Shown: positions 1 through 64,000 of the stretch, one piece after another
How the letters are laid out: every line of letters begins with the position of its first letter
How positions within the stretch are numbered: position 1 is the first letter of the stretch
Assembly (NCBI GenBank): GCA_009379915.1
Contig: WHSV01000002.1
Coordinates: forward strand, 1 to 64,000
DNA: 64,000 nucleotides
Direction: 5' to 3'
Source: Actinomycetota bacterium
Lineage (GTDB): Bacteria > Actinomycetota > CADDZG01 > WHSQ01
Program-made: the position numbers and the translations under genes
Notes under the pieces: generated by a model
Told to the model about the DNA's origin: nothing
What the model saw: only the letters and a program-made list of their open reading frames with translations
Database searches by the model: none

Positions 1-909
1 TCCCTCGATCGCGCCCTTGCCGAAACGCTCCGGATGCTTGGACGTGCGACGCGTCACGCCCCACGCCATGAACGACGCCGGGGTGGCGCCGAGCCCGGGG
101 AGCATGCCAACGACGAACCCGAGAAGGAAGTTAGTGAGAGCTATCCACCAGCGCTGGAGCTGGGTCTTGATCGCTAGCAGGAAGTCCGTGAACGTGGGCT
201 TCATCTGCGTCAGGGCGATGATCCCGCGGACGCGCTCGGTGGCGCCGTAGAGGATCTCGGCGATGCCGAACAGCCCTATCGTCACCGGAATGAAGTCGAA
301 TCCCTGCAGCAGCGTCAACGTGCCGAACGTGAGTCTGGGGGTGCCCGAGACCACGTCGAGCCCGACGGTCGTGAGCAACAGGCCGGCCGCAATCATCGCG
401 AGCGTCTTAAACGGCGGCGCGCCTCCGAACCCGACGAACGTGCTGAAGGTGAGCAGCAGGACCGCGAACAGCTCCGGAGGACCGAAGCGGAGCGCCAGTC
501 CCGCGAAAGGCGCGGCGACGAACGTGAAGAGCAGCGCGGCGAGAATGGCGCTGGTGAACGACCCGGTGAACGCCGCCATTAGTGCCAGCCCGGCCTTGCC
601 CTGCTTGGCGAGGGGGCGGCCGTCGAACATCGTGGCCACCGACCACGGCTCGCCGGCAACGCCAAAGAGGATCGAGGTGATGGCTCCGCCGAAGATCGAG
701 CCCCAGTAGATGCCGGCGAGCATCAGGAGGGCCGCGGACGGAGCCATGAACACCGTCACCGGGAGCAGCAGCGCGACCCCGGCTGTACCGCCCAGTCCCG
801 GCAAGACCCCTACGATAAGACCGAGCATCACGCCGACGGTCATGAAAAAGAAGTTGGACGGATCCAGGACCTGCCCCAGCCCTATTCTCAGGCCTTCAAG
901 GCCTTCCAT
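1..909 (-). CDS. tctA: TctA-family tripartite tricarboxylate transporter permease (partial, 3' end off window)
   Basis: The first 303 codons are visible and the gene runs off the left edge. The product is the large membrane subunit of a tripartite tricarboxylate transporter, which normally moves di- or tricarboxylates across the inner membrane with a small TctB subunit and a periplasmic TctC binding protein. It shows hydrophobic segments and the two family signature repeats, VGVLPGLGGTAG near residue 32 and VGMLPGLGATPA near residue 275. The ATG at 909 gives the typical N-terminus (MEGLEGLRIGLGQVL) and overlaps the stop of a small upstream ORF in an ATGA arrangement. No tctB or tctC gene is seen upstream, which is unusual for the family. 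The family call is firm; the substrate is unknown. Confidence 0.9.
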   Translation of the reverse strand, partial: MEGLEGLRIGLGQVLDPSNFFFMTVGVMLGLIVGVLPGLGGTAGVALLLPVTVFMAPSAALLMLAGIYWGSIFGGAITSILFGVAGEPWSVATMFDGRPLAKQGKAGLALMAAFTGSFTSAILAALLFTFVAAPFAGLALRFGPPELFAVLLLTFSTFVGFGGAPPFKTLAMIAAGLLLTTVGLDVVSGTPRLTFGTLTLLQGFDFIPVTIGLFGIAEILYGATERVRGIIALTQMKPTFTDFLLAIKTQLQRWWIALTNFLLGFVVGMLPGLGATPASFMAWGVTRRTSKHPERFGKGAIEG

Positions 910-1115
910 CAGCCTCGTCCAACCATGACCGAACGAGGCAAGAAGATCTCGCCGACGCCGGCGGGCGGTGCGCTCGGCGCCATCCCCGGACCAAGCAGAT
1001 GGATCGGCTGCCGGGGGCCGGGCAAAAGTCGGATCGGGGCAGACCCTGCTCGTCCCGCCGGCCCGGTTGGTTCTACCGGCTCTGCAGCTGCCTCGTCTCC
1101 CTTGAGTGTTGCCAC
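909..1115 (-). CDS. small hypothetical ORF coupled to the TctA gene
   Basis: This is a 68-codon ORF with a GTG start preceded at good distance by GGGAGG, and its TGA overlaps the ATG of the permease gene. Those two signals argue for translation. The protein is rich in Ala, Gly and Pro and has no membrane segment, so it is not the TctB subunit that usually sits here. No family is recognised. It could be a translated leader for tctA or a chance ORF in GC-rich DNA. Confidence 0.35.
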   Translation of the reverse strand: MATLKGDEAAAEPVEPTGPAGRAGSAPIRLLPGPRQPIHLLGPGMAPSAPPAGVGEIFLPRSVMVGRG

Positions 1116-1233
1116 GCTATCCTCCCGCTAGATGTGGCCCGGACCGACGACCGGTATCGGGCAGAATCTTCAATTCCCCCTTTCCTTCACTCCTTTCTCA
1201 ACCGTTGCAACAGGACGAGTGACGCTCTGTGGT

Positions 1234-1521
1234 CTAAGGCAGCTTGACCACGCTGACCGGATTCGGAGAGCGATGGTCCCTCGCGTTATCGATCAACTCG
1301 ATCTCCCCTCTATCCGACATGAGATGAAAGGAGCCGTCGGCAGGGTAGTTGCGAATGATCACGACCGTGTCGTCGGCATGGGTGTAGCGCTCCTCGGTGA
1401 ATGACGGCGTTTGGCGCGCTTCGCAATTCACCGCCGCTTCGCCGGACCACTCGAACCGGTAGGGGGCCAGCGGGAGTCGCAACTCGTACGGATAGATGGT
1501 CTCCTCCATCGCGATACTCAC
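1234..1521 (-). CDS. small hypothetical protein, third of three coupled small ORFs
   Basis: This is a 95-residue acidic protein with no signal peptide or membrane segment and no recognised domain. Its GTG start overlaps the TGA of the preceding ORF (GTGA); an internal ATG at 1509 is an alternative start. The C-terminal half (around ADDTVVIIRNYPADGSFHL) looks like beta strands of a small globular domain. It is the last member of a tight three-gene set that follows the 2-oxoacid oxidoreductase beta subunit, so a role linked to that enzyme is plausible by position only. Confidence 0.6.
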   Translation of the reverse strand: MSIAMEETIYPYELRLPLAPYRFEWSGEAAVNCEARQTPSFTEERYTHADDTVVIIRNYPADGSFHLMSDRGEIELIDNARDHRSPNPVSVVKLP

Positions 1522-1811
1522 CCACTCGCTTCCCGGCGCAGGCCCAGCTCTTCGAAGAGGGCATCTTGTTCGGGTCCGGGTTCAACCGCTTCGAGCATCT
1601 CGACGGGGCTGCGGCCGGCCTGCTCCAGGAGCTCGCGCGCCGCGTCGAAGAGCGGCAGTCGCTCTTGCGGCCTGACCCGCTCGACGATGAGGTCGGTCAT
1701 CACCTGCACAACCGCGGCGCGCATGGCTCGCCCGCGTTCCGTGTCAGGCATCACCCGGTCGGGCGTGATCAGCGGCACGACGTTGAGGGAAATCTTCGAC
1801 GGATCGTTCAT
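1518..1811 (-). CDS. small hypothetical protein, second of three coupled small ORFs
   Basis: This is a 97-residue protein starting MNDPSKISLNVVPLITPD. Its ATG overlaps the stop of the upstream ORF (ATGA), and its own stop overlaps the next start. The sequence is mixed charged and helical in the second half, without cysteines, membrane segments or a recognised motif. A longer reading frame extends upstream, but its translation is arginine-rich shadow sequence, so the coupled ATG at 1811 is preferred. Function unknown; linked by operon structure to the 2-oxoacid oxidoreductase genes. Confidence 0.6.
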   Translation of the reverse strand: MNDPSKISLNVVPLITPDRVMPDTERGRAMRAAVVQVMTDLIVERVRPQERLPLFDAARELLEQAGRSPVEMLEAVEPGPEQDALFEELGLRREASG

Positions 1812-2143
1812 CAGGACTCGACGCTTCCGTCCAGCGCGCGAAGCTCTTCCGCGAGGCGCTCGCGCAGGCCGTCTTCGGAGAGGTCCAGCACTTCGAACAG
1901 CTCGAAGCGTTTCCCCGCCTCGCGCCCGTCGGCCAGCAGGACAGGTTTGCCTTCGCCCCACACCTCGAAGCGGGGATGCGGGCTTTGCGCACCCACCCTC
2001 AAGACGCACTCGAGCAGGTCGCGTCGATCTGAGAAGTAGCGCTGTTGGCGCCCCTCATCGAAGCGCAGCTGCAACTCCGCGTTCCCCAACCCTTGGACCC
2101 CCCTTCCCGCCGGGCACTGTCTCTGGTGCCCCCAGAAATTCAT
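1811..2143 (-). CDS. small hypothetical protein, first of three coupled small ORFs
   Basis: This ORF of up to 110 residues begins 43 nt after the stop of the oxidoreductase beta-subunit gene. The ATG at 2143 lacks a clear ribosome site. A TTG at 2089 has AAGGGGGG upstream and may be the true start, giving about 92 residues. The body (from ELQLRFDEGRQQRYFSD) is charged and looks soluble; the C-terminus is strongly helical. No known family is recognised. The chain of overlaps with the next two ORFs supports co-translation of all three. Confidence 0.55.
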   Translation of the reverse strand: MNFWGHQRQCPAGRGVQGLGNAELQLRFDEGRQQRYFSDRRDLLECVLRVGAQSPHPRFEVWGEGKPVLLADGREAGKRFELFEVLDLSEDGLRERLAEELRALDGSVES

Positions 2144-2186
2144 TCCAATGGATCGAGACTCTTACTGCTCCTAACTGTCTGCTCTC

Positions 2187-3281
2187 CTATGCCCCTATGC
2201 CGCGATTGACGGGCAAGGAGTACTCCTCTTCCTTCAAGTGCTTGTGCGCCTCTGGATCCTCGAGCTCCCTCAGTCTCTTCGGAACATCCGCGCCCATGTC
2301 TTCCCAGTTACGATTCGCCGCAACCTGCATCAACGCGACGTGCTCCGGATGCATGTGTCCGAACCGACCCTGCATCGCGAGATAGTCGACGACGGGGCGC
2401 TGCTCCGGCGGGATGAAGTACTCGTACTTCCGCTCGGCCGGGTCGTACTCCCATACCGGGAACAACCCGGACTCGACCACCCTGCGGCCCAGCTCCACCG
2501 TCATCGGGGTCTGGTAGACCCAGCCCTTCTGACAGGGTGTGTAGCAATGGAGGAATGCGGCGCCTCGGTGGTTGAGGCCTTTGCGGGTCTTGTTCATGAG
2601 GTCGAGCGTGTAGCCGACCGTCGTGGTGGCGACGTAGCAGTTCGGGTGCCCCTCGGACATCATCTTCGCGAGGTTCTTTGGAGGAAGCTTCTTACCCTCA
2701 GGAATCACCTTTCCCGGTGGCGTGAAAGTGGTCGACCCTCCGTATGGAGTCGTCGGCGACGTCTGAATGCCCGTGTTCGCGTAGCACTCGTTGTCGTAGC
2801 AGATGAAAAGGGCGTCGTGGTTGCGGTAGAGCGCACCCGAGATGGACCCAATGCCGATGTCCGCGGCGCTTCCGTCTCCCGCCATCACCAGGATGTTCGG
2901 GTATTCGCCCTCGTACTTGCCCTTCCGGATCATGGACTCGTAGGCCGCCGCCATTCCCGACGTAAACGAGCCGCCCGAAGCGATCTGTGTGTGGGCCCAC
3001 GGGACCGTGTAGGGAGTCGACATGTAGGTGGCGTTGGCCACATACATGCAGCCCGTGGGACCGGCGACCACGGTGTTCTGACCGGCAGCCTTCAACACCC
3101 AGCGGTACTGGATGGCCGGGCCACAGCCCGCGCAGGTCCTATGGCCCGCCTGATACGGGTCCTCCTCGGGCATGTCGGGCAGGTAGTGCAAGTTGCGCCC
3201 CACGTCGTCGGGCACCGATGCAGACCTGCCCTGCTCCTCGAACAGCGGAAGATGCTGGCGAACTACCTCTTTTTGTGTCAT
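2187..3281 (-). CDS. 2-oxoacid:acceptor oxidoreductase, beta (TPP-binding) subunit
   Basis: This is a 364-residue subunit of the pyruvate:ferredoxin oxidoreductase superfamily. It binds thiamine diphosphate and, through cysteines, a 4Fe-4S cluster, and carries out oxidative decarboxylation of a 2-oxoacid to an acyl-CoA. CAGCG near residue 51 is the classic Fe-S/TPP entry motif, and GDGSAADIGIGS followed by CYDNECYANTG is the TPP/Mg motif. An N-terminal stretch of about 45 residues precedes the conserved core. It lies in order gamma, FAD/Fe-S, alpha, beta on the minus strand. The family is clear. The substrate (pyruvate, 2-ketoisovalerate, phenylglyoxylate or another) cannot be read from sequence alone. 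Confidence 0.9.
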   Translation of the reverse strand: MTQKEVVRQHLPLFEEQGRSASVPDDVGRNLHYLPDMPEEDPYQAGHRTCAGCGPAIQYRWVLKAAGQNTVVAGPTGCMYVANATYMSTPYTVPWAHTQIASGGSFTSGMAAAYESMIRKGKYEGEYPNILVMAGDGSAADIGIGSISGALYRNHDALFICYDNECYANTGIQTSPTTPYGGSTTFTPPGKVIPEGKKLPPKNLAKMMSEGHPNCYVATTTVGYTLDLMNKTRKGLNHRGAAFLHCYTPCQKGWVYQTPMTVELGRRVVESGLFPVWEYDPAERKYEYFIPPEQRPVVDYLAMQGRFGHMHPEHVALMQVAANRNWEDMGADVPKRLRELEDPEAHKHLKEEEYSLPVNRGIGA

Positions 3282-3340
3282 CGGTCATCCCCTTCCATTT
3301 CCGGGATATGTCCAAATTCCGTCACTTGCGAGTGCGTCCC

Positions 3341-4642
3341 TCAATCCTCGAATCCCACCCAGTGGCTTGCCTTTTCCACCGAGCCTCGCTCCATCGCCTC
3401 GACCATCTTGTCTGCCATCCAGGTGAACTCGTTGATCGGAATGGTCTCGCCACCCAGGCCCGCCATGAAAGAGGTGACCAGGGGGCGATTGGCTCCGTGG
3501 TAGAGCGCGGTTGTCACGTCGAGCGACAGGATGCCCCCATAGCTCGCGCCACCGAGGCCCAGGTTGGTCTCGACGACGCCCACGACCTTTGCCCTGTCCA
3601 GAGCCTTCTGCAGGTCCTCCGTGGGGAACGGACGGAACCAGACCAACCGCGCCATGCCCGCCTTGATGCCCCGCTCACGCAGGCGCTTCACGGTCGCCTG
3701 ACAGGTGACGGAGTGGCCTCCCTGCATGACGAACACAACCTCGGCATCCTCGAGCATGAATTCCTCGACGAAGGGCGGATAGCTCCGTCCGAAGGCGTCG
3801 GAGAACTCCTTGGTCTTCTCCCTGATTATGTCGATCGCCGTCTCCATGGACCGGGCTCTCTCGAGCTGGAGCGGGGGTCCCTGCTCGGGGTGGATCTGGG
3901 GACCGTGGGACACCGGCTTCTTGGGATCGAGCGCGAAGGGAAGCTTGTAGGGAGGAAGAAAGCGCTCGACTTGCTCGATGCTGGGCAACTCCACATCGCC
4001 GGAGATATGCGAGACGAAGTAGCCGTCCTGGCAGATCATCTGGGGCAGCAGCAGTCGTGGATCCTCACCGATCGCGTAGCCGAGCAGGTGCTTGTCGAAG
4101 ACCTCTTGAGGGGTGGCCGCCCAGCCCATGAGCCAGCCCATGTCGCGCGTGCACAGGGCGTCGGTGTGCTCCGACCCGAAGTCACCCGGGGGATCCAGAG
4201 TGCGGTCGGCGATGGCCATCTGGATCGGGATGCGTGCGCCGGCGGCCGGCGAGTACACCTCGAAGGCGTAGGTGATACCAACCCCGGAAGACCCCGTGAA
4301 GGCGCGCGCGCCGCAGGAGCCGGCCCCCAATGCCGCGCTCAGTTGAGCGTGCTCGCCGTCCGCGTGTAGATATTCCGCGTCGAGCAAACCCTCGGCGATG
4401 AACTGCGAGAGGTTCATCATGATCGCCGTGTAGGGGCGGATCGGATAGGCCGTGATCACGTCGACGTCCGCGTAGAGGGCCGCGTAGGCAGAGGCGGCGC
4501 ACCCGTTCAGGCGCATTGTTGTGCCGTCGAGGTCGGCCAGCTTCTCGGCCCGGTCGATACCGGGGGTCACCCCGAGATCGGACGAACCCTCTCCTCGAGT
4601 GAGCTTCTCGACCGACTTGTCTGGGATGGTGGTCTGAGCCAC
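3341..4642 (-). CDS. 2-oxoacid:acceptor oxidoreductase, alpha subunit
   Basis: This 433-residue alpha subunit supplies the pyrimidine-binding domain and domain II of the oxidoreductase. The N-terminal domain has GCAASAYAALYADVDVITAYP; the next residues read IRPYTAIM where pyruvate enzymes usually have ITPSS-like residues. The core ADGEHAQLSAALGAGSCGARAFTGSSG corresponds to the superfamily E-x-G-A-x5-G-A-x3-G-A-R-x3-T-S motif. The C-terminal domain (VVFVMQGGHSVTCQATVKRL, then VGVVETNLGLGGASYGG) matches domain II. It sits between the beta subunit and the flavoprotein, with only 3 nt to the latter. The changed substrate-side motif suggests a 2-oxoacid other than pyruvate; that is an inference. 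Confidence 0.88.
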   Translation of the reverse strand: MAQTTIPDKSVEKLTRGEGSSDLGVTPGIDRAEKLADLDGTTMRLNGCAASAYAALYADVDVITAYPIRPYTAIMMNLSQFIAEGLLDAEYLHADGEHAQLSAALGAGSCGARAFTGSSGVGITYAFEVYSPAAGARIPIQMAIADRTLDPPGDFGSEHTDALCTRDMGWLMGWAATPQEVFDKHLLGYAIGEDPRLLLPQMICQDGYFVSHISGDVELPSIEQVERFLPPYKLPFALDPKKPVSHGPQIHPEQGPPLQLERARSMETAIDIIREKTKEFSDAFGRSYPPFVEEFMLEDAEVVFVMQGGHSVTCQATVKRLRERGIKAGMARLVWFRPFPTEDLQKALDRAKVVGVVETNLGLGGASYGGILSLDVTTALYHGANRPLVTSFMAGLGGETIPINEFTWMADKMVEAMERGSVEKASHWVGFED

Positions 4643-4645
4643 GTC

Positions 4646-6520
4646 CTACCTCCTCTTACCGTTTCCTGAGGTCGCTCCTGTCCTGCGACGGCGGGCCGCG
4701 TCGTACTCGGCGATGGCATCCTCCTGCAGCTTGGCGATCGGGATCGACTGCTCCGCGTGGGAGCCGTCGTAGACCGAGAAGGCGGTCTCCATCCTGGTCA
4801 CGTCGCTTTCATCCTCGAAGTCCAACTCAGGAACCTTCTCGAGACACCCTGTCGGACATTCCTGGACGCAAACCAGGCAGCCCTTGCAGTACTTGGTTCT
4901 AATGGAGTAGGCGCCGTTTTCACGAGTGTCGCGCATCACGCTCACGTCGGGACACACGATGTAGCAGTTGTCGCAGCCGTTGCACACGCCGCAGCTCATG
5001 CAGCGATCGGCCTCCGCGATCGCCTGCTCTTGCGTATAGGCGAGCGTCACCTCGATCTCCTGATCCCTGATGCGCTCTTCGGGCGGAGTCAGGGGTGCTT
5101 CGATTCGAGGGGCGTGCGGGAAGTAGGAGGTGTTGAGCCGTTCGTAGGGCATGACCTCGACCGGTGCGTCGGGGGCCAGGTCCGCTGTCTTCAGAACCTT
5201 GTCGATGTTGCTCGCCGCTCGCTTGCCGTCGCCGAGTGCATCGACGACCATGGCGGGACCCCGGACGATGTCGCCGCCGGCGAAAATGTTGTCCTCGAGG
5301 CGCCCGTACTCGTCGGTCTTGAGAAGTCCTCCCTCGATCAGGTGGTCCGGGATCCAGTCGAGGTGCTGGACCTGGCCGATGGCGATCATGACGTTGTCGC
5401 ACGTCACCTCGTACTCGGTGTCTGGGTTCATCCTGGGCGTGACCTTGCCCTCCTCGTCCTTGGACAGATGAGCCTCGCAGAGCACGGCGCCGGTAACGAC
5501 TCCGTCCTCGCCCAAGATGCGCGCGCAGGCGGAATTGGTCTTGAATTCCACGCCCTCGGCCTTTGCTTGTTCGAGGTCCTCGGGAACGATAAGGAGCTCG
5601 TCGGGCCCCTCGAGTGACACGATCGTTACCTCTTCGGCTCCGAGCCTCAGGGCCGAACGAGCGGTATCCGACGCGGTATTACCGCCACCGACCACGATCA
5701 CCTTCTTGCCCACCTTCACGGGCTTGTTGAAGCCCGCTTCGCGGACGAACTCGAGTCCTCCAGTCACGCCTCGCAGGTCGTTGCCTTCAACCGGCAGCTT
5801 GCGGCCGACGTCCTGGCCGAGGGCGAGGAACGCGGCGTCGTAATCCTTGAGATCCTGCCAGGACACATCGGTGCCCACCCTCGTGTTGCACTTGATCTCG
5901 ATGCCACCCAGATCCTCTATCTTGGTGACCTCCGCGTTGAGCACGTTCTCGGGAAGATGCCAATGCGGAATCCCGCCACGCAGCATGCCTCCCGGCTTGG
6001 ACAGCGCCTCGAGGATGGTGACTCGATAGCCGAGTCGCCTCAGGTGGTAGGCGGAAGCAAGCCCGCCGGGCCCGGATCCCACCACCGCGATGTGTTTGCC
6101 GTTGGTTGCCGGGAGAGTCTCCTTGATCGGTTCGTCAGCCAGCTCGAGCCCAAAGTCACCGAGGAAGCGCTCGACGTTGCGAATGCCGATGGGCTCGTCG
6201 TGATCCTTGCGGTTGCACGCCCCCTCACACGGGTGATAGCAGACCCGCCCGGTCACGGAGGGCATGGGGTTGTCCTCCATTATGGTCAGGTAGCCGTCGA
6301 GGAACCTCTCGTGCTTGACGAAATCGAGATACTTCTGAATTTTCTCCCCGGTGGGACAGGCGTGGTTGCAGGGAGGGGTCTTGTCCTTGTACACGGGCCT
6401 GAAGAATCGGAAGTTACCTGTCGGAAAGAGCACTTGACCGGCTTCTTCGGTGGGTGCAGGCGTCACGCCCGCGAGAGGAAGACGAAGTTTAGGTGGGATC
6501 TTCGTTCCCTTTACCGACAT
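4646..6520 (-). CDS. FAD-dependent, GltD-like oxidoreductase fused to a C-terminal ferredoxin domain
   Basis: This 624-residue electron-transfer subunit has an N-terminal Fe-S domain (CNHACPTGEKI near 51; CYHPCEGACNRK near 95) as in the glutamate synthase small subunit. An FAD Rossmann motif follows (VVGSGPGGLASAYHL near 146), then an NAD(P) motif (VIVVGGGNTASDTARSAL near 273). The C-terminal bacterial-type ferredoxin region has CMSCGVCNGCDNCYIVCP near 507 and CKGCLVCVQECPTGCL near 543. The ferredoxin part probably replaces the separate delta subunit. The flavin part could pass electrons to NAD(P), as in the phenylglyoxylate:acceptor oxidoreductase complex, which has a similar extra flavoprotein. 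Neighbours are the gamma and alpha subunit genes. Confidence 0.88.
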   Translation of the reverse strand: MSVKGTKIPPKLRLPLAGVTPAPTEEAGQVLFPTGNFRFFRPVYKDKTPPCNHACPTGEKIQKYLDFVKHERFLDGYLTIMEDNPMPSVTGRVCYHPCEGACNRKDHDEPIGIRNVERFLGDFGLELADEPIKETLPATNGKHIAVVGSGPGGLASAYHLRRLGYRVTILEALSKPGGMLRGGIPHWHLPENVLNAEVTKIEDLGGIEIKCNTRVGTDVSWQDLKDYDAAFLALGQDVGRKLPVEGNDLRGVTGGLEFVREAGFNKPVKVGKKVIVVGGGNTASDTARSALRLGAEEVTIVSLEGPDELLIVPEDLEQAKAEGVEFKTNSACARILGEDGVVTGAVLCEAHLSKDEEGKVTPRMNPDTEYEVTCDNVMIAIGQVQHLDWIPDHLIEGGLLKTDEYGRLEDNIFAGGDIVRGPAMVVDALGDGKRAASNIDKVLKTADLAPDAPVEVMPYERLNTSYFPHAPRIEAPLTPPEERIRDQEIEVTLAYTQEQAIAEADRCMSCGVCNGCDNCYIVCPDVSVMRDTRENGAYSIRTKYCKGCLVCVQECPTGCLEKVPELDFEDESDVTRMETAFSVYDGSHAEQSIPIAKLQEDAIAEYDAARRRRTGATSGNGKRR

Positions 6521-6541
6521 CAGGTACCCTCCAGTCAGTTG

Positions 6542-7234
6542 CTAGATTGGCTGCGCGGCTGCAGCCTCGCGGACTTGCGCCTGCGCGTAATCGAGAACCG
6601 TGTAGTGCTCTGCACCCCTCATGAACGCGTCCTGGTCGGTCACCGTCTCGCGCACCGCTTCCAGAGGCAAGACCCCGGTCGCCGCGATCAACGCACCGAG
6701 CAGTGGAGCTGCGACCCCGATACCGACCTCGCTCCGTTCAGCGGCCCCCTCGGTGGACGTACGGTCGTAGGCGAGCTGACCGAGATCGCGCACGAACATC
6801 CAGGGACTGCCCCCCTCTTGCTCCGCGAGCGATATGGCGTCGACCACCACCAGCTTCTTGAGCTTGGCGAGCATGTAGTCGGGCAGGAACTTCAACAGAT
6901 ACTCGGGGTCCCGCGCCGAATTCACAACCAGGACACCTTCACCGTCGGGAGTGCCGCGAAAGAAGTTGGACGCCTTGACAAGTGTCTCTTCCACGAGCAC
7001 CACCCAGTCGGGATTGGCGTTCTCGTATACGAAGCGGTCGGCGATCGGTTCGTCACCGAAGCGCGCGTATTTGTGAACCAGGCAGTTCGTACGGTCGGGA
7101 TCATCGATGTAGTCGCTGATGAACTGCGCGTAGTAACCGGCTTTCTCCGCGCCGGAGGCCACACAGTTGACGACGTCCCGGGCCTCCTTGTCCATGATGA
7201 TTCCCCGGGTCCACACCGTGATCTCGTGGTACAT
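6542..7234 (-). CDS. 2-oxoacid:acceptor oxidoreductase, gamma subunit
   Basis: This is about 230 residues from the ATG at 7234, chosen because GGGGGAGGT precedes it and the protein then begins at the conserved domain (MYHEITVWTRGIIMDKEARD). A longer in-frame start would run through the promoter repeats. The protein matches the POR gamma domain: the loop FISDYIDDPDRTNCLVHK takes the place of the usual APERRG region, followed by a beta segment DWVVLVEETLV and KKLVVVDAISLA. The canonical GRGGQG at the N-terminus is replaced by WTRGIIMD, so this is a divergent member. It is the first gene of the operon. Confidence 0.82.
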   Translation of the reverse strand: MYHEITVWTRGIIMDKEARDVVNCVASGAEKAGYYAQFISDYIDDPDRTNCLVHKYARFGDEPIADRFVYENANPDWVVLVEETLVKASNFFRGTPDGEGVLVVNSARDPEYLLKFLPDYMLAKLKKLVVVDAISLAEQEGGSPWMFVRDLGQLAYDRTSTEGAAERSEVGIGVAAPLLGALIAATGVLPLEAVRETVTDQDAFMRGAEHYTVLDYAQAQVREAAAAQPI

Positions 7235-7252
7235 GGTCGCCGACCTCCCCCT

Positions 7253-7298
7253 GGCTCTCCCGAAATCAGGCTCTCCCGAAATCGGAATACAGTATACT
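7253..7298 (-). promoter_or_regulatory. promoter-region direct repeats plus AGTATACT palindrome upstream of the oxidoreductase operon
   Basis: Two exact 15-bp copies of GGCTCTCCCGAAATC lie at 7253-7267 and 7269-7283, separated by one base. They are followed by the palindrome AGTATACT at 7291-7298. All sit in the 152-bp gap ahead of the gamma-subunit start. Tandem repeats with a 16-bp period and an AT-rich palindrome in otherwise GC-rich DNA suggest an operator and core promoter. GTATAC cores occur in some GntR-family operators, but no GntR gene is in the window. Function is inferred. Confidence 0.5.
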
Positions 7299-7386
7299 CT
7301 TCTCGGGCGAGCGATTCCCGTGGGCAGTTCCCGTGGTTTGTCAGAGAGGCTACCCACTCGGTAATCCGCCCAATCCCACGGAAAAC

Positions 7387-8448
7387 CTAGTTGGGGCCGA
7401 CGTGGGCCCGGGTGATCTCGTTCACCCGGGAAACTCCGAGCAGGGTCATGGCGTTCTCGATCTCCGCTCTCAAGAGCTCCAGGGCGCGCCCCACGCCCTC
7501 CTCGCCGCCCGCGGCCAGGGCGTAGAGAAACGGTCGTCCGACGAACACCCCTTTCGCCCCGAGTGCCAGCGCGGTGACCACGTCGATTCCCCTCCGCACG
7601 CCTCCGTCGAGAAAGACCTCACATTCACCGGCCACTTGCACGATCTCCTCGAGCACGTCGATCGGAGCCGGACACCGATCGAGCTGGCGACCACCGTGAT
7701 TCGAGACGATGATCCCGCCGGCGCCGTGCTCGCTCGCCAGGATCGCGTCCTCCTCTGTGAGGATTCCCTTGACGAGCACGGGCACCTCACCCGCGGTCTC
7801 GCGGATCCAGCTCAGATCGTCCCAGGTCAGAGACCGATCGTGCAGATGGTCCAGGTAGTCGTTGAACTCCTCTTCGGTGGCGGCGTTCGGGAAGTTCGCC
7901 GGGCTCGCGTCCTCCGGGACGGTCAGGTCGTGAGCAAACTCTCGCTCGCGATACCCGGGAACGGGTAGATCGGCGGTGACGACGATCCCTGAGTAACCGC
8001 TTGCGACCGCGCGCTGCACGAGCTCGATCGCGAGCTCGCGATCCTTGTGGACGTAGAGCTGGAACCAGCGGGGACCTCTTCCCGCCTTCGCGACCTCCTC
8101 GATTGAGTACGTCGACAGCGTGGAGAGACAGATGAGAGCACCGGCTTCCCCGGTTGCCCTCGCGCTCGCGAGCTCACCGTCGGGATGAGCGAGCTTGTGG
8201 AGCGCCGTCGGCGCGAACCCGACGGGCATCGACACGGGAGTCCCCAGCATCGAAGACGAGATGTCGACGGATGAGATGTCGACGAACACCCTGGGTCGCA
8301 ACGAGAACCGGTTCCACGCGTCCAGGTTCCTGCGCATCGTGATTTCATCGCCGGCGGCGCCGCAGTAATACGCGAACGCATAGGGCTCCATCTGCTCGCG
8401 CGCGTGTGCCTCGAACTGGTTCAGGTTGAGGATGCGTTCAAGATCCAT
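7387..8448 (-). CDS. FMN-dependent alpha-hydroxy-acid oxidase (lactate/glycolate oxidase family)
   Basis: This is 353 residues from the ATG at 8448, which has AGGAG upstream and gives the normal family N-terminus ([20 protein letters not shown]). The fold is an FMN TIM barrel that oxidises L-2-hydroxyacids to 2-oxoacids. Visible motifs are [11 protein letters not shown] (substrate/FMN tyrosine region), [10 protein letters not shown] with the FMN lysine, the active-site SNHGGRQLD with catalytic His and Arg, and [12 protein letters not shown] plus [10 protein letters not shown] for phosphate binding. It overlaps the upstream siroheme-type gene by 11 nt. A 2-oxoacid product would feed the adjacent 2-oxoacid oxidoreductase; this pathway link is inferred from position. 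Confidence 0.9.
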
Positions 8449-9163
8449 GTCTCTCCTGTGCGGTCGCGATGAGCTCCTTGACGGCGGGCTCGTTGCCGCC
8501 ACGAAGGAGCTCGAGCGGATCCGGCTCACCGTTGACGATGCTCTCGAAAAATGCCTTGCGATGCTGATACGTGGGAAGCGTCGCTTTGGCCCATCCCCTC
8601 ACCTCGTTGAGCATCAGAGCCAGAGCTGCGTACTCGTCACCGAAGAGCTCGGCGATCTGGCTCTTCATGCGCTTCGCAAGGGCGGGGCTCGCCCCCGCGG
8701 TGGAGATCGCAATCGCGATCGGTCCGCGCCGGACGATGGCGGGAAGGATGAAGTTGCACAGGGGAGGGACGTCGACGACGTTGACGAGCATCGCCCGGGC
8801 CTCGGCATCACCGTAGACCGCGATGTTCACGTCGGTATCGGAGGTGGCCGCAACGACGAGGAAGCAGTCCTCCAGATCGCCGGCCGTGTATGGCCTGCAG
8901 CGCCACTCAACCGCACCAGACTCGGCGAGCTCGGCGACCTCCCGATCTGCCTCCGGAGCCACGACCACCACCTCGGCATCGCAGGCGAGAAGTCCCTCGA
9001 TCTTCTCGAGCCCGACTGCCCCCGCTCCCACGACCAGACACCGCCGGCCCATGAGGTTGAGCGCGGCCATGTAGAAGTTGGTCTCCATCATGCGGGCGAC
9101 ACAAGTCTGGTCGCAGAGCCCGCGCCGGAACTGGCAGACGCACGGCTTTCCCTCGTAGCCCAT
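8438..9163 (-). CDS. siroheme synthase N-terminal-type protein (precorrin-2 dehydrogenase family)
   Basis: This is about 241 residues. It matches the CysG N-terminal/Met8p family, which oxidises precorrin-2 to sirohydrochlorin with NAD and may chelate iron. The Rossmann motif is [19 protein letters not shown]; the conserved [20 protein letters not shown] and [16 protein letters not shown] follow. The core would start near [12 protein letters not shown] (9088 or 9091). The ATG at 9163 is preferred because the extra 24 codons keep a very high G or C third position, while codons further upstream do not. That extension carries four cysteines (CVCQF...LCDQTC), unusual for the family. Confidence 0.82.
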
Positions 9164-9225
9164 TCGTTCAAGACTAAGACGGGCTAGCGATCGTCTCGAC
9201 GATCGCGGCAGACCATTAAGGATGA

Positions 9226-9903
9226 ATGACGAGATCCGGGCCATCCGGTTGGACGATTGAAAGGTGGCGGAGCTTGGGGCACATCGATTTCGACCCCTCG
9301 AACTTCGAGGGCCGCGAAGGCTATTTCCTCCTTACCTCTCTCGTCGTTCCTCGGCCCATCGCCTGGGTCTCGACGGTGTCGCCCGATGGGGCGCGGAACC
9401 TCGCCCCCCACAGCTACTTCAATGCGATCTCCAGCAATCCGCTGGTCATCCATTTCACATCCACGGGGGAAAAAGACACGCTGCGAAACGTGAAGGCGAC
9501 CGGGGAGTTCGTCGTCAACATCGTCAGCGCTCCGCTCGCCGAGGTCATGAATCTCACGGCCGCGAACTTTCCCGCCGAAGAGGACGAGTTCGCGTGGGCG
9601 AACCTCGAAGACGCACCATCGAAGACCATCGTGCCACCTCGGGTCGCACGCGCAGCCGCGGCCTTCGAGTGCACCGTGAACCGGATCGTCAGCATCGGCA
9701 GCGGCAACATGGTCTTTGGGAACGTGACGCATCTCGTGGTGGACGAAGCGGTCATGCGCGACGGACGAGTCGCTCCCGACCTTCTCGATGCAGTCGGACG
9801 TTTGGGCGGCTCGTGGTACACGCGCGCGGCCACGGACCTATTCAAGATGAAGCGGCCTACCTACGACGATGTGAAAACGAAATCGGGTGAGCGCGCGGGC
9901 TGA
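9226..9903 (+). CDS. flavin reductase-like, FMN-binding split-barrel protein
   Basis: This protein of up to 225 residues is in the flavin reductase/FMN-binding split-barrel family, which reduces flavins with NAD(P)H or acts as a small flavoprotein oxidoreductase. The typical start of the domain is [20 protein letters not shown], followed by [27 protein letters not shown], which forms the flavin site, then [18 protein letters not shown] 9226 has AAGGA just upstream; TTG 9274 with AAAGGTGG is an alternative that starts at the domain. It diverges from the siroheme-type gene with a short gap. Partner oxygenase unknown. Confidence 0.85.
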
Positions 9904-10108
9904 CCACGCCCTCTGATGTCTGGAGCTTTTCCCGACCGTGACCCGGGCAGTCGCCGTGACGACTGCCGTAGACCTGGAGCTGTCTTTTCCCACTACGTCG
10001 TGTCCGCTCGCGGCCTCGTACTGGCATGATTCGCCGTCCGGCGCTTCGTCCCTTCAATCCCCGTCCAATATCTGGACGGATTATCGAGAGTTTTGTGACA
10101 GCATCCTC

Positions 10109-10597
10109 ATGATGAGCGTCGTGCAGAGCGTCATGCGTGGGTGGCCGGTGGCGATCGAGCTCGCCGAGACCATGCCGGGTCCGCCTGAGGTCGTGTGGAG
10201 TCTCATCACCGATTGGGAGAACCAGAGCGATTGGCAGCTCGAGGCGCGCGACTTCGTGGTGAAGTCGACCGAGCGCGAGGGAGTTGGAGTCACGGCCGAA
10301 GCGACCATAAGCATCGGCGGGATAACGACACGCGACGAGGTCGAGGTGGTTACCTGGGAGCCCGACAAACTTCTCGCGATCGAGCACAAGGGCTGGGTAT
10401 CGGGGCGAGGAGAGCTTCACCTGACCCCTCTGGGGTCCGACCGGACGCACGTCTTCTGGCTCGAGACGCTCTACCCGCCGCTCGGTATCGCGGGAGCGGT
10501 CGGCCTCATGATCTTCAGGCCGCTGATGTCCCGGATTTTCAAGCGCGACCTGCGCGTCCTGCAGGGACTCGTAAGAGCAGCAACACGCCCGCCTTAG
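10109..10597 (+). CDS. SRPBCC-family (polyketide cyclase/START-like) protein
   Basis: This is about 162 residues of a helix-grip ligand-binding domain. The pattern MPGPPEVVWSLITDWENQSDW, then EVEVVTWEPDKLLAIEHKG and HLTPLGSDRTHVFWLET is typical of SRPBCC proteins that bind hydrophobic ligands. The C-terminal LMIFRPLMSRIFKRDLRVLQGL is the usual long helix. The frame is open further upstream, but that translation does not look coding; ATG 10109 or 10112 is preferred, though neither has a strong ribosome site. Its stop overlaps the stop of the convergent Mo hydroxylase gene in a TTAG. The 205-bp gap before it shows no other gene. Confidence 0.75.
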   Translation: MMSVVQSVMRGWPVAIELAETMPGPPEVVWSLITDWENQSDWQLEARDFVVKSTEREGVGVTAEATISIGGITTRDEVEVVTWEPDKLLAIEHKGWVSGRGELHLTPLGSDRTHVFWLETLYPPLGIAGAVGLMIFRPLMSRIFKRDLRVLQGLVRAATRPP

Positions 10598-12840
10598 TCA
10601 GATCGACTCAGCACTAGCCAGACCTTCTCTGGAGTCACCGGAAGATCGATGCCCTCGTCTCGGCCCCCGAGCGCGTCCACGATGGCGTTCACGATGGCCG
10701 GAGGCGTGCCTATGCATCCCGCTTCGCCGGCCCCCTTGTTCCCCAGCGGCACGTTCGGGTTCGGAGTCACGGTCTGATCCAGAACGAGCTCGGGAAGCTC
10801 GGCGACCGTGGGCAGTGAGTAGTCCATCAACGAGCTCATGAGCGGCTGACCGTACTCGTCGAAGACCACCTGCTCGTACAGAGCCTGTCCGATCCCCTGA
10901 ATGATCGATCCCACGCTCTGACCCTCGACGAGCTTTGGATTGATGACGATGCCGCAGTCGTCGACGGCGACGAGTTTCTCGAGCGAGATGTCTCCCGTGT
11001 CCCGGTCCAGCTCGACGACCGCGACGTAGGTCCCGAAGGGAAACGCTTGAGGAGGACCGAACTCGGCCTGCGCCGAGAGAGCTCGCTCGGTTGCGAGCTG
11101 CCCCAATGTGACCGAACGATCCGTCCCCACCACGGTGAAGCGGCCGTCGTCGTAGCGAAGATCCGCCTCGGCGACCTCGAGATGCGCCGAAGCTCTCAAA
11201 CGGGCCTCCTCGAGCGCGTCATGGGCCGCATGGTGAAGTGAGGAGCCGCCCACCTGCATGCTCCGAGACCCGAATGTGCCCACTCCCACCGGAACCTCGT
11301 CCGTGTCGCCCTGGATAACGCTCACTCGATCCAGTTCGACTTCGAGCGCGCTCGCGACGACCTGGGCGAATGCAGTGGCGTGTCCCTGTCCCTGAGGAGT
11401 GGCACCCGAGCGGGCGACAACGGTCCCGTCCGGCTCGATCGTGACCGATCCGAACTCGGTGCTCCCCTCCTGGCCACCGGATCGCTCGATGTAACTGCCG
11501 ATTCCGATCCCCAGCGGGTTCCCGTCGCCCGTCGTCCGGCGGCGGCGTTGCTCGGCTCGCGCGTCGTCGTAGCCCGCGCGCTCGAGCGCAAGCCGGAGTG
11601 CGGCGGCGTGATCGCCCGAGTCGTACACCGCTCCCGTCGGGGATCGATAGGGAAACTCGTTTCTGTCGATGAAGTTCCGCAGCCGCAACTCGGCGGGATC
11701 CGCTCCGAGCCTGTGGGCCAGCCGGTCCAGCGCGCGCTCGAGCGCGTACGCGGCCTCCGGCCGGCCGGCTCCCCTGTATGCCGCGGTCGGGGTCGTATTC
11801 GTGACCACGGCCCGCACTCGTACGTGCAGGTGGGGAATGGTGTAGGGACCCGAAAGCATCCAGCCGGTGTTCGCCGCGATGAATTCACCCGTGTGCGGAT
11901 AGGCACCGATGTCGGCGTCGACCAGCGCCTCGAGCGCGAGCAGGTTGCCCTCCCGATCGGCCGCCAGCCTCAGTCGTTGAGTCTGCCCGCGGCCGTGCGT
12001 CGCGCCGGCGAACGCCTCCCTGCGGTCCTCGATCCAGCGCACGGGACGGCCGAGCTTGCGGGCGAGGTGGGCGATGACGATGTACTCCGGATAGGTCTGG
12101 CTCTTGGCTCCGAACGCTCCGCCGACGTGAGGCACGATCACGCGGACCAGCTCGGCTTCGATGCCGAACGAGCGCGCCAGAGACTGACGCAGCCGTTGGG
12201 GGGCCTGATGTGAGACGTGAACGGTGATGTCGTCGCCGTCCGGGACCACGACGATGCCGCGCGTCTCGATCGAGGTCGGGCACAACCGCTCGTTGCGGAT
12301 GATCGTCTCGACGACGACGGGGGCCGAGTCCATGACGTCGTCGACCGGGGCGCCGAACTCGCGCACCGACACGACGTTCGAGCGGGGTTCGAAGAGCATC
12401 ACCTCGTCCGACGCCGCCGGGCCCGGATCGATGACCGCCTCGAGCGGATCGATGTCGGCGAACACGAGCTCCGCACCGTCCTCGGCCGTGTATCGATCGG
12501 CGGCGAGGACGACTGCGATCGGCTGCCCCGCGAAGCGCACACGGTCACGCGCGAGCGCGGGCCACGACATCTCGGGCGGGACCTCGGCGCGCGGGGGCGC
12601 GGGCGTGACCGGGAGATCGGGCAGCTCTCCCGCGGAGTACGCCCCCACGATCCCCTCCATTGATTGGGCGGCCGCGAGGTCGACCGCGTTCAGGAGGCCG
12701 TGGGCCTCGAAGCTGCGCACGAAGACGGCATCGAGGCAGCCGGGGACCACGATGTCGGCGACGTAGCGGTGCGCCCCGGCGACGAGCCCCGGATCCTCCC
12801 GGCGCGGCGGGCTCTGCCCCACGTAGCTCCTGTGGCCCAT
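10594..12840 (-). CDS. xanthine dehydrogenase/CoxL-family molybdopterin-binding large subunit (form II)
   Basis: This 748-residue catalytic subunit of a molybdenum hydroxylase inserts oxygen from water into a C-H bond, often of an N-heterocycle or aldehyde. N-terminal Ald_Xan_dh_C-type domain: RREDPGLVAGAHRYVADI; then the Mo-cofactor domains with VPHVGGAFGAKSQTYPE (near 245) and AYRGAGRPEAAYALER (near 355). AYRGAGR marks form II; true CO dehydrogenase has AYRCSFR, so this is not a CO dehydrogenase. C-terminal GNKGAGEAGCIGTPPAIVNA contains the catalytic glutamate. The FAD and 2Fe-2S subunits are divergent across an operator-bearing gap. Confidence 0.9.
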   Translation of the reverse strand: MGHRSYVGQSPPRREDPGLVAGAHRYVADIVVPGCLDAVFVRSFEAHGLLNAVDLAAAQSMEGIVGAYSAGELPDLPVTPAPPRAEVPPEMSWPALARDRVRFAGQPIAVVLAADRYTAEDGAELVFADIDPLEAVIDPGPAASDEVMLFEPRSNVVSVREFGAPVDDVMDSAPVVVETIIRNERLCPTSIETRGIVVVPDGDDITVHVSHQAPQRLRQSLARSFGIEAELVRVIVPHVGGAFGAKSQTYPEYIVIAHLARKLGRPVRWIEDRREAFAGATHGRGQTQRLRLAADREGNLLALEALVDADIGAYPHTGEFIAANTGWMLSGPYTIPHLHVRVRAVVTNTTPTAAYRGAGRPEAAYALERALDRLAHRLGADPAELRLRNFIDRNEFPYRSPTGAVYDSGDHAAALRLALERAGYDDARAEQRRRRTTGDGNPLGIGIGSYIERSGGQEGSTEFGSVTIEPDGTVVARSGATPQGQGHATAFAQVVASALEVELDRVSVIQGDTDEVPVGVGTFGSRSMQVGGSSLHHAAHDALEEARLRASAHLEVAEADLRYDDGRFTVVGTDRSVTLGQLATERALSAQAEFGPPQAFPFGTYVAVVELDRDTGDISLEKLVAVDDCGIVINPKLVEGQSVGSIIQGIGQALYEQVVFDEYGQPLMSSLMDYSLPTVAELPELVLDQTVTPNPNVPLGNKGAGEAGCIGTPPAIVNAIVDALGGRDEGIDLPVTPEKVWLVLSRSD

Positions 12841-12873
12841 CCGGTCGGTGCTCCCCTCGCCCTGGTTCTGCTC

Positions 12874-12885
12874 GCAATCGATTGC
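12874..12885. promoter_or_regulatory. putative LacI-family operator 1 (GCAATCGATTGC)
   Basis: This is a perfect 12-bp palindrome in the gap between the divergent Mo-hydroxylase large-subunit and FAD-subunit genes. It matches the GCAAWCGWTTGC word found at four other promoters in the window. A -10-like TAGGAT (12894-12899) follows 8 bp downstream on the plus strand, so a bound repressor would cover the -35 side of that promoter. Confidence 0.8.
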
Positions 12886-12907
12886 AGCGACTATAGGATA
12901 CCGCCCT

Positions 12908-13768
12908 GTGAAGCCCAGCCCCTTTGACTACCTGGCCCCCGGAGACCTCGATGAGGCTCTCGGCGCGCTCGCCGAGCACGAGGGTGAGGCCAAGGTCCTC
13001 GCCGGCGGCCAGAGCCTGGTGCCCGCGATGAACTTCCGTCTGGCGACCCCCTCGGTGCTGGTCGATCTCAATCGGATAGAGGGCCTGGCGGAGGTGCGCG
13101 TGGGCGACGGGGAACTCGTCATCCAGTCTTTGGTGCGACACCGCGATCTCGAGATTCCCGCTACCGAAGACGCCACTGCGCTCCTGCTCGCGCGCGTGTC
13201 CCGCCTCGTGGGTCACCTTCCCATTCGCGTCCGGGGGACGGTCGCCGGCAGCCTCGCTCACGCCGATCCCGCCGCCGAATGGTGCATGCTCGCAGTCGCG
13301 CTCGACGCGACCATCGTTGCGCGCAGCGTCCGCGGCACGCGCCGTATCGCGGCGAACGAATTCTTCGAGGGGCTCTTCACCACCGCGCTTGCCGAGGACG
13401 AAATCATCACCGAGGTACGTTTGCCGTTGCTCGGCAACGCGGGCACCGGCTTTCGGGAGAAGAGCCAAACCGCCGGTGATTTTGCGACCGTGGCGACGAT
13501 CGCGGCGTGCACGCTCGACGACGGCATCGTTGCAGACGCGAGGCTTGCGATCGCGGGGGCCGGCGCGACACCCGTGAGAGCCAATCGAGCAGAATCGCTG
13601 TTAGTTGCTCGTGAGGCCACACCGGACGCGATCGCCGTCGCCTCGCGCGCAGCAGCCGAGGATGTCGAGCCGAGCTCGGATGCGAGCACATCCGCCGACT
13701 ACCGGCGACATCTCGTCGAAGTGCTCGCGCGGCGAGCTCTCGACGACGCGCTCGAGGCTGCATCGTGA
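12908..13768 (+). CDS. FAD-binding (CoxM-like) subunit of the Mo hydroxylase
   Basis: This is 286 residues from the GTG at 12908 (VKPSPFDYLAPGDLDEALGAL). This start gives the normal N-terminus; a longer frame would cross the operator and promoter. The FAD-binding motif KVLAGGQSLVPAMNFRLA (near 32) and the second motif TVAGSLAHADPAAEW (near 115) are characteristic of CO dehydrogenase medium-type subunits, followed by the CO_deh_flav_C domain with FREKSQTAGDFATVA. TAGGAT at 12894-12899 would put transcription start close to the GTG, so the mRNA may be leaderless. Its stop overlaps the GTG of the 2Fe-2S subunit. Confidence 0.88.
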   Translation: MKPSPFDYLAPGDLDEALGALAEHEGEAKVLAGGQSLVPAMNFRLATPSVLVDLNRIEGLAEVRVGDGELVIQSLVRHRDLEIPATEDATALLLARVSRLVGHLPIRVRGTVAGSLAHADPAAEWCMLAVALDATIVARSVRGTRRIAANEFFEGLFTTALAEDEIITEVRLPLLGNAGTGFREKSQTAGDFATVATIAACTLDDGIVADARLAIAGAGATPVRANRAESLLVAREATPDAIAVASRAAAEDVEPSSDASTSADYRRHLVEVLARRALDDALEAAS

Positions 13769-14253
13769 CCTCGGTGACCCTCTCGGTGAACGGCCGTCAG
13801 CACGTCGTGGAGGTCGAACCGCGGCGCACGCTGGCGGACGTCTTGAGGGACGACCTTGGCCTTCACGGCACGCACCTCGGATGCGAGCACGGGGTGTGTG
13901 GTGCCTGCACCGTGCTCGTCGATGGGGATCCCACTCGTGCCTGTCTGTTGTTCGCGGTGCAGTGCCAGGATTCCTCAATCACGACGATCGAGGGACTTTC
14001 GAAGGATGGAGCGCTGCATCCGGTCCAGCAGGCGTTCACCGACAACTTCGGCCTGCAGTGCGGTTTCTGCACGCCGGGTTTCATCATGCTCCTGGTGGGC
14101 GCGCTCGAGTCGCATTCGGTTGGGAATGATGAGGACCTGGTCGAGGTTCTCTCATCGAACCTCTGTCGCTGCACCGGGTACCGCAGCATCCTTCAGGCCG
14201 CGAAGCAGGCGGCGGCAGAACTACAGGCAGGCGCTGGTAAGGGGGCAAGATGA
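13765..14253 (+). CDS. 2Fe-2S (CoxS-like) subunit of the Mo hydroxylase
   Basis: This is a 162-residue iron-sulfur subunit. The plant-type 2Fe-2S motif [15 protein letters not shown] is near residue 41, and the second 2Fe-2S cluster has CGFCTPGF near 100 and NLCRCTGY near 135. It shuttles electrons from the Mo site to the FAD subunit. Length and layout match the family. The GTG start overlaps the TGA of the FAD subunit, and its own stop overlaps the ATG of the aldo/keto reductase, so all three plus-strand genes are coupled. Confidence 0.92.
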
Positions 14254-15227
14254 AAAGGGTTGCGCTGGGATCTCAGGGGCTCGAGGTCTCCCGAATCGGT
14301 CTGGGTTGCATGGGCATGTCGACAGCGTACGGGCCGGCCGACGATGTCGAGTCGATCGCCACAATCCATCGGGCGCTCGATCTCGGTGTGAGCTTCCTCG
14401 ACACCGCGGACATGTACGGGTGGGGACACAACGAGGAGCTGCTTGCCAACGTCGTTCGCCCGCGTCGCGACGAGGTGCAGATCGCGACGAAGTTCGGCAA
14501 CGTCATAGACGACGAGGGCAACCGCGGGATCGACGGCTCTCCCGAGCACGTGAGGCGTGCTTGCGATGCAAGCTTGAAGCGTCTGGGTGTCGAGGTGATC
14601 CATCTCTTCTACCAGCACCGAGTCGACTCCGACGTTGCCATCGAGGAGACGGTCGGTGCCATGTCCGAGCTCGTCCAGGCCGGAAAGGTGCACCATCTGG
14701 GCCTCTCGGAAGCTTCCAGCGAGACGATCGAGCGAGCGCACGCGGTGCACCCGATCAGCGCTCTTCAATCGGAGTACTCGTTGTGGACGCGGGACATCGA
14801 GTCCGACGTCCTGCCCACTTGCCGCTCGCTGGGGATCGGGTTCGTGCCCTACTCCCCCCTCGGTCGCGGATTCCTGACCGGAGCCATCACCTCGACCGAG
14901 GACCTGGCCGAGGACGACTGGCGCCGGCACCACCCTCGCTTCCAGCAGGGAAACATCGAGCGCAACCGTGAGCTGGTCGCTCGCATCGAGGAGCTCGCCG
15001 CCACAAAGAGAGTGTCGACCTCCGAGCTGGCGCTCGCATGGGTCATGGCTCAGGGCGACGACGTAGTGCCCATCCCCGGCACGAGGCGAATCAAGAACCT
15101 CGAGTCGAACGTGCGAGCGGTGGATGTCCACCTCGGCGACGAGGATCTGGCGGCTCTAGACGAGGCCGCGCCTCCGGGTGCCGCCGCGGGAAACCGCTAT
15201 CCCGACATGAGCGCGGTCAACCGCTAG
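14250..15227 (+). CDS. aldo/keto reductase
   Basis: This is a 325-residue NADPH-dependent (beta/alpha)8 barrel that reduces aldehydes or ketones. The catalytic set is visible: Asp and Tyr in [15 protein letters not shown], Lys in IATKFGNV, His in FYQHRVD. The AKR12/13-like N-terminus ([16 protein letters not shown]-type) and the C-terminal nucleotide loop [11 protein letters not shown] are intact. It is translationally coupled to the 2Fe-2S subunit (ATGA) and so shares its operator-controlled promoter. It may act on the product or substrate of the hydroxylase; that is inferred from the operon only. Confidence 0.9.
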
Positions 15228-15234
15228 GGCCATC

Positions 15235-15565
15235 GGTGTCTGCGGCCCGGTCGAGCCCGCCCGCGGGTTGATGGCATCCGTCGCCCCTGAAACTGCCCCG
15301 GCCTCGTCGGAGAACGTCGCGATCGGCACCACGGGCCCAAAGATCTCCTCACGGAGAGTCTCCGAGCCGGGAACTCGCAACAGCCCTTCTGTAGATGAAG
15401 CCATCGCGACCGAGACGCTCGCCTCCCTCATTCCGTCGCCCCGCGCGCGACGGCATCCTCGAGCAGCGAGTCGATCTCGCTGCGCGCGGCTTCGTTGATG
15501 AGGGGGCCGACCTGCACGCCCTCCTCGAGGCCGGGGCCGACCTTGAGTTCTGTTCGTCCCTGCAA
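15235..15565 (-). pseudogene. aldehyde dehydrogenase relic (middle/C-terminal fragment, frameshifted)
   Basis: On the minus strand right after the E1 beta stop, three pieces of an aldehyde dehydrogenase appear in correct order but in three frames. They are GRTELKVGPGLEEGVQVGPL...LLEDAVARGAT, then EGGERLGRDGFIYRRAV, then LRVPGSETLREEIFGPVVPI. The last includes the conserved EEIFGPVVP family motif. The catalytic cysteine half is missing upstream and the C-terminus fades out. At least two frameshifts make it non-functional. It probably once belonged to the operon above it, perhaps as a semialdehyde dehydrogenase. Confidence 0.8.
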
Positions 15566-15571
15566 ACACAC

Positions 15572-16546
15572 CTACTGCTCCTTGACGACCGTGTCGACGA
15601 TTCGTTCGACGGACGGAATCGCCTCGTCCTCGAGCGTCTCTGCAGCCGGAAGCGGTACGTGCGGCGTCGTGATGCGCACGATAGGACCGTCGAGGTCGTA
15701 GAACGCTTCCTCGGCGACTATCGACGAGATCTCGGCCCCCCAGCCACACAGCCTCGGGTTCTCCTCGACCGTGAAAACCCGTCCCGTTGCACCTACGGCC
15801 TCGAGGATCGTGCTCATATCGAGCGGCACCAGCGAGCGAAGGTCCACGACGCGACAACCGATGTCGTGCTCGACGCGCAACCGCTGAGCGGCCTCCAGAG
15901 CCTTGGGCACCATCGACGCCAGGGCGATGAGAACGACGTCGTCTCCGTCACCGTGAACCACCGCACGGCCCAGAGGCTCGACGTGCTCGTCGTCGGGGAC
16001 CTCGCCCTTGGTGGCATAGAGCGACTTCGCCTCGAGGAACACGACGGGATCGTCGTCGCGTATGGACGCCGCGAGCAGACCCTTGACGTCGGCGGGCGTC
16101 GATGGAGCGACGACCTTCAGACCGGGTATGGCCATGGCCCAGTTCTCGACGGCCTGGCTGTGCTGCGCTCCGAAGCGGAGACCACCGCCGTTCGCGCTGC
16201 GAAGCACGAGCGGCAACGTAACTTGCCCGTTCGTCATGTAGCGCGTCTTGGCGACCTGGTTGGCCACGATGTCCCAGCAGGTGGCGAAGAAGTCCGAGAA
16301 CATGACCTCGCCCACGGGACGAAGCCCGGCCATCGCCGCTCCCATGACCGCTCCGACGATCGCCTCCTCGCTGATCGGGGTGTCGCGTACGCGACGCGGG
16401 CCAAAGGTCTCGAGGAGACCGCCCGTCGTCTTGAAGACTCCTCCCGCGGCCGCGACATCCTCGCCGATGAAGTAGACGTTGTCGTCGCGCCTCATCTCCT
16501 GCGCGATCCCCGCCGCCACCGCGTCCCTGTAGGTCAGTTCCGCCAC
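15572..16546 (-). CDS. 2-oxoacid dehydrogenase E1 component, beta subunit
   Basis: This is a 324-residue transketolase-like subunit of a pyruvate, acetoin or branched-chain 2-oxoacid dehydrogenase. Motifs: YFIGEDVAAAGGVFKTTGGL near the N-terminus, EEAIVGAVMGAAMAGLRPVGE, and the C-terminal domain VFTVEENPRLCGWGAEI. It overlaps the E1 alpha gene by 14 nt. No E2 or E3 gene lies in the window, so the pair must use partners encoded elsewhere or act as a stand-alone decarboxylase/ligase. Family call firm; substrate unknown. Confidence 0.9.
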   Translation of the reverse strand: MAELTYRDAVAAGIAQEMRRDDNVYFIGEDVAAAGGVFKTTGGLLETFGPRRVRDTPISEEAIVGAVMGAAMAGLRPVGEVMFSDFFATCWDIVANQVAKTRYMTNGQVTLPLVLRSANGGGLRFGAQHSQAVENWAMAIPGLKVVAPSTPADVKGLLAASIRDDDPVVFLEAKSLYATKGEVPDDEHVEPLGRAVVHGDGDDVVLIALASMVPKALEAAQRLRVEHDIGCRVVDLRSLVPLDMSTILEAVGATGRVFTVEENPRLCGWGAEISSIVAEEAFYDLDGPIVRITTPHVPLPAAETLEDEAIPSVERIVDTVVKEQ

Positions 16547-17547
16547 TGAGAACCCCCGTCGGCCCAGACGTCCGTGTAGATGAGGTCCTTGGAGGGCGGA
16601 GGCGCGGCTTTCGCTTCCTCGGTGGCGCGATTCACCTCGACGAGGACCTGCGCGTCGATGTCATCGAGCACCGCGGCTTCGAATCCGAGTTCGAGCAGAC
16701 GCGCGCGGTACAAATCGATCGGATCACGCGCCAGCCAGGACTCGACTTCCTCGGGGGGCCTGTACTTCGCGGGATCGGCGCGGCTGTGCCCGCCCTTTCG
16801 GTAGGTCTTGGCCTCGATGAGGGCGGGCCCCTCCCCCGCCCGGGCGCGTTCGATGTAGGTGGTTGCGATTCCGTAGACCTCGTCGACGTCGTTGCCGTCC
16901 ACGATCAGTGGCTCGAGACCGTAGGCCGCGGCGCGTTGAGCAGCGGGATGCTCGACGGCCGTCACCGACGAGATGGGTGTGTACTCCATGTAGAGGTTGT
17001 TCTCGCACACGAACACCACCGGTAGCTTCCAAACCGTCGCCAGGTTGATGGCCTCGTGAAAGGCGCCGATGTTCGTGGTTCCGTCACCGAAGAAGCAGAC
17101 GGCCACCTGACCCGTGCCGCGCTCCTGCGCGGCCCACGCGGCCCCCGCTGCTATCGGGAGATGCGCTCCGACGATCGCGTACGAACCCATCGCGTAGTGC
17201 TCGGTGCTGGTCAGGTGCATTGAGCCGCCCTTGCCCGCAAGGATGCCGTTGGAGCGACCGAGTAGCTCGGCCATGAGTCCGGTCATGGATGCGCCCCGGA
17301 CCAGCGTGTGGGCGTGTCCCCGGTAGGTGCAGAAGCTGAAGTCGTCGTAGCGCATCGCGGCGCCGAAACCCGCGGCGACCGCTTCCTGTCCGAGCGACAG
17401 ATGACTTGTGCCCTTCACGAGGTTCTGCAGGAAGAGGTCGTAGGCGCGCTGCTCGAACTGGCGAATTGCCGACTGCTTGCGATAGAGGTCCAGGCGCGTT
17501 GTCTCGTCGAGCTTCGCCTCGTCCGCCCAGCCCTCCGGCCTCTCCAT
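16534..17547 (-). CDS. 2-oxoacid dehydrogenase E1 component, alpha subunit
   Basis: This is a 337-residue TPP-binding subunit that decarboxylates a 2-oxoacid and forms the hydroxyalkyl-TPP intermediate. The TPP/Mg motif GDGTTNIGAFHEAINLATVW (near 174) continues to CENN at the correct distance. The phosphorylation-loop-like region TYRKGGHSRADP (near 266) and YRGHAHTLVRGASM (near 74) are present. Its ATG overlaps the stop of the upstream dehydrogenase gene and it overlaps the E1 beta start, so the three genes form one unit running from the operator at 18539. Confidence 0.9.
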   Translation of the reverse strand: MERPEGWADEAKLDETTRLDLYRKQSAIRQFEQRAYDLFLQNLVKGTSHLSLGQEAVAAGFGAAMRYDDFSFCTYRGHAHTLVRGASMTGLMAELLGRSNGILAGKGGSMHLTSTEHYAMGSYAIVGAHLPIAAGAAWAAQERGTGQVAVCFFGDGTTNIGAFHEAINLATVWKLPVVFVCENNLYMEYTPISSVTAVEHPAAQRAAAYGLEPLIVDGNDVDEVYGIATTYIERARAGEGPALIEAKTYRKGGHSRADPAKYRPPEEVESWLARDPIDLYRARLLELGFEAAVLDDIDAQVLVEVNRATEEAKAAPPPSKDLIYTDVWADGGSQWRN

Positions 17548-18494
17548 CAGGCGTCCTCATCCGTCAATCCGTCCGACACGTCGGCGTCCTCCGGCTCGAG
17601 CTTCAAACCCGACGCGGCCGCCTCCTGCTCGAGCAGTACCGCGAAGTCGTCATCGAGGTAGCCGCGCCCGATGAGGCTCTGAACGATTTCGTGCGTGAGA
17701 GCGGCGAGCGGCATCGGCACATCGAGCTCGCGGGCGGCCTCCAGGCCGAGGTCGAAGTCCTTGCGCAACAGAACCGGAGTGAACGTGGGGCGATAGTCGA
17801 GATTCACGAAAGCGGGCGTCTTGTAGCGAGTGAACACCGATCCCATGACGCTCTTGTTCAGGAACTCGAGAAAGGCGCTGCGCTCGAGTCCGCCTTTCTC
17901 CGCCAGGACCGTGATCTCGGCCATGCATTGGGTCACGATTCCCAGCATCAGGTTGTGGCAGATCTTCGCCAGGCGCGCGGCGTCGGCATCGCCCACGTAG
18001 GTGCTGCCTGCTCCGAGCAGGTCGAGGTACGGCCGGGCGGTCTCGAACGCATCGGCCGGTCCCGAGACGACCAGCGTCAGCTTTCCGCTCGCCACGACCT
18101 CGGGATTGCCGCTGACCGGGGCGGCCAGAAGCTTGGTTCCGACCTTGTCACCGGCCACCCTCACCTCGGCGGACATGCCGGCCGAGATCGTCGTCGAGTC
18201 GACCAGGACCTTTGGCGCTGCGCCCTCCTGCGTGAGCAAGCCCTTGTCGCCCAACGTGATCTCGCGGAAATCATCGTCGCTCGAGACCATCGTGAACACG
18301 ATGTCGCAGTTCGCCAGCTCGGCCGGCGAATCCACGAGCACACCCCCCTCGGCGGCCAGGGGCTCGGCCTTCGCCCTCGTCCGGTTGTAGACGGACAGGT
18401 CGCATCCCGCCGCCAACAGGCGCTCGGCCAGCTTGAAGCCCATCCGGCCGGTACCGATCCAGCCGAGTTTGTGCCTCAGATCGTTCTCAACCAT
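17547..18494 (-). CDS. NAD(P)-dependent 3-hydroxyisobutyrate dehydrogenase-family oxidoreductase
   Basis: This is 315 residues from ATG 18494, which gives the standard N-terminus (KLGWIGTGRMGFKLAERLL). Rossmann motif GTGRMG; substrate motif region DSTTISAGMSAEV; catalytic lysine in ARLAKICHNLMLGI. The family oxidises beta-hydroxyacids such as 3-hydroxyisobutyrate, glycerate or tartronate. The C-terminal tail is acidic and longer than usual. It is the first gene of the operon with E1 alpha and E1 beta; the putative LacI operator 18539-18550 lies 45 nt upstream. A product semialdehyde would have suited the decayed aldehyde dehydrogenase downstream. Confidence 0.9.
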   Translation of the reverse strand: MVENDLRHKLGWIGTGRMGFKLAERLLAAGCDLSVYNRTRAKAEPLAAEGGVLVDSPAELANCDIVFTMVSSDDDFREITLGDKGLLTQEGAAPKVLVDSTTISAGMSAEVRVAGDKVGTKLLAAPVSGNPEVVASGKLTLVVSGPADAFETARPYLDLLGAGSTYVGDADAARLAKICHNLMLGIVTQCMAEITVLAEKGGLERSAFLEFLNKSVMGSVFTRYKTPAFVNLDYRPTFTPVLLRKDFDLGLEAARELDVPMPLAALTHEIVQSLIGRGYLDDDFAVLLEQEAAASGLKLEPEDADVSDGLTDEDA

Positions 18495-18538
18495 GTTCGG
18501 CCCTCTCGAGAGCGCTGGCCAACCTTCGTACATCCTGT

Positions 18539-18550
18539 GCAAACGATTGC
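18539..18550. promoter_or_regulatory. putative LacI-family operator 2 (GCAAACGATTGC)
   Basis: This 12-bp near-palindrome lies 45 nt upstream of the 3-hydroxyisobutyrate dehydrogenase-like gene, in the short gap after the amidohydrolase gene. It differs from the other four copies only at the W positions of GCAAWCGWTTGC and shares the flanking AG seen at three others. Confidence 0.78.
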
Positions 18551-18593
18551 AGGGTACCGCGAGGACGCGAGGGGGCGCAAGCGATGGCGTCCT

Positions 18594-19604
18594 CTATCCA
18601 CGGTCTTCCGTGAGCTCGATGCCCAGGGCGGCAAGCACGTTCGCGCCGAGAATCGCCCGCGTGGGGTCGTCGCCCAGCTCGGCCCTGCGGACCGTCATCA
18701 CCGGCTCGGGATCTCCCATGGGGAAGGGATAGTCGCTGCCGAGAACCACGCGATCTTCGCCCACGCGTTCGACCAGAAAGTGCAGTGCCTCGACTCCGTG
18801 AACCACGGTGTCGTAGTAGAAGCGTCGCAGGAGGCTCGAAGGAGGCACGCTCAGGTTTCTGCGAGTCCGCTTCCCCACCGACTCGAAGCCACGGTCCTGC
18901 CGGCCGATCTGGTAGGGCAGGAAGCCACCTCCGTGCGTCAGACAGACCTTCAGGTCTCGGTGGCGCTCCAGCACACCCCCGTAGATAAGGTGCGCGGCCG
19001 CGACCGTCTCCTCCGCAGGATTGCCCACGATGTTGTTGAGGAAGTAGCGAGACAGCCGTTCCGAACCGATTGACGCATAGGGATGGACGAGGACCAGCAC
19101 GTCCAGCTCCTCCGCCGCGCTCCAGAAGGGATCCAGCGCGTCGTCGTCGAGCTCCTTGTCGACTACCGAGGTCGCAATCTCGACCGCGACCATGCCCAGC
19201 TCGCGCACCGCGTACCTGAGTTCCTCGACAGCGAGATCAGGAGCCTGCAGCGGCACCGCAGCCATCGCCCAGAAGCGTTCGCCGTGCTTCGAGATCGTCT
19301 CGACGGTGGTCTCGTTCAGCGAACGAGCCAGCCATGCGCCGTCGGCCGGGTCGAGCACGTACGCGGAGAAGTCCATCCACGCCGACAGCACCTGCACGTC
19401 GACACCCTGGTCGTCCATCCACCTCAGTCGCTCGTCGAGGTCGAGCATGCCTTTGGGGAGGCTCTGGGTCGCGTCCCGCCCGGCGAAAGAGACGGTGCCC
19501 GCGCCGGTGAGCTCGACCGAGTGTCTCGCTCCTTCGGTCTCGATCTGGTCCAGGAGGCTCTGCGGAATGTAGTGACAGTGCAGGTCGATGCTCGGGCCGT
19601 TCAC
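18594..19604 (-). CDS. amidohydrolase 2-family (ACMSD-like) metal-dependent hydrolase/decarboxylase
   Basis: This is a 336-residue TIM-barrel protein. Metal and active-site residues are visible: N-terminal HxH in IDLHCHYIPQSL, His in LVLVHPYAS, His in CLTHGGGFLPYQIGR, and the final Asp in VVLGSDYPFPMGDP. This group includes 2-amino-3-carboxymuconate semialdehyde decarboxylase and related enzymes acting on ring-cleavage products. Its GTG start overlaps the stop of the LVIVD-repeat gene, giving a two-gene operon behind the operator at 20876. Decarboxylase versus hydrolase cannot be settled from sequence. Confidence 0.88.
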   Translation of the reverse strand: MNGPSIDLHCHYIPQSLLDQIETEGARHSVELTGAGTVSFAGRDATQSLPKGMLDLDERLRWMDDQGVDVQVLSAWMDFSAYVLDPADGAWLARSLNETTVETISKHGERFWAMAAVPLQAPDLAVEELRYAVRELGMVAVEIATSVVDKELDDDALDPFWSAAEELDVLVLVHPYASIGSERLSRYFLNNIVGNPAEETVAAAHLIYGGVLERHRDLKVCLTHGGGFLPYQIGRQDRGFESVGKRTRRNLSVPPSSLLRRFYYDTVVHGVEALHFLVERVGEDRVVLGSDYPFPMGDPEPVMTVRRAELGDDPTRAILGANVLAALGIELTEDRG

Positions 19605-20770
19605 GACCGGGCCTCCTCCATTGCCTTCGAAAGGCTCTCGTCGGGGGCCAGAACGTAAAGACCCCCACCAATCCGATCCGAGACGAAGATGTTGTGGGAG
19701 GCATCGACCAAGACGTCGTTGATCTGTGGCGCCTCCTGTCCGTCCGGTGTCTCGGGCACCCAGAAGCCGGCCTCGATCGGCGCGGCCGGATTGGTTATGT
19801 CGTACACGCGCAGCCCGGCATTGAAGTAGGTCACGAACATCAGGGTCTCGCTCCGGTAGGTGCCGGGCCGGTTCTCGTGAAGGTTGTGGGGGCCGAACCT
19901 GAGCCCGCGATCACAGTAATCTCCGTCCGGCTGAGGGCATTGCCCGACGACTCGAGGGGAATGGACGTCGGACACGTCGATTACGCGCACCAGCTTGGTC
20001 TCTTCGGCGCAGCGGTTCGCCACCGCCTCATCGGTCGCCACCACTAGATTCCTGCCGGGCAGCGGAAGGCAGGTGTGCGTCTCTCCACCGGGGCTCCACG
20101 ACAAATCCGACAACTTTCTGGGATGTTCGATGTCTGAGATGTCGAGCACTACCATTCCGGCGTCTCCATAGCCCAGATACGCAACTTGGTCGTCGATGAG
20201 AGCGTGATGCGCGGCGTAGCGTTTCGTGCCCGGCCACGATGGGGACTCCCCTCCACCGCGCCACATCCCGGGCCACCACCAGCGCCCAACCTCGGTAGGG
20301 CTTGTCGGATCATCGAGGTCGACGATCACCCAGATCCGATCGTCGAAACCATCGGGGATGGCGGACATGTACGCGTAACGACCGCCGGCGTAGACGATGC
20401 GGTGCACACCGAGCCCACCCGATTCGAAACGTCCGATCGGCTTGGGATCGAGAGCATCGCTGAGCTCGTAGACCAGCATGCCAGCCGAGAACTCTTGCGC
20501 GCCTTGAAACTGCTCCTCGTTCACCAACAGGAGGTCGTCTGCCGTCTGGACCTTGTGGGAGTGCGAACCCGCCGCAGCGGGAATCTGTCGCACGAGCTCC
20601 GGCTTCCGGGGATCACCAACGTCGAGCACCGAGGTGGCCATGCCACTCGGGCCCATGTGGCCGACGTAGAGAGCATCGCCCTGACGCATTATCTGCATGC
20701 CGTCCCCGCGGCCCGCGAGATCGTTGTGGCCGACCAGCTCGAGCCGGTGGCTCTCTCTGGTCCCGCTCAA
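19601..20770 (-). CDS. LVIVD-repeat beta-propeller protein
   Basis: This is 389 residues from a TTG at 20770, chosen because GAGGAG sits 5 nt upstream and the protein then begins near the conserved region (ESHRLELVGHNDLAGRGDGM). Repeats of the form VLDVGDPRKPELV, VDLDDPTSPTEVG, LDISDIEHPRKLS, IDVSDVHSPRVVG and YDITNPAAPIEAG mark a LVIVD beta-propeller. No signal peptide is evident. Such proteins are found in catabolic clusters but have no settled function; a sensing, scaffolding or lyase-like role is possible. It is coupled to the downstream amidohydrolase and diverges from the LacI regulator. Confidence 0.82.
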   Translation of the reverse strand: MSGTRESHRLELVGHNDLAGRGDGMQIMRQGDALYVGHMGPSGMATSVLDVGDPRKPELVRQIPAAAGSHSHKVQTADDLLLVNEEQFQGAQEFSAGMLVYELSDALDPKPIGRFESGGLGVHRIVYAGGRYAYMSAIPDGFDDRIWVIVDLDDPTSPTEVGRWWWPGMWRGGGESPSWPGTKRYAAHHALIDDQVAYLGYGDAGMVVLDISDIEHPRKLSDLSWSPGGETHTCLPLPGRNLVVATDEAVANRCAEETKLVRVIDVSDVHSPRVVGQCPQPDGDYCDRGLRFGPHNLHENRPGTYRSETLMFVTYFNAGLRVYDITNPAAPIEAGFWVPETPDGQEAPQINDVLVDASHNIFVSDRIGGGLYVLAPDESLSKAMEEARS

Positions 20771-20875
20771 GTCAACTCCTCTACGTTCGACTCGTTCGGC
20801 TCGATTCGCTCGACTCCCGTCTCTCGCCACAGGTGGTCCATCCCGATCGCCCCCGGCCATTGCACCGGCCTGGTG

Positions 20876-20887
20876 GCAATCGTTTGC
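20876..20887. promoter_or_regulatory. putative LacI-family operator 3 (GCAATCGTTTGC)
   Basis: It lies in the divergent gap between the LVIVD-repeat gene and the LacI-family regulator gene. TATTCT at 20890-20895, right after it on the plus strand, could be the -10 of the regulator promoter, so the site could serve autoregulation and control of the minus-strand pair. Confidence 0.8.
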
Positions 20888-21020
20888 AGTATTCTCAGCG
20901 TAATCACAAGTCTGTCAAGCACGAGGCACTCAAATACGGTGCCCGCGTCGACGCGACACTTACAGTCGCTGGCAAGTTGCAGATGTCGATCTAGCGAAAG
21001 CGAGCCCTGGGGAACCAAGA

Positions 21021-22046
21021 ATGGCGACCTCTCCCGCCACCCTCCGAGACGTCGCCCGGCGCGCGGGCGTCCATGCCGGAACCGCGTCGCGCGCGCTCAA
21101 TCCCGCGACGCGTTCGCTCGTCAACCCGGATACGGCCAACAAGGTCATCCAGGCCGCCGAGGAGCTCGACTACCGGCCGAATCCGATCGCGCGCGGGCTG
21201 AAGACGAACAAGACCTTCACGCTCGGCGTTCTCATTCCCGACCTGACCAACCCGCTGTTCCCGCCCATCGTGAGAGGCATCGAGGACACACTGGCCACGG
21301 TGGGTTACACCGCGCTTCTGGCCAACTCGGACAACGACCCCGAGAAGGAGCGCCTCCACTTCGAAACCATGAAGGGGCGCCAGGTCGAGGGCTTCATCAT
21401 GGCCACCGCCGAGCGGGACCACCCCCTGATCGAGGACGCGATCGCGGCAGACGTACCCATCGTCCTCGTCAACCGGACGGTGGACAGCAGCCGGGTCTTC
21501 GCGGTCATCAACGACGACCACAGGGGCACGGCGCTGGCGGTCGATCACCTCGTGGGGCTCGGTCACCGCCGCATCGCCCATGTGGTCGGGCCGGAGCGCT
21601 ACTCGACGGGCAAGGCGCGCCGCGAGGGTTTCTTCACCGCCATGAAGAAAGCCGGACTCGAACCCGATCCCGGCATCACGCGTGACACGAACACGTTCAC
21701 GGAGGAGGAAGGCGCGCGCGTCTTCAAGGCTCTGTTGGACGAGGGCGGCGACTTCACCGCGGTTGTCGCCGGCAACGACTTGCTGGCCCTCGGCTGTTAC
21801 GACGTCATGGCCGATGTCGGACTGAGTTGTCCCGACGATCTGTCCATCGTCGGTTACAACGACATCCCCTTCCTCGACAAGCTCCGGCCCCCGCTAACCA
21901 CCATCCGCATTCCGCACTACCAGATCGGGGTGCGCGCCACAGAACTCGTGCTCCAGCGCATTCAGGATCCGGCTACCGAGCCCGTTACCGTGCAGCTTGA
22001 CCCCGAGCTCGTCCTGCGAGGGTCGACCGCGCCCCCGCGCGCCTGA
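21021..22046 (+). CDS. LacI-family transcriptional regulator
   Basis: This is a 341-residue regulator. The N-terminal helix-turn-helix is TLRDVARRAGVHAGTASRAL followed by the hinge helix region YRPNPIARGLKT. The C-terminal periplasmic-binding-protein-like effector domain starts at FTLGVLIPDLTNPLFP and includes VVAGNDLLALGCYDV and LSIVGYNDIPFLDKL. It would bind a small catabolic effector and release palindromic operators. GCAAWCGWTTGC at five promoters around it has the central CG typical of LacI/GalR sites, so this protein is the best candidate for their reader. The upstream gap holds one copy, suggesting autoregulation. Confidence 0.93.
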   Translation: MATSPATLRDVARRAGVHAGTASRALNPATRSLVNPDTANKVIQAAEELDYRPNPIARGLKTNKTFTLGVLIPDLTNPLFPPIVRGIEDTLATVGYTALLANSDNDPEKERLHFETMKGRQVEGFIMATAERDHPLIEDAIAADVPIVLVNRTVDSSRVFAVINDDHRGTALAVDHLVGLGHRRIAHVVGPERYSTGKARREGFFTAMKKAGLEPDPGITRDTNTFTEEEGARVFKALLDEGGDFTAVVAGNDLLALGCYDVMADVGLSCPDDLSIVGYNDIPFLDKLRPPLTTIRIPHYQIGVRATELVLQRIQDPATEPVTVQLDPELVLRGSTAPPRA

Positions 22047-22416
22047 GGTTTGGGCTGGATCCGCCCGCACCGGTGGTGTTTTTGGGGTCGGAAAAGCAAA
22101 CCCGGCACCAAAAAGGGGTGAGTTGGTGGAATGCGCGGCAGGATCTGCCCGCTCCGGGGTCCCTTGGGACACGTTTTTGGTCTCGGTCCCGCCAGGCGGT
22201 TGCCACGCTACAAAGGTGTCCGAGTCCGCCCCCAAAAAGCCATCGCGTGGCGATTTCGAGTCGCCCCTAGGACCCATTCTCGCCACACGATCCGTTTTCC
22301 GGTCTTAGCCCGGCAGACCCACCGAAGCGGGACCGAGAGGGCGCACCCCTCCCAACCTCCCCCTCGATGCCGGGTTTCGAGTAAGGAGACCCACGTGAGC
22401 GGCCCCCGCCGTTCCC
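22047..22416. other. non-coding convergent gap with inverted repeats
   Basis: This 370-bp gap between the convergent LacI-regulator and OppF genes shows no convincing gene. TTTTTGGGGTCGG (22079-22091) can pair with CCGGCACCAAAAA (22102-22114), forming a hairpin flanked by T and A runs that could stop transcription from either side. A further related arm, CCGCCCCCAAAAAG, lies near 22226-22239. ORFs across it have arginine- and serine-rich shadow composition. Most likely it is a terminator region; repeats of unknown role are also possible. Confidence 0.5.
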
Positions 22417-23784
22417 TCAGGAGCGTTCGCGCAGTTGCGGGTATTGGTTCGTATGCAGCACGCAGGCTGTGTCGTGCTCCGGACCTACCCTCTCCAACCG
22501 CACTTCCTCGACCGGGTCGAAGGCGACGGAGACTCTCTTGTCGCTGCGCTTCAACTGGCTGAGTGACCTCTTCATTACGTCCGGGACCGCATCGGACTGC
22601 AGCTGATCTACCAGCACGGCCGCTTGCGCCTCGGTTCCGAAGTCGAGTTCGGCGGAGAAGTCGGAGTGTCGCTCCACCGCGCTGACGCCCTCGATCGACA
22701 CTCCGCTGCTCTCGAGTTGGCGCACGACGTCATCGACATCCCATCCACAGAACTCAGTCGCAACGGGACAGCGGGTGTGGAACCGGCAGCCTCGCGGGGG
22801 CCGGGCCGGATCCGGTATCGGCCCCATCAGCCGGAAACCGTCACGCTCCTCCGACCCCCCTGTCGGGTCTGCTGCGATCAACGCTTCGGTATAGGGGTGA
22901 CGTGGGTTCTGGAAGACCTCGCGCGACGGGCCCGTCTCGCAGATCTGGCCCAGGTACATGACCACGATCCGGTCGCTCATGTGCCGCACTACGTTGAGGT
23001 CGTGCGTAATGAACAGGTAAGTCAGACCGTGTTCCTGCTGCAACCGGTGCAGAAGATTCAGGATCTGGGCCTGCACCGAAACATCGAGCGCGCTCGTCGG
23101 CTCATCGAGAACGATGAAGTTCGGGTCGAGAGCCAGGGCGCGCGCAATCGAAATACGTTGGCGCTGGCCTCCCGAGAACTGGTGCGGGTAACGGAAGAGA
23201 TGCTGCTCACCCAAGCCCACGCTGTCCAACAACTCGATGACACGGGCGTTCAAGTGACTCCCCGACGCCTCTCGGTAGACCTTCAGCGGCCGACCCACGA
23301 TGTCCTTGACGAGCTGTCGCGGATTGAGCGACGAGAAGGCGTCCTGGAACACCACCTGGCAGTTCCGCCGGTACTCCGCCCACCGCTTCTTCGGCATGGC
23401 GTCGATCCGATAGAGGTGGGTGAGCTCTTTGAGTCTCTGGTCCTGCTCGGCCGTGCGGCCGTCGCTCGGTGTGTTCAGCAGGTCGTCGAGCTCGCGGTGC
23501 GGCTCCGATTCGAGCCCGAAATACACGCCGCCTTCGGTTGGGTTCAACAGCCCACTGATGCAACGGCCGAGAGTCGTTTTCCCACAGCCGCTCTCGCCCA
23601 CGAGTCCGACCGTTTCACCGCGCCGAATATCGAAGCTGACATCGTCGACCGCCCGAACATGGCCCGCAACCCTCTGCAGGACACCCTCCTTGATGGGAAA
23701 GTGCCTGCGGAGGTTACGAACGGACACGAGGTATTCGCTCGCCTCATGGGACCGGTCGCTCATCTGCATCGCGGTCATGGTCAT
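22417..23784 (-). CDS. oligopeptide/dipeptide ABC transporter ATPase, OppF-like
   Basis: This is a 455-residue ATPase of a peptide/nickel-type importer. Walker A is GLVGESGCGKTTLGR, Q-loop QVVFQDAFSSLNPRQ, signature FSGGQRQRISIARAL, Walker B FIVLDEPTSALDVSVQ, and H-loop YLFITHDLNVVRHMSD. The oligo_HPY tail contains the cysteine pattern GCRFHTRCPVATEFC. It is longer than usual OppF (about 330): there is an insertion of roughly 50 residues between Walker A and the Q-loop (around LDDLLNTPSDGRT) and about 100 extra residues at the C-terminus. Its ATG overlaps the OppD stop. It is the last gene of the five-gene transporter operon. Confidence 0.92.
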   Translation of the reverse strand: MTMTAMQMSDRSHEASEYLVSVRNLRRHFPIKEGVLQRVAGHVRAVDDVSFDIRRGETVGLVGESGCGKTTLGRCISGLLNPTEGGVYFGLESEPHRELDDLLNTPSDGRTAEQDQRLKELTHLYRIDAMPKKRWAEYRRNCQVVFQDAFSSLNPRQLVKDIVGRPLKVYREASGSHLNARVIELLDSVGLGEQHLFRYPHQFSGGQRQRISIARALALDPNFIVLDEPTSALDVSVQAQILNLLHRLQQEHGLTYLFITHDLNVVRHMSDRIVVMYLGQICETGPSREVFQNPRHPYTEALIAADPTGGSEERDGFRLMGPIPDPARPPRGCRFHTRCPVATEFCGWDVDDVVRQLESSGVSIEGVSAVERHSDFSAELDFGTEAQAAVLVDQLQSDAVPDVMKRSLSQLKRSDKRVSVAFDPVEEVRLERVGPEHDTACVLHTNQYPQLRERS

Positions 23785-25070
23785 TGAGTTTCACTAACTT
23801 GGCTCTGCGGCATGAGATCAACGGGGCACCCGAGGTCCTGCGGATCGTCGTACAGGAAGCAGGCCGCGCGGTGCTGCTGTTTCCTCGTCAGGAGCTGAGG
23901 CTCCCTTGCCGCGCATATGGGCCCCGCGTGCGGGCAACGCGAATGGAATCGGCAGCTCGGCTCGGGATCCACTAACTCGGGAACGGTTCCCTCGATCGCG
24001 GCGAGCTCGCCTCTCGCTTGTTCGGCAGTAGGGACCGCAGCGAGCAGCGCCCTCGTGTACGGGTGAAGGGGGTCGTCGAAGAGCTGCTGGGTGGTGGCCG
24101 TCTCGACCAGCTTTCCCGCGTACATCACCGACACGCGATCACTGATTCTCTTCACCAGGGAAAGGTCGTGGCTGATGTAGAGGACCGCAGCGTGATGCTG
24201 CTCCTGCAAGTCTTGGATCAGGTCGAGGATGCGGGCCTGGATGGTCACGTCCAGGGCCGTGGTGGGCTCGTCCGCGATCAGCAGGTCCGGATCGCACGCC
24301 AGTGCCTGCGCGATCATCACACGTTGCTTCATTCCGCCCGACAGCTCGTGCGGATAGCTGTTCATTACCTTGGCGGGGTTGGGGATCCGAGTGGCGGAGA
24401 GGGCGGACGCAATCCGCTCATCGAGCTCCCGCTCTAGCCGCTTCTCCATCGCTCTGAACGGGGGAAGGTCGAGCAGCCTCCGCTCGAAGAACGTCGAGTG
24501 GCGGTGCGCAGCTCGCCGTAACAGTGGCCGGGTCCCGGGGGGGCCGGCCACAATTTTCGCATCCCGAAACAGCTCCGACGAGCGATGCTCGGCGAAGACC
24601 TCCGCCAGTTGCTGCTTGACCGACAGGGCCGGGTTCAGCGCCTTGGCCGGATCCTGAAAGATCATCGCGATTCGGTTCCCGCGGATGCCTCGCAATTGCT
24701 GGTCGGGGATACGCAGGAGGTCTACCGCCTCGCCCGAATTGCGTGGACGGAACGACACCTCCCCGCCCGCGTAGACGCCGGGCGGTGTCGGAACGAGTCG
24801 GAGGAGCGATTTGGCGGTCACGCTCTTGCCCGAACCCGTTTCTCCCACGAGACCGAGAGTCTCGCCCTCGTGAATATCCAGGGTCACCCCATCGACCGCA
24901 TGCACCATCCCGCGCCGGGTTGCAAAGTGAACTCGCAGATCGGTCACCGACAGAAGAGGCTGCGCGGAGACTGGAGCTGCTGCCACGCCTGGGCGGTCGT
25001 CTCGACGAGAACCCGAAGATGGGCGGTTCGAATGCAGGGCCTCGTCGGCGGCAGTATCAGATTGTCTCAC
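23781..25070 (-). CDS. oligopeptide/dipeptide ABC transporter ATPase, OppD-like
   Basis: This is a 429-residue ATPase. Walker [19 protein letters not shown]-loop [12 protein letters not shown], signature [15 protein letters not shown], Walker [18 protein letters not shown]-loop [14 protein letters not shown], and oligo_HPY cysteines [15 protein letters not shown] are all present. Between the Q-loop and the signature there is an insertion of about 60 residues (from [15 protein letters not shown] to [12 protein letters not shown]) not typical of OppD. The N-terminal 35 residues are low-complexity and the start may be internal. It overlaps the OppC stop and pairs with OppF as the heterodimeric motor. 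Confidence 0.92.
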
Positions 25071-25999
25071 CGTCGCTCGCTCTTCGGGTCTAGGACGTCC
25101 CGCAGACCATCACCCAAGAGGTTGAAAGCGAGTGACCACAGAAAGACCATCGCCCCTGCGAACGTCGCCACCCACCATCGGCCGGCGATGATGCCCGACT
25201 GACCCTCGCTCACGAGGTTTCCCCACTCGGCGAGACCGGCTTCGGCGAGACCGATGAAACTGAGCGTTGCGCCGATCAGCACGACGTGACCCATGTCGAC
25301 GGTCGCCTGCACGACCACAGGCGTGATCGAGTTGGGCAGCACGTCCTTTAGGAAGATGCGCCATCGCTTGTCCCCCATGACGCGCGCTGCATCGACGTAT
25401 TCGTTCTGTTTCACGTGAATGATCTGGCCCCGAATGATGCGTGCGTACTTCACCCAAAACACGACCGCCAGGGCCAGAATGATGTTGCCGAAGGCGGGGC
25501 CGAGAACGGCCGCGATGGCGAGCGCGAAGATCAGCTCCGGGACCGACAGGAACACGTCCACCAATCGCATGAGGACCTCGTCCCACTTGCCCCCGAGAAA
25601 CCCGGCGAAGCTGCCCACCGCGACTCCAATGACCACCGTAATGGCGACGACGATGATCGAGAGCCGCAGGGATGTGCGAGCGCCCCAGACGATTCCGTAG
25701 AGCACGTCTCCACCGGTAGGCGTGGTCCCCAGAACGTGTCCATCGGTTCCCGGCGGGACGTTAACGGAGCTGAAGTCCCTGGGCATCTGGTAGGCGTTCG
25801 GTGTGTTGGGCTCGATCAACAAAGGCGCGAACAGCGCCATCAGCAGGAACAAGACAACGATCACTCCGCCGATGAGGGTCGTCGGATTTCGCAAGCTCTC
25901 CCGCGCGATCTCGCTAAGTCGTCGTGTGCGAGTTGCAAGAGCCCGGAGTCGCCCGTCGACGGGGCGAATGACGCCGCCGACCTCTGCCGTTCTAGCCAC
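25067..25999 (-). CDS. oligopeptide/dipeptide ABC transporter permease, OppC-like
   Basis: This is a 310-residue membrane permease with an N-terminal OppC_N segment (LRNPTTLIGGVIVVLFLLMA) and the binding-protein-dependent transport domain. The EAA loop reads YVDAARVMGDKRWRIFLKDVLPN, which contacts the ATPases, followed by the family motif at GLAEWGNLVSEG. About six membrane spans. The GTG start lies 6 nt after the OppB stop. Family certain; the transported ligand may be a peptide or a non-peptide such as an opine, metal chelate or heterocycle. Confidence 0.92.
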   Translation of the reverse strand: MARTAEVGGVIRPVDGRLRALATRTRRLSEIARESLRNPTTLIGGVIVVLFLLMALFAPLLIEPNTPNAYQMPRDFSSVNVPPGTDGHVLGTTPTGGDVLYGIVWGARTSLRLSIIVVAITVVIGVAVGSFAGFLGGKWDEVLMRLVDVFLSVPELIFALAIAAVLGPAFGNIILALAVVFWVKYARIIRGQIIHVKQNEYVDAARVMGDKRWRIFLKDVLPNSITPVVVQATVDMGHVVLIGATLSFIGLAEAGLAEWGNLVSEGQSGIIAGRWWVATFAGAMVFLWSLAFNLLGDGLRDVLDPKSERR

Positions 26000-26005
26000 C
26001 TGTGC

Positions 26006-27019
26006 CTAGTCCCCCAGTACCACTCGACGATCGAGATACGCGTATGCAACGTCCACCACGAGATTCACCGCAAGGAAGATGATGCTGGTGATCAGCACGT
26101 AGGACATGATGGTGGCCTGATCACCCTGGAGAACGGCGTCGGTCATCCACCGGCCGAGCCCCGGCCAGTTGAAAATGAGCTCAACGACAACCGTGCCCTG
26201 CAACAGGAAGCCCCAGCTGAGTCCGATCACCGTCATCGTCGGCATCAGCGCGTTTCGCCGCGCGTGGCGACGGATGACGAGTCGCTCGGGCAGGCCCTTC
26301 GCGCGCGCGGCATCGACGTAGTCCTCACCCAGTTCTTCGACGAGCGAGGACCGCATCATGCGCGCGATGATCGCCGTGCTCCCGTAACCCATCGTTATCG
26401 CCGGAAGGGCCAAGTGCCACAGCGCATCCGTAAACGCGCCGAAGTCCAGGTTCAGCAGCGAGTCCACCGTGTACAGACCGGTGGGATGACCAATGCGCGC
26501 GTAGATCGACGGATCGGCGCGTCCGAGCGGAGCCCAACCGAAGCCCAGATAGAAGACGATCAAAAGCAGGAGCCCGAACCAAAAGATCGGAATGCTCGCG
26601 CCGCTGATCGCCACGACCCTCGTAAGGTGGTCGCCCAGTTTGTTCTTTCGGGCCCCCCCGAACGTCCCCATGCTCACGCCCAGCACGACCGCGATCAGCG
26701 CAGCGAGCATGGCCAGTTCCATGGTCGCCATGAGCTTCGGCAGGATGATCGAGGAGACCGGGGCGGCCGATACTCCAGACCAACCCAGATCTCCTCGCAC
26801 CACACCCCCGAGCCAGGCGATGTACTGCTGCGGAAGAGATTCATCCAGCCCGTAGCGCTCCTCGATTTTGGCGACCTCGGCCGGCGTCATTTCGTGCTCG
26901 ATGTAGATCCCGATGGGTGAGCCACCCACTCGCGACAATCCGAAGACCAGTATGGAGACCCCGAGCATCAGTATGGGCAGCGTCAACAGACGCCTTGCTA
27001 TGTACTCACGGACCTGCAT
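26006..27019 (-). CDS. oligopeptide/dipeptide ABC transporter permease, OppB-like
   Basis: This is a 337-residue permease with the OppB N-terminus (YIARRLLTLPILMLGVSIL) and the EAA loop DYVDAARAKGLPERLVIRRH followed by ARRNALMPTMTVIG. About six membrane segments. AAAGGAG upstream of the ATG supports the start. The periplasmic region after the first span contains the usual helical segment (AEVAKIEERYGLDESLPQQY). It follows the binding-protein gene by 31 nt and precedes OppC by 6 nt. Confidence 0.92.
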   Translation of the reverse strand: MQVREYIARRLLTLPILMLGVSILVFGLSRVGGSPIGIYIEHEMTPAEVAKIEERYGLDESLPQQYIAWLGGVVRGDLGWSGVSAAPVSSIILPKLMATMELAMLAALIAVVLGVSMGTFGGARKNKLGDHLTRVVAISGASIPIFWFGLLLLIVFYLGFGWAPLGRADPSIYARIGHPTGLYTVDSLLNLDFGAFTDALWHLALPAITMGYGSTAIIARMMRSSLVEELGEDYVDAARAKGLPERLVIRRHARRNALMPTMTVIGLSWGFLLQGTVVVELIFNWPGLGRWMTDAVLQGDQATIMSYVLITSIIFLAVNLVVDVAYAYLDRRVVLGD

Positions 27020-27050
27020 GTACTAGGGAATCTCCTTTGGTTGCCGAGCG

Positions 27051-28760
27051 CTAGCCCTTGTCGTAGAAGCGCCACCGCAGCGTCTTCCAGAGCGGGTTGT
27101 AGACAAAGCCGTCAACCCATTCCCGGTAGGCCTGCGCGTTCACCTCCTGCGCCGGATAGATCCACATCGGGTCCTCGTAGAGCATGGGCAGCAGTTCCTG
27201 GTATATCGCCTCACGCTCGGCTACGTCGGTGGTGGCGAAACCAGCGTCGATGAGCTCGGCGATCTCGTCCGGGTTCTCGTAACCGTTGGCGAAACCGAGG
27301 CGCTCGCCCCACTCACCCTCGGGGTGCTGATAGGTCGACAGGTAGTAGTGAGGATCCACAAAGGGGTCCGCGTTCTTGATCCACATCGCGTACTCGAACG
27401 GAGAGGCACCGTGTGCCTCGTCGAATTGGCTTTCGGACACGGTCCGCACGTTGATCCTGAATTCCGGGTTAAGCGCTTCGATGCTGTCCTTGAGGATCAG
27501 TCCGATCGGCTCGAACGCGGGGTTGTCCTCGACCAGCACCGAGACCGAGAAGCCCTCGTCCCACACCCCGGCGTCCCTGAACAGCTGCTCGGCTTGTTCG
27601 AGGTCCTGCGAGTACACCGGAGCGTCCGGGTCGTATCCGAGGACGCCCGGCGGAATGTACGTCGCCGGCTCACCGAGGCCGCCCAGGATCCCGTCGATGA
27701 AGGCGTCGTAGTCGAACGCGAAGTTAAACGCCTGCCTGATTCTCCTGTCGTGGAAGAAGTCCGTCGGGATCGTGTCGCCGCTCGGAAGAGCACCCTCCGG
27801 AATGTTGAGGTTGAAGGCGAGCTGGAAGGGCTCGAGGAGCAGACCACCGGTATCGAGAACGACTCCCTCCGCGTCCTCGAGCTCCGGGGCGAAGGTTGGC
27901 TGGAACTGGATCGCGTCGTAGTCGCCGGCCCTGAGACCGAGCACGATCGCGCTCTCCTCCGGGACGTTCTGCCAGCGAGCATCGAGCGTCGCCGGCTCAC
28001 CCCAGTAGTCATCGAAGACCTCGAAATTGAGCTGCTCGTTCCGCTCCCAGGAGATGAACTCGTGGGGGCCGGTTCCCACCATGTTCCCGTCCATGAACTC
28101 GTTCGGCTCATCGGCGGTCACTCCCCCATTGCTCTCGACCGCTTCCATGCTGACGATCGCGGCGGGAGTCGAATACACGACGGAGCTGACGAAGGCCGCG
28201 TTCGGTTGCTGGAGCGTCACCTCGAACGTGAAGTCGTCGACGGCGCGGGTCTCGGCGATCGTGTCGCTGAGCGTGCTCGCCTGCCCCTCCGGGAGGTTCA
28301 TCTCCATGGCTCGGTCCCATGAGTACTTGACAACCTCGGCCGTGAGCTCCGAGCCGTCGTGGAAGGTAACTCCCTCGCGGATGGGGAAGGTGTAGGTCAG
28401 GCCGTCTTCGGACACGAGACCGTTCTCCTCGGTCGGCACCTCGGACGCGAGCGCGGGTATGGGCTCCGGTCCATCGGGACCGATGTCAACCAGGAACTCG
28501 TAGACTTGGATGATGGCCTGCTCGCCGTACTCGCCGAGCGCGGCGCGAGCGGGGTCAAGAGTCGTGGGCTCCCCATCGAGGGCGTGGACGAACACCCCCG
28601 GGTTATTGACGTCACCACCCGCGTCCTCGCCGCCCAGCTCCTCCGTGTCCGTGGCCGCCCCGTCGCATGCGGCCGCCAACAGCAGAGCGGCGGCCACCAG
28701 GGCCCATCTCGCAAGCACCGACTTCCTTCTGGTAGCGGACCCTCCCATGACCCATCCCAT
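27051..28760 (-). CDS. peptide ABC transporter substrate-binding lipoprotein (SBP_bac_5, OppA/DppA-like)
   Basis: This is a 569-residue extracytoplasmic binding protein. The lipoprotein signal peptide ends at LLLAAAC with Cys 32, followed by an acidic Gly-rich linker. SBP_bac_5 landmarks: VFVHALDGEPTTLDPARAAL, YTFPIREGVTFHDGSELTAE, MVGTGPHEFISW and the C-terminal YQELLPMLYEDPMWIYPAQ. The ATG at 28760 has AAAGGAG at good spacing. It is the first gene of the transporter operon and diverges from an M24-family gene across operator 4, so import and catabolism are probably switched together. Ligand unknown. Confidence 0.93.
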   Translation of the reverse strand: MGWVMGGSATRRKSVLARWALVAAALLLAAACDGAATDTEELGGEDAGGDVNNPGVFVHALDGEPTTLDPARAALGEYGEQAIIQVYEFLVDIGPDGPEPIPALASEVPTEENGLVSEDGLTYTFPIREGVTFHDGSELTAEVVKYSWDRAMEMNLPEGQASTLSDTIAETRAVDDFTFEVTLQQPNAAFVSSVVYSTPAAIVSMEAVESNGGVTADEPNEFMDGNMVGTGPHEFISWERNEQLNFEVFDDYWGEPATLDARWQNVPEESAIVLGLRAGDYDAIQFQPTFAPELEDAEGVVLDTGGLLLEPFQLAFNLNIPEGALPSGDTIPTDFFHDRRIRQAFNFAFDYDAFIDGILGGLGEPATYIPPGVLGYDPDAPVYSQDLEQAEQLFRDAGVWDEGFSVSVLVEDNPAFEPIGLILKDSIEALNPEFRINVRTVSESQFDEAHGASPFEYAMWIKNADPFVDPHYYLSTYQHPEGEWGERLGFANGYENPDEIAELIDAGFATTDVAEREAIYQELLPMLYEDPMWIYPAQEVNAQAYREWVDGFVYNPLWKTLRWRFYDKG

Positions 28761-28885
28761 CCCTGGGCTCCTTTCCTGCCGTTCCCCGATGAGACCCCGC
28801 GGCTCCGACCCCTCCTACAGACCGGCTAACGGTGACGTCGACCACGGTGCCTTGGCGGGCATCCTATGTAATCGCCCGCAGCTAT

Positions 28886-28897
28886 GCAAACGTTTGC
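28886..28897. promoter_or_regulatory. putative LacI-family operator 4 (GCAAACGTTTGC)
   Basis: This perfect 12-bp palindrome lies in the gap between the divergent binding-protein gene and the M24-family gene. TATCGT (28898-28903) directly follows on the plus strand and may be a -10 element. One site here could control both the transporter operon and the five-gene plus-strand catabolic operon. Confidence 0.82.
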
Positions 28898-28945
28898 TAT
28901 CGTCTGGGTTCCGCCCCCCGCCACCGAGAGGAGAGCGCCGAAGCA

Positions 28946-30241
28946 ATGCGAGCGACCGACTTCGCCGAGGCCCGTGCCGCCATCGACGACATGGGGAACT
29001 TTGCCAATCTGACCAACACGGGATGGCACCACGATGCCGTCTACGAGACCTTCTCGGATGCCGAGTACCGTCGCCGCTACGAGGCGGTATACGCCCAGAT
29101 GGACGCTCTGGGACTCGACGCACTGATCGTCGGAGGGGGGCCGAGCCACTGGAGCTCGGGCGGGGGCATGCTGTGGCTTACGGGGCACTGGGAGTGGCAC
29201 GCCCTGGCCTGTTACGTGCTCGTCCCCCGCCGGGCCGAGCCCGTTCTCGTCTACTCCATGGGTGGCAGCCACCTCGAGTCGATCCGGCTGCTGTCGTGGG
29301 TGACAGACGTCCGTCCCTCGATGGGCGGACGCTTCGGCCGCGTGCTCGCGGAGGCGATCGTGGAAAAGGGTCTCGATCGCGGCCGCATCGGCCATCCACC
29401 GATAGACACGCGCCACATGGATTACATGCCCCTGAATCAGTACCGCGACCTTCAAGACGCGTTGCCGGATGCGGAGCTTGTGCTCACCGACGACATATTT
29501 CACGACCTCTTCGTCGTGAAGTCGGCCGAGGAGCTCGACTGCGTTCGCGTTGCGGGCCGGTTGTGCGTCGACGCGTTCGGTGCCATGGTCGATCGCGCCC
29601 GCCCCGGCGCCACTGAAGAGGACCTGCGAGCAGCCGCGGCGAGCGCGATCTATGAGGGGGGCGGAGAGGTCGACTTCCTCATCATTGGTTCCACCTCCAC
29701 CCACGAGCCCCATCTCATCTTTGGCAATCCTCGCCCCTCCCGTCGCGCTCTGAAAGACGGAGACGTTGTCCTGAACGAACTGGCGGCCGGCTATCGCGGC
29801 TATACGGCTCAGATCGGGATGCCGATCTTCGTCGGCGAACCCGAGGGGTCAGCGCGCCGGTTCTTCGAAGAGGTTACGCTGCCGGGTTTCCTGAGGATAG
29901 AAGCGGAGCTGCAACCCGGCAGGACGATGAACGACGTCGAGCGCGCGGCTCGCTTCTTCAGGGACAACGGCTACCAGTCGCGGCCGATCCACCTGCACGG
30001 AATCGACCTCGTGACAGGCCCCCCTCACGTGTACGTGGGCCACGGGTCCGACGAAGTGATACGCCCCGGCCAGGTCCTGATGCTCGAGCCCAATCCCATA
30101 CGCGCGGACGGCAACCTCGGCATGTTCTTCGGCCACACCTACATCGTCACCGAGACCGGCAGCGAGAGAATCACCGACTACCCGCTCGATATCGTGATCA
30201 CGAAAATAGACAGGAAGGAGAGACGTGACTCAGCGCATTGA
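28946..30241 (+). CDS. M24-family (creatinase/Xaa-Pro peptidase-fold) protein lacking metal ligands
   Basis: This is 431 residues from ATG 28946 (GAGAGGAG upstream); a longer frame would include the operator. Creatinase_N domain (residues about 40-190) and pita-bread M24 domain follow. At the five canonical metal positions (D, D, H, E, E) I read Asn 277 (VVLNELAAGY), Gln 289 (YTAQIG), His 351 (HLHGID), Glu 381 (LMLEPNP) and Gly 396 (FFGHTYIVTE). Three ligands are therefore lost, which argues against a metallopeptidase. Creatinase itself is a metal-free member that hydrolyses a C-N bond. It is the first gene of the plus-strand operon with two hydrolases, a flavoprotein and a permease. Confidence 0.85.
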   Translation: MRATDFAEARAAIDDMGNFANLTNTGWHHDAVYETFSDAEYRRRYEAVYAQMDALGLDALIVGGGPSHWSSGGGMLWLTGHWEWHALACYVLVPRRAEPVLVYSMGGSHLESIRLLSWVTDVRPSMGGRFGRVLAEAIVEKGLDRGRIGHPPIDTRHMDYMPLNQYRDLQDALPDAELVLTDDIFHDLFVVKSAEELDCVRVAGRLCVDAFGAMVDRARPGATEEDLRAAAASAIYEGGGEVDFLIIGSTSTHEPHLIFGNPRPSRRALKDGDVVLNELAAGYRGYTAQIGMPIFVGEPEGSARRFFEEVTLPGFLRIEAELQPGRTMNDVERAARFFRDNGYQSRPIHLHGIDLVTGPPHVYVGHGSDEVIRPGQVLMLEPNPIRADGNLGMFFGHTYIVTETGSERITDYPLDIVITKIDRKERRDSAH

Positions 30242-31190
30242 GCGGCCCGCCGGGTGGCGCTTCCACACCGGGAAGCCCGTCGTCGAGCCACTCGACTTCG
30301 TCACCGACCTTGAGGGCGAGCCCCCACTGTCGTTGCACATGATCTACACGCTCGACGGTGCCTACGTCCCAGCCGTCGTGCGCCAACCGGGGGCGCCCCC
30401 ACCGTGGCCGGCGGTCATCTGCTTTCACGGCGGATCGGGCGGCCTCGGTCACTCGTTTCTCGTCGAGCAGATGCGCAACCGGGGCTGGTTGTTCGATCGA
30501 CTGGCCGACGAGGGCTACCTGGTCTGCAACGCCGAGGGCCGAATGGAGAACGAAGACCAGTACGACAAGGATCTCCCGGCCGTCCTCGACCATCAGGACG
30601 TGGCCGAGGTCTTTCGCTACGTTCAGCGTCTCTCCGTCGTCGACCCGCAGAGAATCGGAACCTTCGGCGTCAGTCACGGAGGGGAGATTCAGATGAAGCT
30701 CATGGCCGAGATCGGTGAGGGTCCCGCGGCCATGGTCCCCAGCGAGCCCGCGGTGATCGAGTTCCTCGGTCTCCAGCACGAGGGAGGCGCCGACGAGGGC
30801 TGGGCTGTCGAGGACAGCTCAGGCCCCCGCGTCGAGGAGAAGCTCCAGTTCCGGCACGACGTGTCGGATGACGAGATCGACTTCCCCGCGGCGTGGGAAC
30901 GAATCCAACGCATCTCGGATGACGTTCGAATCCTCGTGCTTGGTCGAGACGACGACCACCTCCAGGGTCTCTTCAAGAAACTGCACGAGCTCCTCACGCG
31001 GGCGGGCAAACAGGCCGAGTGGGCGACCTTCGATCATCCAGAGCACGCCTATCACTGGGGGCCCGAACGCAGCGGGCGTGGCTATGAACCGGACGACATC
31101 CAACAGGCAACGATTGATCGCCTCATCGAGTTCCTGAACGCCAACGTGCGAGACCTCTCGAGCCGGCCGGTCGTAGAGCCGGCCACCTGA
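30225..31190 (+). CDS. alpha/beta hydrolase (prolyl oligopeptidase/dienelactone-type)
   Basis: This is a 321-residue serine hydrolase. The oxyanion region AVICFHGGSGGLGHSF, nucleophile elbow GTFGVSHGGEIQ (Ser near residue 154) and candidate catalytic His in DHPEHAYHWG are visible. The acid may be in RILVLGRDDDH. The GTG start overlaps the 3' end of the M24-family gene by 17 nt, so the two are coupled. Substrate may be an ester, amide or lactone formed during catabolism of the imported compound; this is inference. Confidence 0.87.
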   Translation: MTQRIERPAGWRFHTGKPVVEPLDFVTDLEGEPPLSLHMIYTLDGAYVPAVVRQPGAPPPWPAVICFHGGSGGLGHSFLVEQMRNRGWLFDRLADEGYLVCNAEGRMENEDQYDKDLPAVLDHQDVAEVFRYVQRLSVVDPQRIGTFGVSHGGEIQMKLMAEIGEGPAAMVPSEPAVIEFLGLQHEGGADEGWAVEDSSGPRVEEKLQFRHDVSDDEIDFPAAWERIQRISDDVRILVLGRDDDHLQGLFKKLHELLTRAGKQAEWATFDHPEHAYHWGPERSGRGYEPDDIQQATIDRLIEFLNANVRDLSSRPVVEPAT

Positions 31191-31207
31191 GAGTTCGGGG
31201 CGCTCCC

Positions 31208-32266
31208 ATGGACGACCGAGTAGCGAGCGCGATTGCGCACTGGAAGCCGCGCTTCACCGCGAACGGAATCGCGGCATCCGACTTCGAGCGGATCACGCAC
31301 GACCTCCAATGCTGGGATGAATGGTGCGGCGCGTGGTCGCGCGCCGGACGGGAGCACGAGGACCTCGGTCGCGAGGCCCTGGCCGCTCACCGTGCGCTTT
31401 CGGCGGGGGCGCATCTGCGGCAGGCGGCCGTCCTGTACCACTTCGCCAAGTTCGTGTTCGTAGAGGATCCCGACCAGATGAGGAGTGCACACATGAGCGC
31501 CGTGGGGTGTCTCACCGATGCCCTGCCCTATCTCGACCCGCCCGGCGAGCGGCACGAGATCCCCTTTGAAAACGGCGCTCTCGTCGGGATCCTTCGGAGA
31601 CCGTCCGGCAGCGGCCCGCACCCCGTCGTGGTGCTCGTGCCCGGGCTGGACTCGGCGAAGGAGGAGTTCGCGCCCACGGAAGATCTTTTCCTCGAGCGAG
31701 GCCTGGCGACCTTCTCCGTTGACGGGCCGGGCCAGGGGGAAGCGGAGTACGACCTGGCGATCAGGGGTGACTGGGAGGTCCCGGGTTCTGCGATCGTCGA
31801 TTACCTCTCGGCGCAAGGCGGCATTGACCCTGATCGAATCGGATTGTGGGGGGTGAGTCTCGGGGGTTACTACGCGCCACGAATCGCCAGCGGAGTCGCC
31901 GGCATCCGGGCGTGCATCGCGCTGGCGGGACCCTACGACTTCGGTTCCATCTGGGACGGCCTCCCCGTGCTCACACGCGAGAGCTTTCGGGTTCGTTCGA
32001 AGGTCGACACCGAGGACGATGCGCGGGGTCACGCCCAAAGCCTGTCCCTCGAGGGACGAGCCGGGGCCATCACCGCTCCGCTCCAGATCGTCATGGGCAA
32101 GCAAGATCGTCTGATCCCATGGCAACACGCGCAGCGACTGGCGGACACGACCGGCGGCGAGGCCTGCCTTCTGTTGCTCGAAGATGGCAACCACGGCTGC
32201 GCCAACGTCGCTTACAAGCACCGCTATCGAAGCGCCGACTGGATGGTTCGGCGACTCACAACCTGA
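31208..32266 (+). CDS. alpha/beta hydrolase resembling FrsA / 2,6-dihydroxypseudooxynicotine hydrolase
   Basis: This is a 352-residue hydrolase with an all-helical N-terminal domain of about 115 residues and a C-terminal alpha/beta domain. Motifs: VVVLVPGLDSAKEEF oxyanion loop, nucleophile elbow GLWGVSLGGYYAPR, acid in VMGKQDRLIP and His in EDGNHGCANVAYK. This domain order is that of the FrsA-like family, which includes the C-C bond hydrolase of nicotine breakdown. The assignment to that branch is from overall layout, not an alignment. It follows the first hydrolase by 17 nt and precedes the flavoprotein gene. Confidence 0.87.
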   Translation: MDDRVASAIAHWKPRFTANGIAASDFERITHDLQCWDEWCGAWSRAGREHEDLGREALAAHRALSAGAHLRQAAVLYHFAKFVFVEDPDQMRSAHMSAVGCLTDALPYLDPPGERHEIPFENGALVGILRRPSGSGPHPVVVLVPGLDSAKEEFAPTEDLFLERGLATFSVDGPGQGEAEYDLAIRGDWEVPGSAIVDYLSAQGGIDPDRIGLWGVSLGGYYAPRIASGVAGIRACIALAGPYDFGSIWDGLPVLTRESFRVRSKVDTEDDARGHAQSLSLEGRAGAITAPLQIVMGKQDRLIPWQHAQRLADTTGGEACLLLLEDGNHGCANVAYKHRYRSADWMVRRLTT

Positions 32267-32295
32267 AGCGCGGCCGGGAGATCGAGGAGCGGTCA

Positions 32296-33837
32296 ATGCA
32301 GGAACCAGACGTCGTCGTTGCGGGGGCCGGACACAACAGCCTGATAGCCGCCGCGTATCTCGCCGTTGCGGGTCTGCGAGTGACCGTGCTCGAGGCGCGC
32401 GACGTAATCGGGGGAAACACGGTTACCGAGGAACTGACGCTTCCCGGATACCTGCACGATTCGTGCTCGAGCGCTCACGTTCTCATTCAGTCCAACCCGC
32501 TTATGCGCAACAACGAACTGCGTCTCGACCGCTACGGCCTGCGCTACGTTTTCACGGACCCCCCGTTGGTCATGCCGTTCCCCGACGGCGCGAGCATCAC
32601 GATGTGGCGCGATCGAGATCGCACCGCGAGCGAGCTCGAGCGCTTCTCGCCGGGCGATGCGAAGTCGTATTTGAATCTACTTACCGAGTGGGACGAGCTG
32701 AAAGCGCACCACGGCTTCCTGAGTAATTCGCCTCCGAGCGCGTCCACGGTGGACTCAGATGTGGGCCGGCGCTACGCGCGCCTGAATGCTCGCAGCGCGA
32801 AGGAGGTCATCTTCGATCGCTTCGAGGACCCGCACGTTCGTTCCCTGCTCATGTGGCTCGCGTTCGCCACGATTCAAGATCCCGAACGCCCCGGCACGGG
32901 CATCCTTCCCATGTCGGTGACCGCGGGACGACAGGAGTTCGGGTGGGCCACGCCCATCGGCGGCTCGGGAATGCTCCCGCAGGCTCTCCGCCAACTCATC
33001 GAAGACAACGGCGGCAGCATCGTCACCGGCTCACCGGTGACCGAGATAACGGTCACCAAAGGACGAGCGTCGGGCGTCGCTACGGCCGATGGAACGAGGT
33101 ACCCGGCGCGGCGGGCGGTGCTGTCGACGATCCACGCCGCGCTGCTCCCGGAGGTCCTGCCTGAGGGTTCCCTGCCAGCTTCGTTCGTGTCACGCGTACG
33201 AAGTTGGAAGCCCGGGTTGACGCTCTTCGCGGTTCACCTCGCGCTCCGTTCGAAACCGAGGTTCAAGACGGACGGGGGACTGCGGGGTTCGGTCGCGGGA
33301 GCCATCGGCTCGTCCGATGGGCTTCTCGCGCAGATCGAGGCGCATCGCTCCGGACTGACCGACGAGCGCGACCCCTGGGTGCTCGTCGTCAATCCGTGCG
33401 AGGTGGACCCGGCGCGCGCTCCGAACGGGGGCGCGACCCTGAAGCTGCTCACCATCGCGCCACGGAGTCTCGACGGGGCCGATTGGACAACCGAGAAACA
33501 TCGTTTCGCCACAAAGCTGGTCGAGCTCGCGGCCTCTCGGATGGACTTCGAGGAGGACGACATCCTCGCGCTTACACCCGAGAGCCCAATCGATCTCGAA
33601 GAGCGCAATCCACACAACCTGTGGGGATCCTGTCACGGGGGTGAGCTGTCCGCCGAGCAGTCCGGAGTCAATCGGCCGGCCCCCGGCTACTCAACCTATC
33701 GAATGCCGGTCGACGGGCTCTATCAGACCGGGGCGACGACTCACCCTGGTGGCTCCGTGTCGGGACGGCCGGGTCGGAACGCCGCGCGCGTCCTGCTCGC
33801 CGACCTCGGTCTCGACCCGGACCTGGTGGTGGTGTGA
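32296..33837 (+). CDS. phytoene desaturase-like NAD(P)/FAD-dependent oxidoreductase
   Basis: This is 513 residues from ATG 32296, with GAGGAG 6 nt upstream; the open frame further upstream is antisense-like composition and is left out. The dinucleotide motif VVVAGAGHNSLIAAAYLAVA and EARDVIGGNTVTEE define the phytoene desaturase/PYROXD2-like amine-oxidase superfamily. The C-terminal FAD motif is DGLYQTGATTHPGGSVSGRPG. Members desaturate or oxidise C-C or C-N bonds. The next gene starts within its stop region (GTGTGA), showing coupling. Probably one oxidation step of the regulon's substrate. Confidence 0.9.
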   Translation: MQEPDVVVAGAGHNSLIAAAYLAVAGLRVTVLEARDVIGGNTVTEELTLPGYLHDSCSSAHVLIQSNPLMRNNELRLDRYGLRYVFTDPPLVMPFPDGASITMWRDRDRTASELERFSPGDAKSYLNLLTEWDELKAHHGFLSNSPPSASTVDSDVGRRYARLNARSAKEVIFDRFEDPHVRSLLMWLAFATIQDPERPGTGILPMSVTAGRQEFGWATPIGGSGMLPQALRQLIEDNGGSIVTGSPVTEITVTKGRASGVATADGTRYPARRAVLSTIHAALLPEVLPEGSLPASFVSRVRSWKPGLTLFAVHLALRSKPRFKTDGGLRGSVAGAIGSSDGLLAQIEAHRSGLTDERDPWVLVVNPCEVDPARAPNGGATLKLLTIAPRSLDGADWTTEKHRFATKLVELAASRMDFEEDDILALTPESPIDLEERNPHNLWGSCHGGELSAEQSGVNRPAPGYSTYRMPVDGLYQTGATTHPGGSVSGRPGRNAARVLLADLGLDPDLVVV

Positions 33838-34580
33838 GCCTCGAGCTCGACACCGTTCTGATAATGGTGGTGGCGATATCGCTCGGCGGCCTCGTCAAGG
33901 GAGTAACCGGGCAGGGTTTGCCGCAGATCGCGATCCCGGTCATGGCCACGTTTCTCGGCGTGGAGGCCGCGGTCGTCATCATGACGATCCCCGGAATCGT
34001 CACCAACTCGTGGCTGATGTGGAAACACCGTCACCACTTCGGCGGTACGCGCGACCTGCCGGTCCTCCTGGTCACGGGAACCGCCGGAGTCGTGGCCGGG
34101 ACCATCCTGCTCGACAGCCTCAACGACAAGGTCCTCTCCTTGACGCTGGCGAGCGTGATCGTTGGCTACGCGGTCATCTTCTTCACCCACCCCAGCCTTC
34201 GGCTCGAACCTGAGGTCACGCGCTACACATCGGCGCCGCTCGGTGTGGCCTCCGGGGTGCTCCAGGGAGCCACGGGTGGGTCGGGTCCGCTGCTTGCCAC
34301 CTATCTTCACGGCTATCGCCTGGACAAGCAGGTCTACGTCATCTCGATCACGACCATCTTTCAGGTCTTCGCGGTGGTGCAGTCGGTCACGCTGTTAGGA
34401 GTCGGGCTCTACACGACCGAGCTGTTCTTCTTGAGCCTGTTGTCTCTCATTCCCATCATGGCGATGCTGGGAGTCGGAGTGCGCCTCACCGACCGGATTT
34501 CGCGACGGACCTTCGACCTGATCGTGCTGGCGGTGCTCCTCGCAACCGCAGTGAAGCTCATCTTCGACGGGCTCACCTAA
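33834..34580 (+). CDS. TSUP (TauE/SafE) family permease
   Basis: This is a 248-residue protein with about eight membrane segments. The family hallmark repeats are GLVKGVTGQGLPQIAIPVMA near the N-terminus and GVASGVLQGATGGSGPLLATY in the middle. TSUP proteins move small organic or sulfur anions such as sulfite, sulfoacetate or organic acids, often as exporters. The GTG start overlaps the flavoprotein stop. As the last gene of the operon it could remove a waste anion or import a substrate. Ends 8 bp before the convergent M24-family gene. Confidence 0.9.
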   Translation: MSLELDTVLIMVVAISLGGLVKGVTGQGLPQIAIPVMATFLGVEAAVVIMTIPGIVTNSWLMWKHRHHFGGTRDLPVLLVTGTAGVVAGTILLDSLNDKVLSLTLASVIVGYAVIFFTHPSLRLEPEVTRYTSAPLGVASGVLQGATGGSGPLLATYLHGYRLDKQVYVISITTIFQVFAVVQSVTLLGVGLYTTELFFLSLLSLIPIMAMLGVGVRLTDRISRRTFDLIVLAVLLATAVKLIFDGLT

Positions 34581-34588
34581 CCTCGCGC

Positions 34589-35935
34589 CTACTTCGGTGC
34601 GGCCGCCCCTTCACCTTTCGCGCTCTGCGTCACCGCCTCGGTCGTGGCGCGATTGAGCGGAGACTGTGTTTCGCGCGTCGTCGGGAGGGGGCCGGTGGCG
34701 GTGTAGTAGCGCTGTCCCGCGACCATGAGCTGCTCTGCGGGGAAGCGGGTAATGACCTCGGACCCGTCCGCCGTGACCACGAGCTGCTCCTCGATGCGGG
34801 CGGCCGACCATCCATCGGCCGCGGGCCAGAAGGTCTCGAGCGCGAAGACCATGCCCTCCTCGATGGGCTCTGGGTGGTCGAGCGATACGAGCCTGCTGAA
34901 AACGGGCTTCTCCCAGATCGACATGCCGACGCCGTGCCCGAACTGCAGGGCGAAGGCGGCCTCCTCGTCGGGGAAACCGAAATCCTCCGCCTTGGGCCAG
35001 ACCTCTACCACGTCGGCCGTCGTCACGCCCGGTTTGATGAGTGCGATCGCCTCGTCGAGCATGGCCCTGCATCGGACGTATGCGTCAACCTGAACCTGCG
35101 ACGCGCTTCCTATTGCGAAGGTCCGGTAGTAACAGGTCTTGTAACCCATATAACTGTGGAGTATGTCGAAATACGCAGGGTCGCCGGGTCGCAGAACGCG
35201 GTCGGTGTAGACGTGCGGGTGCGGGTTGCAGCGCTCTCCTGAGATGGCATTGACACCCTCGACGAACTCGGAGCCCAGATCGTAGAGAACCTTGTTCACC
35301 AACGCGACGCACTCGTTCTCTTTTATCCCCGGCTTCATGGCGCGGTAGAGCTCCTCGTACGCGGCATCGACCATCATGCACGCGGTGTTCAGAAGAGTTA
35401 TCTCATCCTCGGTCTTGATGACCCGCGCCCTCTGCATGAGCTGTTGCCCGTCGACGACCTCGATGCCCTCGGCCTGGAGTGCAAAGAGTACGGGGAGCTC
35501 GATGGCATCGACGCCGACCGGGTCGCCGAGAAGACCGCGCTCCTCGAGCTCGACGCGGACCTTCTTGGCCACGTCCTCCGCTCGTCCCGACTCGGGCGAC
35601 ATCGCCCCGCGCAGAGTTGAGATGCCGGCGCGCGACCTCTCCCCCAGCCATGGATTGTAGAGCTGATGATGCCGCGCGGCCGAGCCGAAGTCCCACATGA
35701 TCGGCTCGTCGCCTCTTGGGAGCAGACAGAAGCGGTTGAGCTTGTCCTGAGCCCAGGTCCCGATATGCGTCGCCGTTATGTAGCGGATGTTGTTCATGTC
35801 GAAGCACAACAGCGCTCCGCACTCGGAGTGACTCAGAACGTCCTTGGCGCGCTCGAGCCGCTGCGTTCGCAGCCGGCCCATGTCGACGCGCTCCTCCCAG
35901 TCGACGTTCATCAGCCCAAAGGTCTTGAGGCCCAT
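34589..35935 (-). CDS. second M24-family (creatinase/DddP-like) protein
   Basis: This is 448 residues; the ATG has GAGGAG upstream. The N-terminal domain (LLCFDMNNIRYITATHIGTW...IMWDFGSA) resembles the subgroup that contains the DMSP lyase DddP and creatinase-like enzymes. In the catalytic domain, metal positions read Asp 257, Cys 268 (in YKTCYYRTF, where Asp is expected), His 334 (FGHGVG), Glu 367 and Glu 382. One ligand is thus replaced by Cys, so standard aminopeptidase activity is doubtful. It is a single-gene unit preceded by operator 5. Confidence 0.87.
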   Translation of the reverse strand: MGLKTFGLMNVDWEERVDMGRLRTQRLERAKDVLSHSECGALLCFDMNNIRYITATHIGTWAQDKLNRFCLLPRGDEPIMWDFGSAARHHQLYNPWLGERSRAGISTLRGAMSPESGRAEDVAKKVRVELEERGLLGDPVGVDAIELPVLFALQAEGIEVVDGQQLMQRARVIKTEDEITLLNTACMMVDAAYEELYRAMKPGIKENECVALVNKVLYDLGSEFVEGVNAISGERCNPHPHVYTDRVLRPGDPAYFDILHSYMGYKTCYYRTFAIGSASQVQVDAYVRCRAMLDEAIALIKPGVTTADVVEVWPKAEDFGFPDEEAAFALQFGHGVGMSIWEKPVFSRLVSLDHPEPIEEGMVFALETFWPAADGWSAARIEEQLVVTADGSEVITRFPAEQLMVAGQRYYTATGPLPTTRETQSPLNRATTEAVTQSAKGEGAAAPK

Positions 35936-36010
35936 GTGACTCCTCGGTGTCGTTTCCTCAGCGTAAGCCCGTGGTTCGCGCGACGACGAGCGTGCGTCCC
36001 CCCGTCTGCC

Positions 36011-36022
36011 GCAATCGTTTGC
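36011..36022. promoter_or_regulatory. putative LacI-family operator 5 (GCAATCGTTTGC)
   Basis: It lies 76 nt upstream of the second M24-family gene and marks the right edge of the regulon; the next gene, gatB, is housekeeping and ends toward it. The core is identical to operator 3 near the regulator gene, including the following AG. Confidence 0.78.
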
Positions 36023-36071
36023 AGCATCCCGCGCCGGGACGGGAGTGTCAAGGCAAGGCTGAGGGGGGCAC

Positions 36072-37538
36072 CTAGGTGAGCTTCCGGCGCAGGAGGTCGT
36101 TTACCAGGCCGGGGTTCGCCTGCCCCCTGGTCTTCTTCATGACCTGGCCCACCAGGAATCCGATCGTGCCGAGGTTCCCGGCCCGCACCTTGGCGGCCGC
36201 CTCGGCGTGCTCGGAGATGACCTCGTCCACGATCCCCTCCAGCGCGCCGGTGTCGCTGATCTGCTCGAGCCCCTTCTCCTTGGCGACCGCGTCGGCGTCC
36301 TTGCCGCTCGAGAACATCTCGGCCAGGACCGACTTGGCCTGCTTGCCGGAAATCGACTTCCCGTCGACCAACTTCACGAGGCCGGCAAGTTGGTCTGGTG
36401 CGATCTTCGATTCGGTGAGCTCGATCGACGCCTCGTTCAGCAGCCCGTAGAGGTCGGCCATGATCCAGTTGGCGACCTTCTTGGCATCGCCGCCGTAGGC
36501 CTTGGCGGCCGTTTCGAACCAATCGGCCGTCGCGCTCGTCGCGGTGAGAACCTCGATGTCTTTGGCACCGAGGCCGTACTCCGTCGCGAAGCGCGCCCGC
36601 CGGTCGGTCGGCGTCTCCCCCAGCGTGGACTGGACCCTGTCGACCCACTCCGCGCTCGGCTCGAAGGGGACGAGGTCCGGCTCGGGGAAATAGCGGTAGT
36701 CGCTCGAACCCTCTTTGGTGCGCCCCGACGATGTCGTTCCGGTCCTCTCGTCGAAGTGACGCGTCTCCTGCACGAGTTGCTCGCCGGCCTCGATCGCCTC
36801 CCGTTGCCTGAGCTCCTCGTATTCGAGGGCGCGGCCCACGCTGCGAACCGAGTTCATGTTCTTGACCTCGACCTTCGTTCCGTACTCGGTCTCGCCCCTG
36901 CGCCTCACGGAGATGTTGGCATCGACGCGCAGCGAGCCCTCCTCCATCCGGACGTCGCTGACCCCCAGAGAATCGAGCAGTATCCGAAGTTCGGACACGA
37001 ACGCGCGCGCCTCGGCGACCGAGTGGATGTCGGGCTCACTGACGATCTCGACGAGTGGTGTTCCGGCCCGGTTGAAGTCCTCGAGGCTGTAGGCCGAATC
37101 GTGGATCCGACCCGATCCCCCTACGTGGATGGACTTCCCTGTGTCTTCCTCGAGGTGCACGCGCGTAATTCCGACGGTCGTAGTTCCCCAATCGCCCGCG
37201 ATGTCCACGTGCCCCGCGTAGCAGAGAGGAAGGTCGTACTGGCTTATCTGATAGTCCTTGGGCATGTCCGGATAGAAGTAGTTCTTTCGATGGAAGAGCG
37301 AGTATTCGGCGATCTTGCAGTTCAACGCGAGCCCGATCTTCATCGTGTATTCGACCGCCTTTTCGTTGGCGACCGGCAACGACCCAGGAAGCCCCAGGCA
37401 CACGGGACACGTTCGAGTGTTGGGCTCTCCTCCGAAGTCGACCTTGCAGCCGCAGAACATCTTCGACGCGGTCGCGAGCTCGACGTGAATCTCGAGCCCG
37501 CAGGTCGTCTCGAACAGATCCTCCTTCGTCGTGCTCAT
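36072..37538 (-). CDS. gatB: aspartyl/glutamyl-tRNA amidotransferase subunit B
   Basis: This is 488 residues from ATG 37538, with GGAGGGGAGG upstream. GatB phosphorylates mischarged Glu-tRNA(Gln) or Asp-tRNA(Asn) and transfers ammonia made by GatA. Signatures: [19 protein letters not shown] with [19 protein letters not shown] zinc region, [18 protein letters not shown], and the C-terminal GatB/YqeY helical domain ending in [19 protein letters not shown]. It overlaps the gatA stop by 4 nt; order gatC, gatA, gatB on the minus strand. Confidence 0.97.
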
Positions 37539-39010
37539 AGCGACGGCCTCCCCTCCTCCGACCCGGCCCACCCGAGGTCCTGCTCGAACGCGTAGGCGGC
37601 TCGGAACATGGTGGTCTCGTCGAGAGCCTTGGCAATCAGTTGGAGTCCAACCGGAAGTTCATCGTCCGGCGATGTTCCACACGGCACACTGATCGCCGCG
37701 TTCCCGGCTAGGTTCACAGGGACGGTGAAGACGTCGTTCAGGTACATCGACAGCGGGTCGGCGGTCTTCGCCCCCAGCTCGAACGCGGTCGATGGCGAAG
37801 TCGGAGTGGCGATGAGGTCGACATCGGTGAAGACGCGCTCGAGGTCCCTGATGGTCAAGGTTCTCACGCGCTGCGCTTTGCCGTAGTAGGCGTCGTAGTA
37901 GCCCGCGCTGAGCGCGTAGGTCCCGAGCATGATGCGACGCTTGACCTCATCACCGAAACCCTCGTCGCGCGTGCGCGATGTCATCGACACGACGTCTGGA
38001 CCCTCTACCCGCAGCCCGTAGCGCACCGCGTCGTAGCGCGCGAGGTTGCTAGAGCACTCCGCAGGAGCCACGAGGTAGTAGGCCGATATCCCAAACTCGA
38101 AGCTCGGCAGACTTACCTCGACCAGCTCGGCTCCCAGTTTCTCGAGCCTTCGGTAGGCCTCGCCGACCCGTGTCTTCACACCGGGCTGCGTTCCCTCCGC
38201 CTCTTCGATCTCCGTCACGATGCCGATGCGCATGCCCTCGATCCCGCCGGAGATCGAACCGAGGTAGTCGGGAACGGCCTGCGGAATCGACGTCGAGTCC
38301 ATCGGATCATGTCCACCCGCGATCTGAAGAAAGGCGGCTGCATCTGTGACGGTGCGAGTGAGGGGGCCGGGCTGATCCAACGACGAAGCGAACGCAACTA
38401 CCCCGAAGCGACTCACGAGTCCGTAGGTGGGCTTGACCCCGACGAGCCCGCACAGCGAGGCGGGCTGACGCACGGAGCCGCCGGTGTCGGTGCCCCACGA
38501 CCACGGTGTGCCTCCGGCCGCGACGAGCGCCGACGAACCTCCGGACGACCCGCCGGGTACGGACTTCGTGTTCCACGGATTCCTGGACGGCCCGTATCCG
38601 GAGTTCTCCGTCGAGGAGCCCATCGCGAACTCATCCATGTTGAGCTTTCCCTGGAGAGGCAGTCCCGCCTGAGCGGATCGCTTCACCAGCGTGCCGTCGT
38701 AGGTCGGTAGCCATCCCTCGAGGATGCGAGAGCCCGAGGTCGTCGGGACCCCCTTGGTGACGAAGAGATCCTTGTGAGCGGTCGGGACGCCGTCGAAGCG
38801 CGACCTCGTCTGGCCGGATGCACGGCGCTCGTCGGAGGCGCGCGCGTCCTCGAGCAGTCGCTCGTCGGTCCGGTGCAGGTAGGCGTGGAGCTGTCCGTCC
38901 ACCTCGTCGGCCCGTTCGATCAGGGCCTGAGCGATCTCGACCGCCGACACCTCTCCGTTGGCGAGAAGCCCGGCGAGCTCCGTGGCACTCCTCCAGTGGA
39001 GGTCGGTCAC
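37535..39010 (-). CDS. gatA: aspartyl/glutamyl-tRNA amidotransferase subunit A
   Basis: This is a 491-residue amidase-signature protein that releases ammonia from glutamine for GatB. The Lys-Ser-Ser triad is visible: Lys in [13 protein letters not shown], Ser in the Gly/Ser-rich [19 protein letters not shown], and Ser in [37 protein letters not shown] and the C-terminal [13 protein letters not shown] are also typical. Its GTG/ATG start region overlaps the gatC stop, giving a coupled gatCAB operon. Confidence 0.97.
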
Positions 39011-39306
39011 GGCGTCTCGTCTTCGAGGATGCGCGGCACCTTGAAGCGTCCGTCCTCGACCTCGGGAGCGCCCGACAGCGCCTCCTTTTGGGTCAGCGAC
39101 GGCCTCACCTCGTCCGGCCGCATCGCGTTGCGGATGGGTATGGCGTGGCTGGTGGGCTCGACTTCGTCGAGGTCGAGGGCCTGGATCTTGGCCGCATGCT
39201 CGAGGATGTTGCCGAGTTCCGTAGTCATCCGCTCTCGCTCCTCATCGGAGAGGTCGAGGCGCGCCAGGCGCGCCACGTGGTCGACCGTCGCTCTATCGAT
39301 ATCCAT
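39007..39306 (-). CDS. gatC: aspartyl/glutamyl-tRNA amidotransferase subunit C
   Basis: This is the 99-residue small subunit that wraps around GatA and stabilises the complex. Typical features are the N-terminal DRATVDHVARLARLDLSDEE helix, LGNILEHAAKIQALDLDEVE and the C-terminal extended part ending FKVPRILEDE. First gene of gatCAB; diverges from the PH-domain gene with a 63-bp gap. Confidence 0.96.
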   Translation of the reverse strand: MDIDRATVDHVARLARLDLSDEERERMTTELGNILEHAAKIQALDLDEVEPTSHAIPIRNAMRPDEVRPSLTQKEALSGAPEVEDGRFKVPRILEDETP

Positions 39307-39369
39307 AGACTCCGCATCTTAAGAGGCAAAGCTCTGGTGGTGGGGGGCCCCGCTTGCTACCTTTCAGCC

Positions 39370-40011
39370 ATGGCCTTCCCGCGCGATCTCCTCGCCGAGC
39401 ACGAGGAACTGATCTTCGAGAAACGCCCCCACTGGGTTGCGCTGGTCCCCGCCGCGCTCTGGACGATCGGACTCCTGGCGGCCCTCCTGCTCGGCTACCG
39501 GGCGCTCGACGCGATCTTCGACGAGGCAACCACGCCGAAGGCCATTCTCGGCCTCGTCGTCACGGGCCTCTGGGTGTTCTTTGCGGTCGTTGCCTTCACG
39601 AAGTGGCGGTTCACGCTCTTCGTCTTGACGACGGACCGCCTCATCACCCGGTCCGGGGTCATCGCCAAGCATTCGAAGGAGATACCGCTCGAGCGCATCA
39701 ACGACGTGACCTTCACACAATCGATCGTCGAGCGGGTGCTCGGCGCCGGCGACCTCTTGCTCGACTCCTCGGGCGACCTCGGGCCCGCCCGTATCACCGC
39801 GGTCCAGAAGCCGGAAGAGGTGCAGCTGCTCATCTACAAAGAGACGGAGAAGAACGAAAACCGCATGCGTATGCCCAATCTCGCCGGCCAGCCCCACAAG
39901 GAGCCGACCATTCCCGAGCAGATCGAAGCGCTGGCCCGGCTCAGGAAACAGGGCACACTCAGCGAAGAGGAGTTCGAGTCGAAGAAGCGAGAGCTACTCG
40001 ACCGCATGTAG
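39370..40011 (+). CDS. membrane protein with bacterial PH domain and C-terminal SHOCT domain
   Basis: This is a 213-residue protein from ATG 39370. Two hydrophobic hairpin segments (about 22-44 and 58-77) precede a bPH2/YdbT-like domain (TTDRLITRSGVIAKHSKEIP, VTFTQSIVERVLGAGDLLL). The last 30 residues are a SHOCT module (LARLRKQGTLSEEEFESKK). PH/SHOCT proteins of this type are membrane-associated, of unclear role, possibly in stress or oligomerisation. It stands alone between gatC and the acyl-CoA dehydrogenase gene. Confidence 0.88.
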   Translation: MAFPRDLLAEHEELIFEKRPHWVALVPAALWTIGLLAALLLGYRALDAIFDEATTPKAILGLVVTGLWVFFAVVAFTKWRFTLFVLTTDRLITRSGVIAKHSKEIPLERINDVTFTQSIVERVLGAGDLLLDSSGDLGPARITAVQKPEEVQLLIYKETEKNENRMRMPNLAGQPHKEPTIPEQIEALARLRKQGTLSEEEFESKKRELLDRM

Positions 40012-40156
40012 ATCGTGAACCGCTTGTCGTAGGAGACACTGGTCTCACGACGCTAAGTCTCCATTCGCCCTTTCCTACGCTTCGCACCAGGTATCACACC
40101 GATTCGAAGCTTTCTATCCGGGCCGCGAAGGTCCGACTCTCCACTATCGTGGGGCC

Positions 40157-41320
40157 ATGGACTTCGCGATTCCCGACGAGTACAGAGAGCTGACCCGCGG
40201 CCTCTCCGATTTCGTCGACCGGGAGCTGCGGCCCCTGGAGGCATCCGAGCTCGACCAGGAGCGCGACGACGTCCCCGTGGGACTGCGGGACAGGGTGCGA
40301 AGGCGGTCCGCGGAGCTGGGTTTCTACGCGGCCGATTTCCCCGAGGACCTGGGCGGAAGCGGTCTGCCCCAACTCGGTATGGTGCTTCTCAGGGAGGCCG
40401 CGGCCCGCACCGGATGCCGTCTTGCAGCGTTCGCCACCTATGGTCCCGAGGGACCGACCGGCGTGCTCCTGTCCGGAACAGACGAGCAGAAGAAGAGATA
40501 CCTGGCCCCCCTGATCAGCGCAGAGAGATCGATGTGCTTCGCCCTGACGGAACCCGACGCCGGCTCGGATGCGCAGAACATCTCCACCACCGCGACCAAG
40601 GACGGCAACGAGTGGATCCTCAACGGCACCAAGCACTTCATCACCAACGGCAAGCACGCGGACTATGCCCTCGTGTTCGCGGCGAACGATCGTGCCAAGA
40701 AGGCACAGGGCGGGATCACCGCGTTCATCGTCGAGGCGGGCACTCCCGGGTACGAAGTGGGGCGCTCTCAGATCGGCATGGTCGAGGGCGAGGGCCAGTA
40801 CGAGCTCGTCTTCGACAACTGCCGGGTGAGCGAGGAACAGATCCTGGGCGGACCGGAGAACGCGGGCATGGGCTTCTACTCCGCCATGCAGTTTCTCGCC
40901 ATGGGACGGTTGTCGATCGGTGCGACGTGCAACGGCATCGCCGAGTACTGCCTCGACCTCGGCATCGCCCACGCCAAGGAGCGCAAGGCCTTCGACCGGC
41001 CGATAGGCAAGAACCAGTACGTGCAGGGACACATCGTCGACTCCATCGTCGAGCTCAAAGCCGCCAAGCTCATGACCTACGACTGCGCGTGGCGTTACGA
41101 CCACGGGGAGCCGGTCATCCAGGAGTCTTCCATCGTGAAGCTCTACTCGGCCGAGATGGTCAACCGGGTCGTGGACCGCATGATTCAAGTGCACGGCGGG
41201 ATGGGGTGGATGCGCGAGCTACCGCTCGAGCGCATCTACAGACTGGTGCGCATCTTCACCCTCGTCGAGGGCACGAGTGAGATCCAGAAGTACATCATCG
41301 CCAAGTCCGTAGGGCTCTGA
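40157..41320 (+). CDS. acyl-CoA dehydrogenase
   Basis: This 387-residue FAD enzyme introduces a 2,3 double bond in acyl-CoA. N-terminal helices; middle domain with CFALTEPDAGSDAQNISTTA (FAD/substrate) and WILNGTKHFITNG; C-terminal domain QVHGGMGWMRELPLERIYR and VEGTSEIQKYIIA, where the Glu of VEGT is the usual catalytic base in this group. DFAIPDEYRELTRGLSDFV is the standard start. The 145-bp gap before it shows no gene. No neighbouring beta-oxidation genes are present. Confidence 0.94.
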   Translation: MDFAIPDEYRELTRGLSDFVDRELRPLEASELDQERDDVPVGLRDRVRRRSAELGFYAADFPEDLGGSGLPQLGMVLLREAAARTGCRLAAFATYGPEGPTGVLLSGTDEQKKRYLAPLISAERSMCFALTEPDAGSDAQNISTTATKDGNEWILNGTKHFITNGKHADYALVFAANDRAKKAQGGITAFIVEAGTPGYEVGRSQIGMVEGEGQYELVFDNCRVSEEQILGGPENAGMGFYSAMQFLAMGRLSIGATCNGIAEYCLDLGIAHAKERKAFDRPIGKNQYVQGHIVDSIVELKAAKLMTYDCAWRYDHGEPVIQESSIVKLYSAEMVNRVVDRMIQVHGGMGWMRELPLERIYRLVRIFTLVEGTSEIQKYIIAKSVGL

Positions 41321-41389
41321 CGGATCACGCGGCAGTGTTTGGCTAGAGACGGGAACAAGACGGCAGATGAACGAGAAGGGGGAGACACA

Positions 41390-42100
41390 GTGGCTCAGCT
41401 TCCAGACGGAATGAAGATCACCTGGCTCGGACACGCGACCTTTTTGATCGAGACACCGACCGGCAAACGGCTGATGATCGAGGCCTTCACGACCAACAAT
41501 CCCAAGTGCCCGGACGAGCTGAAGAGTCCCGGCAACCTCGACGCCATTCTCTTGACCCATGGGCACACCGACCACACGGTCGATTGCGTCGAGCTCGCCG
41601 CGGCCGGAGGTGACCCCGAGGTGGTGGCGATCGTCGAGGTCGCGGGCTGGTTCGAAGCGCAGGGCGTGAAGAACACAGTCGGCTTCAACAAGGGCGGGAC
41701 CTACGAGGTCGCGGGAGTCAAGGTCCACATGACCGACGCGAAGCACTCTTCCTCGATGCCGGATGGCTCCTACGGAGGAGAGCCGGCAGGGTACGTGCTC
41801 GAGTTCGAGGACGGTTTTCGCCTGTACCACGCGGGCGACACTTGCGTTTTCGGGGACATGGCCCTCATCGGCAGGTTGCTGAAGCCGGATTGGGCGATGC
41901 TGCCGATCGGCGATCACTACACGATGGGACCCGCCTCCGCCGCGGAGGCGATTCGCCTGCTGGGAGTGAAGACCGTAATCGGGATGCACTACGGGACCTT
42001 CCCCGTGCTGACCGGAACGCCCGAGCAATTGCGCAAGGAAGCGAGCGACGTCGACGGGCTCGAGGTCATCGAATTGCAGCCGGGAGAGTCGATCGGCTAG
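41390..42100 (+). CDS. UPF0173-type metal-dependent hydrolase (beta-lactamase fold)
   Basis: This is about 236 residues. The GTG at 41390 has AAGGGGGAG at good distance; ATG 41411 (MKITWLGHATFLIE) is the more classical start. The metallo-beta-lactamase motif HGHTDHTVD, the later His in LYHAGDTCVFGDM and MHYGTFPVLTG complete the metal site. The family (YtkL/UPF0173, UlaG-like) is widespread but of uncertain substrate. Follows the acyl-CoA dehydrogenase on the same strand with a 69-bp gap. Confidence 0.9.
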   Translation: MAQLPDGMKITWLGHATFLIETPTGKRLMIEAFTTNNPKCPDELKSPGNLDAILLTHGHTDHTVDCVELAAAGGDPEVVAIVEVAGWFEAQGVKNTVGFNKGGTYEVAGVKVHMTDAKHSSSMPDGSYGGEPAGYVLEFEDGFRLYHAGDTCVFGDMALIGRLLKPDWAMLPIGDHYTMGPASAAEAIRLLGVKTVIGMHYGTFPVLTGTPEQLRKEASDVDGLEVIELQPGESIG

Positions 42101-42159
42101 GCGTTGAGGGTGGCCATCTTGGACCAGGCACTCGGACGACGGGTTCCAGTTTGCTATGA

Positions 42160-43209
42160 CTACTGGTTGGAGGTCTCCGCGTCGCTGTCTTCCTCGGTGA
42201 GCAGGTCGGAGGCCGAGATCGCAGCGGCCCATCCCTGCTCGGGATCCTCGACTGCCATTCGGAGCACCCAGCCCTCCGACGTCGAGCGCTGAGACTTGTC
42301 TGCGCGCGGTTTCTCGGCGCGCTCGTCCTCGTCCCATCTGTAGAAGTTGAGCTCCTCCAGGGTGTCGGCCAACTCGTCGAAGTCCGGGGGCCAGGAGAGG
42401 TCCGTGATCAGGGCTCCCGTGTACAGCGCGGTAAAACGACCGAGGGCCGCGCCCCTGCGTCTGCCGTGAGCTCCGCCGCTCGAGGCTGCCCACGCCATTC
42501 GCTGCAGGGCCTCCTCGGTTGTCAATCGGCCGATTCGAAACTCATCGACCGCCAGACACGAGGCGGCAGCGACCGCGTCGTCCTCGACCACGACGGCGCG
42601 GGCGGCCCCGTTGGATTCCGTGATCCACGGGGTCACGAGCTCGAGAAGGGCCTCGGTCAGCTCGGGCTCATCGAGCTCGTCGGTCGGGCGCGGCCGCACC
42701 GGACTCATTGACTCTTTGGGCTCCCACGGCTCCGCTACCTCGACCGAGTGCTTGAGGTACTTCGCCAGGCAGTACGTCGGTTCAAAGCTGAGGAGCTCGA
42801 CGGGCAACTCGAGAACCTCGGGGTGTGCCCGATCGTCGCCGCCGAGCTTCTCCCCGCGCACCACGCATTCCTGAGCCACGTAAGCCGCGACGACCTCGGT
42901 CTCCAGATAGTCGGCAAGAGCGTGCCAGGTGTGTGCCGAGGCCGCGACCTCGGTGAGGGGGCCGAGCACGAAGCGAGACGGATCGGGGCCGAGGACGCTG
43001 CCCGCGTAGTCTCCCGGTGCTTCGAGGGCGAGCCGATAGTCGATGTGGTCGGCGATAGGCCACAGTTGCTTTCCTCGCTCGAGAGCCTCCTCGCACATAT
43101 CGGCAAGATCGACGAGTCCGTCCCAATCGCGGCGCTCGCAAAGCCCGTCGACCGCGCGCAGCAGCGCGTTGAGGTCGGCCGCTTCGACGAGTTCTTCGAG
43201 CTCGGGCAT
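42160..43209 (-). CDS. hypothetical protein, acidic, helical
   Basis: This 349-residue protein is not recognised. It is strongly acidic and mainly helical, with no signal peptide, membrane span or cysteine pattern. The N-terminal part (LEELVEAADLNALLRAVDGL, WDGLVDLADMCEEALERGKQ) resembles alpha-solenoid repeats. The central part ends with a small-residue stretch GGAHGRRRGAALGRFTAL that could bind nucleotide or another protein. The coding bias is good and the frame is clean, so it is a real gene. Located between two unrelated transcription units. Confidence 0.75.
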   Translation of the reverse strand: MPELEELVEAADLNALLRAVDGLCERRDWDGLVDLADMCEEALERGKQLWPIADHIDYRLALEAPGDYAGSVLGPDPSRFVLGPLTEVAASAHTWHALADYLETEVVAAYVAQECVVRGEKLGGDDRAHPEVLELPVELLSFEPTYCLAKYLKHSVEVAEPWEPKESMSPVRPRPTDELDEPELTEALLELVTPWITESNGAARAVVVEDDAVAAASCLAVDEFRIGRLTTEEALQRMAWAASSGGAHGRRRGAALGRFTALYTGALITDLSWPPDFDELADTLEELNFYRWDEDERAEKPRADKSQRSTSEGWVLRMAVEDPEQGWAAAISASDLLTEEDSDAETSNQ

Positions 43210-43309
43210 CGCCTCTCCTTATACGGCCATCGACCCAACGATCGCCGGAAGAAGCGAGATTACTTCCTGGGAGTGAAACGCACCTAAGAGAACTTCCCTA
43301 ATGGGCCGA

Positions 43310-43522
43310 TTACTCGATCTTGTCGAGGGAATCCGGCTTGTAGGCGGCCTCCTCGCCGGTGTCGTCGCTGGCGACGAGATATTGCGGATCGGCATCGGAG
43401 GCATCGATGTCGCGCCCCTTGATCTTGGTGCGAGCGGTCAGCTTTTTCTTCACCGTGCCTCTCACTCTGCCCTCGGAGCCGTCGTACTCGACCGAGTCTC
43501 CAATGCGAAAAGTCTTCGGCAT
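43310..43522 (-). CDS. HVA1/DUF2945-like small protein (Tudor-type fold)
   Basis: This is a 70-residue protein starting MPKTFRIGDSVEYDGSEGRV. The pattern of a glycine-marked SH3/Tudor strand followed by VRGTVKKKLTARTKIKGRDI, DPQYLVASDDTGEEAAYKPD and a C-terminal SLDKI fits the hypervirulence-associated (HVA1, DUF2945) family of small proteins, function unknown. The 100-bp gap to the acidic upstream gene shows no feature. Confidence 0.78.
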   Translation of the reverse strand: MPKTFRIGDSVEYDGSEGRVRGTVKKKLTARTKIKGRDIDASDADPQYLVASDDTGEEAAYKPDSLDKIE

Positions 43523-43548
43523 GCCTCTCCCCTCTCCTCTTCTCTAGG

Positions 43549-45471
43549 TTAAGCCAGTCGTTCTGCGATCTTGATGGCGGCGCGATGTGCGATGCCGTAA
43601 ACCGTCAGCATCGGGTTTACCCCGGATGCGGTTGGGAACGCAGATGCGTCTACGACGAACAGGTTCGTGACCTCGTGCGTCTCGTTGTCGGCGTCGATCG
43701 CGGAGCTGGAGGGATCGGTTCCCATCCGGCACGAACCCATCTGGTGATAGGACACCAGCGTGGCTGCCCCTCGTGCGTAACCGAGCCGCTTCGTCTCCTG
43801 CACCCACCTGTCGTAGCCACCGGACACTCCCGGTACATAGGACGGCATTTGCTTTTGCATGGAGTAGACCTTGCGAGCCCCAGCAGCCTCGATGACGCGA
43901 GCCGCTTGGGCAACTCCCTCTGCGATTCGACGTTCGTCGTCGGCGCCCAAGCGATAGTCGATTCTCGGGCGTCCGTCGCGACCGATCCGCACGCGGCCGG
44001 AGGTGGAATCGCGCGGCAACGCGCCGCAGAAACCGACTTTTGCGTAGTGCTTCATCAGGGTGCGGTGATGAGCCGCCGAGCGCCAGCTCATCGCCATCGA
44101 CCACGCCCCCGGATGCACGGGCACCGTCTCGAGAATGGGCCCCCATCCACCGTCCCAATGACGAAACTCATTCGAGTAACGCGCCTGCAGTGTTCCCTCC
44201 CAAATGTGGACGTCCTCGTCGAAGATTCCCCACGCAGCAGTTCCCGGGTGAAGGTGCAAGTTGTGTCCGACTTGGCCACCGAGCCTCGAACGCAGCAGCA
44301 GCGCCGGCGTCTCGATCGCGCCGGCTGCGGAAATCACCGCGCGCGCGTTGACTGCGAGCCGGTGAGGTCCGACCGAACCGACCACGCCGGAGGCGCGTCC
44401 ATCGGAAAACGTGACTCTTTCGACATCGGCCCCGACGATCAGGCGCGCGCCGGCATCGAACGCATCCTGCAGGTAGACGCGCGTGGTGGACTGCTTGGCC
44501 CCGACGCGGCAACCGAAGCCGCAGTATCCACAACTCTCGTCCTGGGAACAGCCGCGCACCGCGCGCGGCATCATGTCGACGTGCCACCCGAGCTGCTTGA
44601 GACCCGCCTCGACGATCTCGTCCCTCTTTCCCGCGGCCGATGAGTCGGTGTTGACGCCGATGCGCTCGGCTGCGGCGTCGAGATGCTCGTCGAACTCGCC
44701 CGACGCAAAGGCTTCTATGCCTGAGACCTGGCGCCATTGTTCGAGAACATGTCGAGGTGTCTTGAACGAGGTTGAGTAGTTGACCACCGTCCCACCGCCG
44801 AGCGTCGAGCCGGCAAGGATCAGGACACCCAGGTCACTCGTGGTCAAGGTCGCGCCGTACAGATACATCTCGCGCATCGCCGCGATCTCGTGGTGATGAA
44901 AGTCGCTCTCGCTTCGATAGCCGCCCTTCTCCAGGACGATGACGTCGAGTCCGGCCGTCGCTAGCCCCGCGGCGACGCACCCTCCCCCTGCCCCCGATCC
45001 CACGACGACGGCGTCGCACGACAGCGACTCATCGGAGGTGACGGCCAGTGGCTCGAGCCTCTTCACCTCGGCGGGGGCGTCACCCAGCGGACCCGGGTAT
45101 CCGAGCTCTTGCCAGATCGGACTCTCGTAGCCGTAGAGAGATTGCGAGGCCAGTGACGAAAGTACGCCGCCCAATCGCCTGAGCGCGCCCGCCTTGCTAT
45201 TGATGAGTCTCTGCAGCACCGCCTCGGCCTCGCCGGGACCCAACCACGAGACGGGCACCGGTCTGCCCGTGAGGGCAAGGGCACCGGCTCGGGTGTCGAG
45301 GCCGCGCAAGGCCCCGAGGAGCTGAGCGCGCTCGGACTCGGATGCGACGCAGCGTATCGATGCCATCATTCGAGCGGGCACGTCCGGCTGGTAGTCGTCG
45401 GCCAGAGCCCCTCTGGCGAGGGCCGCAAGAACGGCGTGCTCGGAGCGCGTCATGCCGACGCTCGTAGTCAT
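43549..45471 (-). CDS. GMC-family oxidoreductase, long-chain alcohol oxidase-like
   Basis: This is about 640 residues from ATG 45471 (45453 is an alternative). An N-terminal helical region of about 150 residues (VPARMMASIRCVASESERAQ) precedes the FAD Rossmann motif VVGSGAGGGCVAAGLATAG and LAGSTLGGGTVVNYST. The cysteine cluster GCSQDESCGYCGFGC is a mark of the fatty alcohol oxidase branch. The C-terminal GMC_oxred_C domain carries SYHQMGSCRMGTDP with the catalytic His and LFVVDASAFPTASGVNP. It oxidises a primary or secondary alcohol. It diverges from an amidohydrolase with only 32 bp between starts. Confidence 0.9.
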   Translation of the reverse strand: MTTSVGMTRSEHAVLAALARGALADDYQPDVPARMMASIRCVASESERAQLLGALRGLDTRAGALALTGRPVPVSWLGPGEAEAVLQRLINSKAGALRRLGGVLSSLASQSLYGYESPIWQELGYPGPLGDAPAEVKRLEPLAVTSDESLSCDAVVVGSGAGGGCVAAGLATAGLDVIVLEKGGYRSESDFHHHEIAAMREMYLYGATLTTSDLGVLILAGSTLGGGTVVNYSTSFKTPRHVLEQWRQVSGIEAFASGEFDEHLDAAAERIGVNTDSSAAGKRDEIVEAGLKQLGWHVDMMPRAVRGCSQDESCGYCGFGCRVGAKQSTTRVYLQDAFDAGARLIVGADVERVTFSDGRASGVVGSVGPHRLAVNARAVISAAGAIETPALLLRSRLGGQVGHNLHLHPGTAAWGIFDEDVHIWEGTLQARYSNEFRHWDGGWGPILETVPVHPGAWSMAMSWRSAAHHRTLMKHYAKVGFCGALPRDSTSGRVRIGRDGRPRIDYRLGADDERRIAEGVAQAARVIEAAGARKVYSMQKQMPSYVPGVSGGYDRWVQETKRLGYARGAATLVSYHQMGSCRMGTDPSSSAIDADNETHEVTNLFVVDASAFPTASGVNPMLTVYGIAHRAAIKIAERLA

Positions 45472-45503
45472 TGAGAGTTTGTACCGCACTTACGCTCTGT
45501 CGA

Positions 45504-46583
45504 ATGGAAGAGTCCGAGGTCACGACCGTAATCACCGGGGGGCGCGCTCTCGTCGGTCCCAATCTCGAGCCCGAGGACGAGGCCACAGTCGTGATCGGAG
45601 ACGAGGTCATCCTCGATGTCGGTCCGGCCTCCGATGTCGAGACACCCCCCGGCGCTATGCATGTCGACGCGACGGGCTTCACGATGCTGCCTGGGTTCAT
45701 CGACTCTCACGTCCACATTGGTCTCGCCGACCCCATCGAGGTTGTCGGGGGTGGCGTGACGACCGTTCGGGATCTCGCGTGGTCTCCCAGGGAGATCTGG
45801 ACCGCGTCCACGGAGTCCGCGCGCGCGAACTACCGGGGCCCGGAGATTCTCGCTGCCGGTCAGATGATCACGGTGCCGAACGGCTACCCGCTGCGGGCAA
45901 CGTGGGCGCCCGAGCACACCGGGCGCGCCGTTCGCTCGGTGGCCGAAGCACGAGAGGCGGTGGACGAACAGGCCGATTCGGGTGCGTGCATCATCAAGGT
46001 CGCTCTGAACTCCTCGGCGGGCCCGACCCTCGGTGCAGCGACCCTCGACGCGATCGTCGAGGCAGCCCGCGCGCGCGGTCTGCGCGTGACGGGTCACGTC
46101 TACGGCCTCGACGAATTGCAGAAGGCGCTCGATGCAGGCATGGACGAGTTGGCTCACATGCTCATGAGTCCCGAATCGATCCCGGCCGCCACCGTGAAGC
46201 AGATGGTGAACCAGTCGGTGACGGTCGTGCCGACGCTGTCCTGCTTCTTCGACGGCGACCAAACGATCGCGGTAGATAACCTGCGCGCCTTCCTGGACGC
46301 CGGAGGCCGCTTCATCTACGGGACCGATCTGGGTAACGAAGGTCCCCGCCCCGGAATCGACCCCCGAGAGGTGGATGCCCTGGCGCGCGCCGGGGTCACC
46401 GCTACAGACATAGTCGCTTCCGCAACGGCCCGCGCAGCCGACTATCTCGATCTGACCGATCGCGGCGCGCTCGAACCGGGTCGCTACGCGGACGTCGCCG
46501 CCGTGCTTTGGGCGCCGGGCGGCGAGCCGATGGAGCTTACCCAGGTCGGAATGGTCTGGCGGCGCGGCCGCAGGATTCGGTAG
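45504..46583 (+). CDS. amidohydrolase-family protein (imidazolonepropionase/prolidase-like)
   Basis: This is 359 residues from ATG 45504. The small beta domain (TTVITGGRALVGPNLEPEDE) surrounds a TIM barrel with HVHIG as first metal motif (near residue 77), His in VTGHVYGLDEL, DELAHMLM as the next, and Asp in FIYGTDLGNEGPRPG. The final DRGALEPGRYADVAAVLW is typical of the imidazolonepropionase-like branch. Substrate unknown; cyclic amides or N-acyl compounds are common. A promoter must lie in the 32-bp gap shared with the GMC gene, so one or both mRNAs may be nearly leaderless. Confidence 0.88.
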   Translation: MEESEVTTVITGGRALVGPNLEPEDEATVVIGDEVILDVGPASDVETPPGAMHVDATGFTMLPGFIDSHVHIGLADPIEVVGGGVTTVRDLAWSPREIWTASTESARANYRGPEILAAGQMITVPNGYPLRATWAPEHTGRAVRSVAEAREAVDEQADSGACIIKVALNSSAGPTLGAATLDAIVEAARARGLRVTGHVYGLDELQKALDAGMDELAHMLMSPESIPAATVKQMVNQSVTVVPTLSCFFDGDQTIAVDNLRAFLDAGGRFIYGTDLGNEGPRPGIDPREVDALARAGVTATDIVASATARAADYLDLTDRGALEPGRYADVAAVLWAPGGEPMELTQVGMVWRRGRRIR

Positions 46584-46675
46584 CTCGGTGGATCGAGCTA
46601 CGTGACGGAGCGAGAACGCAGCGAGGCACAGCTTTCTCGCCGCAAAAACGGATGTGTATTTGTGGGGCGGTCCAC

Positions 46676-47155
46676 CTAGGCGGGCGTGACCTTGACGACC
46701 TCGACCTTGAGTTCGCCGGCGGGAACCTGTGCGACGACCGTGTCGCCAACCGACCGGCCGGCGAGCGCGCGACCGAGCGGAGACTCGGGAGTCAGGACGT
46801 CGTGCTCCCCGCCCTTCTCCTCCTGAAGGCCCAGTAGGTACGTCTCGACGGCATCGTCGCCCTGATAGCGAAGCGATACCAGCTTGCCGGGACCAATGAC
46901 GTCGTCGTCGCTTGTCTGGATGACCTCCGCGTTCTCGAGCATCGAGCGCAGCCTTCGAATCTCGCTCTCGTTGAAACCCTGTTGCTCGCGCGCCGCGTGA
47001 TACTCCGCGTTCTCGCTCAGATCTCCATGGGCGCGCGCGGTCGCGATCGCTTCGACGATCTCCTGGCGCTTGATGCCCTCTCTATGCGCAAGTTCCTCGG
47101 TCACTCTCTCGAGGGCCGCCTTGGTCAGTGGAACCTTCTTCTTCTCATCAGCCAT
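46676..47155 (-). CDS. greA: transcription elongation factor GreA
   Basis: This 159-residue factor rescues backtracked RNA polymerase by stimulating transcript cleavage. The N-terminal coiled coil (LTKAALERVTEELAHREGIK, ARAHGDLSENAEYHAAREQQ) carries the conserved acidic pair at its tip in GDLSEN. The C-terminal FKBP-like domain contains ESPLGRALAGRSVGDTVV. Length and layout are standard. It diverges from the SDR gene with a gap of about 48 bp. The 92 bp after its stop hold no clear feature. Confidence 0.96.
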   Translation of the reverse strand: MADEKKKVPLTKAALERVTEELAHREGIKRQEIVEAIATARAHGDLSENAEYHAAREQQGFNESEIRRLRSMLENAEVIQTSDDDVIGPGKLVSLRYQGDDAVETYLLGLQEEKGGEHDVLTPESPLGRALAGRSVGDTVVAQVPAGELKVEVVKVTPA

Positions 47156-47203
47156 CGGACAATCTTAAGGGGCGATGCGCGCTGCCCATTAGGATGCCCG
47201 CCA

Positions 47204-47982
47204 TGACCAACAGACTCGAAGGAAAAGTGTGCATCGTTACGGGGGCGGGAGGGGGCATCGGTCTCGCCATCGCCAGAGCCTTCGCCGCAGAGGGCGCTAA
47301 GGTCGTCGTCAACGACATGAACCGGGAGGCCGCCGAGGCGGCGGTGGAGGAGATCGACGCGTCCGGCGGGCAAGCCGTCGCAAACCCCGAGTCGATCGGC
47401 ACCGTCGAAGCCGCGGACGGCGTGGTCAAGAGCGCGCTCGACTCGTTCGGCCGCCTCGACGTGCTCGTGAACAATGCCGGGCTGCTGCGAGACAAGATGA
47501 CCCACATGATGACCGAGGAGGACTTCGACCTGGTCATCAAGGTTCACCTCAAGGGAACGTGGGCGTGCGGGCGTGCGGCATTACAGCACTGGAGACCGCT
47601 CGCCAAGAAGGAGGCAGAGACGGGCGCGCCCTCGCATCGCAAGATCATCAACGTGACCTCTGCCTCCGGACTCCTGGGAGCGGTCGGCCAAGCAAACTAT
47701 GCCGCAGCCAAGATGGGGATAGTCGGATTGACGAAGACGTGGGCCAAGGAAACGGGCCGGCTCAACATCAACGTCAACGCGATCGCTCCCGCCGCACTGA
47801 CGGCCATGACCGAACCGCTTGTCGAAGATCCGGAAGCCGCCAAGCCGCGCCTCGCCCGCTTCGCGCTGGGCCGCTACGGACAGCCCGAGGAGATCGCTCC
47901 CAGCTTCGTCTTTCTCGCCAGCCAGGACTCCGACTACATCACCGGACAGGTCCTATGCGTCGACGGCGGCCTGGTCATCTAG
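47204..47982 (+). CDS. short-chain dehydrogenase/reductase (FabG-like)
   Basis: This is 259 residues from ATG 47204; ATG 47195 in the same frame is an alternative. Cofactor motif VTGAGGGIGLAIARAF, NNAGLL near 90, catalytic Ser in INVTSASGLLG, Tyr and Lys in YAAAKMGIVGLTK, and C-terminal ITGQVLCVDGGLVI are all intact. The insertion KKEAETGAPSHRK before the Ser strand is seen in MaoC/steroid-type SDRs. Oxidises or reduces a hydroxy/oxo substrate, often in lipid metabolism. Confidence 0.93.
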
Positions 47983-47996
47983 CGGAAGGTGCTTGG

Positions 47997-48383
47997 ATGA
48001 AGGAAAAGCGCGTGTCCGTGCCCGAGGACTTCGTCGGTGAGAACGTCGAGGGCATCGAGGCGATCGTCATTCGAATCGGTGCCGGCGACGCTCAGTTGGT
48101 CCTGGTCGACGCCGACGGACGGTGGGACCGTTGGGTCTACCACTCGGTCGAGGAGAGTACGGCGAAGGCGAAGGAACTCGGAATCAAGGTCCTTCACGAG
48201 GGGGAGTTCCCGGAGAAGACCCGGGTGCGCATGAACGCGTACCAGAAGCCCAAGGAGGAATACGCCTCGGCCGGCTACCCCGAACAGGGTCGAGTCGGAC
48301 CCGTCATCCCCTACCCGGAGAACCGTCGTCGTCCTCCACCCGATGCTTTGGTTGAGCGATCCGAGGAGGAGAGGTCTCACTAG
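47997..48383 (+). CDS. hypothetical protein
   Basis: This is a 128-residue protein 14 nt after the SDR stop. The first 80 residues look like a small alpha/beta domain (IEAIVIRIGAGDAQLVLVDA, RWDRWVYHSVEESTAKAKEL); the tail is Pro- and charge-rich. No family recognised. Its 3' end overlaps the end of the convergent fxsA gene by 80 nt, so the tails of both proteins are encoded by opposite strands of the same DNA. Likely co-transcribed with the SDR. Confidence 0.65.
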   Translation: MKEKRVSVPEDFVGENVEGIEAIVIRIGAGDAQLVLVDADGRWDRWVYHSVEESTAKAKELGIKVLHEGEFPEKTRVRMNAYQKPKEEYASAGYPEQGRVGPVIPYPENRRRPPPDALVERSEEERSH

Positions 48384-48861
48384 GGCCGGGACTCGTTTTG
48401 TCCTGCGGTCCGGCCGAGCCGCGTTCGCTCTGCGGACCGCGCCTCTCCCGCACGACCCTGGCCGTGTAGACCCCGCCCGCCGTTGCCGGGTGGCGCCTCG
48501 CGAGCCTGGCGAAGACCACCGTCGTGAAGAACCGTTTCAACGGAGCGCGCGTGAACGGGAAGATGAGAACCAATCCGACGATGTCGGTGAGGAATCCCGG
48601 TGTTAGCAACAGCGCTCCGCCGAGCAGGATGAGAAACCCGTCGGTCAACTCCTTGCTCGGGATACCGCCTCTCGCCAGGACGTCGCGCGCCTTGAAGTAC
48701 GTCGCTGCCCCCTCTCTTCTGAGCAGGACGGTGCCCAGCAGGGACACTCCGATCAGCAGCAACAGGGTCAGAGGAATCCCGATGAGGTCGCCGACCTGGA
48801 CGATGACGTACAACTCGGCGATCGGGATCGCAAGCAGCAAGATGAGAAGAAGTGCGCCCAT
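48304..48861 (-). CDS. fxsA: FxsA-family membrane protein
   Basis: This is 185 residues from ATG 48861. The cytoplasmic membrane protein family begins LLILLLAIPIAELYVIVQVG with spans near 1-20, 25-45 and 75-100. Family hallmarks: LRREGAATYFKARDVLARGG, ILLGGALLLTPGFLTDIVGL and PFTRAPLKRFF. FxsA is named for overcoming phage F exclusion of T7 but its normal role is unclear. The C-terminal 60 residues are basic and low-complexity. The gene overlaps the hypothetical gene on the other strand and diverges from the rhodanese-like gene. Confidence 0.9.
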   Translation of the reverse strand: MGALLLILLLAIPIAELYVIVQVGDLIGIPLTLLLLIGVSLLGTVLLRREGAATYFKARDVLARGGIPSKELTDGFLILLGGALLLTPGFLTDIVGLVLIFPFTRAPLKRFFTTVVFARLARRHPATAGGVYTARVVRERRGPQSERGSAGPQDKTSPGPSETSPPRIAQPKHRVEDDDGSPGRG

Positions 48862-48930
48862 GTTCCCCAGTATTGGCCCTTGCCATCGATACAGGTGCGA
48901 CGACGACGAATCGTCTGGTATGAGTGAGCC

Positions 48931-49497
48931 ATGCTGACCAAGCCTTCCGCCCGGATCTTGTCCTTTGAGGAAGCGGCAGCGGCGGTCGAACGGGGGGCGG
49001 CTTTCGTCGACCTCCGCCCCATAGAGTCGTACCTCGAGGTCCACATTCCGGGTTCGCTGGCGCTCCTCTACGAATTCGGACCGGGCATGGCCTCGAGGGC
49101 AAGGGACTGCCTGCCGCTGAGTCTTCCCCTCGTGCTTCTCGATCTGGGACACGGCGAACCCGCTCACGCGGCGGGATCGTTGAGGGGCAAGGGGTTCACC
49201 GTCCTCGGTCGGGTGACCGACGGCGTCAACGAGTGGGCGGCGGCCGGAGGATCACCCGTGTCGACCGAGATCGTGACCCAACCTCAGGGCCGCGTTCTGG
49301 ACGTCGGCGATCCGGGGGCCAAACCGGGCGAGGACGCGACGCGCATACCCGTCGATCGGCTGTGGGCTCGGGCCTCCGAGCTGGTCGACGACGAGGCGAT
49401 CACGGTGGCGAGCGGCTACGGCGTGCGCGCGGCTCTGGCGGTGGGGATCCTCGAGCGCTTCGGTCACGAAGAGGTGGCGGTCTGGCAATCGGGTTAG
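48931..49497 (+). CDS. double rhodanese-like domain protein without catalytic cysteines
   Basis: This is a 188-residue protein with two rhodanese folds: residues 10-100 (FEEAAAAVERGAAFVDLRPI, HIPGSLALLYE) and 110-188 (VDRLWARASELVDDEAITVA). The first active-site loop has no Cys. In the second, the loop reads ASGYGVRAA where C-x4-R is expected. Thiosulfate sulfurtransferase activity is therefore unlikely; a binding or regulatory role is possible. The stop codon TAG overlaps the TAA of the convergent metallopeptidase gene. Confidence 0.8.
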   Translation: MLTKPSARILSFEEAAAAVERGAAFVDLRPIESYLEVHIPGSLALLYEFGPGMASRARDCLPLSLPLVLLDLGHGEPAHAAGSLRGKGFTVLGRVTDGVNEWAAAGGSPVSTEIVTQPQGRVLDVGDPGAKPGEDATRIPVDRLWARASELVDDEAITVASGYGVRAALAVGILERFGHEEVAVWQSG

Positions 49498-50036
49498 CTC
49501 CCCTCCTCCATTCCTTTCGCGATCAGGAACCCGCGCGCCCGCTCGGTAAGCGGATAGCGGTTCACGAGTTCCCAGAAACGCTCGGAGTGATCGGCCACGA
49601 CCAGGTGCGCCAGCTCGTGCACGATGACGTAGTCGCGCACCCACGTCGGGTAGTCGGCGATGGCCAGCGATAGCCGGATCTGCGACTCCGATGGGGAGCA
49701 GTATCCCCAGCGGGACTTCTGCGTCTCGATCCACGCAATGTCTTCAACCCGAACGTCCTCGAGGTAGAGCTTCGCCAGCTCGCGCGCCCGCGCCGCCAGG
49801 GCGCCATCGGTGTTGAGGCGGTCCCGCCTCTTGCGCTGGGACAACCGGAGGGCCATCTTGCTGACCCACTCCTGCTCCTCGGCGCGGCTGAAGCGGGCCG
49901 GTATGGACACCACGAGAGCGTCGCCGACGATCTCAGCCGAGATGGTCTTCTTCCGACGAGTGCTGCGCCGGACCTCGATGCGGCTGAACTCCCCCTCCAC
50001 CCCGGGGGCATCGAAGGGCAGACGATTGCTGGGCAC
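49494..50036 (-). CDS. YgjP-like (DUF45/M48-type) metallopeptidase
   Basis: This is a 180-residue protein. The zinc motif VIVHELAHLVVADHSERFW has HExxH and the third His of the family. Other landmarks: the N-terminal VRRSTRRKKTISAEIVGD, IETQKSRWGYCSPSESQIRL and SLAIADYPTWVRDY. YgjP-like enzymes are soluble proteases of uncertain target. It is a monocistronic unit; the 321-bp region upstream holds the candidate small RNA and a terminator on the other strand. Confidence 0.92.
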   Translation of the reverse strand: MPSNRLPFDAPGVEGEFSRIEVRRSTRRKKTISAEIVGDALVVSIPARFSRAEEQEWVSKMALRLSQRKRRDRLNTDGALAARARELAKLYLEDVRVEDIAWIETQKSRWGYCSPSESQIRLSLAIADYPTWVRDYVIVHELAHLVVADHSERFWELVNRYPLTERARGFLIAKGMEEGS

Positions 50037-50261
50037 GTTCCGTTTCCCTCACGTTCCGGCACCGTTCGGGTGCCTCCACTCACGCCGGCGCCGGGCGCCG
50101 CCGTCGGGTAATGCCCGCGATCGTCGAGACGATCGCTCCCCCGCGCATCCTATGACCCCTCACGAGGGCCCCCTGGTTTGTGCCTGAGACACAACGAAAG
50201 ATTCTCTATCTGTGCCTCACTGCGCCTTGCACATCCATGTGAAACGAATCACAATGTGGGC

Positions 50262-50345
50262 AGACAACAAATAAGTCCCCCCAATCGGGACCACTGAGCC
50301 CCCTCCGTTTCCGCCCATCCCCCCGACGGAGGGGGCTCCTTTTTT
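50262..50345 (+). ncRNA. candidate small RNA with C-rich loops
   Basis: No gene fits the 321-bp gap 50037-50357, but a plus-strand transcript can be built. TTGCAC (50227-50232) and CACAAT (50250-50255) are spaced 17 bp like a promoter. The next ~85 nt contain hairpin GTCCC/GGGAC (50275-50291, loop CCCAATC) and end in a strong intrinsic terminator. Both loops are C-rich, a feature of small RNAs that mask Shine-Dalgarno sequences. The alternative is that the terminator only stops read-through from the rhodanese gene. Confidence 0.4.
50297..50345 (+). terminator. strong intrinsic terminator
   Basis: A perfect 12-bp GC-rich stem, AGCCCCCTCCGT (50297-50308) with ACGGAGGGGGCT (50326-50337), encloses a 17-nt C-rich loop and is followed two bases later by six T residues on the plus strand. 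The minus strand has no T run after the stem, so it works in plus orientation. Confidence 0.88.
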
Positions 50346-50357
50346 CTCCGCCCCGCG

Positions 50358-52190
50358 TTACTCCTCCGCCTCCACCACTATCTTCAGCATCTCCTCGACC
50401 GCGTCCTGGAGCTCTGCCTCGATGCGCTGGTCGGCCAACCACTCGAGGACGTCCCTCGGGTTGCGGATGACGTACGTGACCTTGCCCTTGCCGTAGCTCA
50501 CGACTCCGCGAAGCCCACGGACGCGCAGCAGGTGCCAGAGCGTCGACCCTTCGCGCACGATCGCCTTCAGGCTGGGACCCTTCCCCCGCAGAGCAATCGA
50601 GAGAACCGCATCCTCGCCGATCCGCCAGAAGCCGGGGAGAAGTCTCGTGCCCGTGGCGATGCGACGGCCCGAGTCCCAGGCCTCCTGGTCACCCTCCTCG
50701 AGACACGGAAGCCGGGCTCCCCTCAGGAAGCTATGGGCCATGGCGAGGGGTTCGGGACTTTCGAGGATTCCCGCATGGCGGTTGAGTCCGCCTAACAGCT
50801 TGTCCGGGTTTCCGTCTGCGGCTCGGTTTGCCTCGCCCGGCCAGCGGGCGTGATCGGCCGGCACCACGAGGTCATAGCGGTCCTGGAGCGCGAGCACCCG
50901 CGTGCCATAAGCGACGTCGTCGGTGGCGAGATTGGTGAGGAACTCCGAGCCCGGCCTCATCTGTTCGATAGAGCGCGCGTAGGGGTCGGGCACAACCTTG
51001 CTCGCTTCTCGTGTTGCGAACGACATCACGGCGTCGGCAATCGGCGCAGCCGGAACGATGAAACTGAGCCCTTCAGGAATGTGCCACGGATCCCGGCCCT
51101 CGTGAGCGCGCTTCAGTCCGTCCAGCGCGAGCTTGCCGCTCCACGAATCCGCCACATCTTCGGACGCGTCGGCCAGGGGTGCTCCCTGATGCGGGGCCGA
51201 GAAGGTAACGAGGTGCTCGACGCGTGGACCACGCGAGTTCAATCTTCCGCCCACCGTCTCGAGATAGTAGCGAGCGACGAGGCCGCCTTGTGAATGAGCG
51301 AGGATGTCTATCCCGGTGTCCGGGAACTCGTCGGCTACTCGTTGAAGCAGAAGGTCCAGCCGACGGGCGGCCGAGCGCAGGTCGCCGAAGGTATCCGAGC
51401 GGTCGTAGGCGCCGGGATCATCGGAGTAGGAAAGGACGTACGACCTCTCCTCCTCGTACCCGAGCCGAGGCGCTAGTTCGCCCAGGCTTCCGGGTGCATC
51501 GTGAGTCCAGTCTTCGTTGATGCCACCGATCGAGATCGCGACGTTGTCGTTGGGGGCACCCTGGTGCTCGGGGGAACGAAGCAGGTCGCGCGGTGTGCAT
51601 CCGATTGTGTCGAGTCCCTCTAGTTCGTGGCCCACTCCGAACTCGAGTAGACCGGCGGCCACAGATCCCTCGTCCTCGGTGACCGGAATGAGATGGATGG
51701 CGTCGCCGGTATCGATCGGACCCAGGTAGTCGTGCGGGTCGACGTAGATGTCGTCGAGCTTCACGCCGAAATGAAAGCGGTCATCCGTCTCGCCGAGCCA
51801 GTGACCTTGGTCGATGGTTTCTCCACGCACGACGTACAGCTCGCGCATCCCCGTGTAGGTCGTTTCGAGACCACTACCGTGGTCCAACGTGACCGCGACG
51901 GTGCCCGCCACGGGCCCGGCGAAGGTCACCGTTCCGCTTCCCGCGGCGCGCACCGGGGCACCTGCCACCACTGCGTAGTCCAACCCTCGGTTCCCCGGAC
52001 CGAACTGACCCTTCGGTAGATCGAAGCCGCGGGCTACCGCTGCGTCCACCGGCGGAATCAGCCGCGGTTGCTGGGCGTTTGCGATCGCCGGCAACGACAT
52101 GCACACGAGAAAGACCACAACCGCGACCGCCGTCACGGCGTACGAACCCCGTGGCCGGCGATTCGATTCGAGAGGCTTCAACAGGCCCAT
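50358..52190 (-). CDS. secreted protein: degenerate M23-like domain fused to a lipase-type alpha/beta hydrolase
   Basis: This is a 610-residue protein with a signal peptide or N-terminal anchor (about 16-39, ending near ANAQ). Residues 45-155 follow the LytM/M23 peptidase fold (GSGTVTFAGPVAGTVAVTLDHGSG), but the zinc His in HRGxD is Asn 67 (NRGLDYA), and the HxH motif reads RFH (138-140), so it is probably inactive. Residues 215-500 are a PGAP1/lipase-like hydrolase with nucleophile Ser 300 in ILAHSQGGLVARYYL and FSAPHQGAPLAD. The C-terminal 100 residues are helical. It could bind cell wall through the dead M23 domain and cleave esters; this is inference. Confidence 0.85.
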   Translation of the reverse strand: MGLLKPLESNRRPRGSYAVTAVAVVVFLVCMSLPAIANAQQPRLIPPVDAAVARGFDLPKGQFGPGNRGLDYAVVAGAPVRAAGSGTVTFAGPVAGTVAVTLDHGSGLETTYTGMRELYVVRGETIDQGHWLGETDDRFHFGVKLDDIYVDPHDYLGPIDTGDAIHLIPVTEDEGSVAAGLLEFGVGHELEGLDTIGCTPRDLLRSPEHQGAPNDNVAISIGGINEDWTHDAPGSLGELAPRLGYEEERSYVLSYSDDPGAYDRSDTFGDLRSAARRLDLLLQRVADEFPDTGIDILAHSQGGLVARYYLETVGGRLNSRGPRVEHLVTFSAPHQGAPLADASEDVADSWSGKLALDGLKRAHEGRDPWHIPEGLSFIVPAAPIADAVMSFATREASKVVPDPYARSIEQMRPGSEFLTNLATDDVAYGTRVLALQDRYDLVVPADHARWPGEANRAADGNPDKLLGGLNRHAGILESPEPLAMAHSFLRGARLPCLEEGDQEAWDSGRRIATGTRLLPGFWRIGEDAVLSIALRGKGPSLKAIVREGSTLWHLLRVRGLRGVVSYGKGKVTYVIRNPRDVLEWLADQRIEAELQDAVEEMLKIVVEAEE

Positions 52191-52251
52191 TCAGTGCAGC
52201 CTGTGGTCTATCGAGGCGACGCGCTGTGACCCACGTCACACCCGGCGAACT

Positions 52252-53217
52252 TCAGGGACTGATTCTCGTTCCCGTCTCGCCGTCGAGAGCCTCTACGCAC
52301 CTGTCGATCGACGTGATGACTCCGGTTCCTCCCGTGGCCTCCACGAAGCGGCACAGGGCCTCGACCTTCGGGCCCATGCTTCCCGCAGGGAACTCTCCTC
52401 GATCTCGTAGCTCTCTCGCCTCTGCGATGGTCAGGTGGTCCAGCGGGCGCTCGTGAGGACCTCCGTAGTCGAGGCTCACCTTTTCCACATCGGTCAGAAT
52501 GAGCAGCGCGTCGGCCTTGAGGTCGGCGGCGAGGAGAGCGCTCGCCAAGTCCTTGTCGACCACGGCGGAAACACCCGAGAGCCAGCCTCGCTCGTCCTGG
52601 ACGACGGGAACACCTCCTCCTCCCGCCGCAACGACGATCACGCCCTCGGCCACCATCGCCCGTACGGCCGACGCCTCTACGATCTCCGTCGGGTTTGGGG
52701 AAGCGACAACCCGGCGCCAGCCACCACGGGCGTTGTCCTCTTTGAGCTTCCATCCGAGCCGGCGGTACTCGTTCACCTTGTCCGGTGAGATCATCTCGCC
52801 CACCGGTTTGGACGGTTCGCCGAAGGCCGGGTCCTGCGCGTCCACGATCACCTGAGTCACGAGTGACGTGACGACGGCGGGAAGCCCGGCCTCGTGAAAC
52901 GCGTTCGAGAGGCTCTGCTGGAGCATGTAGCCCATGCCGCCCTGGGTGTCGGCCACACAGACGTCGAGCGGCAGATAGGGAAGCCCTCCCCGCTCGACGC
53001 CCAACTCGCTGCGTAGGAGGTGGTTCCCGACCTGGGGGCCGTTGCCGTGAGTGACGACGAGTCTGCGCCCGGCGGCGGCGAAAGCAACCAGATGCTTGGC
53101 GGTCTCGGTCGTGCGCTCGAAGTCGGCCGCGACCGAGTCGTCGCCGCCGGGCCGCTGCATCGCGTTGCCCCCGAGCGCCACGACGGCCAGAGGTGGTTCG
53201 AGCTGGTCCTCTTTCAC
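52252..53217 (-). CDS. arcC: carbamate kinase
   Basis: This 321-residue amino-acid kinase-fold enzyme interconverts carbamoyl phosphate + ADP and carbamate + ATP. Motifs: VVALGGNAMQRPG, VVTHGNGPQVGNHLLRSE, DVCVADTQGGMGYMLQQSL, VIVVAAGGGGVPVV, VVDKDLASALLA and the C-terminal GSMGPKVEALCRFVEATGG. Usual length and fully intact. No arginine deiminase or ornithine carbamoyltransferase genes are adjacent, so it may serve another carbamoyl-phosphate pathway such as purine, allantoin or cyanate breakdown. It ends 14 bp from the left edge of its own intergenic region and follows the S55-like gene. Confidence 0.95.
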   Translation of the reverse strand: MKEDQLEPPLAVVALGGNAMQRPGGDDSVAADFERTTETAKHLVAFAAAGRRLVVTHGNGPQVGNHLLRSELGVERGGLPYLPLDVCVADTQGGMGYMLQQSLSNAFHEAGLPAVVTSLVTQVIVDAQDPAFGEPSKPVGEMISPDKVNEYRRLGWKLKEDNARGGWRRVVASPNPTEIVEASAVRAMVAEGVIVVAAGGGGVPVVQDERGWLSGVSAVVDKDLASALLAADLKADALLILTDVEKVSLDYGGPHERPLDHLTIAEARELRDRGEFPAGSMGPKVEALCRFVEATGGTGVITSIDRCVEALDGETGTRISP

Positions 53218-53245
53218 TCCCCGATGCTACGTCGAGGAGCCTGGT

Positions 53246-54005
53246 TCAGCGCTTCGTCGATCTCAGCGAGAGGAAGCGGAAGCCGGCGACGACCCCGTCC
53301 AGGCGCGCCGTGTCCGTCCGTTGCTTCTTGGAGCGCGGGATGCTCAGCGTCGCGGACAGGTCGTTGCCCTTCGGCGCCTTCTCGAGAGTTTCGATCAGGT
53401 CCTCGAAGCTGTCGACCTTTCCGGTCCTGGACGAGCAGGGGCCGAACTCCTCGAAGCAGGCAAAGGATCCCCCCGACGAACCTCCCTGTGCGCTCCAAGG
53501 TGCCCGACAGCGGTACCACACCTGCCGGCTCCGGGTCTGGCCTGCTGGGTAGTCGAGTAGCTGGTCGAGGTCCTGGGCCGGAGTCAGCCCGCCGATGCTC
53601 GACGGCCCCCCGGACAAGCCGAAGGCGACGGCCCCCAGGACGGCCGGCATCGTCGTAAACGGGCGAGCCCGACATCCCGAACCAGATGCCGCCGGCTCGG
53701 TCGATCGCCGGGCTGGAGGTATCGACCACGATCATGTCGCGACCCGGCGCCACGCCGTTGTCCGGCACTCCGAGGACGTCGACGTCGAACGGCTCGGGGT
53801 CGGTGCCCTGGGAGACCGTGAAACCGGTCCCCGTGATTCCCTCGTCGATCTCTTCTTGTGTGGGTGTGGGCCTGATCTGAGGACAGTCCACGGGGGCCGA
53901 TACCTGGGCCGCCACGGGTGCTGCCACCACTGTTGTTGCCGCCAGCACCACGGCCGGCACCGCAACGCACACCCGGACCATGAACGCACGCCCCAAGATC
54001 TTCAT
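53246..54005 (-). pseudogene. SpoIVB-like S55 peptidase-domain protein with a frameshift
   Basis: The start ATG 54005 opens a signal peptide (MKILGRAFMVRVCVAVPAVV) and a domain typical of S55-like secreted proteins: GTGFTVSQGTDPEPFDVDVL, then FGMSGSPVYDDAGRP with the nucleophile Ser. At about 53648 the frame must shift by one base (an extra C in CGTCCTGGGG) to continue as LGAVAFGLSGGPSSIGG and TPAQDLDQLL to the stop at 53246. Without the shift the reading frame runs into arginine-rich nonsense. Either a real lesion or a sequencing error. The joined product would be about 253 residues, shorter than most family members. Confidence 0.8.
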
Positions 54006-54065
54006 CTCTCGATCCCCTCTGCTTTTCTGCGGGAAGGGCCCGCCGTACCCTTCAGGCATCGTGAA

Positions 54066-54080
54066 CTAGGCAAGCCTTAG
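54066..54080. promoter_or_regulatory. possible DtxR/IdeR-type iron box
   Basis: CTAGGCAAGCCTTAG is an imperfect palindrome in the divergent gap between the S55-like gene and the isocitrate dehydrogenase-like gene. By eye it agrees with about 12 of 15 central positions of the actinobacterial IdeR/DtxR consensus. Iron control of a TCA-cycle enzyme would be reasonable but is unproven. Confidence 0.35.
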
Positions 54081-54162
54081 ACGTCCTGGGATTCGGAAAA
54101 GTGCCTCGATTGAGACCGGCCTCGGCGGAGTGCGTGAACGTTCGCCCATAGACTCGCGACCC

Positions 54163-55239
54163 ATGAGCACAGTCACTCTCATCCCCGGAGACGGCATCGG
54201 GCCGGAGGTGTCGGCGGCCACTCGTCGGGTGGTCGACGCCCTGGAGACCGACATCACCTGGGACGTCCACGATGCCGGAGTTATTGCGATCGAGACTCAC
54301 GGGACCCCCCTGCCCCCCCATGTCCTCGACTCGATCAAGGCCAACAAGGTGGCCATCAAGGGGCCGGTGACCACTCCGGTGGGGACCGGCTTCCGCTCGA
54401 TCAACGTTGCCCTTCGCCAGGATCTCGATCTCTTCGCAAGTGTTCGTCCCTGCAAGCTCTACGAGGGAGTGCCCTCGCGCTACGACGAGGTCGACATCAT
54501 CGTCGTGCGCGAGAACACGGAGGACCTCTACGAGGGAATCGAGTTCGAAATGGGATCAGCCGAGATCGAGAGGCTTCGGGGTTACCTGAAGTACATGCAC
54601 AACTTCCCCATCAGGAAGGATGCCGGAGTGTCGGTCAAGCCCATTTCGGTGACCGCCACGCGCGACATCGTCACCTTCGCCTTCGAGCTCGCGACCAAGC
54701 ACGGACGCGACAAGCTGACTCTCGGGCACAAGGCCAACATCATGAAGTTCTCGGACGGAGTGTGGCTCGAGACCGGCCAGAAGACCTCGACCGACTATCC
54801 CGACGTGGAATTCGACGAGATGCAGGTCGACGAGATGGCCATGTACCTCGCCTGGATCCCGAGGGACCTCGACATCGTGGTCCTCCCCAATCTCTACGGG
54901 GACATCATCTCGGACCTTTGTGCCGGGCTCGTCGGAGGTCTCGGCGTGGCGCCCGGGATGAACCTCGGCAAGGAGCACGCTGTGTTCGAGCCGACGCACG
55001 GCTCCGCTCCGGACATCGCGGGCCTCGGTATAGCCAACCCGATCGCGATGATGCTCTCGGCCACCCTCATGTTGAGACACCTCGGCCTCGATGAAGAGGC
55101 CGGCCGGCTCGAGGAAGCGATCGCCCATGTGCTAAAGGAGAGAAAGGTCGTTCCCGCGGACCTCCATCCCGATGGCGAACCCGCCACCACCGAGGCCATA
55201 ACGAACGCGGTCATCGACGCATTCAACGCGGACTCATGA
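54163..55239 (+). CDS. NAD(P)-dependent isocitrate/isopropylmalate dehydrogenase-family protein
   Basis: This is 358 residues from ATG 54163 (MSTVTLIPGDGIGPEVSAAT); an earlier in-frame start is less likely. Beta-decarboxylating dehydrogenase of the 2-oxoacid pathway. The substrate helix reads FRSINVALRQDLDLFASVRP, with the Ser/Asn pattern of isocitrate dehydrogenases rather than IPMDH. Other motifs: YDEVDIIVVRENTEDLYEG, NLYGDIISDLCAGLVGGLG with catalytic Asp, and FEPTHGSAPDIAGLGIANP. NAD-dependent isocitrate dehydrogenase is the best guess; homoisocitrate or tartrate enzymes are possible. Confidence 0.9.
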   Translation: MSTVTLIPGDGIGPEVSAATRRVVDALETDITWDVHDAGVIAIETHGTPLPPHVLDSIKANKVAIKGPVTTPVGTGFRSINVALRQDLDLFASVRPCKLYEGVPSRYDEVDIIVVRENTEDLYEGIEFEMGSAEIERLRGYLKYMHNFPIRKDAGVSVKPISVTATRDIVTFAFELATKHGRDKLTLGHKANIMKFSDGVWLETGQKTSTDYPDVEFDEMQVDEMAMYLAWIPRDLDIVVLPNLYGDIISDLCAGLVGGLGVAPGMNLGKEHAVFEPTHGSAPDIAGLGIANPIAMMLSATLMLRHLGLDEEAGRLEEAIAHVLKERKVVPADLHPDGEPATTEAITNAVIDAFNADS

Positions 55240-56013
55240 GTGGATGATCTTCGGCGCGCGCTGGACTTCCTGTCCTGGTTCGAGAACTCGTGCGCCGAAC
55301 GAGTGGTTCCGTGGCGCTGGGGCGTAACGCTCTTCAACAGCGAGTTCCCCAAAGTCTTCATGCTGAACTTCGTGCGAGTCGAGGGGGCGCCCGCCGATCT
55401 GTCCTTCCACGAGCTGGTTGCCGAGGCGGATGCTCTGCACGACCGGGCGGGGCACTCTCACCGAGACATCGTCGTCGAGGACGCTCGCCTCGCTGCCGCG
55501 CTCGCGCCGGCGTTCCGAAGAAGCGGGTGGGAGGTCTCGACCCTGCTCGTCATGGCCTACCGAGGTGACCGCGAGCTTCCCGAAACCGGACGGGACGTAC
55601 GCGAGCTCACCACCGACGAGCTTCGCGACATGAGGGCTCATTCCTATTCCGTTGGCCCTTCGGCAAAGGACCCCCAGACGGTCAGGCAAATGATCGACAA
55701 AGACGCCCTCCTCGCTCGAGCGGGCGGAGCCCGATTCTTCGGAGCGGTGATGGACGGCCAGGCGGTGTGCAGCGCGGACCTCTACTCGGATGGAATAACG
55801 GCTCAGATCGAGTCTGTCCTCACGCTCGAGCCCTACAGGAAACGCGGGCTGGGTCGCGCGGTCGTAGCCGAAGCTATTCGAGCGGCCTTCGATTCCGATC
55901 ACGACTTCGTTTTCCTCCTGGCCGACGACGAGGACTGGCCGAAGGAGCTCTACGCTCGAATGGGGTTCGAGCCACTTGGTCGGTGCTACGACTTCCTGAA
56001 GACGCCCGACTGA
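55240..56013 (+). CDS. GNAT-family N-acetyltransferase
   Basis: This is a 257-residue protein starting at the GTG directly after the preceding stop. The C-terminal acetyltransferase domain has the acetyl-CoA motif VLTLEPYRKRGLGRAVVAEA (R-x-x-G-x-G/A) near residue 200 and LLADDEDWPKELYARMGFEP, the usual last strand. The N-terminal half is a second, diverged GNAT-like fold. Acceptor unknown. Immediate juxtaposition with the dehydrogenase gene suggests co-transcription. Confidence 0.85.
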   Translation: MDDLRRALDFLSWFENSCAERVVPWRWGVTLFNSEFPKVFMLNFVRVEGAPADLSFHELVAEADALHDRAGHSHRDIVVEDARLAAALAPAFRRSGWEVSTLLVMAYRGDRELPETGRDVRELTTDELRDMRAHSYSVGPSAKDPQTVRQMIDKDALLARAGGARFFGAVMDGQAVCSADLYSDGITAQIESVLTLEPYRKRGLGRAVVAEAIRAAFDSDHDFVFLLADDEDWPKELYARMGFEPLGRCYDFLKTPD

Positions 56014-56100
56014 TTCGCCGGAGCCTCGGCCTGCCCACAAAACGTTGGGGTGCGATGATGGGCGGCATGAGGGAGACTCCGGTTCCACTGTCGATGTCCG

Positions 56101-56553
56101 GTGGCTAACGGCGAGGAGGCGGTCATCGCAGTTGCGGTGAGCGAGACGCCTCTCGACATCGCGGACGCGATTGCGGGAGCATCTGGGCCCGACATCGGCG
56201 GCGTGGGGATGTTCGTCGGAACCGTGCGAGACAGCTCATCGGTCGAGACGAACGCCGGCAAGCCCGTCGTCGCCCTCGACTACGACAGCCATCCCAGTCT
56301 CGCCGAGCAGCGGCTGCGCGAGATCGCATTCGAAGCAACGACGAAATGGGATGTCGGCAAGGTTGTGGCGATTCATCGCACGGGCCACTGCGAGCTCGGC
56401 GAGCCAACGGTGGTCGTGGCCTGCGGAGCGCCCCACAGAGGCGACGCGCTCGAGGCCTGCCGCTGGATCATCGACACCATCAAGTCGACCGTTCCAATCT
56501 GGAAGCGAGAGGCCTATGCCGACGGATCATCCTGGGTCGGCGACAACGCGTGA
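56101..56553 (+). CDS. moaE: molybdopterin synthase catalytic subunit MoaE
   Basis: This 150-residue subunit converts precursor Z (cPMP) to molybdopterin together with thiocarboxylated MoaD. Landmarks: GGVGMFVGTVRDSSSV, ALDYDSHPSLAEQRLREIAF, VVAIHRTGHCELGEPTVVVA, GDALEACRWIIDTIKSTVP and the catalytic IWKREAYADGSSWVGD. GTG start; its stop overlaps the GTG of the next gene. No other moa genes nearby. The Mo hydroxylase in the window needs molybdopterin, but the genes are 40 kb apart. Confidence 0.95.
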   Translation: MANGEEAVIAVAVSETPLDIADAIAGASGPDIGGVGMFVGTVRDSSSVETNAGKPVVALDYDSHPSLAEQRLREIAFEATTKWDVGKVVAIHRTGHCELGEPTVVVACGAPHRGDALEACRWIIDTIKSTVPIWKREAYADGSSWVGDNA

Positions 56554-57500
56554 GGGCGCTCGTCATCGACGACGGAAAACTACGCTTCGAAGAACGGTCG
56601 ACGCCGACTCCGGAAGCCGACCAGGTGCTCGTGGAGGTGGCCTCGGCGGGGCTCAACCGGGCCGACATAATGCAAATGCGGGGCATGTACCCGGCTCCGC
56701 CGGGCTGGCCTCCGGACGTCCCCGGTCTCGAGTTCGCGGGGACGGTTGCGGCGATTGGAAACGGAGTCAAGTCGCTGCGGGAGGGTGATCGTGTCTTCGG
56801 CATCGTCGGCGGCGGCGGGCACGCCACTCAACTCATCACCAAGGAGGACCTCTGTTCACCGGTCCCCGGCGGGCTCGACATGGTCGTCGCCGGCGGCGTT
56901 CCCGAGGCCTTCGTCACGGCGCACGACGCGCTCGTCACGCAAGGAGGGCTCCGGCCGGGACAGCGCGTTCTCATCCACGGCGTCGGTAGCGGCGTGGGCA
57001 CGGCCGCCGTCCAGGTCGCCCGGCTGCTCGGCGCGACCACGGTCGGCACTTCGCGCACCGAGGCCAAGCTGCTCAGGGCCGCCGAGCTCGGTCTCCATGA
57101 GGGTGTGATCGCATCCGAGACGATGGCGGACGAGATCGACGAGGTCGACGTCGTCATCGATCTCATCGGGGGTGACTACCTGGCGACAGACGTCAGGGTC
57201 TGCCGCTCTCGTGGCCGGATAATCATCGTCGGCTTGCTGGCCGGCGCCAACGCGACTCTGGACATGCGAACGGTTCTGTCCAAGCGCCTGACGATTCGCG
57301 GCACGACGCTGCGCGCCAGACCCGACTACGAGAAGGCGCTGGCAGCGAGGGCGTTCGAGCGCGAGGTGCTTCCGTTGTTGGCCCGCGGCGACGCTCGGGT
57401 TGTGGTCGACAAGGTCTTTATGCTCGACGACGCGAACGCGGCGTACGAACACATGGTGACGAACGAAGGCTACGGGAAAACGATCATCGAATGCGGGTGA
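56550..57500 (+). CDS. NADPH:quinone oxidoreductase / MDR-family dehydrogenase
   Basis: This is 316 residues from the GTG at 56550 that overlaps the moaE stop. GroES-like N-terminus without catalytic zinc (EVASAGLNRADIMQMRGMYP, VPGLEFAGTVAAIGNGVKSL), Rossmann domain with RVLIHGVGSGVGTAAVQVA. C-terminal DKVFMLDDANAAYEHMVTNE is typical of quinone oxidoreductase/PIG3-like proteins. Reduces quinones or enones with NADPH. Coupled to moaE and followed 4 nt later by an SDR gene. Confidence 0.92.
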   Translation: MRALVIDDGKLRFEERSTPTPEADQVLVEVASAGLNRADIMQMRGMYPAPPGWPPDVPGLEFAGTVAAIGNGVKSLREGDRVFGIVGGGGHATQLITKEDLCSPVPGGLDMVVAGGVPEAFVTAHDALVTQGGLRPGQRVLIHGVGSGVGTAAVQVARLLGATTVGTSRTEAKLLRAAELGLHEGVIASETMADEIDEVDVVIDLIGGDYLATDVRVCRSRGRIIIVGLLAGANATLDMRTVLSKRLTIRGTTLRARPDYEKALAARAFEREVLPLLARGDARVVVDKVFMLDDANAAYEHMVTNEGYGKTIIECG

Positions 57501-57504
57501 GGAC

Positions 57505-58299
57505 ATGGAACTTGGCCTGAACGGCAAGGTGGCATGGGTGCTCGGAGGTTCGTCGGGCCTGGGGCGCGCGTCGGCGCAGTCGCTCGCGCGCGAGGGAGCC
57601 TTGGTGGCGATTTCGTCGCGAGACGCGGACGCCCTCCGTCGGGCGGCGGCCGACATCGAATCCGATACCGGGGGTCGGTGCGTCGCGATCCAACTCGATG
57701 TCACGGATCCTCAGGCGATCTCCGCCGCGCACCAAATGGTTGCCGACGCGCTCGGTCCGGTCGACGTCTTGGTGGCGAACGCGGGTGGGCCTCCCGCAGG
57801 ACGCTTCGAAGAGTTGGACGACGAGACCATGAGGCTGGCGTTCAACCTCACGACCTCGTCGGCATGGAGGCTGGCCCACGCAGTGGTCCCCTCCATGAAG
57901 GAGCGAGGCTCGGGCACCATCCTGTTTCTCACCTCCACCTCCACCAAAGAGATCGTCGGGGGTCTCCTGCTCTCGAACATGATGCGGGCCGCAGTCGTCG
58001 GCATGGCGAAGACGATGTCCAAGGAGCTCGGAGCCCACGGCATCCGCGTGTTGTGCATCGCACCGGGCCGGGTCGCAACCAAGCGTCTCCAGGAGCTGGA
58101 CGCGGGCCGCGCCGCCAAGACCGGCGAGACGATCGAGGAGGTAGGACGCTCCTGGGCCGAGGTGATCCCGCTGGGTCGTTACGGCAGGCCCGACGAGTTC
58201 GGCGACGTCGTCGCCTTCGCGGCCTCGGAACGGGCGAGCTACGTCACGGGAACGACGATCATGGTCGACGGGGGCCTGACGAACTCGACCCACGCCTGA
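57505..58299 (+). CDS. short-chain dehydrogenase/reductase
   Basis: This is a 264-residue SDR with cofactor motif WVLGGSSGLGRASAQSLA (G-x3-G-x-G), NAGGPPAG in place of NNAG, catalytic Ser in LFLTSTSTKEIVG, and C-terminal YVTGTTIMVDGGLTNS. The usual YxxxK active site is not obvious: the residues after the Ser strand read GLLLSNMMRAAVVGMAKTMS, so Tyr is replaced by Asn (N-x3-R). That raises doubt about classical activity. Last gene of the moaE-QOR-SDR run. Confidence 0.88.
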   Translation: MELGLNGKVAWVLGGSSGLGRASAQSLAREGALVAISSRDADALRRAAADIESDTGGRCVAIQLDVTDPQAISAAHQMVADALGPVDVLVANAGGPPAGRFEELDDETMRLAFNLTTSSAWRLAHAVVPSMKERGSGTILFLTSTSTKEIVGGLLLSNMMRAAVVGMAKTMSKELGAHGIRVLCIAPGRVATKRLQELDAGRAAKTGETIEEVGRSWAEVIPLGRYGRPDEFGDVVAFAASERASYVTGTTIMVDGGLTNSTHA

Positions 58300-58479
58300 G
58301 CAAGTCAAACCCGGCATCAAACGAGCGGAATTTGGTTGCACGCCCGGCCCTGGCGGCTTTCGTGGCCAAGAACACTGCTCCATGCGACAGCTCATGGACG
58401 ATGAACGCGAGCAAGCGGAAAGCGGGCCCCCGAGACGAGACCCCCGACCAACTTTTCCCCGTTGATGCCGCCTTGGGTT

Positions 58480-59235
58480 TTAGGCCCGGCGCGTCGAGGC
58501 CGAGCGCCCCGCGAGGCCTCGAGCCACGACCACCCCGAAGCCCAGCAACAGCCCGATTAGAAACGTCATCAGGTACACGCGCACATACGGGGTGTCGTCC
58601 GAGGTCGGTTCGTTCGGTCCCGCCGCGCCGCCGCCCGCATCCTCGCTCTCGGTCGGTTCGGGGCTCGGCTCCTCGGTGGGGATCGGCGTCGGGCTGGGCT
58701 CCAGCGCGGTGCCGGTTATCGCGACCCTGTAGCGGGTCTTGAACTCTCGCTTGCGAACGGGGCTCTCGCGATCCGGCCCCACGTTCCGGAAGAGCCTGAG
58801 CGAGAAGTAGAAGGTGCCCGGCTGAGCAAAGAACTCATCGTCGAAGCTGAACTCCCGTCCCTCACTTCCGACTGCGGGAGTCTTGATGCTCCACTTGTCG
58901 GAGTTGGAGACGCCGTCGAAATACACGAGCTCGTTGGACGGCCACCGGTCTCTAAGCGGGCTGTAGATCTGCAGCTGGCCGAGAACGAACTGGTCGATTG
59001 GACCGTCCCTCTCTCCGAAGAGCTGAGCCGTAATCCTCAGGCTCTGGCCCAGGGCAAGCTCGACGCCGTAGAACAGCTCCTCGGTCAAACGAACCGTGTC
59101 CGAGTACCTGCCCCGCTCGAGAAGCGGTGCGTCGGTGAAGCTTCCGCCCCCCTGGACGGGCGTTCCCCGCTGAGCGGCGGTCGCCGGCAACGGAACCGCG
59201 AGGAGGAACACCGCCAGGACGAGGGCGCGCCTCAC
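58480..59235 (-). CDS. secreted hypothetical protein with C-terminal membrane anchor
   Basis: This is a 251-residue protein with signal peptide (MRRALVLAVFLLAVPLPATA), an extracytoplasmic beta-rich domain, a low-complexity Pro/Glu/Ser/Thr-rich linker (EPSPTPIPTEEPSPEPTESE), and one C-terminal transmembrane helix (VYLMTFLIGLLLGFGVVVA) with a basic tail. The extracellular segment (YSDTVRLTEELFYGVELALG) resembles the pre-peptidase-like repeats seen in the adjacent von Willebrand protein. The GTG start overlaps the stop of that gene. The 180-bp region 58300-58479 downstream shows no gene. Confidence 0.8.
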   Translation of the reverse strand: MRRALVLAVFLLAVPLPATAAQRGTPVQGGGSFTDAPLLERGRYSDTVRLTEELFYGVELALGQSLRITAQLFGERDGPIDQFVLGQLQIYSPLRDRWPSNELVYFDGVSNSDKWSIKTPAVGSEGREFSFDDEFFAQPGTFYFSLRLFRNVGPDRESPVRKREFKTRYRVAITGTALEPSPTPIPTEEPSPEPTESEDAGGGAAGPNEPTSDDTPYVRVYLMTFLIGLLLGFGVVVARGLAGRSASTRRA

Positions 59236-60569
59236 CGGGCCCCCGCCACCCTGCGTCCCGCCAGAGCACCGACCGCCGCACCAAGGAGTCCGAAGGCGAT
59301 TCCTCCGACGGCGAGCATCACGTTGTTGGACGAGTTGGAGGTGTCATCGGGGGCGGCCTGGTCGGGGTCGTCTTCGTCGGCGGGAGGCGGTTCTTCGGTC
59401 GGCGTCGGCTCGACCGCTTCTCCGGTGACATCGACGACGATCTCGACCGGGAACTCCTCGGATGGGTCTCCTTGCTCCTCGAGCGCGAGCCGCAGGTAGT
59501 AAGTGCCGGGGCTCTGTAAGTCCGGGTCGCTCGATGTCGGGTCGATGGTCTCGGAGCGAACCGCGATCGACTGGAGGCGTTCCCCCGCTGCAACCGCGGC
59601 ATCGTCCGCGATGAAATCGTCCTCGGGACTCGTCAGGGTCAGGGTCAGGGTCCCGAGAAAGTCGATCTCGCCGATCGTCGACGCTGCCGCACCCACCGCC
59701 TGGCCCTCGGCGAGCTCGACCGAGTAGTAGAGCTCATCGCCGGGCGAGATGGTGTCTGTGAACTGACCCGACTCGAGGGCAGTGGCACTCGAGATCGAGT
59801 TGCCGCCGGTTACGGCGGTCCCGGACACCTCGAACTTGCGCAAGGCGCGCAACGACAATTGCGCCAGTCGATCCGCCAGCTCGGCCGAGGAGCCGGCGTC
59901 GACGTAGCTGCCCTTGGCAACGCGGGCAATGCATTGCAGCTCTCTGCGCGCGCGGGGGTCGACCTGAAACCCGACGGTGTCGATTCGCAACTCGACCCCC
60001 TGTTTCGAGATCCTCTTGGCGACCTCGCAGGGCGGGGGTGGAGCACAGGTGTCGATTCCGTCCGACACGAGCACGATGGTGCGCTCACCCTCGGAGGGAA
60101 GGTCCCTGGCCCCCTTTTGCAGCGACAGACCGATGGGGGTGAAGCCCTTGGCGTTGAACGAGCGGATCTGCCGTCTCATCCCGCTGCGATCGAGGGGGCC
60201 GACCGGTGAGATGAGCTCGGTGTCCTTGCATCCCCGTCTCTCGTCGGTGTTCGGAATGCGATGGCCGTAGACACGAAGCCCGACCAGCGAGTCGTTGGGT
60301 AGGGCGTTAACAACTCCGTTGAGAGCTTCCTTCGCCGCCTGGATCTTGGTGCCGCCGGCGCCGTCGCTCGCGTTCATCGACCCCGAGGAGTCCATGATCA
60401 GCAACAGAGCCGGGTCGGCCTCATCGTCCTCCTGAGCGGCGGCACGCGCAGCATTCGGCGGCGCCAGCAACAGCAGGACGAAGCCCATGAGGATCAGCGG
60501 CCTTACCGGTTTGAGGGCGGCGCTTACCAAGCGCGCCGCCACCGTGCGTGGGCTCATCGGGTGCGACAC
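59232..60569 (-). CDS. von Willebrand factor type A domain secreted membrane-anchored protein
   Basis: This is 445 residues from GTG 60569 (GAGGG upstream). A signal peptide or anchor is at 23-43; the VWA domain spans about 52-235 with the MIDAS motif IMDSSGSM (Asp 60), a Thr in FTPIGLSL and Asp in TIVLVSDGIDTC. A beta domain follows (SATALESGQFTDTISPGDEL), then an acidic Pro-rich linker and a C-terminal transmembrane helix (LAVGGIAFGLLGAAVGALAG). The layout suggests a surface adhesin or metal-binding scaffold. It overlaps the next gene and follows the TadG-like gene. Confidence 0.88.
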   Translation of the reverse strand: MSHPMSPRTVAARLVSAALKPVRPLILMGFVLLLLAPPNAARAAAQEDDEADPALLLIMDSSGSMNASDGAGGTKIQAAKEALNGVVNALPNDSLVGLRVYGHRIPNTDERRGCKDTELISPVGPLDRSGMRRQIRSFNAKGFTPIGLSLQKGARDLPSEGERTIVLVSDGIDTCAPPPPCEVAKRISKQGVELRIDTVGFQVDPRARRELQCIARVAKGSYVDAGSSAELADRLAQLSLRALRKFEVSGTAVTGGNSISSATALESGQFTDTISPGDELYYSVELAEGQAVGAAASTIGEIDFLGTLTLTLTSPEDDFIADDAAVAAGERLQSIAVRSETIDPTSSDPDLQSPGTYYLRLALEEQGDPSEEFPVEIVVDVTGEAVEPTPTEEPPPADEDDPDQAAPDDTSNSSNNVMLAVGGIAFGLLGAAVGALAGRRVAGAR

Positions 60570-60588
60570 TACCCTCGGGAGAACCTAA

Positions 60589-61497
60589 TTAGTCCTCAAC
60601 AGGGACAAACTGGATCTCGAAGACGGACGGCCCGTAGCCACTCCCGGCGAAGTCGGTGCCGATCAACCCGGGGCGGGCTCCGCCGAGATCGACATGAAGG
60701 TGGTCGAAGTGGCCCTCGGAACGCCAGATGATCCCGAAGCCCATCTCGCTCATGTGCGGGATCAGGGGATCGATGGCGGCCATCTCTGACGCGCTCTGGC
60801 CTGCGCCGTAGTTCACATCGATGGCCCCGTTGCGGTAGTGCCACGAGCCCCCCACATGACACTGGTTGCTGCACACGCCGCCGAACGCCGGGTGCTCGCC
60901 GACCTGGAAGCCAAAGGCCAGAAAGAAGCGTCCGAGGGCGACGACGTCGAGGGGGCCATCGGCGAACTCGTCCTTGAAGTCGTTCCACTCCCGGCCCGGG
61001 ATGCGGCCGTTTCCGCTGTTCCCGCTGATCCCGAGGTTGGGAAGGTTGTTGCTGAGCACGAGAGGCTGAGCGTCGAGTTCGGCGCGCGACCGCTGGGCCC
61101 CCCGGTAGTCCTCGGCTTCGATTGGTTCCGCGGCCTCGCCCAGTCTTTCTTGCGTCACCACGGCAACCTGGACCTCGAGTCCCTCGCGCTCGCAGGAGGT
61201 CACGACCGAGTCGTTCCGGGCCGCGTAGTCCTCTGCCGCCGAGCACACTTGAGCGTCGCTCACGAGGAGGAGGTCCGAGTACCCCCTCTGCATCGCCATG
61301 TTCACGAGCTGGGTCCTCAGGTTCTTGGCCGCGGCAAGGGCGGCCGCGTCGGCTCCCGTCTGAGCGGTTGCGGAGAGGCCCGTCGCCCTGCCGACCTGAA
61401 AGAGGATGGCGCCCGCAGCGAGCAGGGCGGTGAACAACAAGAGGAGGACAGGCATTACCTGTCCCCCTTCTCGAGCCTTCATGAGGCCGCCTGCCAT
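60589..61497 (-). CDS. TadG/TadE-like membrane protein fused to an M15-like peptidase domain
   Basis: This is a 302-residue protein (ATG 61482 is another possible start). N-terminal TadE/G-like segment: GQVMPVLLLLFTALLAAGAI membrane helix followed by AQTGADAAALAAAKNLRTQL, as in putative Flp pilus-assembly proteins. From residue about 165 a peptidase-like domain follows with HVGGSWHYRNGAIDVNY (His, Asp) and HFDHLHVDLGG (HxH), the zinc-site pattern of D-Ala-D-Ala carboxypeptidase-type M15 enzymes. It could trim peptidoglycan to let the pilus pass. Sits directly after the Flp pilin gene. Confidence 0.82.
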   Translation of the reverse strand: MAGGLMKAREGGQVMPVLLLLFTALLAAGAILFQVGRATGLSATAQTGADAAALAAAKNLRTQLVNMAMQRGYSDLLLVSDAQVCSAAEDYAARNDSVVTSCEREGLEVQVAVVTQERLGEAAEPIEAEDYRGAQRSRAELDAQPLVLSNNLPNLGISGNSGNGRIPGREWNDFKDEFADGPLDVVALGRFFLAFGFQVGEHPAFGGVCSNQCHVGGSWHYRNGAIDVNYGAGQSASEMAAIDPLIPHMSEMGFGIIWRSEGHFDHLHVDLGGARPGLIGTDFAGSGYGPSVFEIQFVPVED

Positions 61498-61509
61498 CCC
61501 CGCCGGGAG

Positions 61510-61722
61510 CTAGAGGCCTTCGATGAGGCTCGTGATCCGCTCGACGATGGCTCCACCGATGTCGCTGTTGGCGGCGTAGATGACACCGACCACGGCTGCG
61601 ACGAACGCCAGGATTCCGACGTACTCGGCTGCGGTCTGGCCGTCCTCGTCGGCGAGGGTCTCCCGCACACGAAGGGGCATGTTCTCGAGAGCAACGTAGG
61701 TCCGAAGCGCCAGATCCTGCAT
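61510..61722 (-). CDS. flp: Flp/Fap-family type IVb pilin
   Basis: This is a 70-residue prepilin. A 25-residue leader precedes DEDGQTAAEYVGILAFVAAV, the conserved G-Q-T-A-x-E-Y pilin start with the processing glycine and Glu 5, then a hydrophobic helix. AGGAGGA lies just upstream of the ATG. It would be cut by the prepilin peptidase and assembled into a Flp pilus by Tad proteins. The 163-bp gap upstream separates it from the response regulator gene and likely holds its promoter. Confidence 0.93.
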   Translation of the reverse strand: MQDLALRTYVALENMPLRVRETLADEDGQTAAEYVGILAFVAAVVGVIYAANSDIGGAIVERITSLIEGL

Positions 61723-61885
61723 CGTTGTCTCCTCCTTTTGGGCTGTTGCCCGGTCCGTGAAGCACCTGCTTGGCTGGCCGACTTGACGTGCCTCACGCTA
61801 GCGATCCCCTCCTCCCGCTTCGAGGGCCCCAAGGCCCATTTGCGTCCCTGGGCCGGGCCCAAATAGCCCCTGGGCCCCCCTCGGG

Positions 61886-62530
61886 TCACGCCTCCTGCCC
61901 CTTGGGAGCAACGCCCAGATGGGCCGCGATCGCCTCCGCCCGGTTGGCGACTCCGAGCTTTGAGTAGATCCGGTTGATGTGGTTCTTGACGGTCTTCTCG
62001 CTGATGAAGAGCTCGGTGGCGATGGCTCCGTTCGACCGCCCCTGGGCCAGCAGGTTCATGATCTCGGCCTCCCGTTCGGTCAGCGCAGCCGGCCCCTCCG
62101 GCTCGGTCCCGTCGGGGCCCTCCCGGAGCGCGTCGAACACCACCGACACGACCGACGGCGAAATCACGTTGCGGCCCTCGGCGAGGCCGATCACCGCCTG
62201 CTCGAGCTCCTCGGGTGAGAACCTGCCGTGCACCATGTAGCCCGATGCTCCCGCCCTGATGGCTTGCGAGACGCGCTCCTCGTCCTCTGCGTAGGTGAGC
62301 ATCATCACCTTGGCGATCTGGCTGAGAGGGCCCGCCGCGGCGATCCCGTCCATGACCGGCATGCGCACGTCGAGAAGGACGATGTCGGGCGCCACCTCAT
62401 TGGCCAGTGCAATGGCCTCTTTGCCGGTTCCCGCCTCCCCGACCACTTCGATGCCGTCGGCCGCCTCCAACAGGCTCGCCACGCCGCGACGCAACACGGC
62501 GTTGTCGTCGACGATCAGGACACGCGTCAC
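61886..62530 (-). CDS. NarL/FixJ-type response regulator with LuxR HTH
   Basis: This is a 214-residue regulator. Receiver domain: VLIVDDNAVLRRGVASLLEA, phosphoacceptor Asp 54 in IVLLDVRMPVMDG, Thr and Lys equivalents near 82-105. C-terminal LuxR helix-turn-helix: LTEREAEIMNLLAQGRSNGA and KTVKNHINRIYSKLGVANRA. The GTG start overlaps the histidine-kinase stop. Its targets could include the adjacent pilin gene, by position. Confidence 0.94.
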   Translation of the reverse strand: MTRVLIVDDNAVLRRGVASLLEAADGIEVVGEAGTGKEAIALANEVAPDIVLLDVRMPVMDGIAAAGPLSQIAKVMMLTYAEDEERVSQAIRAGASGYMVHGRFSPEELEQAVIGLAEGRNVISPSVVSVVFDALREGPDGTEPEGPAALTEREAEIMNLLAQGRSNGAIATELFISEKTVKNHINRIYSKLGVANRAEAIAAHLGVAPKGQEA

Positions 62531-63732
62531 TGTGTGGTTCCCCTCTCCGCCGGGATGCGCTCCGGAACGGTAACCCGCACGGTGCAGCCCTCGCCGGCCG
62601 CCGATTCCAACTCGAGATGCCCGCCGACGCGCTCGGCGCGCTCGGACATGCCGATGACTCCGAAATGACCGCCGTCCCCGAGCTCCTCGAGCTCCTTGGG
62701 GATCTCGAATCCGTCCCCGTCGTCGGCGATGGTCAACACGATGTCGTCGCGGTCGTATCCGAGGACCACTCTGACCTTGTCGGCGTGTGCGTGGCGTTCG
62801 ACGTTATGCAGGGCCTCCCGCACGATCGAAAAGAGCTCCCAGCGCGTCTCCGGGCCCGCGTCACATCTCTCGTCGGCATCGCACACGATCGCGACACCCG
62901 ACCGATCCGACCAGCTCGTCAAGAAACTGCACACTGCGGTTCCAAGCGGAACCTCGAGCATGTCCGAGCGCATGTCGGTGAGCAGCTCGCGCGCCTCCGA
63001 GCTCGCAAGGCGAGCGGCCCTAACGATCTGTTCGGACTCCTTCAGCGCTCTCACGGGGTCGCGCTTGACCCACGCCGGAAGCGACGAAGCGCTCAGCGAT
63101 ATCCCCTGAATCGTCTTGGCCAGCGAGTCGTGCATCTCGCGCGCCAGCCGGGCCCGCTCACGCTCGACGACCGACACCCGTTCGGCGTCGGCCAGCTCGG
63201 CCTCGACGCGCGTTTGGCGATCGATCAGATTCCGTACGGCCGCGCCGCCGGCGGCGGACAATGGATAGAGCGCAGGCAACCCGATGATGAGTTGAAAGGT
63301 CTGAACGTCGGCGACCACCGCTCTGAGATAGAGGCCGCCCCAGTAGAAGGCGAGCATCGCCACCGAGAGGATCCCGGCCCCCTTCCACCCGTAGAGCACG
63401 CCGGCGAGCAGCGCGGTCCCCAGCGTGAAGTAGAAGAACGGGCTCTCCGCGCCGGTGGTGGTCAGGATGGCCATCGAAAGGAACATGTCGCTCACCAGGA
63501 GGCTCGGGTGGCGCAACAGAATCGGGCCGTAGCGGTCCCAGAACAGAATCGGCAGAAAGCTGGCGACCGCGGCGCCACAGAGAACTCCGAGGAGCAGCCC
63601 GAAATCGTCGACCCGGGAGGGCAACCAGAGGACCACGACCGTCAGCGCTATGAGCCGGAAGTTGAAGATCAGGCGGCACAGCGCACCCACACGCTCCATG
63701 GACAAGCCGAGTTCCCGCTCGAGCTCAACCAC
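62527..63732 (-). CDS. sensor histidine kinase (HisKA_3/NarX-type)
   Basis: This is a 401-residue membrane kinase with about five or six N-terminal transmembrane segments, an intracellular coiled region and the HisKA_3 dimerisation box ERARLAREMHDSLAKTIQG with His 201. The HATPase domain has SIVREALHNVERHAHADKV (N box) and LTIADDGDGFEIP (G1), ending GVIGMSERAERVGGHLELES (G2). No large sensory domain is seen, so the signal may be membrane-linked. It overlaps the response regulator gene and the upstream tadC gene by a few bases. Confidence 0.93.
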   Translation of the reverse strand: MVELERELGLSMERVGALCRLIFNFRLIALTVVVLWLPSRVDDFGLLLGVLCGAAVASFLPILFWDRYGPILLRHPSLLVSDMFLSMAILTTTGAESPFFYFTLGTALLAGVLYGWKGAGILSVAMLAFYWGGLYLRAVVADVQTFQLIIGLPALYPLSAAGGAAVRNLIDRQTRVEAELADAERVSVVERERARLAREMHDSLAKTIQGISLSASSLPAWVKRDPVRALKESEQIVRAARLASSEARELLTDMRSDMLEVPLGTAVCSFLTSWSDRSGVAIVCDADERCDAGPETRWELFSIVREALHNVERHAHADKVRVVLGYDRDDIVLTIADDGDGFEIPKELEELGDGGHFGVIGMSERAERVGGHLELESAAGEGCTVRVTVPERIPAERGTTQ

Positions 63733-64000
63733 CGAAGAGATTCCCGAAGTCGATGTCCGTGCCGGCGACGACGGAGGCGACGATGAGCACGATGGCCCCC
63801 GGAACGATGACGGTGGACACGATGAGACTGACGCGCGGCGAGGCCTTCGCGGCGCGGCGTCGGGCCGCCTGGTAGAACGAGCGGCGCATGTCCTCGGCCA
63901 GGTTGCCGAGCGCGTCGGCGAGCGGAACTCCCAGCTCCTCGGCCTGCAGCAACGCGGTGACGAACTGGTTGAGCGACTCCGACGAGTTGCGGCCCCTGAC
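63725..64000 (-). CDS. tadC: TadC-like type II secretion F-family protein (partial, 5' end off window)
   Basis: The last 91 codons are visible. The segment SESLNQFVTALLQAEELGVP and LADALGNLAEDMRRSFYQAA, then a C-terminal transmembrane helix (VPGAIVLIVASVVAG), matches the T2SSF/TadC inner-membrane platform of Flp pili. The stop overlaps the histidine-kinase start. The remainder lies beyond 64000. Confidence 0.85.
   Translation of the reverse strand, partial: VRGRNSSESLNQFVTALLQAEELGVPLADALGNLAEDMRRSFYQAARRRAAKASPRVSLIVSTVIVPGAIVLIVASVVAGTDIDFGNLFGG

Follow-up and report, generated by a model that had tools for sequence, protein, structure and literature searches.

Regulators of the LacI family have been surveyed on a large scale, with more than 1300 of them covered and their local regulons reconstructed (Ravcheev et al. 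2014, PMC4052901). In this survey, 72% of the regulators are autoregulated, most sites are even palindromes with a CG centre, and most lie 30-140 bp before gene starts (PMC4052901). Among the 182 groups with assigned pathways, 176 (96%) control carbohydrate metabolism (PMC4052901). Here, we describe a gene island in a 64-kb stretch of DNA (the window, i.e. the whole stretch that was analysed) from a genome of 3.39 Mb, which is assembled in 158 contigs and 95% complete. The palindrome GCAAWCGWTTGC occurs exactly at 12874, 18539, 20876, 28886 and 36011, the positions reported in a preliminary description of this DNA, and the window holds no other copy. Comparison of the sequences makes it very probable that these five palindromes serve as operators for the LacI-family protein encoded at 21021-22046, which would form an autoregulated local regulon. 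The protein is most likely an autoregulated local repressor of this family, although we infer both its binding and the repression it would exert.

Predicted operators and transcription units

A site heads each of the transcription units between 10594 and 35935. That is, eight units with 21 genes (the regulator's own gene, lacI, included) share five sites, with operon membership assigned from strand and spacing. In order along the window, the units and predicted operators are:

10594 to 12840, minus strand: molybdenum hydroxylase large subunit
12874 to 12885: predicted operator 1, GCAATCGATTGC, in the divergent gap between the Mo-hydroxylase large subunit (minus) and the FAD/2Fe-2S/AKR operon (plus)
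12908 to 15227, plus strand: operon of the FAD subunit, the 2Fe-2S subunit and an aldo/keto reductase (AKR)
15572 to 18494, minus strand: operon of a HIBADH-like reductase, PDH-type E1 alpha and E1 beta
18539 to 18550: predicted operator 2, upstream of the HIBADH-E1alpha-E1beta operon (minus); in 8 genomes, no other 12-mer upstream of HIBADH is as well conserved
18594 to 20860, minus strand: operon of an LVIVD beta-propeller protein (start may be 20770) and an ACMSD-like amidohydrolase_2
20876 to 20887: predicted operator 3, between the LVIVD-amidohydrolase operon (minus) and lacI (plus)
21021 to 22046, plus strand: LacI-family regulator with HTH (PF00356), Peripla_BP_3 and recognition helix VHAGTASRALN
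22417 to 28760, minus strand: Opp/Dpp-type ABC transporter operon (SBP, two permeases, two ATPases)
28886 to 28897: predicted operator 4, between the Opp-type transporter operon (minus) and the M24a operon (plus)
28946 to 34580, plus strand: operon of M24a, two alpha/beta hydrolases (the second DHPON-hydrolase-like), a flavoprotein and TauE
34589 to 35935, minus strand: M24b, a DddP-like M24-fold protein in which a canonical metal ligand is missing
36011 to 36022: predicted operator 5, upstream of M24b (minus); sites upstream of M24b also occur in the relatives G003, G007 and G031

The preliminary description had counted at least seven units. Its units are indeed headed by sites, but the AKR is not a separate one: it shares an operon with the two small Mo-hydroxylase subunits, and the count therefore becomes eight with lacI. 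Its placement of the sites in promoter gaps, never inside a gene, stands, as all five are intergenic once starts are set by homology and coding score. Longest-ORF starts at 12848 (GTG), 18542 (TTG) and 28832 (GTG) would overlap three of the sites, and the homologous parts of these proteins start downstream of the sites. Three of the five operators sit in divergent gaps, and site-to-start distances range from about 20 to 135 bp. Operator 3 lies 134 bp before lacI, giving the regulator the site in its own upstream gap that had been described.

On the other hand, the -10-like hexamer reported after three of the copies proved weak. A promoter scan found one sigma-70-like hit (TTGACA-16-GAGAAT, minus strand, 20918-20891), in the gap of operator 3, and no sigma-70-like consensus in the other four gaps. 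This hit ends a few bases before operator 3, with the operator just downstream, so that a dimer bound there would, by this geometry, cover the transcription start. Near the island, an FMN-dependent 2-hydroxyacid dehydrogenase-like gene (7387-8529, minus strand) lies without an operator; its homologs adjoin the LacI ortholog in loci L071 and L072 and adjoin M24b in G003 (L062).

The regulator, its paralogs and the conservation of the sites

By its domains, the protein belongs to the LacI/GalR family: PF00356 scores 47.9 bits (cut-off 27), and PF13377/PF00532 are also above their cut-offs. Its gene is the only one of the family in the window, as previously noted, and one of four in the genome, the other three being on contigs C2, C78 and C149. 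These three paralogs provide an alternative, in which the sites are LacI-family operators read by, or shared with, one of them; LacI paralogs often have a CG-centred core in common. Yet the recognition helices of the paralogs (VSPATVSRVL, VDRSVVSRVL and VSKTTVSNAY) differ from that of the regulator, whose orthologs have VHx[GSA]TASRALN in common, a form absent from all three. Moreover, no exact intergenic copy of the word lies near a paralog, and across genomes the presence of sites follows that of the window's LacI ortholog. We therefore regard reading by a paralog as improbable.

Orthologs of the window's regulator are 74, 67 and 58% identical to it in three genomes of the same family, and 54-57% identical in Acidimicrobiia and Thermoleophilia MAGs. 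More distant orthologs (57% and 53%) occur in two genomes of the phylum, where members of the same gene families also have sites in their promoter gaps. Among 24 genomes of the class, the four with the regulator or an ortholog (58-100% identity) have 6, 4, 8 and 4 exact sites, whereas the twenty without it have 0-2 each, five in all; the rank probability of this co-occurrence is ~1e-4, for relatives that are not fully independent. Site conservation in related clusters is strong: in G001, G003, G007, G031 and G057, sites in promoter gaps adjoin or precede orthologs of the same genes, even across separate contigs, and this extends to genomes from other genera and families. For example, the Mo-hydroxylase large subunit is preceded by a near-identical counterpart of operator 1 in G007 (GCAATCGGTTGC) and also in G031, and a site identical to operator 4 lies between SBP and M24a in G003. 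The predicted autoregulatory site at lacI likewise occurs in G003, G007 and G001, and in imperfect form in G031. Some distant lacI orthologs have no good site of their own; G057 and the MAGs have sites on neighbouring genes.

To avoid circularity, footprinting was also carried out motif-free, comparing each 12-mer upstream of the window genes with ortholog gaps. The best 12-mer upstream of HIBADH overlaps the operator (2 mismatches in total across 7 orthologs, two of them from Acidimicrobiia MAGs), and the operator-overlapping 12-mer is also the best conserved upstream of the Mo-hydroxylase large subunit, lacI, the LVIVD-amidohydrolase operon and SBP. For M24b, the operator is not the top motif-free 12-mer; one ortholog is near a contig end and another is apparently inside an operon. 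Acidimicrobiia orthologs use ACAAWCGWTTGC.

Relatives also have unexplained exact copies (e.g. G003:C44, which precedes an HD/LuxR-type gene, and G007:C331, which falls within a frame). Sites are present in G014 with no close LacI ortholog; in relatives lacking the ortholog, its absence could be due to assembly gaps. In the same genome (L068, 412-6441), the LVIVD-amidohydrolase cluster is kept and an exact site lies right where an ABC ATPase frame begins; this may be an operator if the start of the frame is misplaced. A two-piece broken fragment in G003 (L062, 7807-8252), 54-75% identical to the LacI protein and closely followed by an exact operator and TauE, is apparently a decayed duplicate of the regulator.

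Form and rarity of the word

The motif is an even palindrome with a central CG, as in LacI sites. Its consensus over 23 sites is TGCAAWCGWTTGCA-like, with the 12-bp core exact by selection and a flanking T at 70%. Perfect or near-perfect 12-bp palindromes in gaps might also be some other repeat, such as a mobile/intergenic repeat, an RNA hairpin/terminator or a methylation signal. This is highly improbable: conservation of the flanks stops after one extra T/A, no terminator-like feature was found at the sites when the five gaps were scanned, and the copies are restricted to a single island and, among genomes, to those that have the LacI ortholog.

Consistent with operators of one local regulator, the word is rare. 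Under a first-order Markov model of the window, 0.010 copies are expected per window and 0.55 per 3.39-Mb genome, and the probability of at least five copies in the window is ~1e-12. Among palindromic 12-mers in the window with W flanking a CG, GC, AT or TA centre, the GCAAWCGWTTGC family counts 5 and the runner-up 2. The genome was searched for the exact word, the word with one mismatch and the 10-mer core CAAWCGWTTG. Six exact copies were found, five of them the island sites, which span 23 kb around lacI (reversed-pattern control: 0), and the sixth, at C18:5077, is within a frame of 527 codons that looks like an aldehyde dehydrogenase gene. The core has seven copies genome-wide; the additional one, at C134:37370, is within a 357-codon frame that appears to encode a LuxR-like C-terminus. 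Since both copies outside the island are intragenic, no promoter gap outside it has even the 10-mer core. That is, the equally good matches at unrelated promoters that would have spoken against a local regulon are absent from the exact and core searches of the genome. With one mismatch and free central positions, the genome search was uninformative (138 matches vs 212 in the reversed control). A one-mismatch site at 50018 was not accepted as an operator. Chance clustering of a common word, which the count with two mismatches allowed might suggest, being no higher than in shuffles (10 matches vs 6.4), is already refuted by the exact copies (5 vs 0.01 expected) and their conservation across genomes.

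Gene products, proposed control and comparison with described regulons

The amidohydrolase has ACMSD as its closest relative (3e-56) and retains the aligned His and Asp that we take to be the metal ligands of such enzymes. For the second alpha/beta hydrolase, the closest relative is 2,6-dihydroxypseudooxynicotine hydrolase (1e-50), and Ser, Asp and His align between the two. E1 is of the PDH type, and in G031 the operator is at an E2 gene. Canonical M24 proteins (prolidase type) bind metal through D, D, H, E and E. This set is incomplete in both island proteins, the second Asp being replaced in M24b and several ligands in M24a (28946-30241), and their orthologs likewise lack the canonical ligands. 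Peptide catabolism by M24 prolidases was rejected because both proteins lack this set. At full length, M24b is nearest to a chain that is presumably DddP; its NCBIfam DddP score is 126 bits (cut-off 600), and two Asp are replaced among the ligands we assume for DddP. A true DddP (DMSP lyase) was rejected, the score being far under the cut-off. With 81-89% identity across three other genera, M24b ranks among the best conserved proteins in the island.

The transporter beside the operator varies: it is of the Opp type here and in G003, of the Liv type in G001, G003, G057 and an Acidimicrobiia MAG, and of the MFS type in G031. Transporters exchanged for Opp (Liv-type or MFS) lie at L053 8069-9325, L061 7960-9213, L058 5207-6502, L071 8562-9974 and L056 1786-2979. 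Going by the enzyme relatives, our guess is that the substrate may be a small nitrogen-containing or ring-cleavage-derived compound. Tentatively, then, the regulator might serve a non-carbohydrate pathway, possibly for an amino- or N-containing ring-cleavage-type compound, with two M24-fold enzymes that have ceased to be ordinary metallopeptidases and with uptake systems (Opp, Liv or MFS) that can replace one another.

Without effector, a dimer of the regulator would probably bind each operator, close to the promoter or overlapping it, and block transcription, in three gaps in both directions. A small molecule derived from the substrate (non-sugar, perhaps amino- or ring-cleavage-derived) could bind the Peripla_BP-type domain and release the regulator. 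Release would switch on uptake through the Opp-type transporter together with catabolism by the Mo-hydroxylase, the ACMSD-like decarboxylase, the C-C hydrolase-like enzyme, HIBADH, E1 and the M24-fold enzymes. The earlier proposal of a master switch of one catabolic island fits this picture, in which repression, effector and pathway are all putative. If the non-carbohydrate reading is true, the effector would belong to a class new to LacI proteins. A clean, testable signal would join 21 loosely annotated genes into one pathway, and co-regulation would be a strong guide to what the M24-fold, ACMSD-like and C-C-hydrolase-like enzymes act on.

Among described subfamilies, the best NCBIfam matches of the regulator are in the RbsR/CytR/PurR/CcpA branch (RbsR 232 bits, CytR 207, PurR 206, CcpA 203). 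Unlike members of these subfamilies, it scores far under all of their equivalog cut-offs (382-501 bits), and the genes under its predicted control differ. A literature search for LacI-type control of aromatic/peptide catabolism found nothing directly comparable in the collection searched, which is weak evidence. In its architecture, the locus resembles local LacI regulons: an HTH with a periplasmic-binding-protein-like domain, a CG-centred even palindrome, predicted autoregulation, targets clustered around the regulator, and site distances in keeping with those published (PMC4052901). Unlike 176 of the 182 surveyed groups with assigned pathways (PMC4052901), the island has no carbohydrate enzyme evident among its genes. 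Altogether, the control mechanism would be standard and well known, and it is the gene content that is unusual, non-sugar targets being rare in described LacI regulons.

Follow-up and report, generated by a model that had tools for sequence, protein, structure and literature searches.

Genes at the locus

The window analyzed here is the whole 64,000-nucleotide stretch at positions 1 to 64,000 of contig WHSV01000002.1 from an Actinomycetota bacterium (assembly GCA_009379915.1). It contains a gene for an M24-fold protein at 28946-30241, set in an island with the following gene content:

10594-14253, large subunit on the minus strand, other two on the plus strand: three-subunit molybdenum hydroxylase
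15572-19604, minus strand: E1 beta, E1 alpha, 3-hydroxyisobutyrate-dehydrogenase-like and Amidohydro_2 proteins, syntenic in genome G003
21021-22046, plus strand: LacI-family regulator (PF00356, PF13377), kept in genomes G003 and G252
22417-27019, minus strand: Dpp/Opp-type ABC transporter, two ATPases and two permeases (open reading frames; order kept in G252)
27051-28760, minus strand: family 5 solute-binding protein, divergent neighbor of the M24 gene (PF00496, 225 bits)
28946-30241, plus strand: EQH-type M24-fold protein, 431 amino acids (open reading frame, translation, Pfam)
30225-31190, plus strand: alpha/beta hydrolase overlapping the end of the M24 gene (weak S9/BD-FAE matches; same order in G003)
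31208-32266, plus strand: alpha/beta hydrolase related to 2,6-dihydroxypseudooxynicotine (DHPON) hydrolase (2jbw, E value 1.4e-50)
32296-33837, plus strand: FAD amine-oxidase/CrtO-like oxidoreductase
33834-34580, plus strand: TauE/SafE family transporter (PF01925, 88.2 bits)
34589-35935, minus strand: second M24-fold protein, DddP-like by sequence, with a D-C-H-E-E site

Much of this gene set recurs in G003 and G252. The reading frames at 22417-27019, which were named by sequence features, we take to be the ATPases and permeases of a Dpp/Opp-type system. The hydrolase at 30225-31190 had no match in the PDB at a threshold of 1e-3. The second M24-fold protein has a cysteine in place of the second aspartate ligand and scored 126 of 600 bits against the DddP model; its homologs occur in the G252 island.

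An earlier interpretation of this DNA from its letters (hereafter, the sequence-only reading) had called an M24-fold protein at 28946-30241. The open reading frame, its coordinates and the fold were all borne out by translation and by Pfam, where Peptidase_M24 (PF00557) scored 88.3 bits (cut-off, 23), placing the protein in that fold family. Creatinase_N scored slightly under its cut-off. The ATG start at 28946 is backed by L065, a 75.7% identical homolog with an ATG at the matching place.

The metal site departs from that of M24 metallopeptidases

The five ligand positions were assigned from phmmer alignments to the prolidases 1pv9, 3q6d and 4ege. Their codons, all on the plus strand, and the conservation of the residues are as follows:

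29777-29779: Glu278, first metal-ligand position (Asp in peptidases, Glu255 in DoeA), 51/51
29810-29812: Gln289, second ligand position, 51/51
29996-29998: His351, His ligand position, 51/51
30086-30088: Glu381, fourth ligand position, Glu in the family and Gln, His or Lys in wider relatives
30131-30136: Gly396-His397, fifth ligand position and adjoining residue, Gly 50/50 and His 48/50

The site reads Glu278-Gln289-His351-Glu381-Gly396, as opposed to the D-D-H-E-E of metallopeptidases, so the protein lacks the five-ligand set that defines the M24 metallopeptidases. Gln289, His351, Glu381 and Gly396 had been placed correctly by the sequence-only reading, but its first ligand, Asn277, was off by one residue and is ruled out: the invariant Glu278 aligns there. 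The same reading had counted three of the five ligands as missing. Three positions do differ, but one of them is a conservative Asp-to-Glu change that keeps the carboxylate. Other carboxylates or histidines in the metal site had been named there as evidence against metal loss, and in part they are present. With Glu278 at one ligand position and His397 next to another, metal binding by the protein is conceivable.

A residue set fixed in the family and shared by more distant M24 proteins

A scan of the species-genome collection returned 54 family loci, 52-63% identical to the 28946-30241 protein. Their hosts are mostly Xanthobacteraceae and other Hyphomicrobiales, together with Actinomycetota, Betaproteobacteria and bins labeled Chloroflexi, Planctomycetaceae and Halorubrum. 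The family alignment comprised the query and 50 homologs, with four short or frameshifted loci (L056, L057, L059 and L061) dropped. Glu278, Gln289 and His351 were each invariant (51/51), and Glu381 and Gly396 were found in all 50 rows with a letter at those columns, one row being gapped. Residue 277 was variable, with 47 Met, 3 Asn and 1 Asp among the 51 rows. The fixation of E-Q-H-E-G across homologs from several phyla indicates that the pattern is not due to chance. At L056 (4246-5513) and L057 (7863-9210), the EQH-type genes run across two overlapping frames, which reflects either a frameshift or an assembly error.

Near the window's own genome, the family is rare. A member was carried by 1 other of 99 relatives (E value 1e-60) and by 2 others of 295 in a sample of the phylum (E value 1e-45). 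This patchy spread fits an accessory catabolic gene.

We also collected 52 further M24 loci, consisting of the 29 best M24 hits of relatives and 23 loci retrieved by similarity to the family alignment A1. Thirty-six of these have D-D-H-E-E sites, 11 (10 distinct genes) have E-Q-H-[Q/H/K]-G, and 5 have other sets. All 11 came from the 23 loci similar to A1 as opposed to 0 of the 29 best-hit loci, a group in which canonical proteins are overrepresented. When nine sequences of the E-Q-H-E-G and E-Q-H-Q-G types were aligned, no variation was seen at the Glu, Gln, His-Gly and Gly positions. Among relatives that keep E-Q-H, position 381 is Gln, His or Lys, and position 397 is Ala, Ser or Glu. Thus, Glu381 is not a class-defining residue. 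By these alignments, the conserved set is Glu278, Gln289 and His351 rather than the His and Glu singled out in the sequence-only reading. The best explanation is that the protein belongs to a broader class recognizable by Glu278, Gln289, His351 and Gly396 (E-Q-H-x-G), a set that would replace D-D-H-E-E. Several of the examined genomes hold more than one E-Q-H-x-G protein. No description of an E-Q-H class was found in a literature search that covered parts of the published texts.

Odd ligand sets were seen, in weak alignments, in three other M24 proteins (E-H-H-N-A in L123, Y-Q-H-H-G in L128 and D-E-H-H-A in L119), hinting at further M24 classes that may have lost the metal.

Comparison with characterized M24-fold proteins

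An AlphaFold2 model of the protein, built from 46 sequences, had a pLDDT of 85.9 and a pTM of 0.85. In VIA-align, it was closest to DoeA (Z of 37.7), followed by creatinase (1chm; Z of 36.4, rmsd 2.5, 364 aligned residues) and by the best prolidase, 3q6d (Z of 35.9), the latter two being tied within 1 Z. Foldseek E values, unlike the Z ranking, put prolidases on top. The Xaa-Pro dipeptidases and aminopeptidases (M24B) share both the fold and sequence homology with the protein (1pv9, 1.9e-15), but their D-D-H-E-E contrasts with its E-Q-H-E-G. The ligand set and the nearest folds by Z, DoeA and creatinase, uphold the earlier view that a peptidase label would mislead and that a creatinase- or DoeA-like hydrolase is the better class, with creatinase and prolidase tied in the ranking.

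Creatinase cleaves a C-N bond, using His232, Glu262 and Glu358 as catalytic residues. As the reference, we used a Paracoccus plasmid gene that lies beside a creatininase gene and matches 7yto at 2.7e-261. The creatinases (1chm, 1kp0 and 7yto) resemble our protein in fold and in the loss of metal ligands, and their Glu358 aligns with Glu381. They differ from it in that His232 falls on Gly260/Asn261 and Glu262 on Ile290/Gly291, placements that depend on the aligner, and in having Asn (250 in L070) at the Glu278 position. MAFFT and hhalign alignments differed by a one-residue shift at His232, Glu262 and His376. Creatinase His324 paired with His351 in some alignments and not in others, and the pairing of His376 with Gly396/His397 was likewise aligner dependent; the Glu381-Glu358 and Glu278-Asn250 (L070) pairings agreed in all. 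With only Glu358 of the three catalytic residues kept, membership in creatinase was ruled out. The proposal that the retained His and Glu form the creatinase catalytic pair is also not supported, as equivalents of His232 and Glu262 are missing and Glu381 is replaceable in relatives. PMC7568399 reports that creatinase retains >80% of its activity with EDTA.

The resemblance to DoeA/EutD (6twj, 6twk and 6yo9) comprises the pita-bread fold with the highest structural Z, the best NCBIfam match of the protein (75 bits) and a Glu at the first ligand position, where Glu255 of DoeA corresponds to Glu278. The two residues were paired by way of a DoeA-like protein used as a bridge, which scored 207 bits to 6twk. 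Glu255 of DoeA has reportedly been proposed as the residue that binds ectoine covalently. Unlike our protein, DoeA has Tyr and Met in place of His351 and Glu381 in the bridge alignment, and DoeA-like rows are without an equivalent of Gln289. The match amounts to 75 of 575 bits for NF038259 and 50 of 613 for TIGR02993, which ruled out membership. Judged by its residues, the 28946-30241 protein is neither creatinase nor DoeA, since it combines a DoeA-type Glu and a retained His with a Gln seen in neither. According to PMC8739950, the ligand-losing relative EutD cleaves a C-N bond.

DddP shares the M24 fold (4b28, Z of 29.7). Its metal ligands are reported to be invariant in PMC4108388; those of the 28946-30241 protein are changed. 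A score of 27.3 bits against an NCBIfam equivalog cut-off of 600 ruled out membership in DddP and disfavors the DMSP-lyase activity that the sequence-only reading had suggested assaying.

Phylogenetic placement

In both trees that we built, the family was a firm clade (100/100). The first tree set the family, a sister group, creatinase and a DoeA-like set apart from six M24 paralogs of the window's own genome (94/88). Two of these paralogs themselves deviate from the canonical site, reading D-C-H-E-E and N-C-H-E-E. By alignment, an N-C-H-E-E site occurs in the M24 protein L008 on contig C55 of the same genome. In the wider tree, where several branches were long and the bootstrap had not converged, creatinase grouped with DoeA (84/84) and elsewhere than the EQH rows, and the latter came together weakly (45/94; 50% of 200 bootstrap trees). 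The two trees thus disagree on the deep placement: the affinity to creatinase and DoeA suggested by one was not recovered in the wider tree.

Linkage to transporters and catabolic genes

Of the 49 loci with an upstream gene, 29 had a same-strand binding-protein gene directly upstream, as opposed to 8 of 429 other gene pairs at the same loci. The loci are related, so the Fisher P value of 3e-26 overstates the significance. The 29 upstream binding proteins consisted of 20 NMT1-type, 2 further NMT1-type and 7 TctC proteins, and the NMT1-type protein was accompanied by an SsuABC/TauABC-like permease and ATPase. Because the gene is linked to three types of binding protein, the substrate may differ between lineages.

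A DHPON-hydrolase-like gene stood beside the EQH gene in the window, with one gene between them, and at L056, L080, L141 and L142. At L010, such a gene adjoins a short M24 reading frame. We checked nine genomes for DHPON-hydrolase-like copies. Seven had copies at least 49% identical, G107 had a 34% copy, and G100 had none. The copy was <1 kb from the EQH gene in four genomes (G000, G103, G104 and G252), about 9-23 kb from it in G031 and on a separate contig in G003; in G007, it shared a contig with an EQH-profile fragment recognized by the profile match alone.

Other neighbors of EQH genes include an intradiol dioxygenase gene that overlaps the EQH gene at L029, genes for creatininase, FAA_hydrolase and CN_hydrolase proteins close by, and genes of the BKACE and carboxymuconolactone decarboxylase families. 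At L139, a creatininase-family gene (2077-2820) shares a cluster with genes for an E-Q-H-Q-G M24 protein, E1 subunits and an FAA_hydrolase protein. On plasmid pl4 of Sphingobium sp. AntQ-1, an M24 gene in two frames (L071, 12001-13234) neighbors genes for an LLM monooxygenase, a flavin reductase, a cupin, an FAH-family hydrolase and a class II aldolase; the available part of PMC9836352 held no mention of this cluster.

We ruled out a substrate assignment from the neighbors, given the differing transporter types (SsuABC/TauABC type with an NMT1 binding protein, TctC, and the family 5 binding protein) and the mix of nicotine-like, aromatic and amide chemistries. An organosulfur substrate, considered on account of TauE, the SsuABC-type transporters and the LLM monooxygenase, was set aside, each part being too generic to decide.

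Possible function of the protein

In our best reading, the invariant E-Q-H-G residues, the predicted fold and the linkage to uptake and catabolic genes support a catabolic role. We consider it roughly an even call that the protein is a catabolic hydrolase of the E-Q-H-x-G class, acting on the M24/creatinase pita-bread fold without a dinuclear metal center and cleaving a C-N bond. The absence of metal is inferred from the lost ligands alone. The linked ABC transporter would import a small nitrogen-containing, possibly heteroaromatic, compound, which the protein would cut at a C-N bond. Glu278, in the place of DoeA Glu255, would serve as nucleophile or general base, His351 would serve as acid/base, and Gln289 would position the substrate or a water. 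The alpha/beta hydrolases, the FAD enzyme and the molybdenum hydroxylase would perform other steps of the same pathway.

C-N cleavage is favored over C-C cleavage. The DHPON-hydrolase and dioxygenase neighbors, which do C-C chemistry, speak against this choice, and together with the recurring FAA_hydrolase, BKACE and carboxymuconolactone decarboxylase family genes they would suit an enzyme of the same metal-independent class that acts in (hetero)aromatic breakdown as a lyase or by C-C cleavage (retro-Claisen or vinylogous-acid hydrolysis). We regard this as unlikely: the characterized ligand-losing relatives, creatinase and DoeA, cut C-N bonds, creatininase and CN_hydrolase neighbors suit nitrogenous substrates, and with C-C hydrolysis already performed by a neighbor, there is less need for another enzyme of that kind. 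A mononuclear metalloenzyme is similarly improbable. It would hold one metal on His351, Glu381 and either Gln289 or His397, with Glu278 nearby, and two carboxylates and one or two histidines do lie at or next to the ligand positions; DddP, moreover, was first reported metal-free and later shown to carry iron (PMC4108388). Against such a site stand the fifth ligand, which is Gly in 50/50 family rows, and the E-Q-H relatives with Gln or Lys at 381 and Ala, Ser or Glu at 397.

The loss of ligands would also suit a pseudoenzyme, an M24-fold binding protein devoid of catalysis, and M24 proteins that are not peptidases are known, Ebp1/PA2G4 being one (PMC3888471). The invariant polar pocket residues and the strong operon linkage to transporters and enzymes suggest a catabolic step instead and make this explanation very unlikely. 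We give still less credence to an ordinary Xaa-Pro peptidase tolerant of altered ligands. Prolidases are the top Foldseek matches, and a dipeptide/oligopeptide-type ABC transporter adjoins the gene in the window, but three of the five ligand positions are altered and fixed, and other loci have SsuABC/TauABC-type or TctC systems rather than peptide transporters.

Beyond the catabolic C-N hydrolase favored for the window, we tentatively advance a broader proposal, which we hold to be somewhat less than probable. The E-Q-H-x-G proteins, which are annotated as peptidases, would be a catalytic class of their own within the M24 fold, apart from peptidases, creatinase and DoeA, in which a metal-free Glu/His pair opens imported heteroaromatic or amide-type compounds, with DHPON-hydrolase-like partners, in undescribed catabolic pathways.

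The observation made in the sequence-only reading is real in its corrected form, and the protein is a variant within a known fold superfamily. Its interest is moderate and lies in a residue set that does not vary in the family, reaches beyond it and is linked to operons. E-Q-H-x-G proteins, the plasmid relatives among them, carry M24 or Xaa-Pro peptidase labels, which recognition of the class would mend. The class would be one more case in which the pita-bread fold is put to use in the absence of its canonical metal site, and it points to uptake-and-degradation operons that could reveal the substrate.
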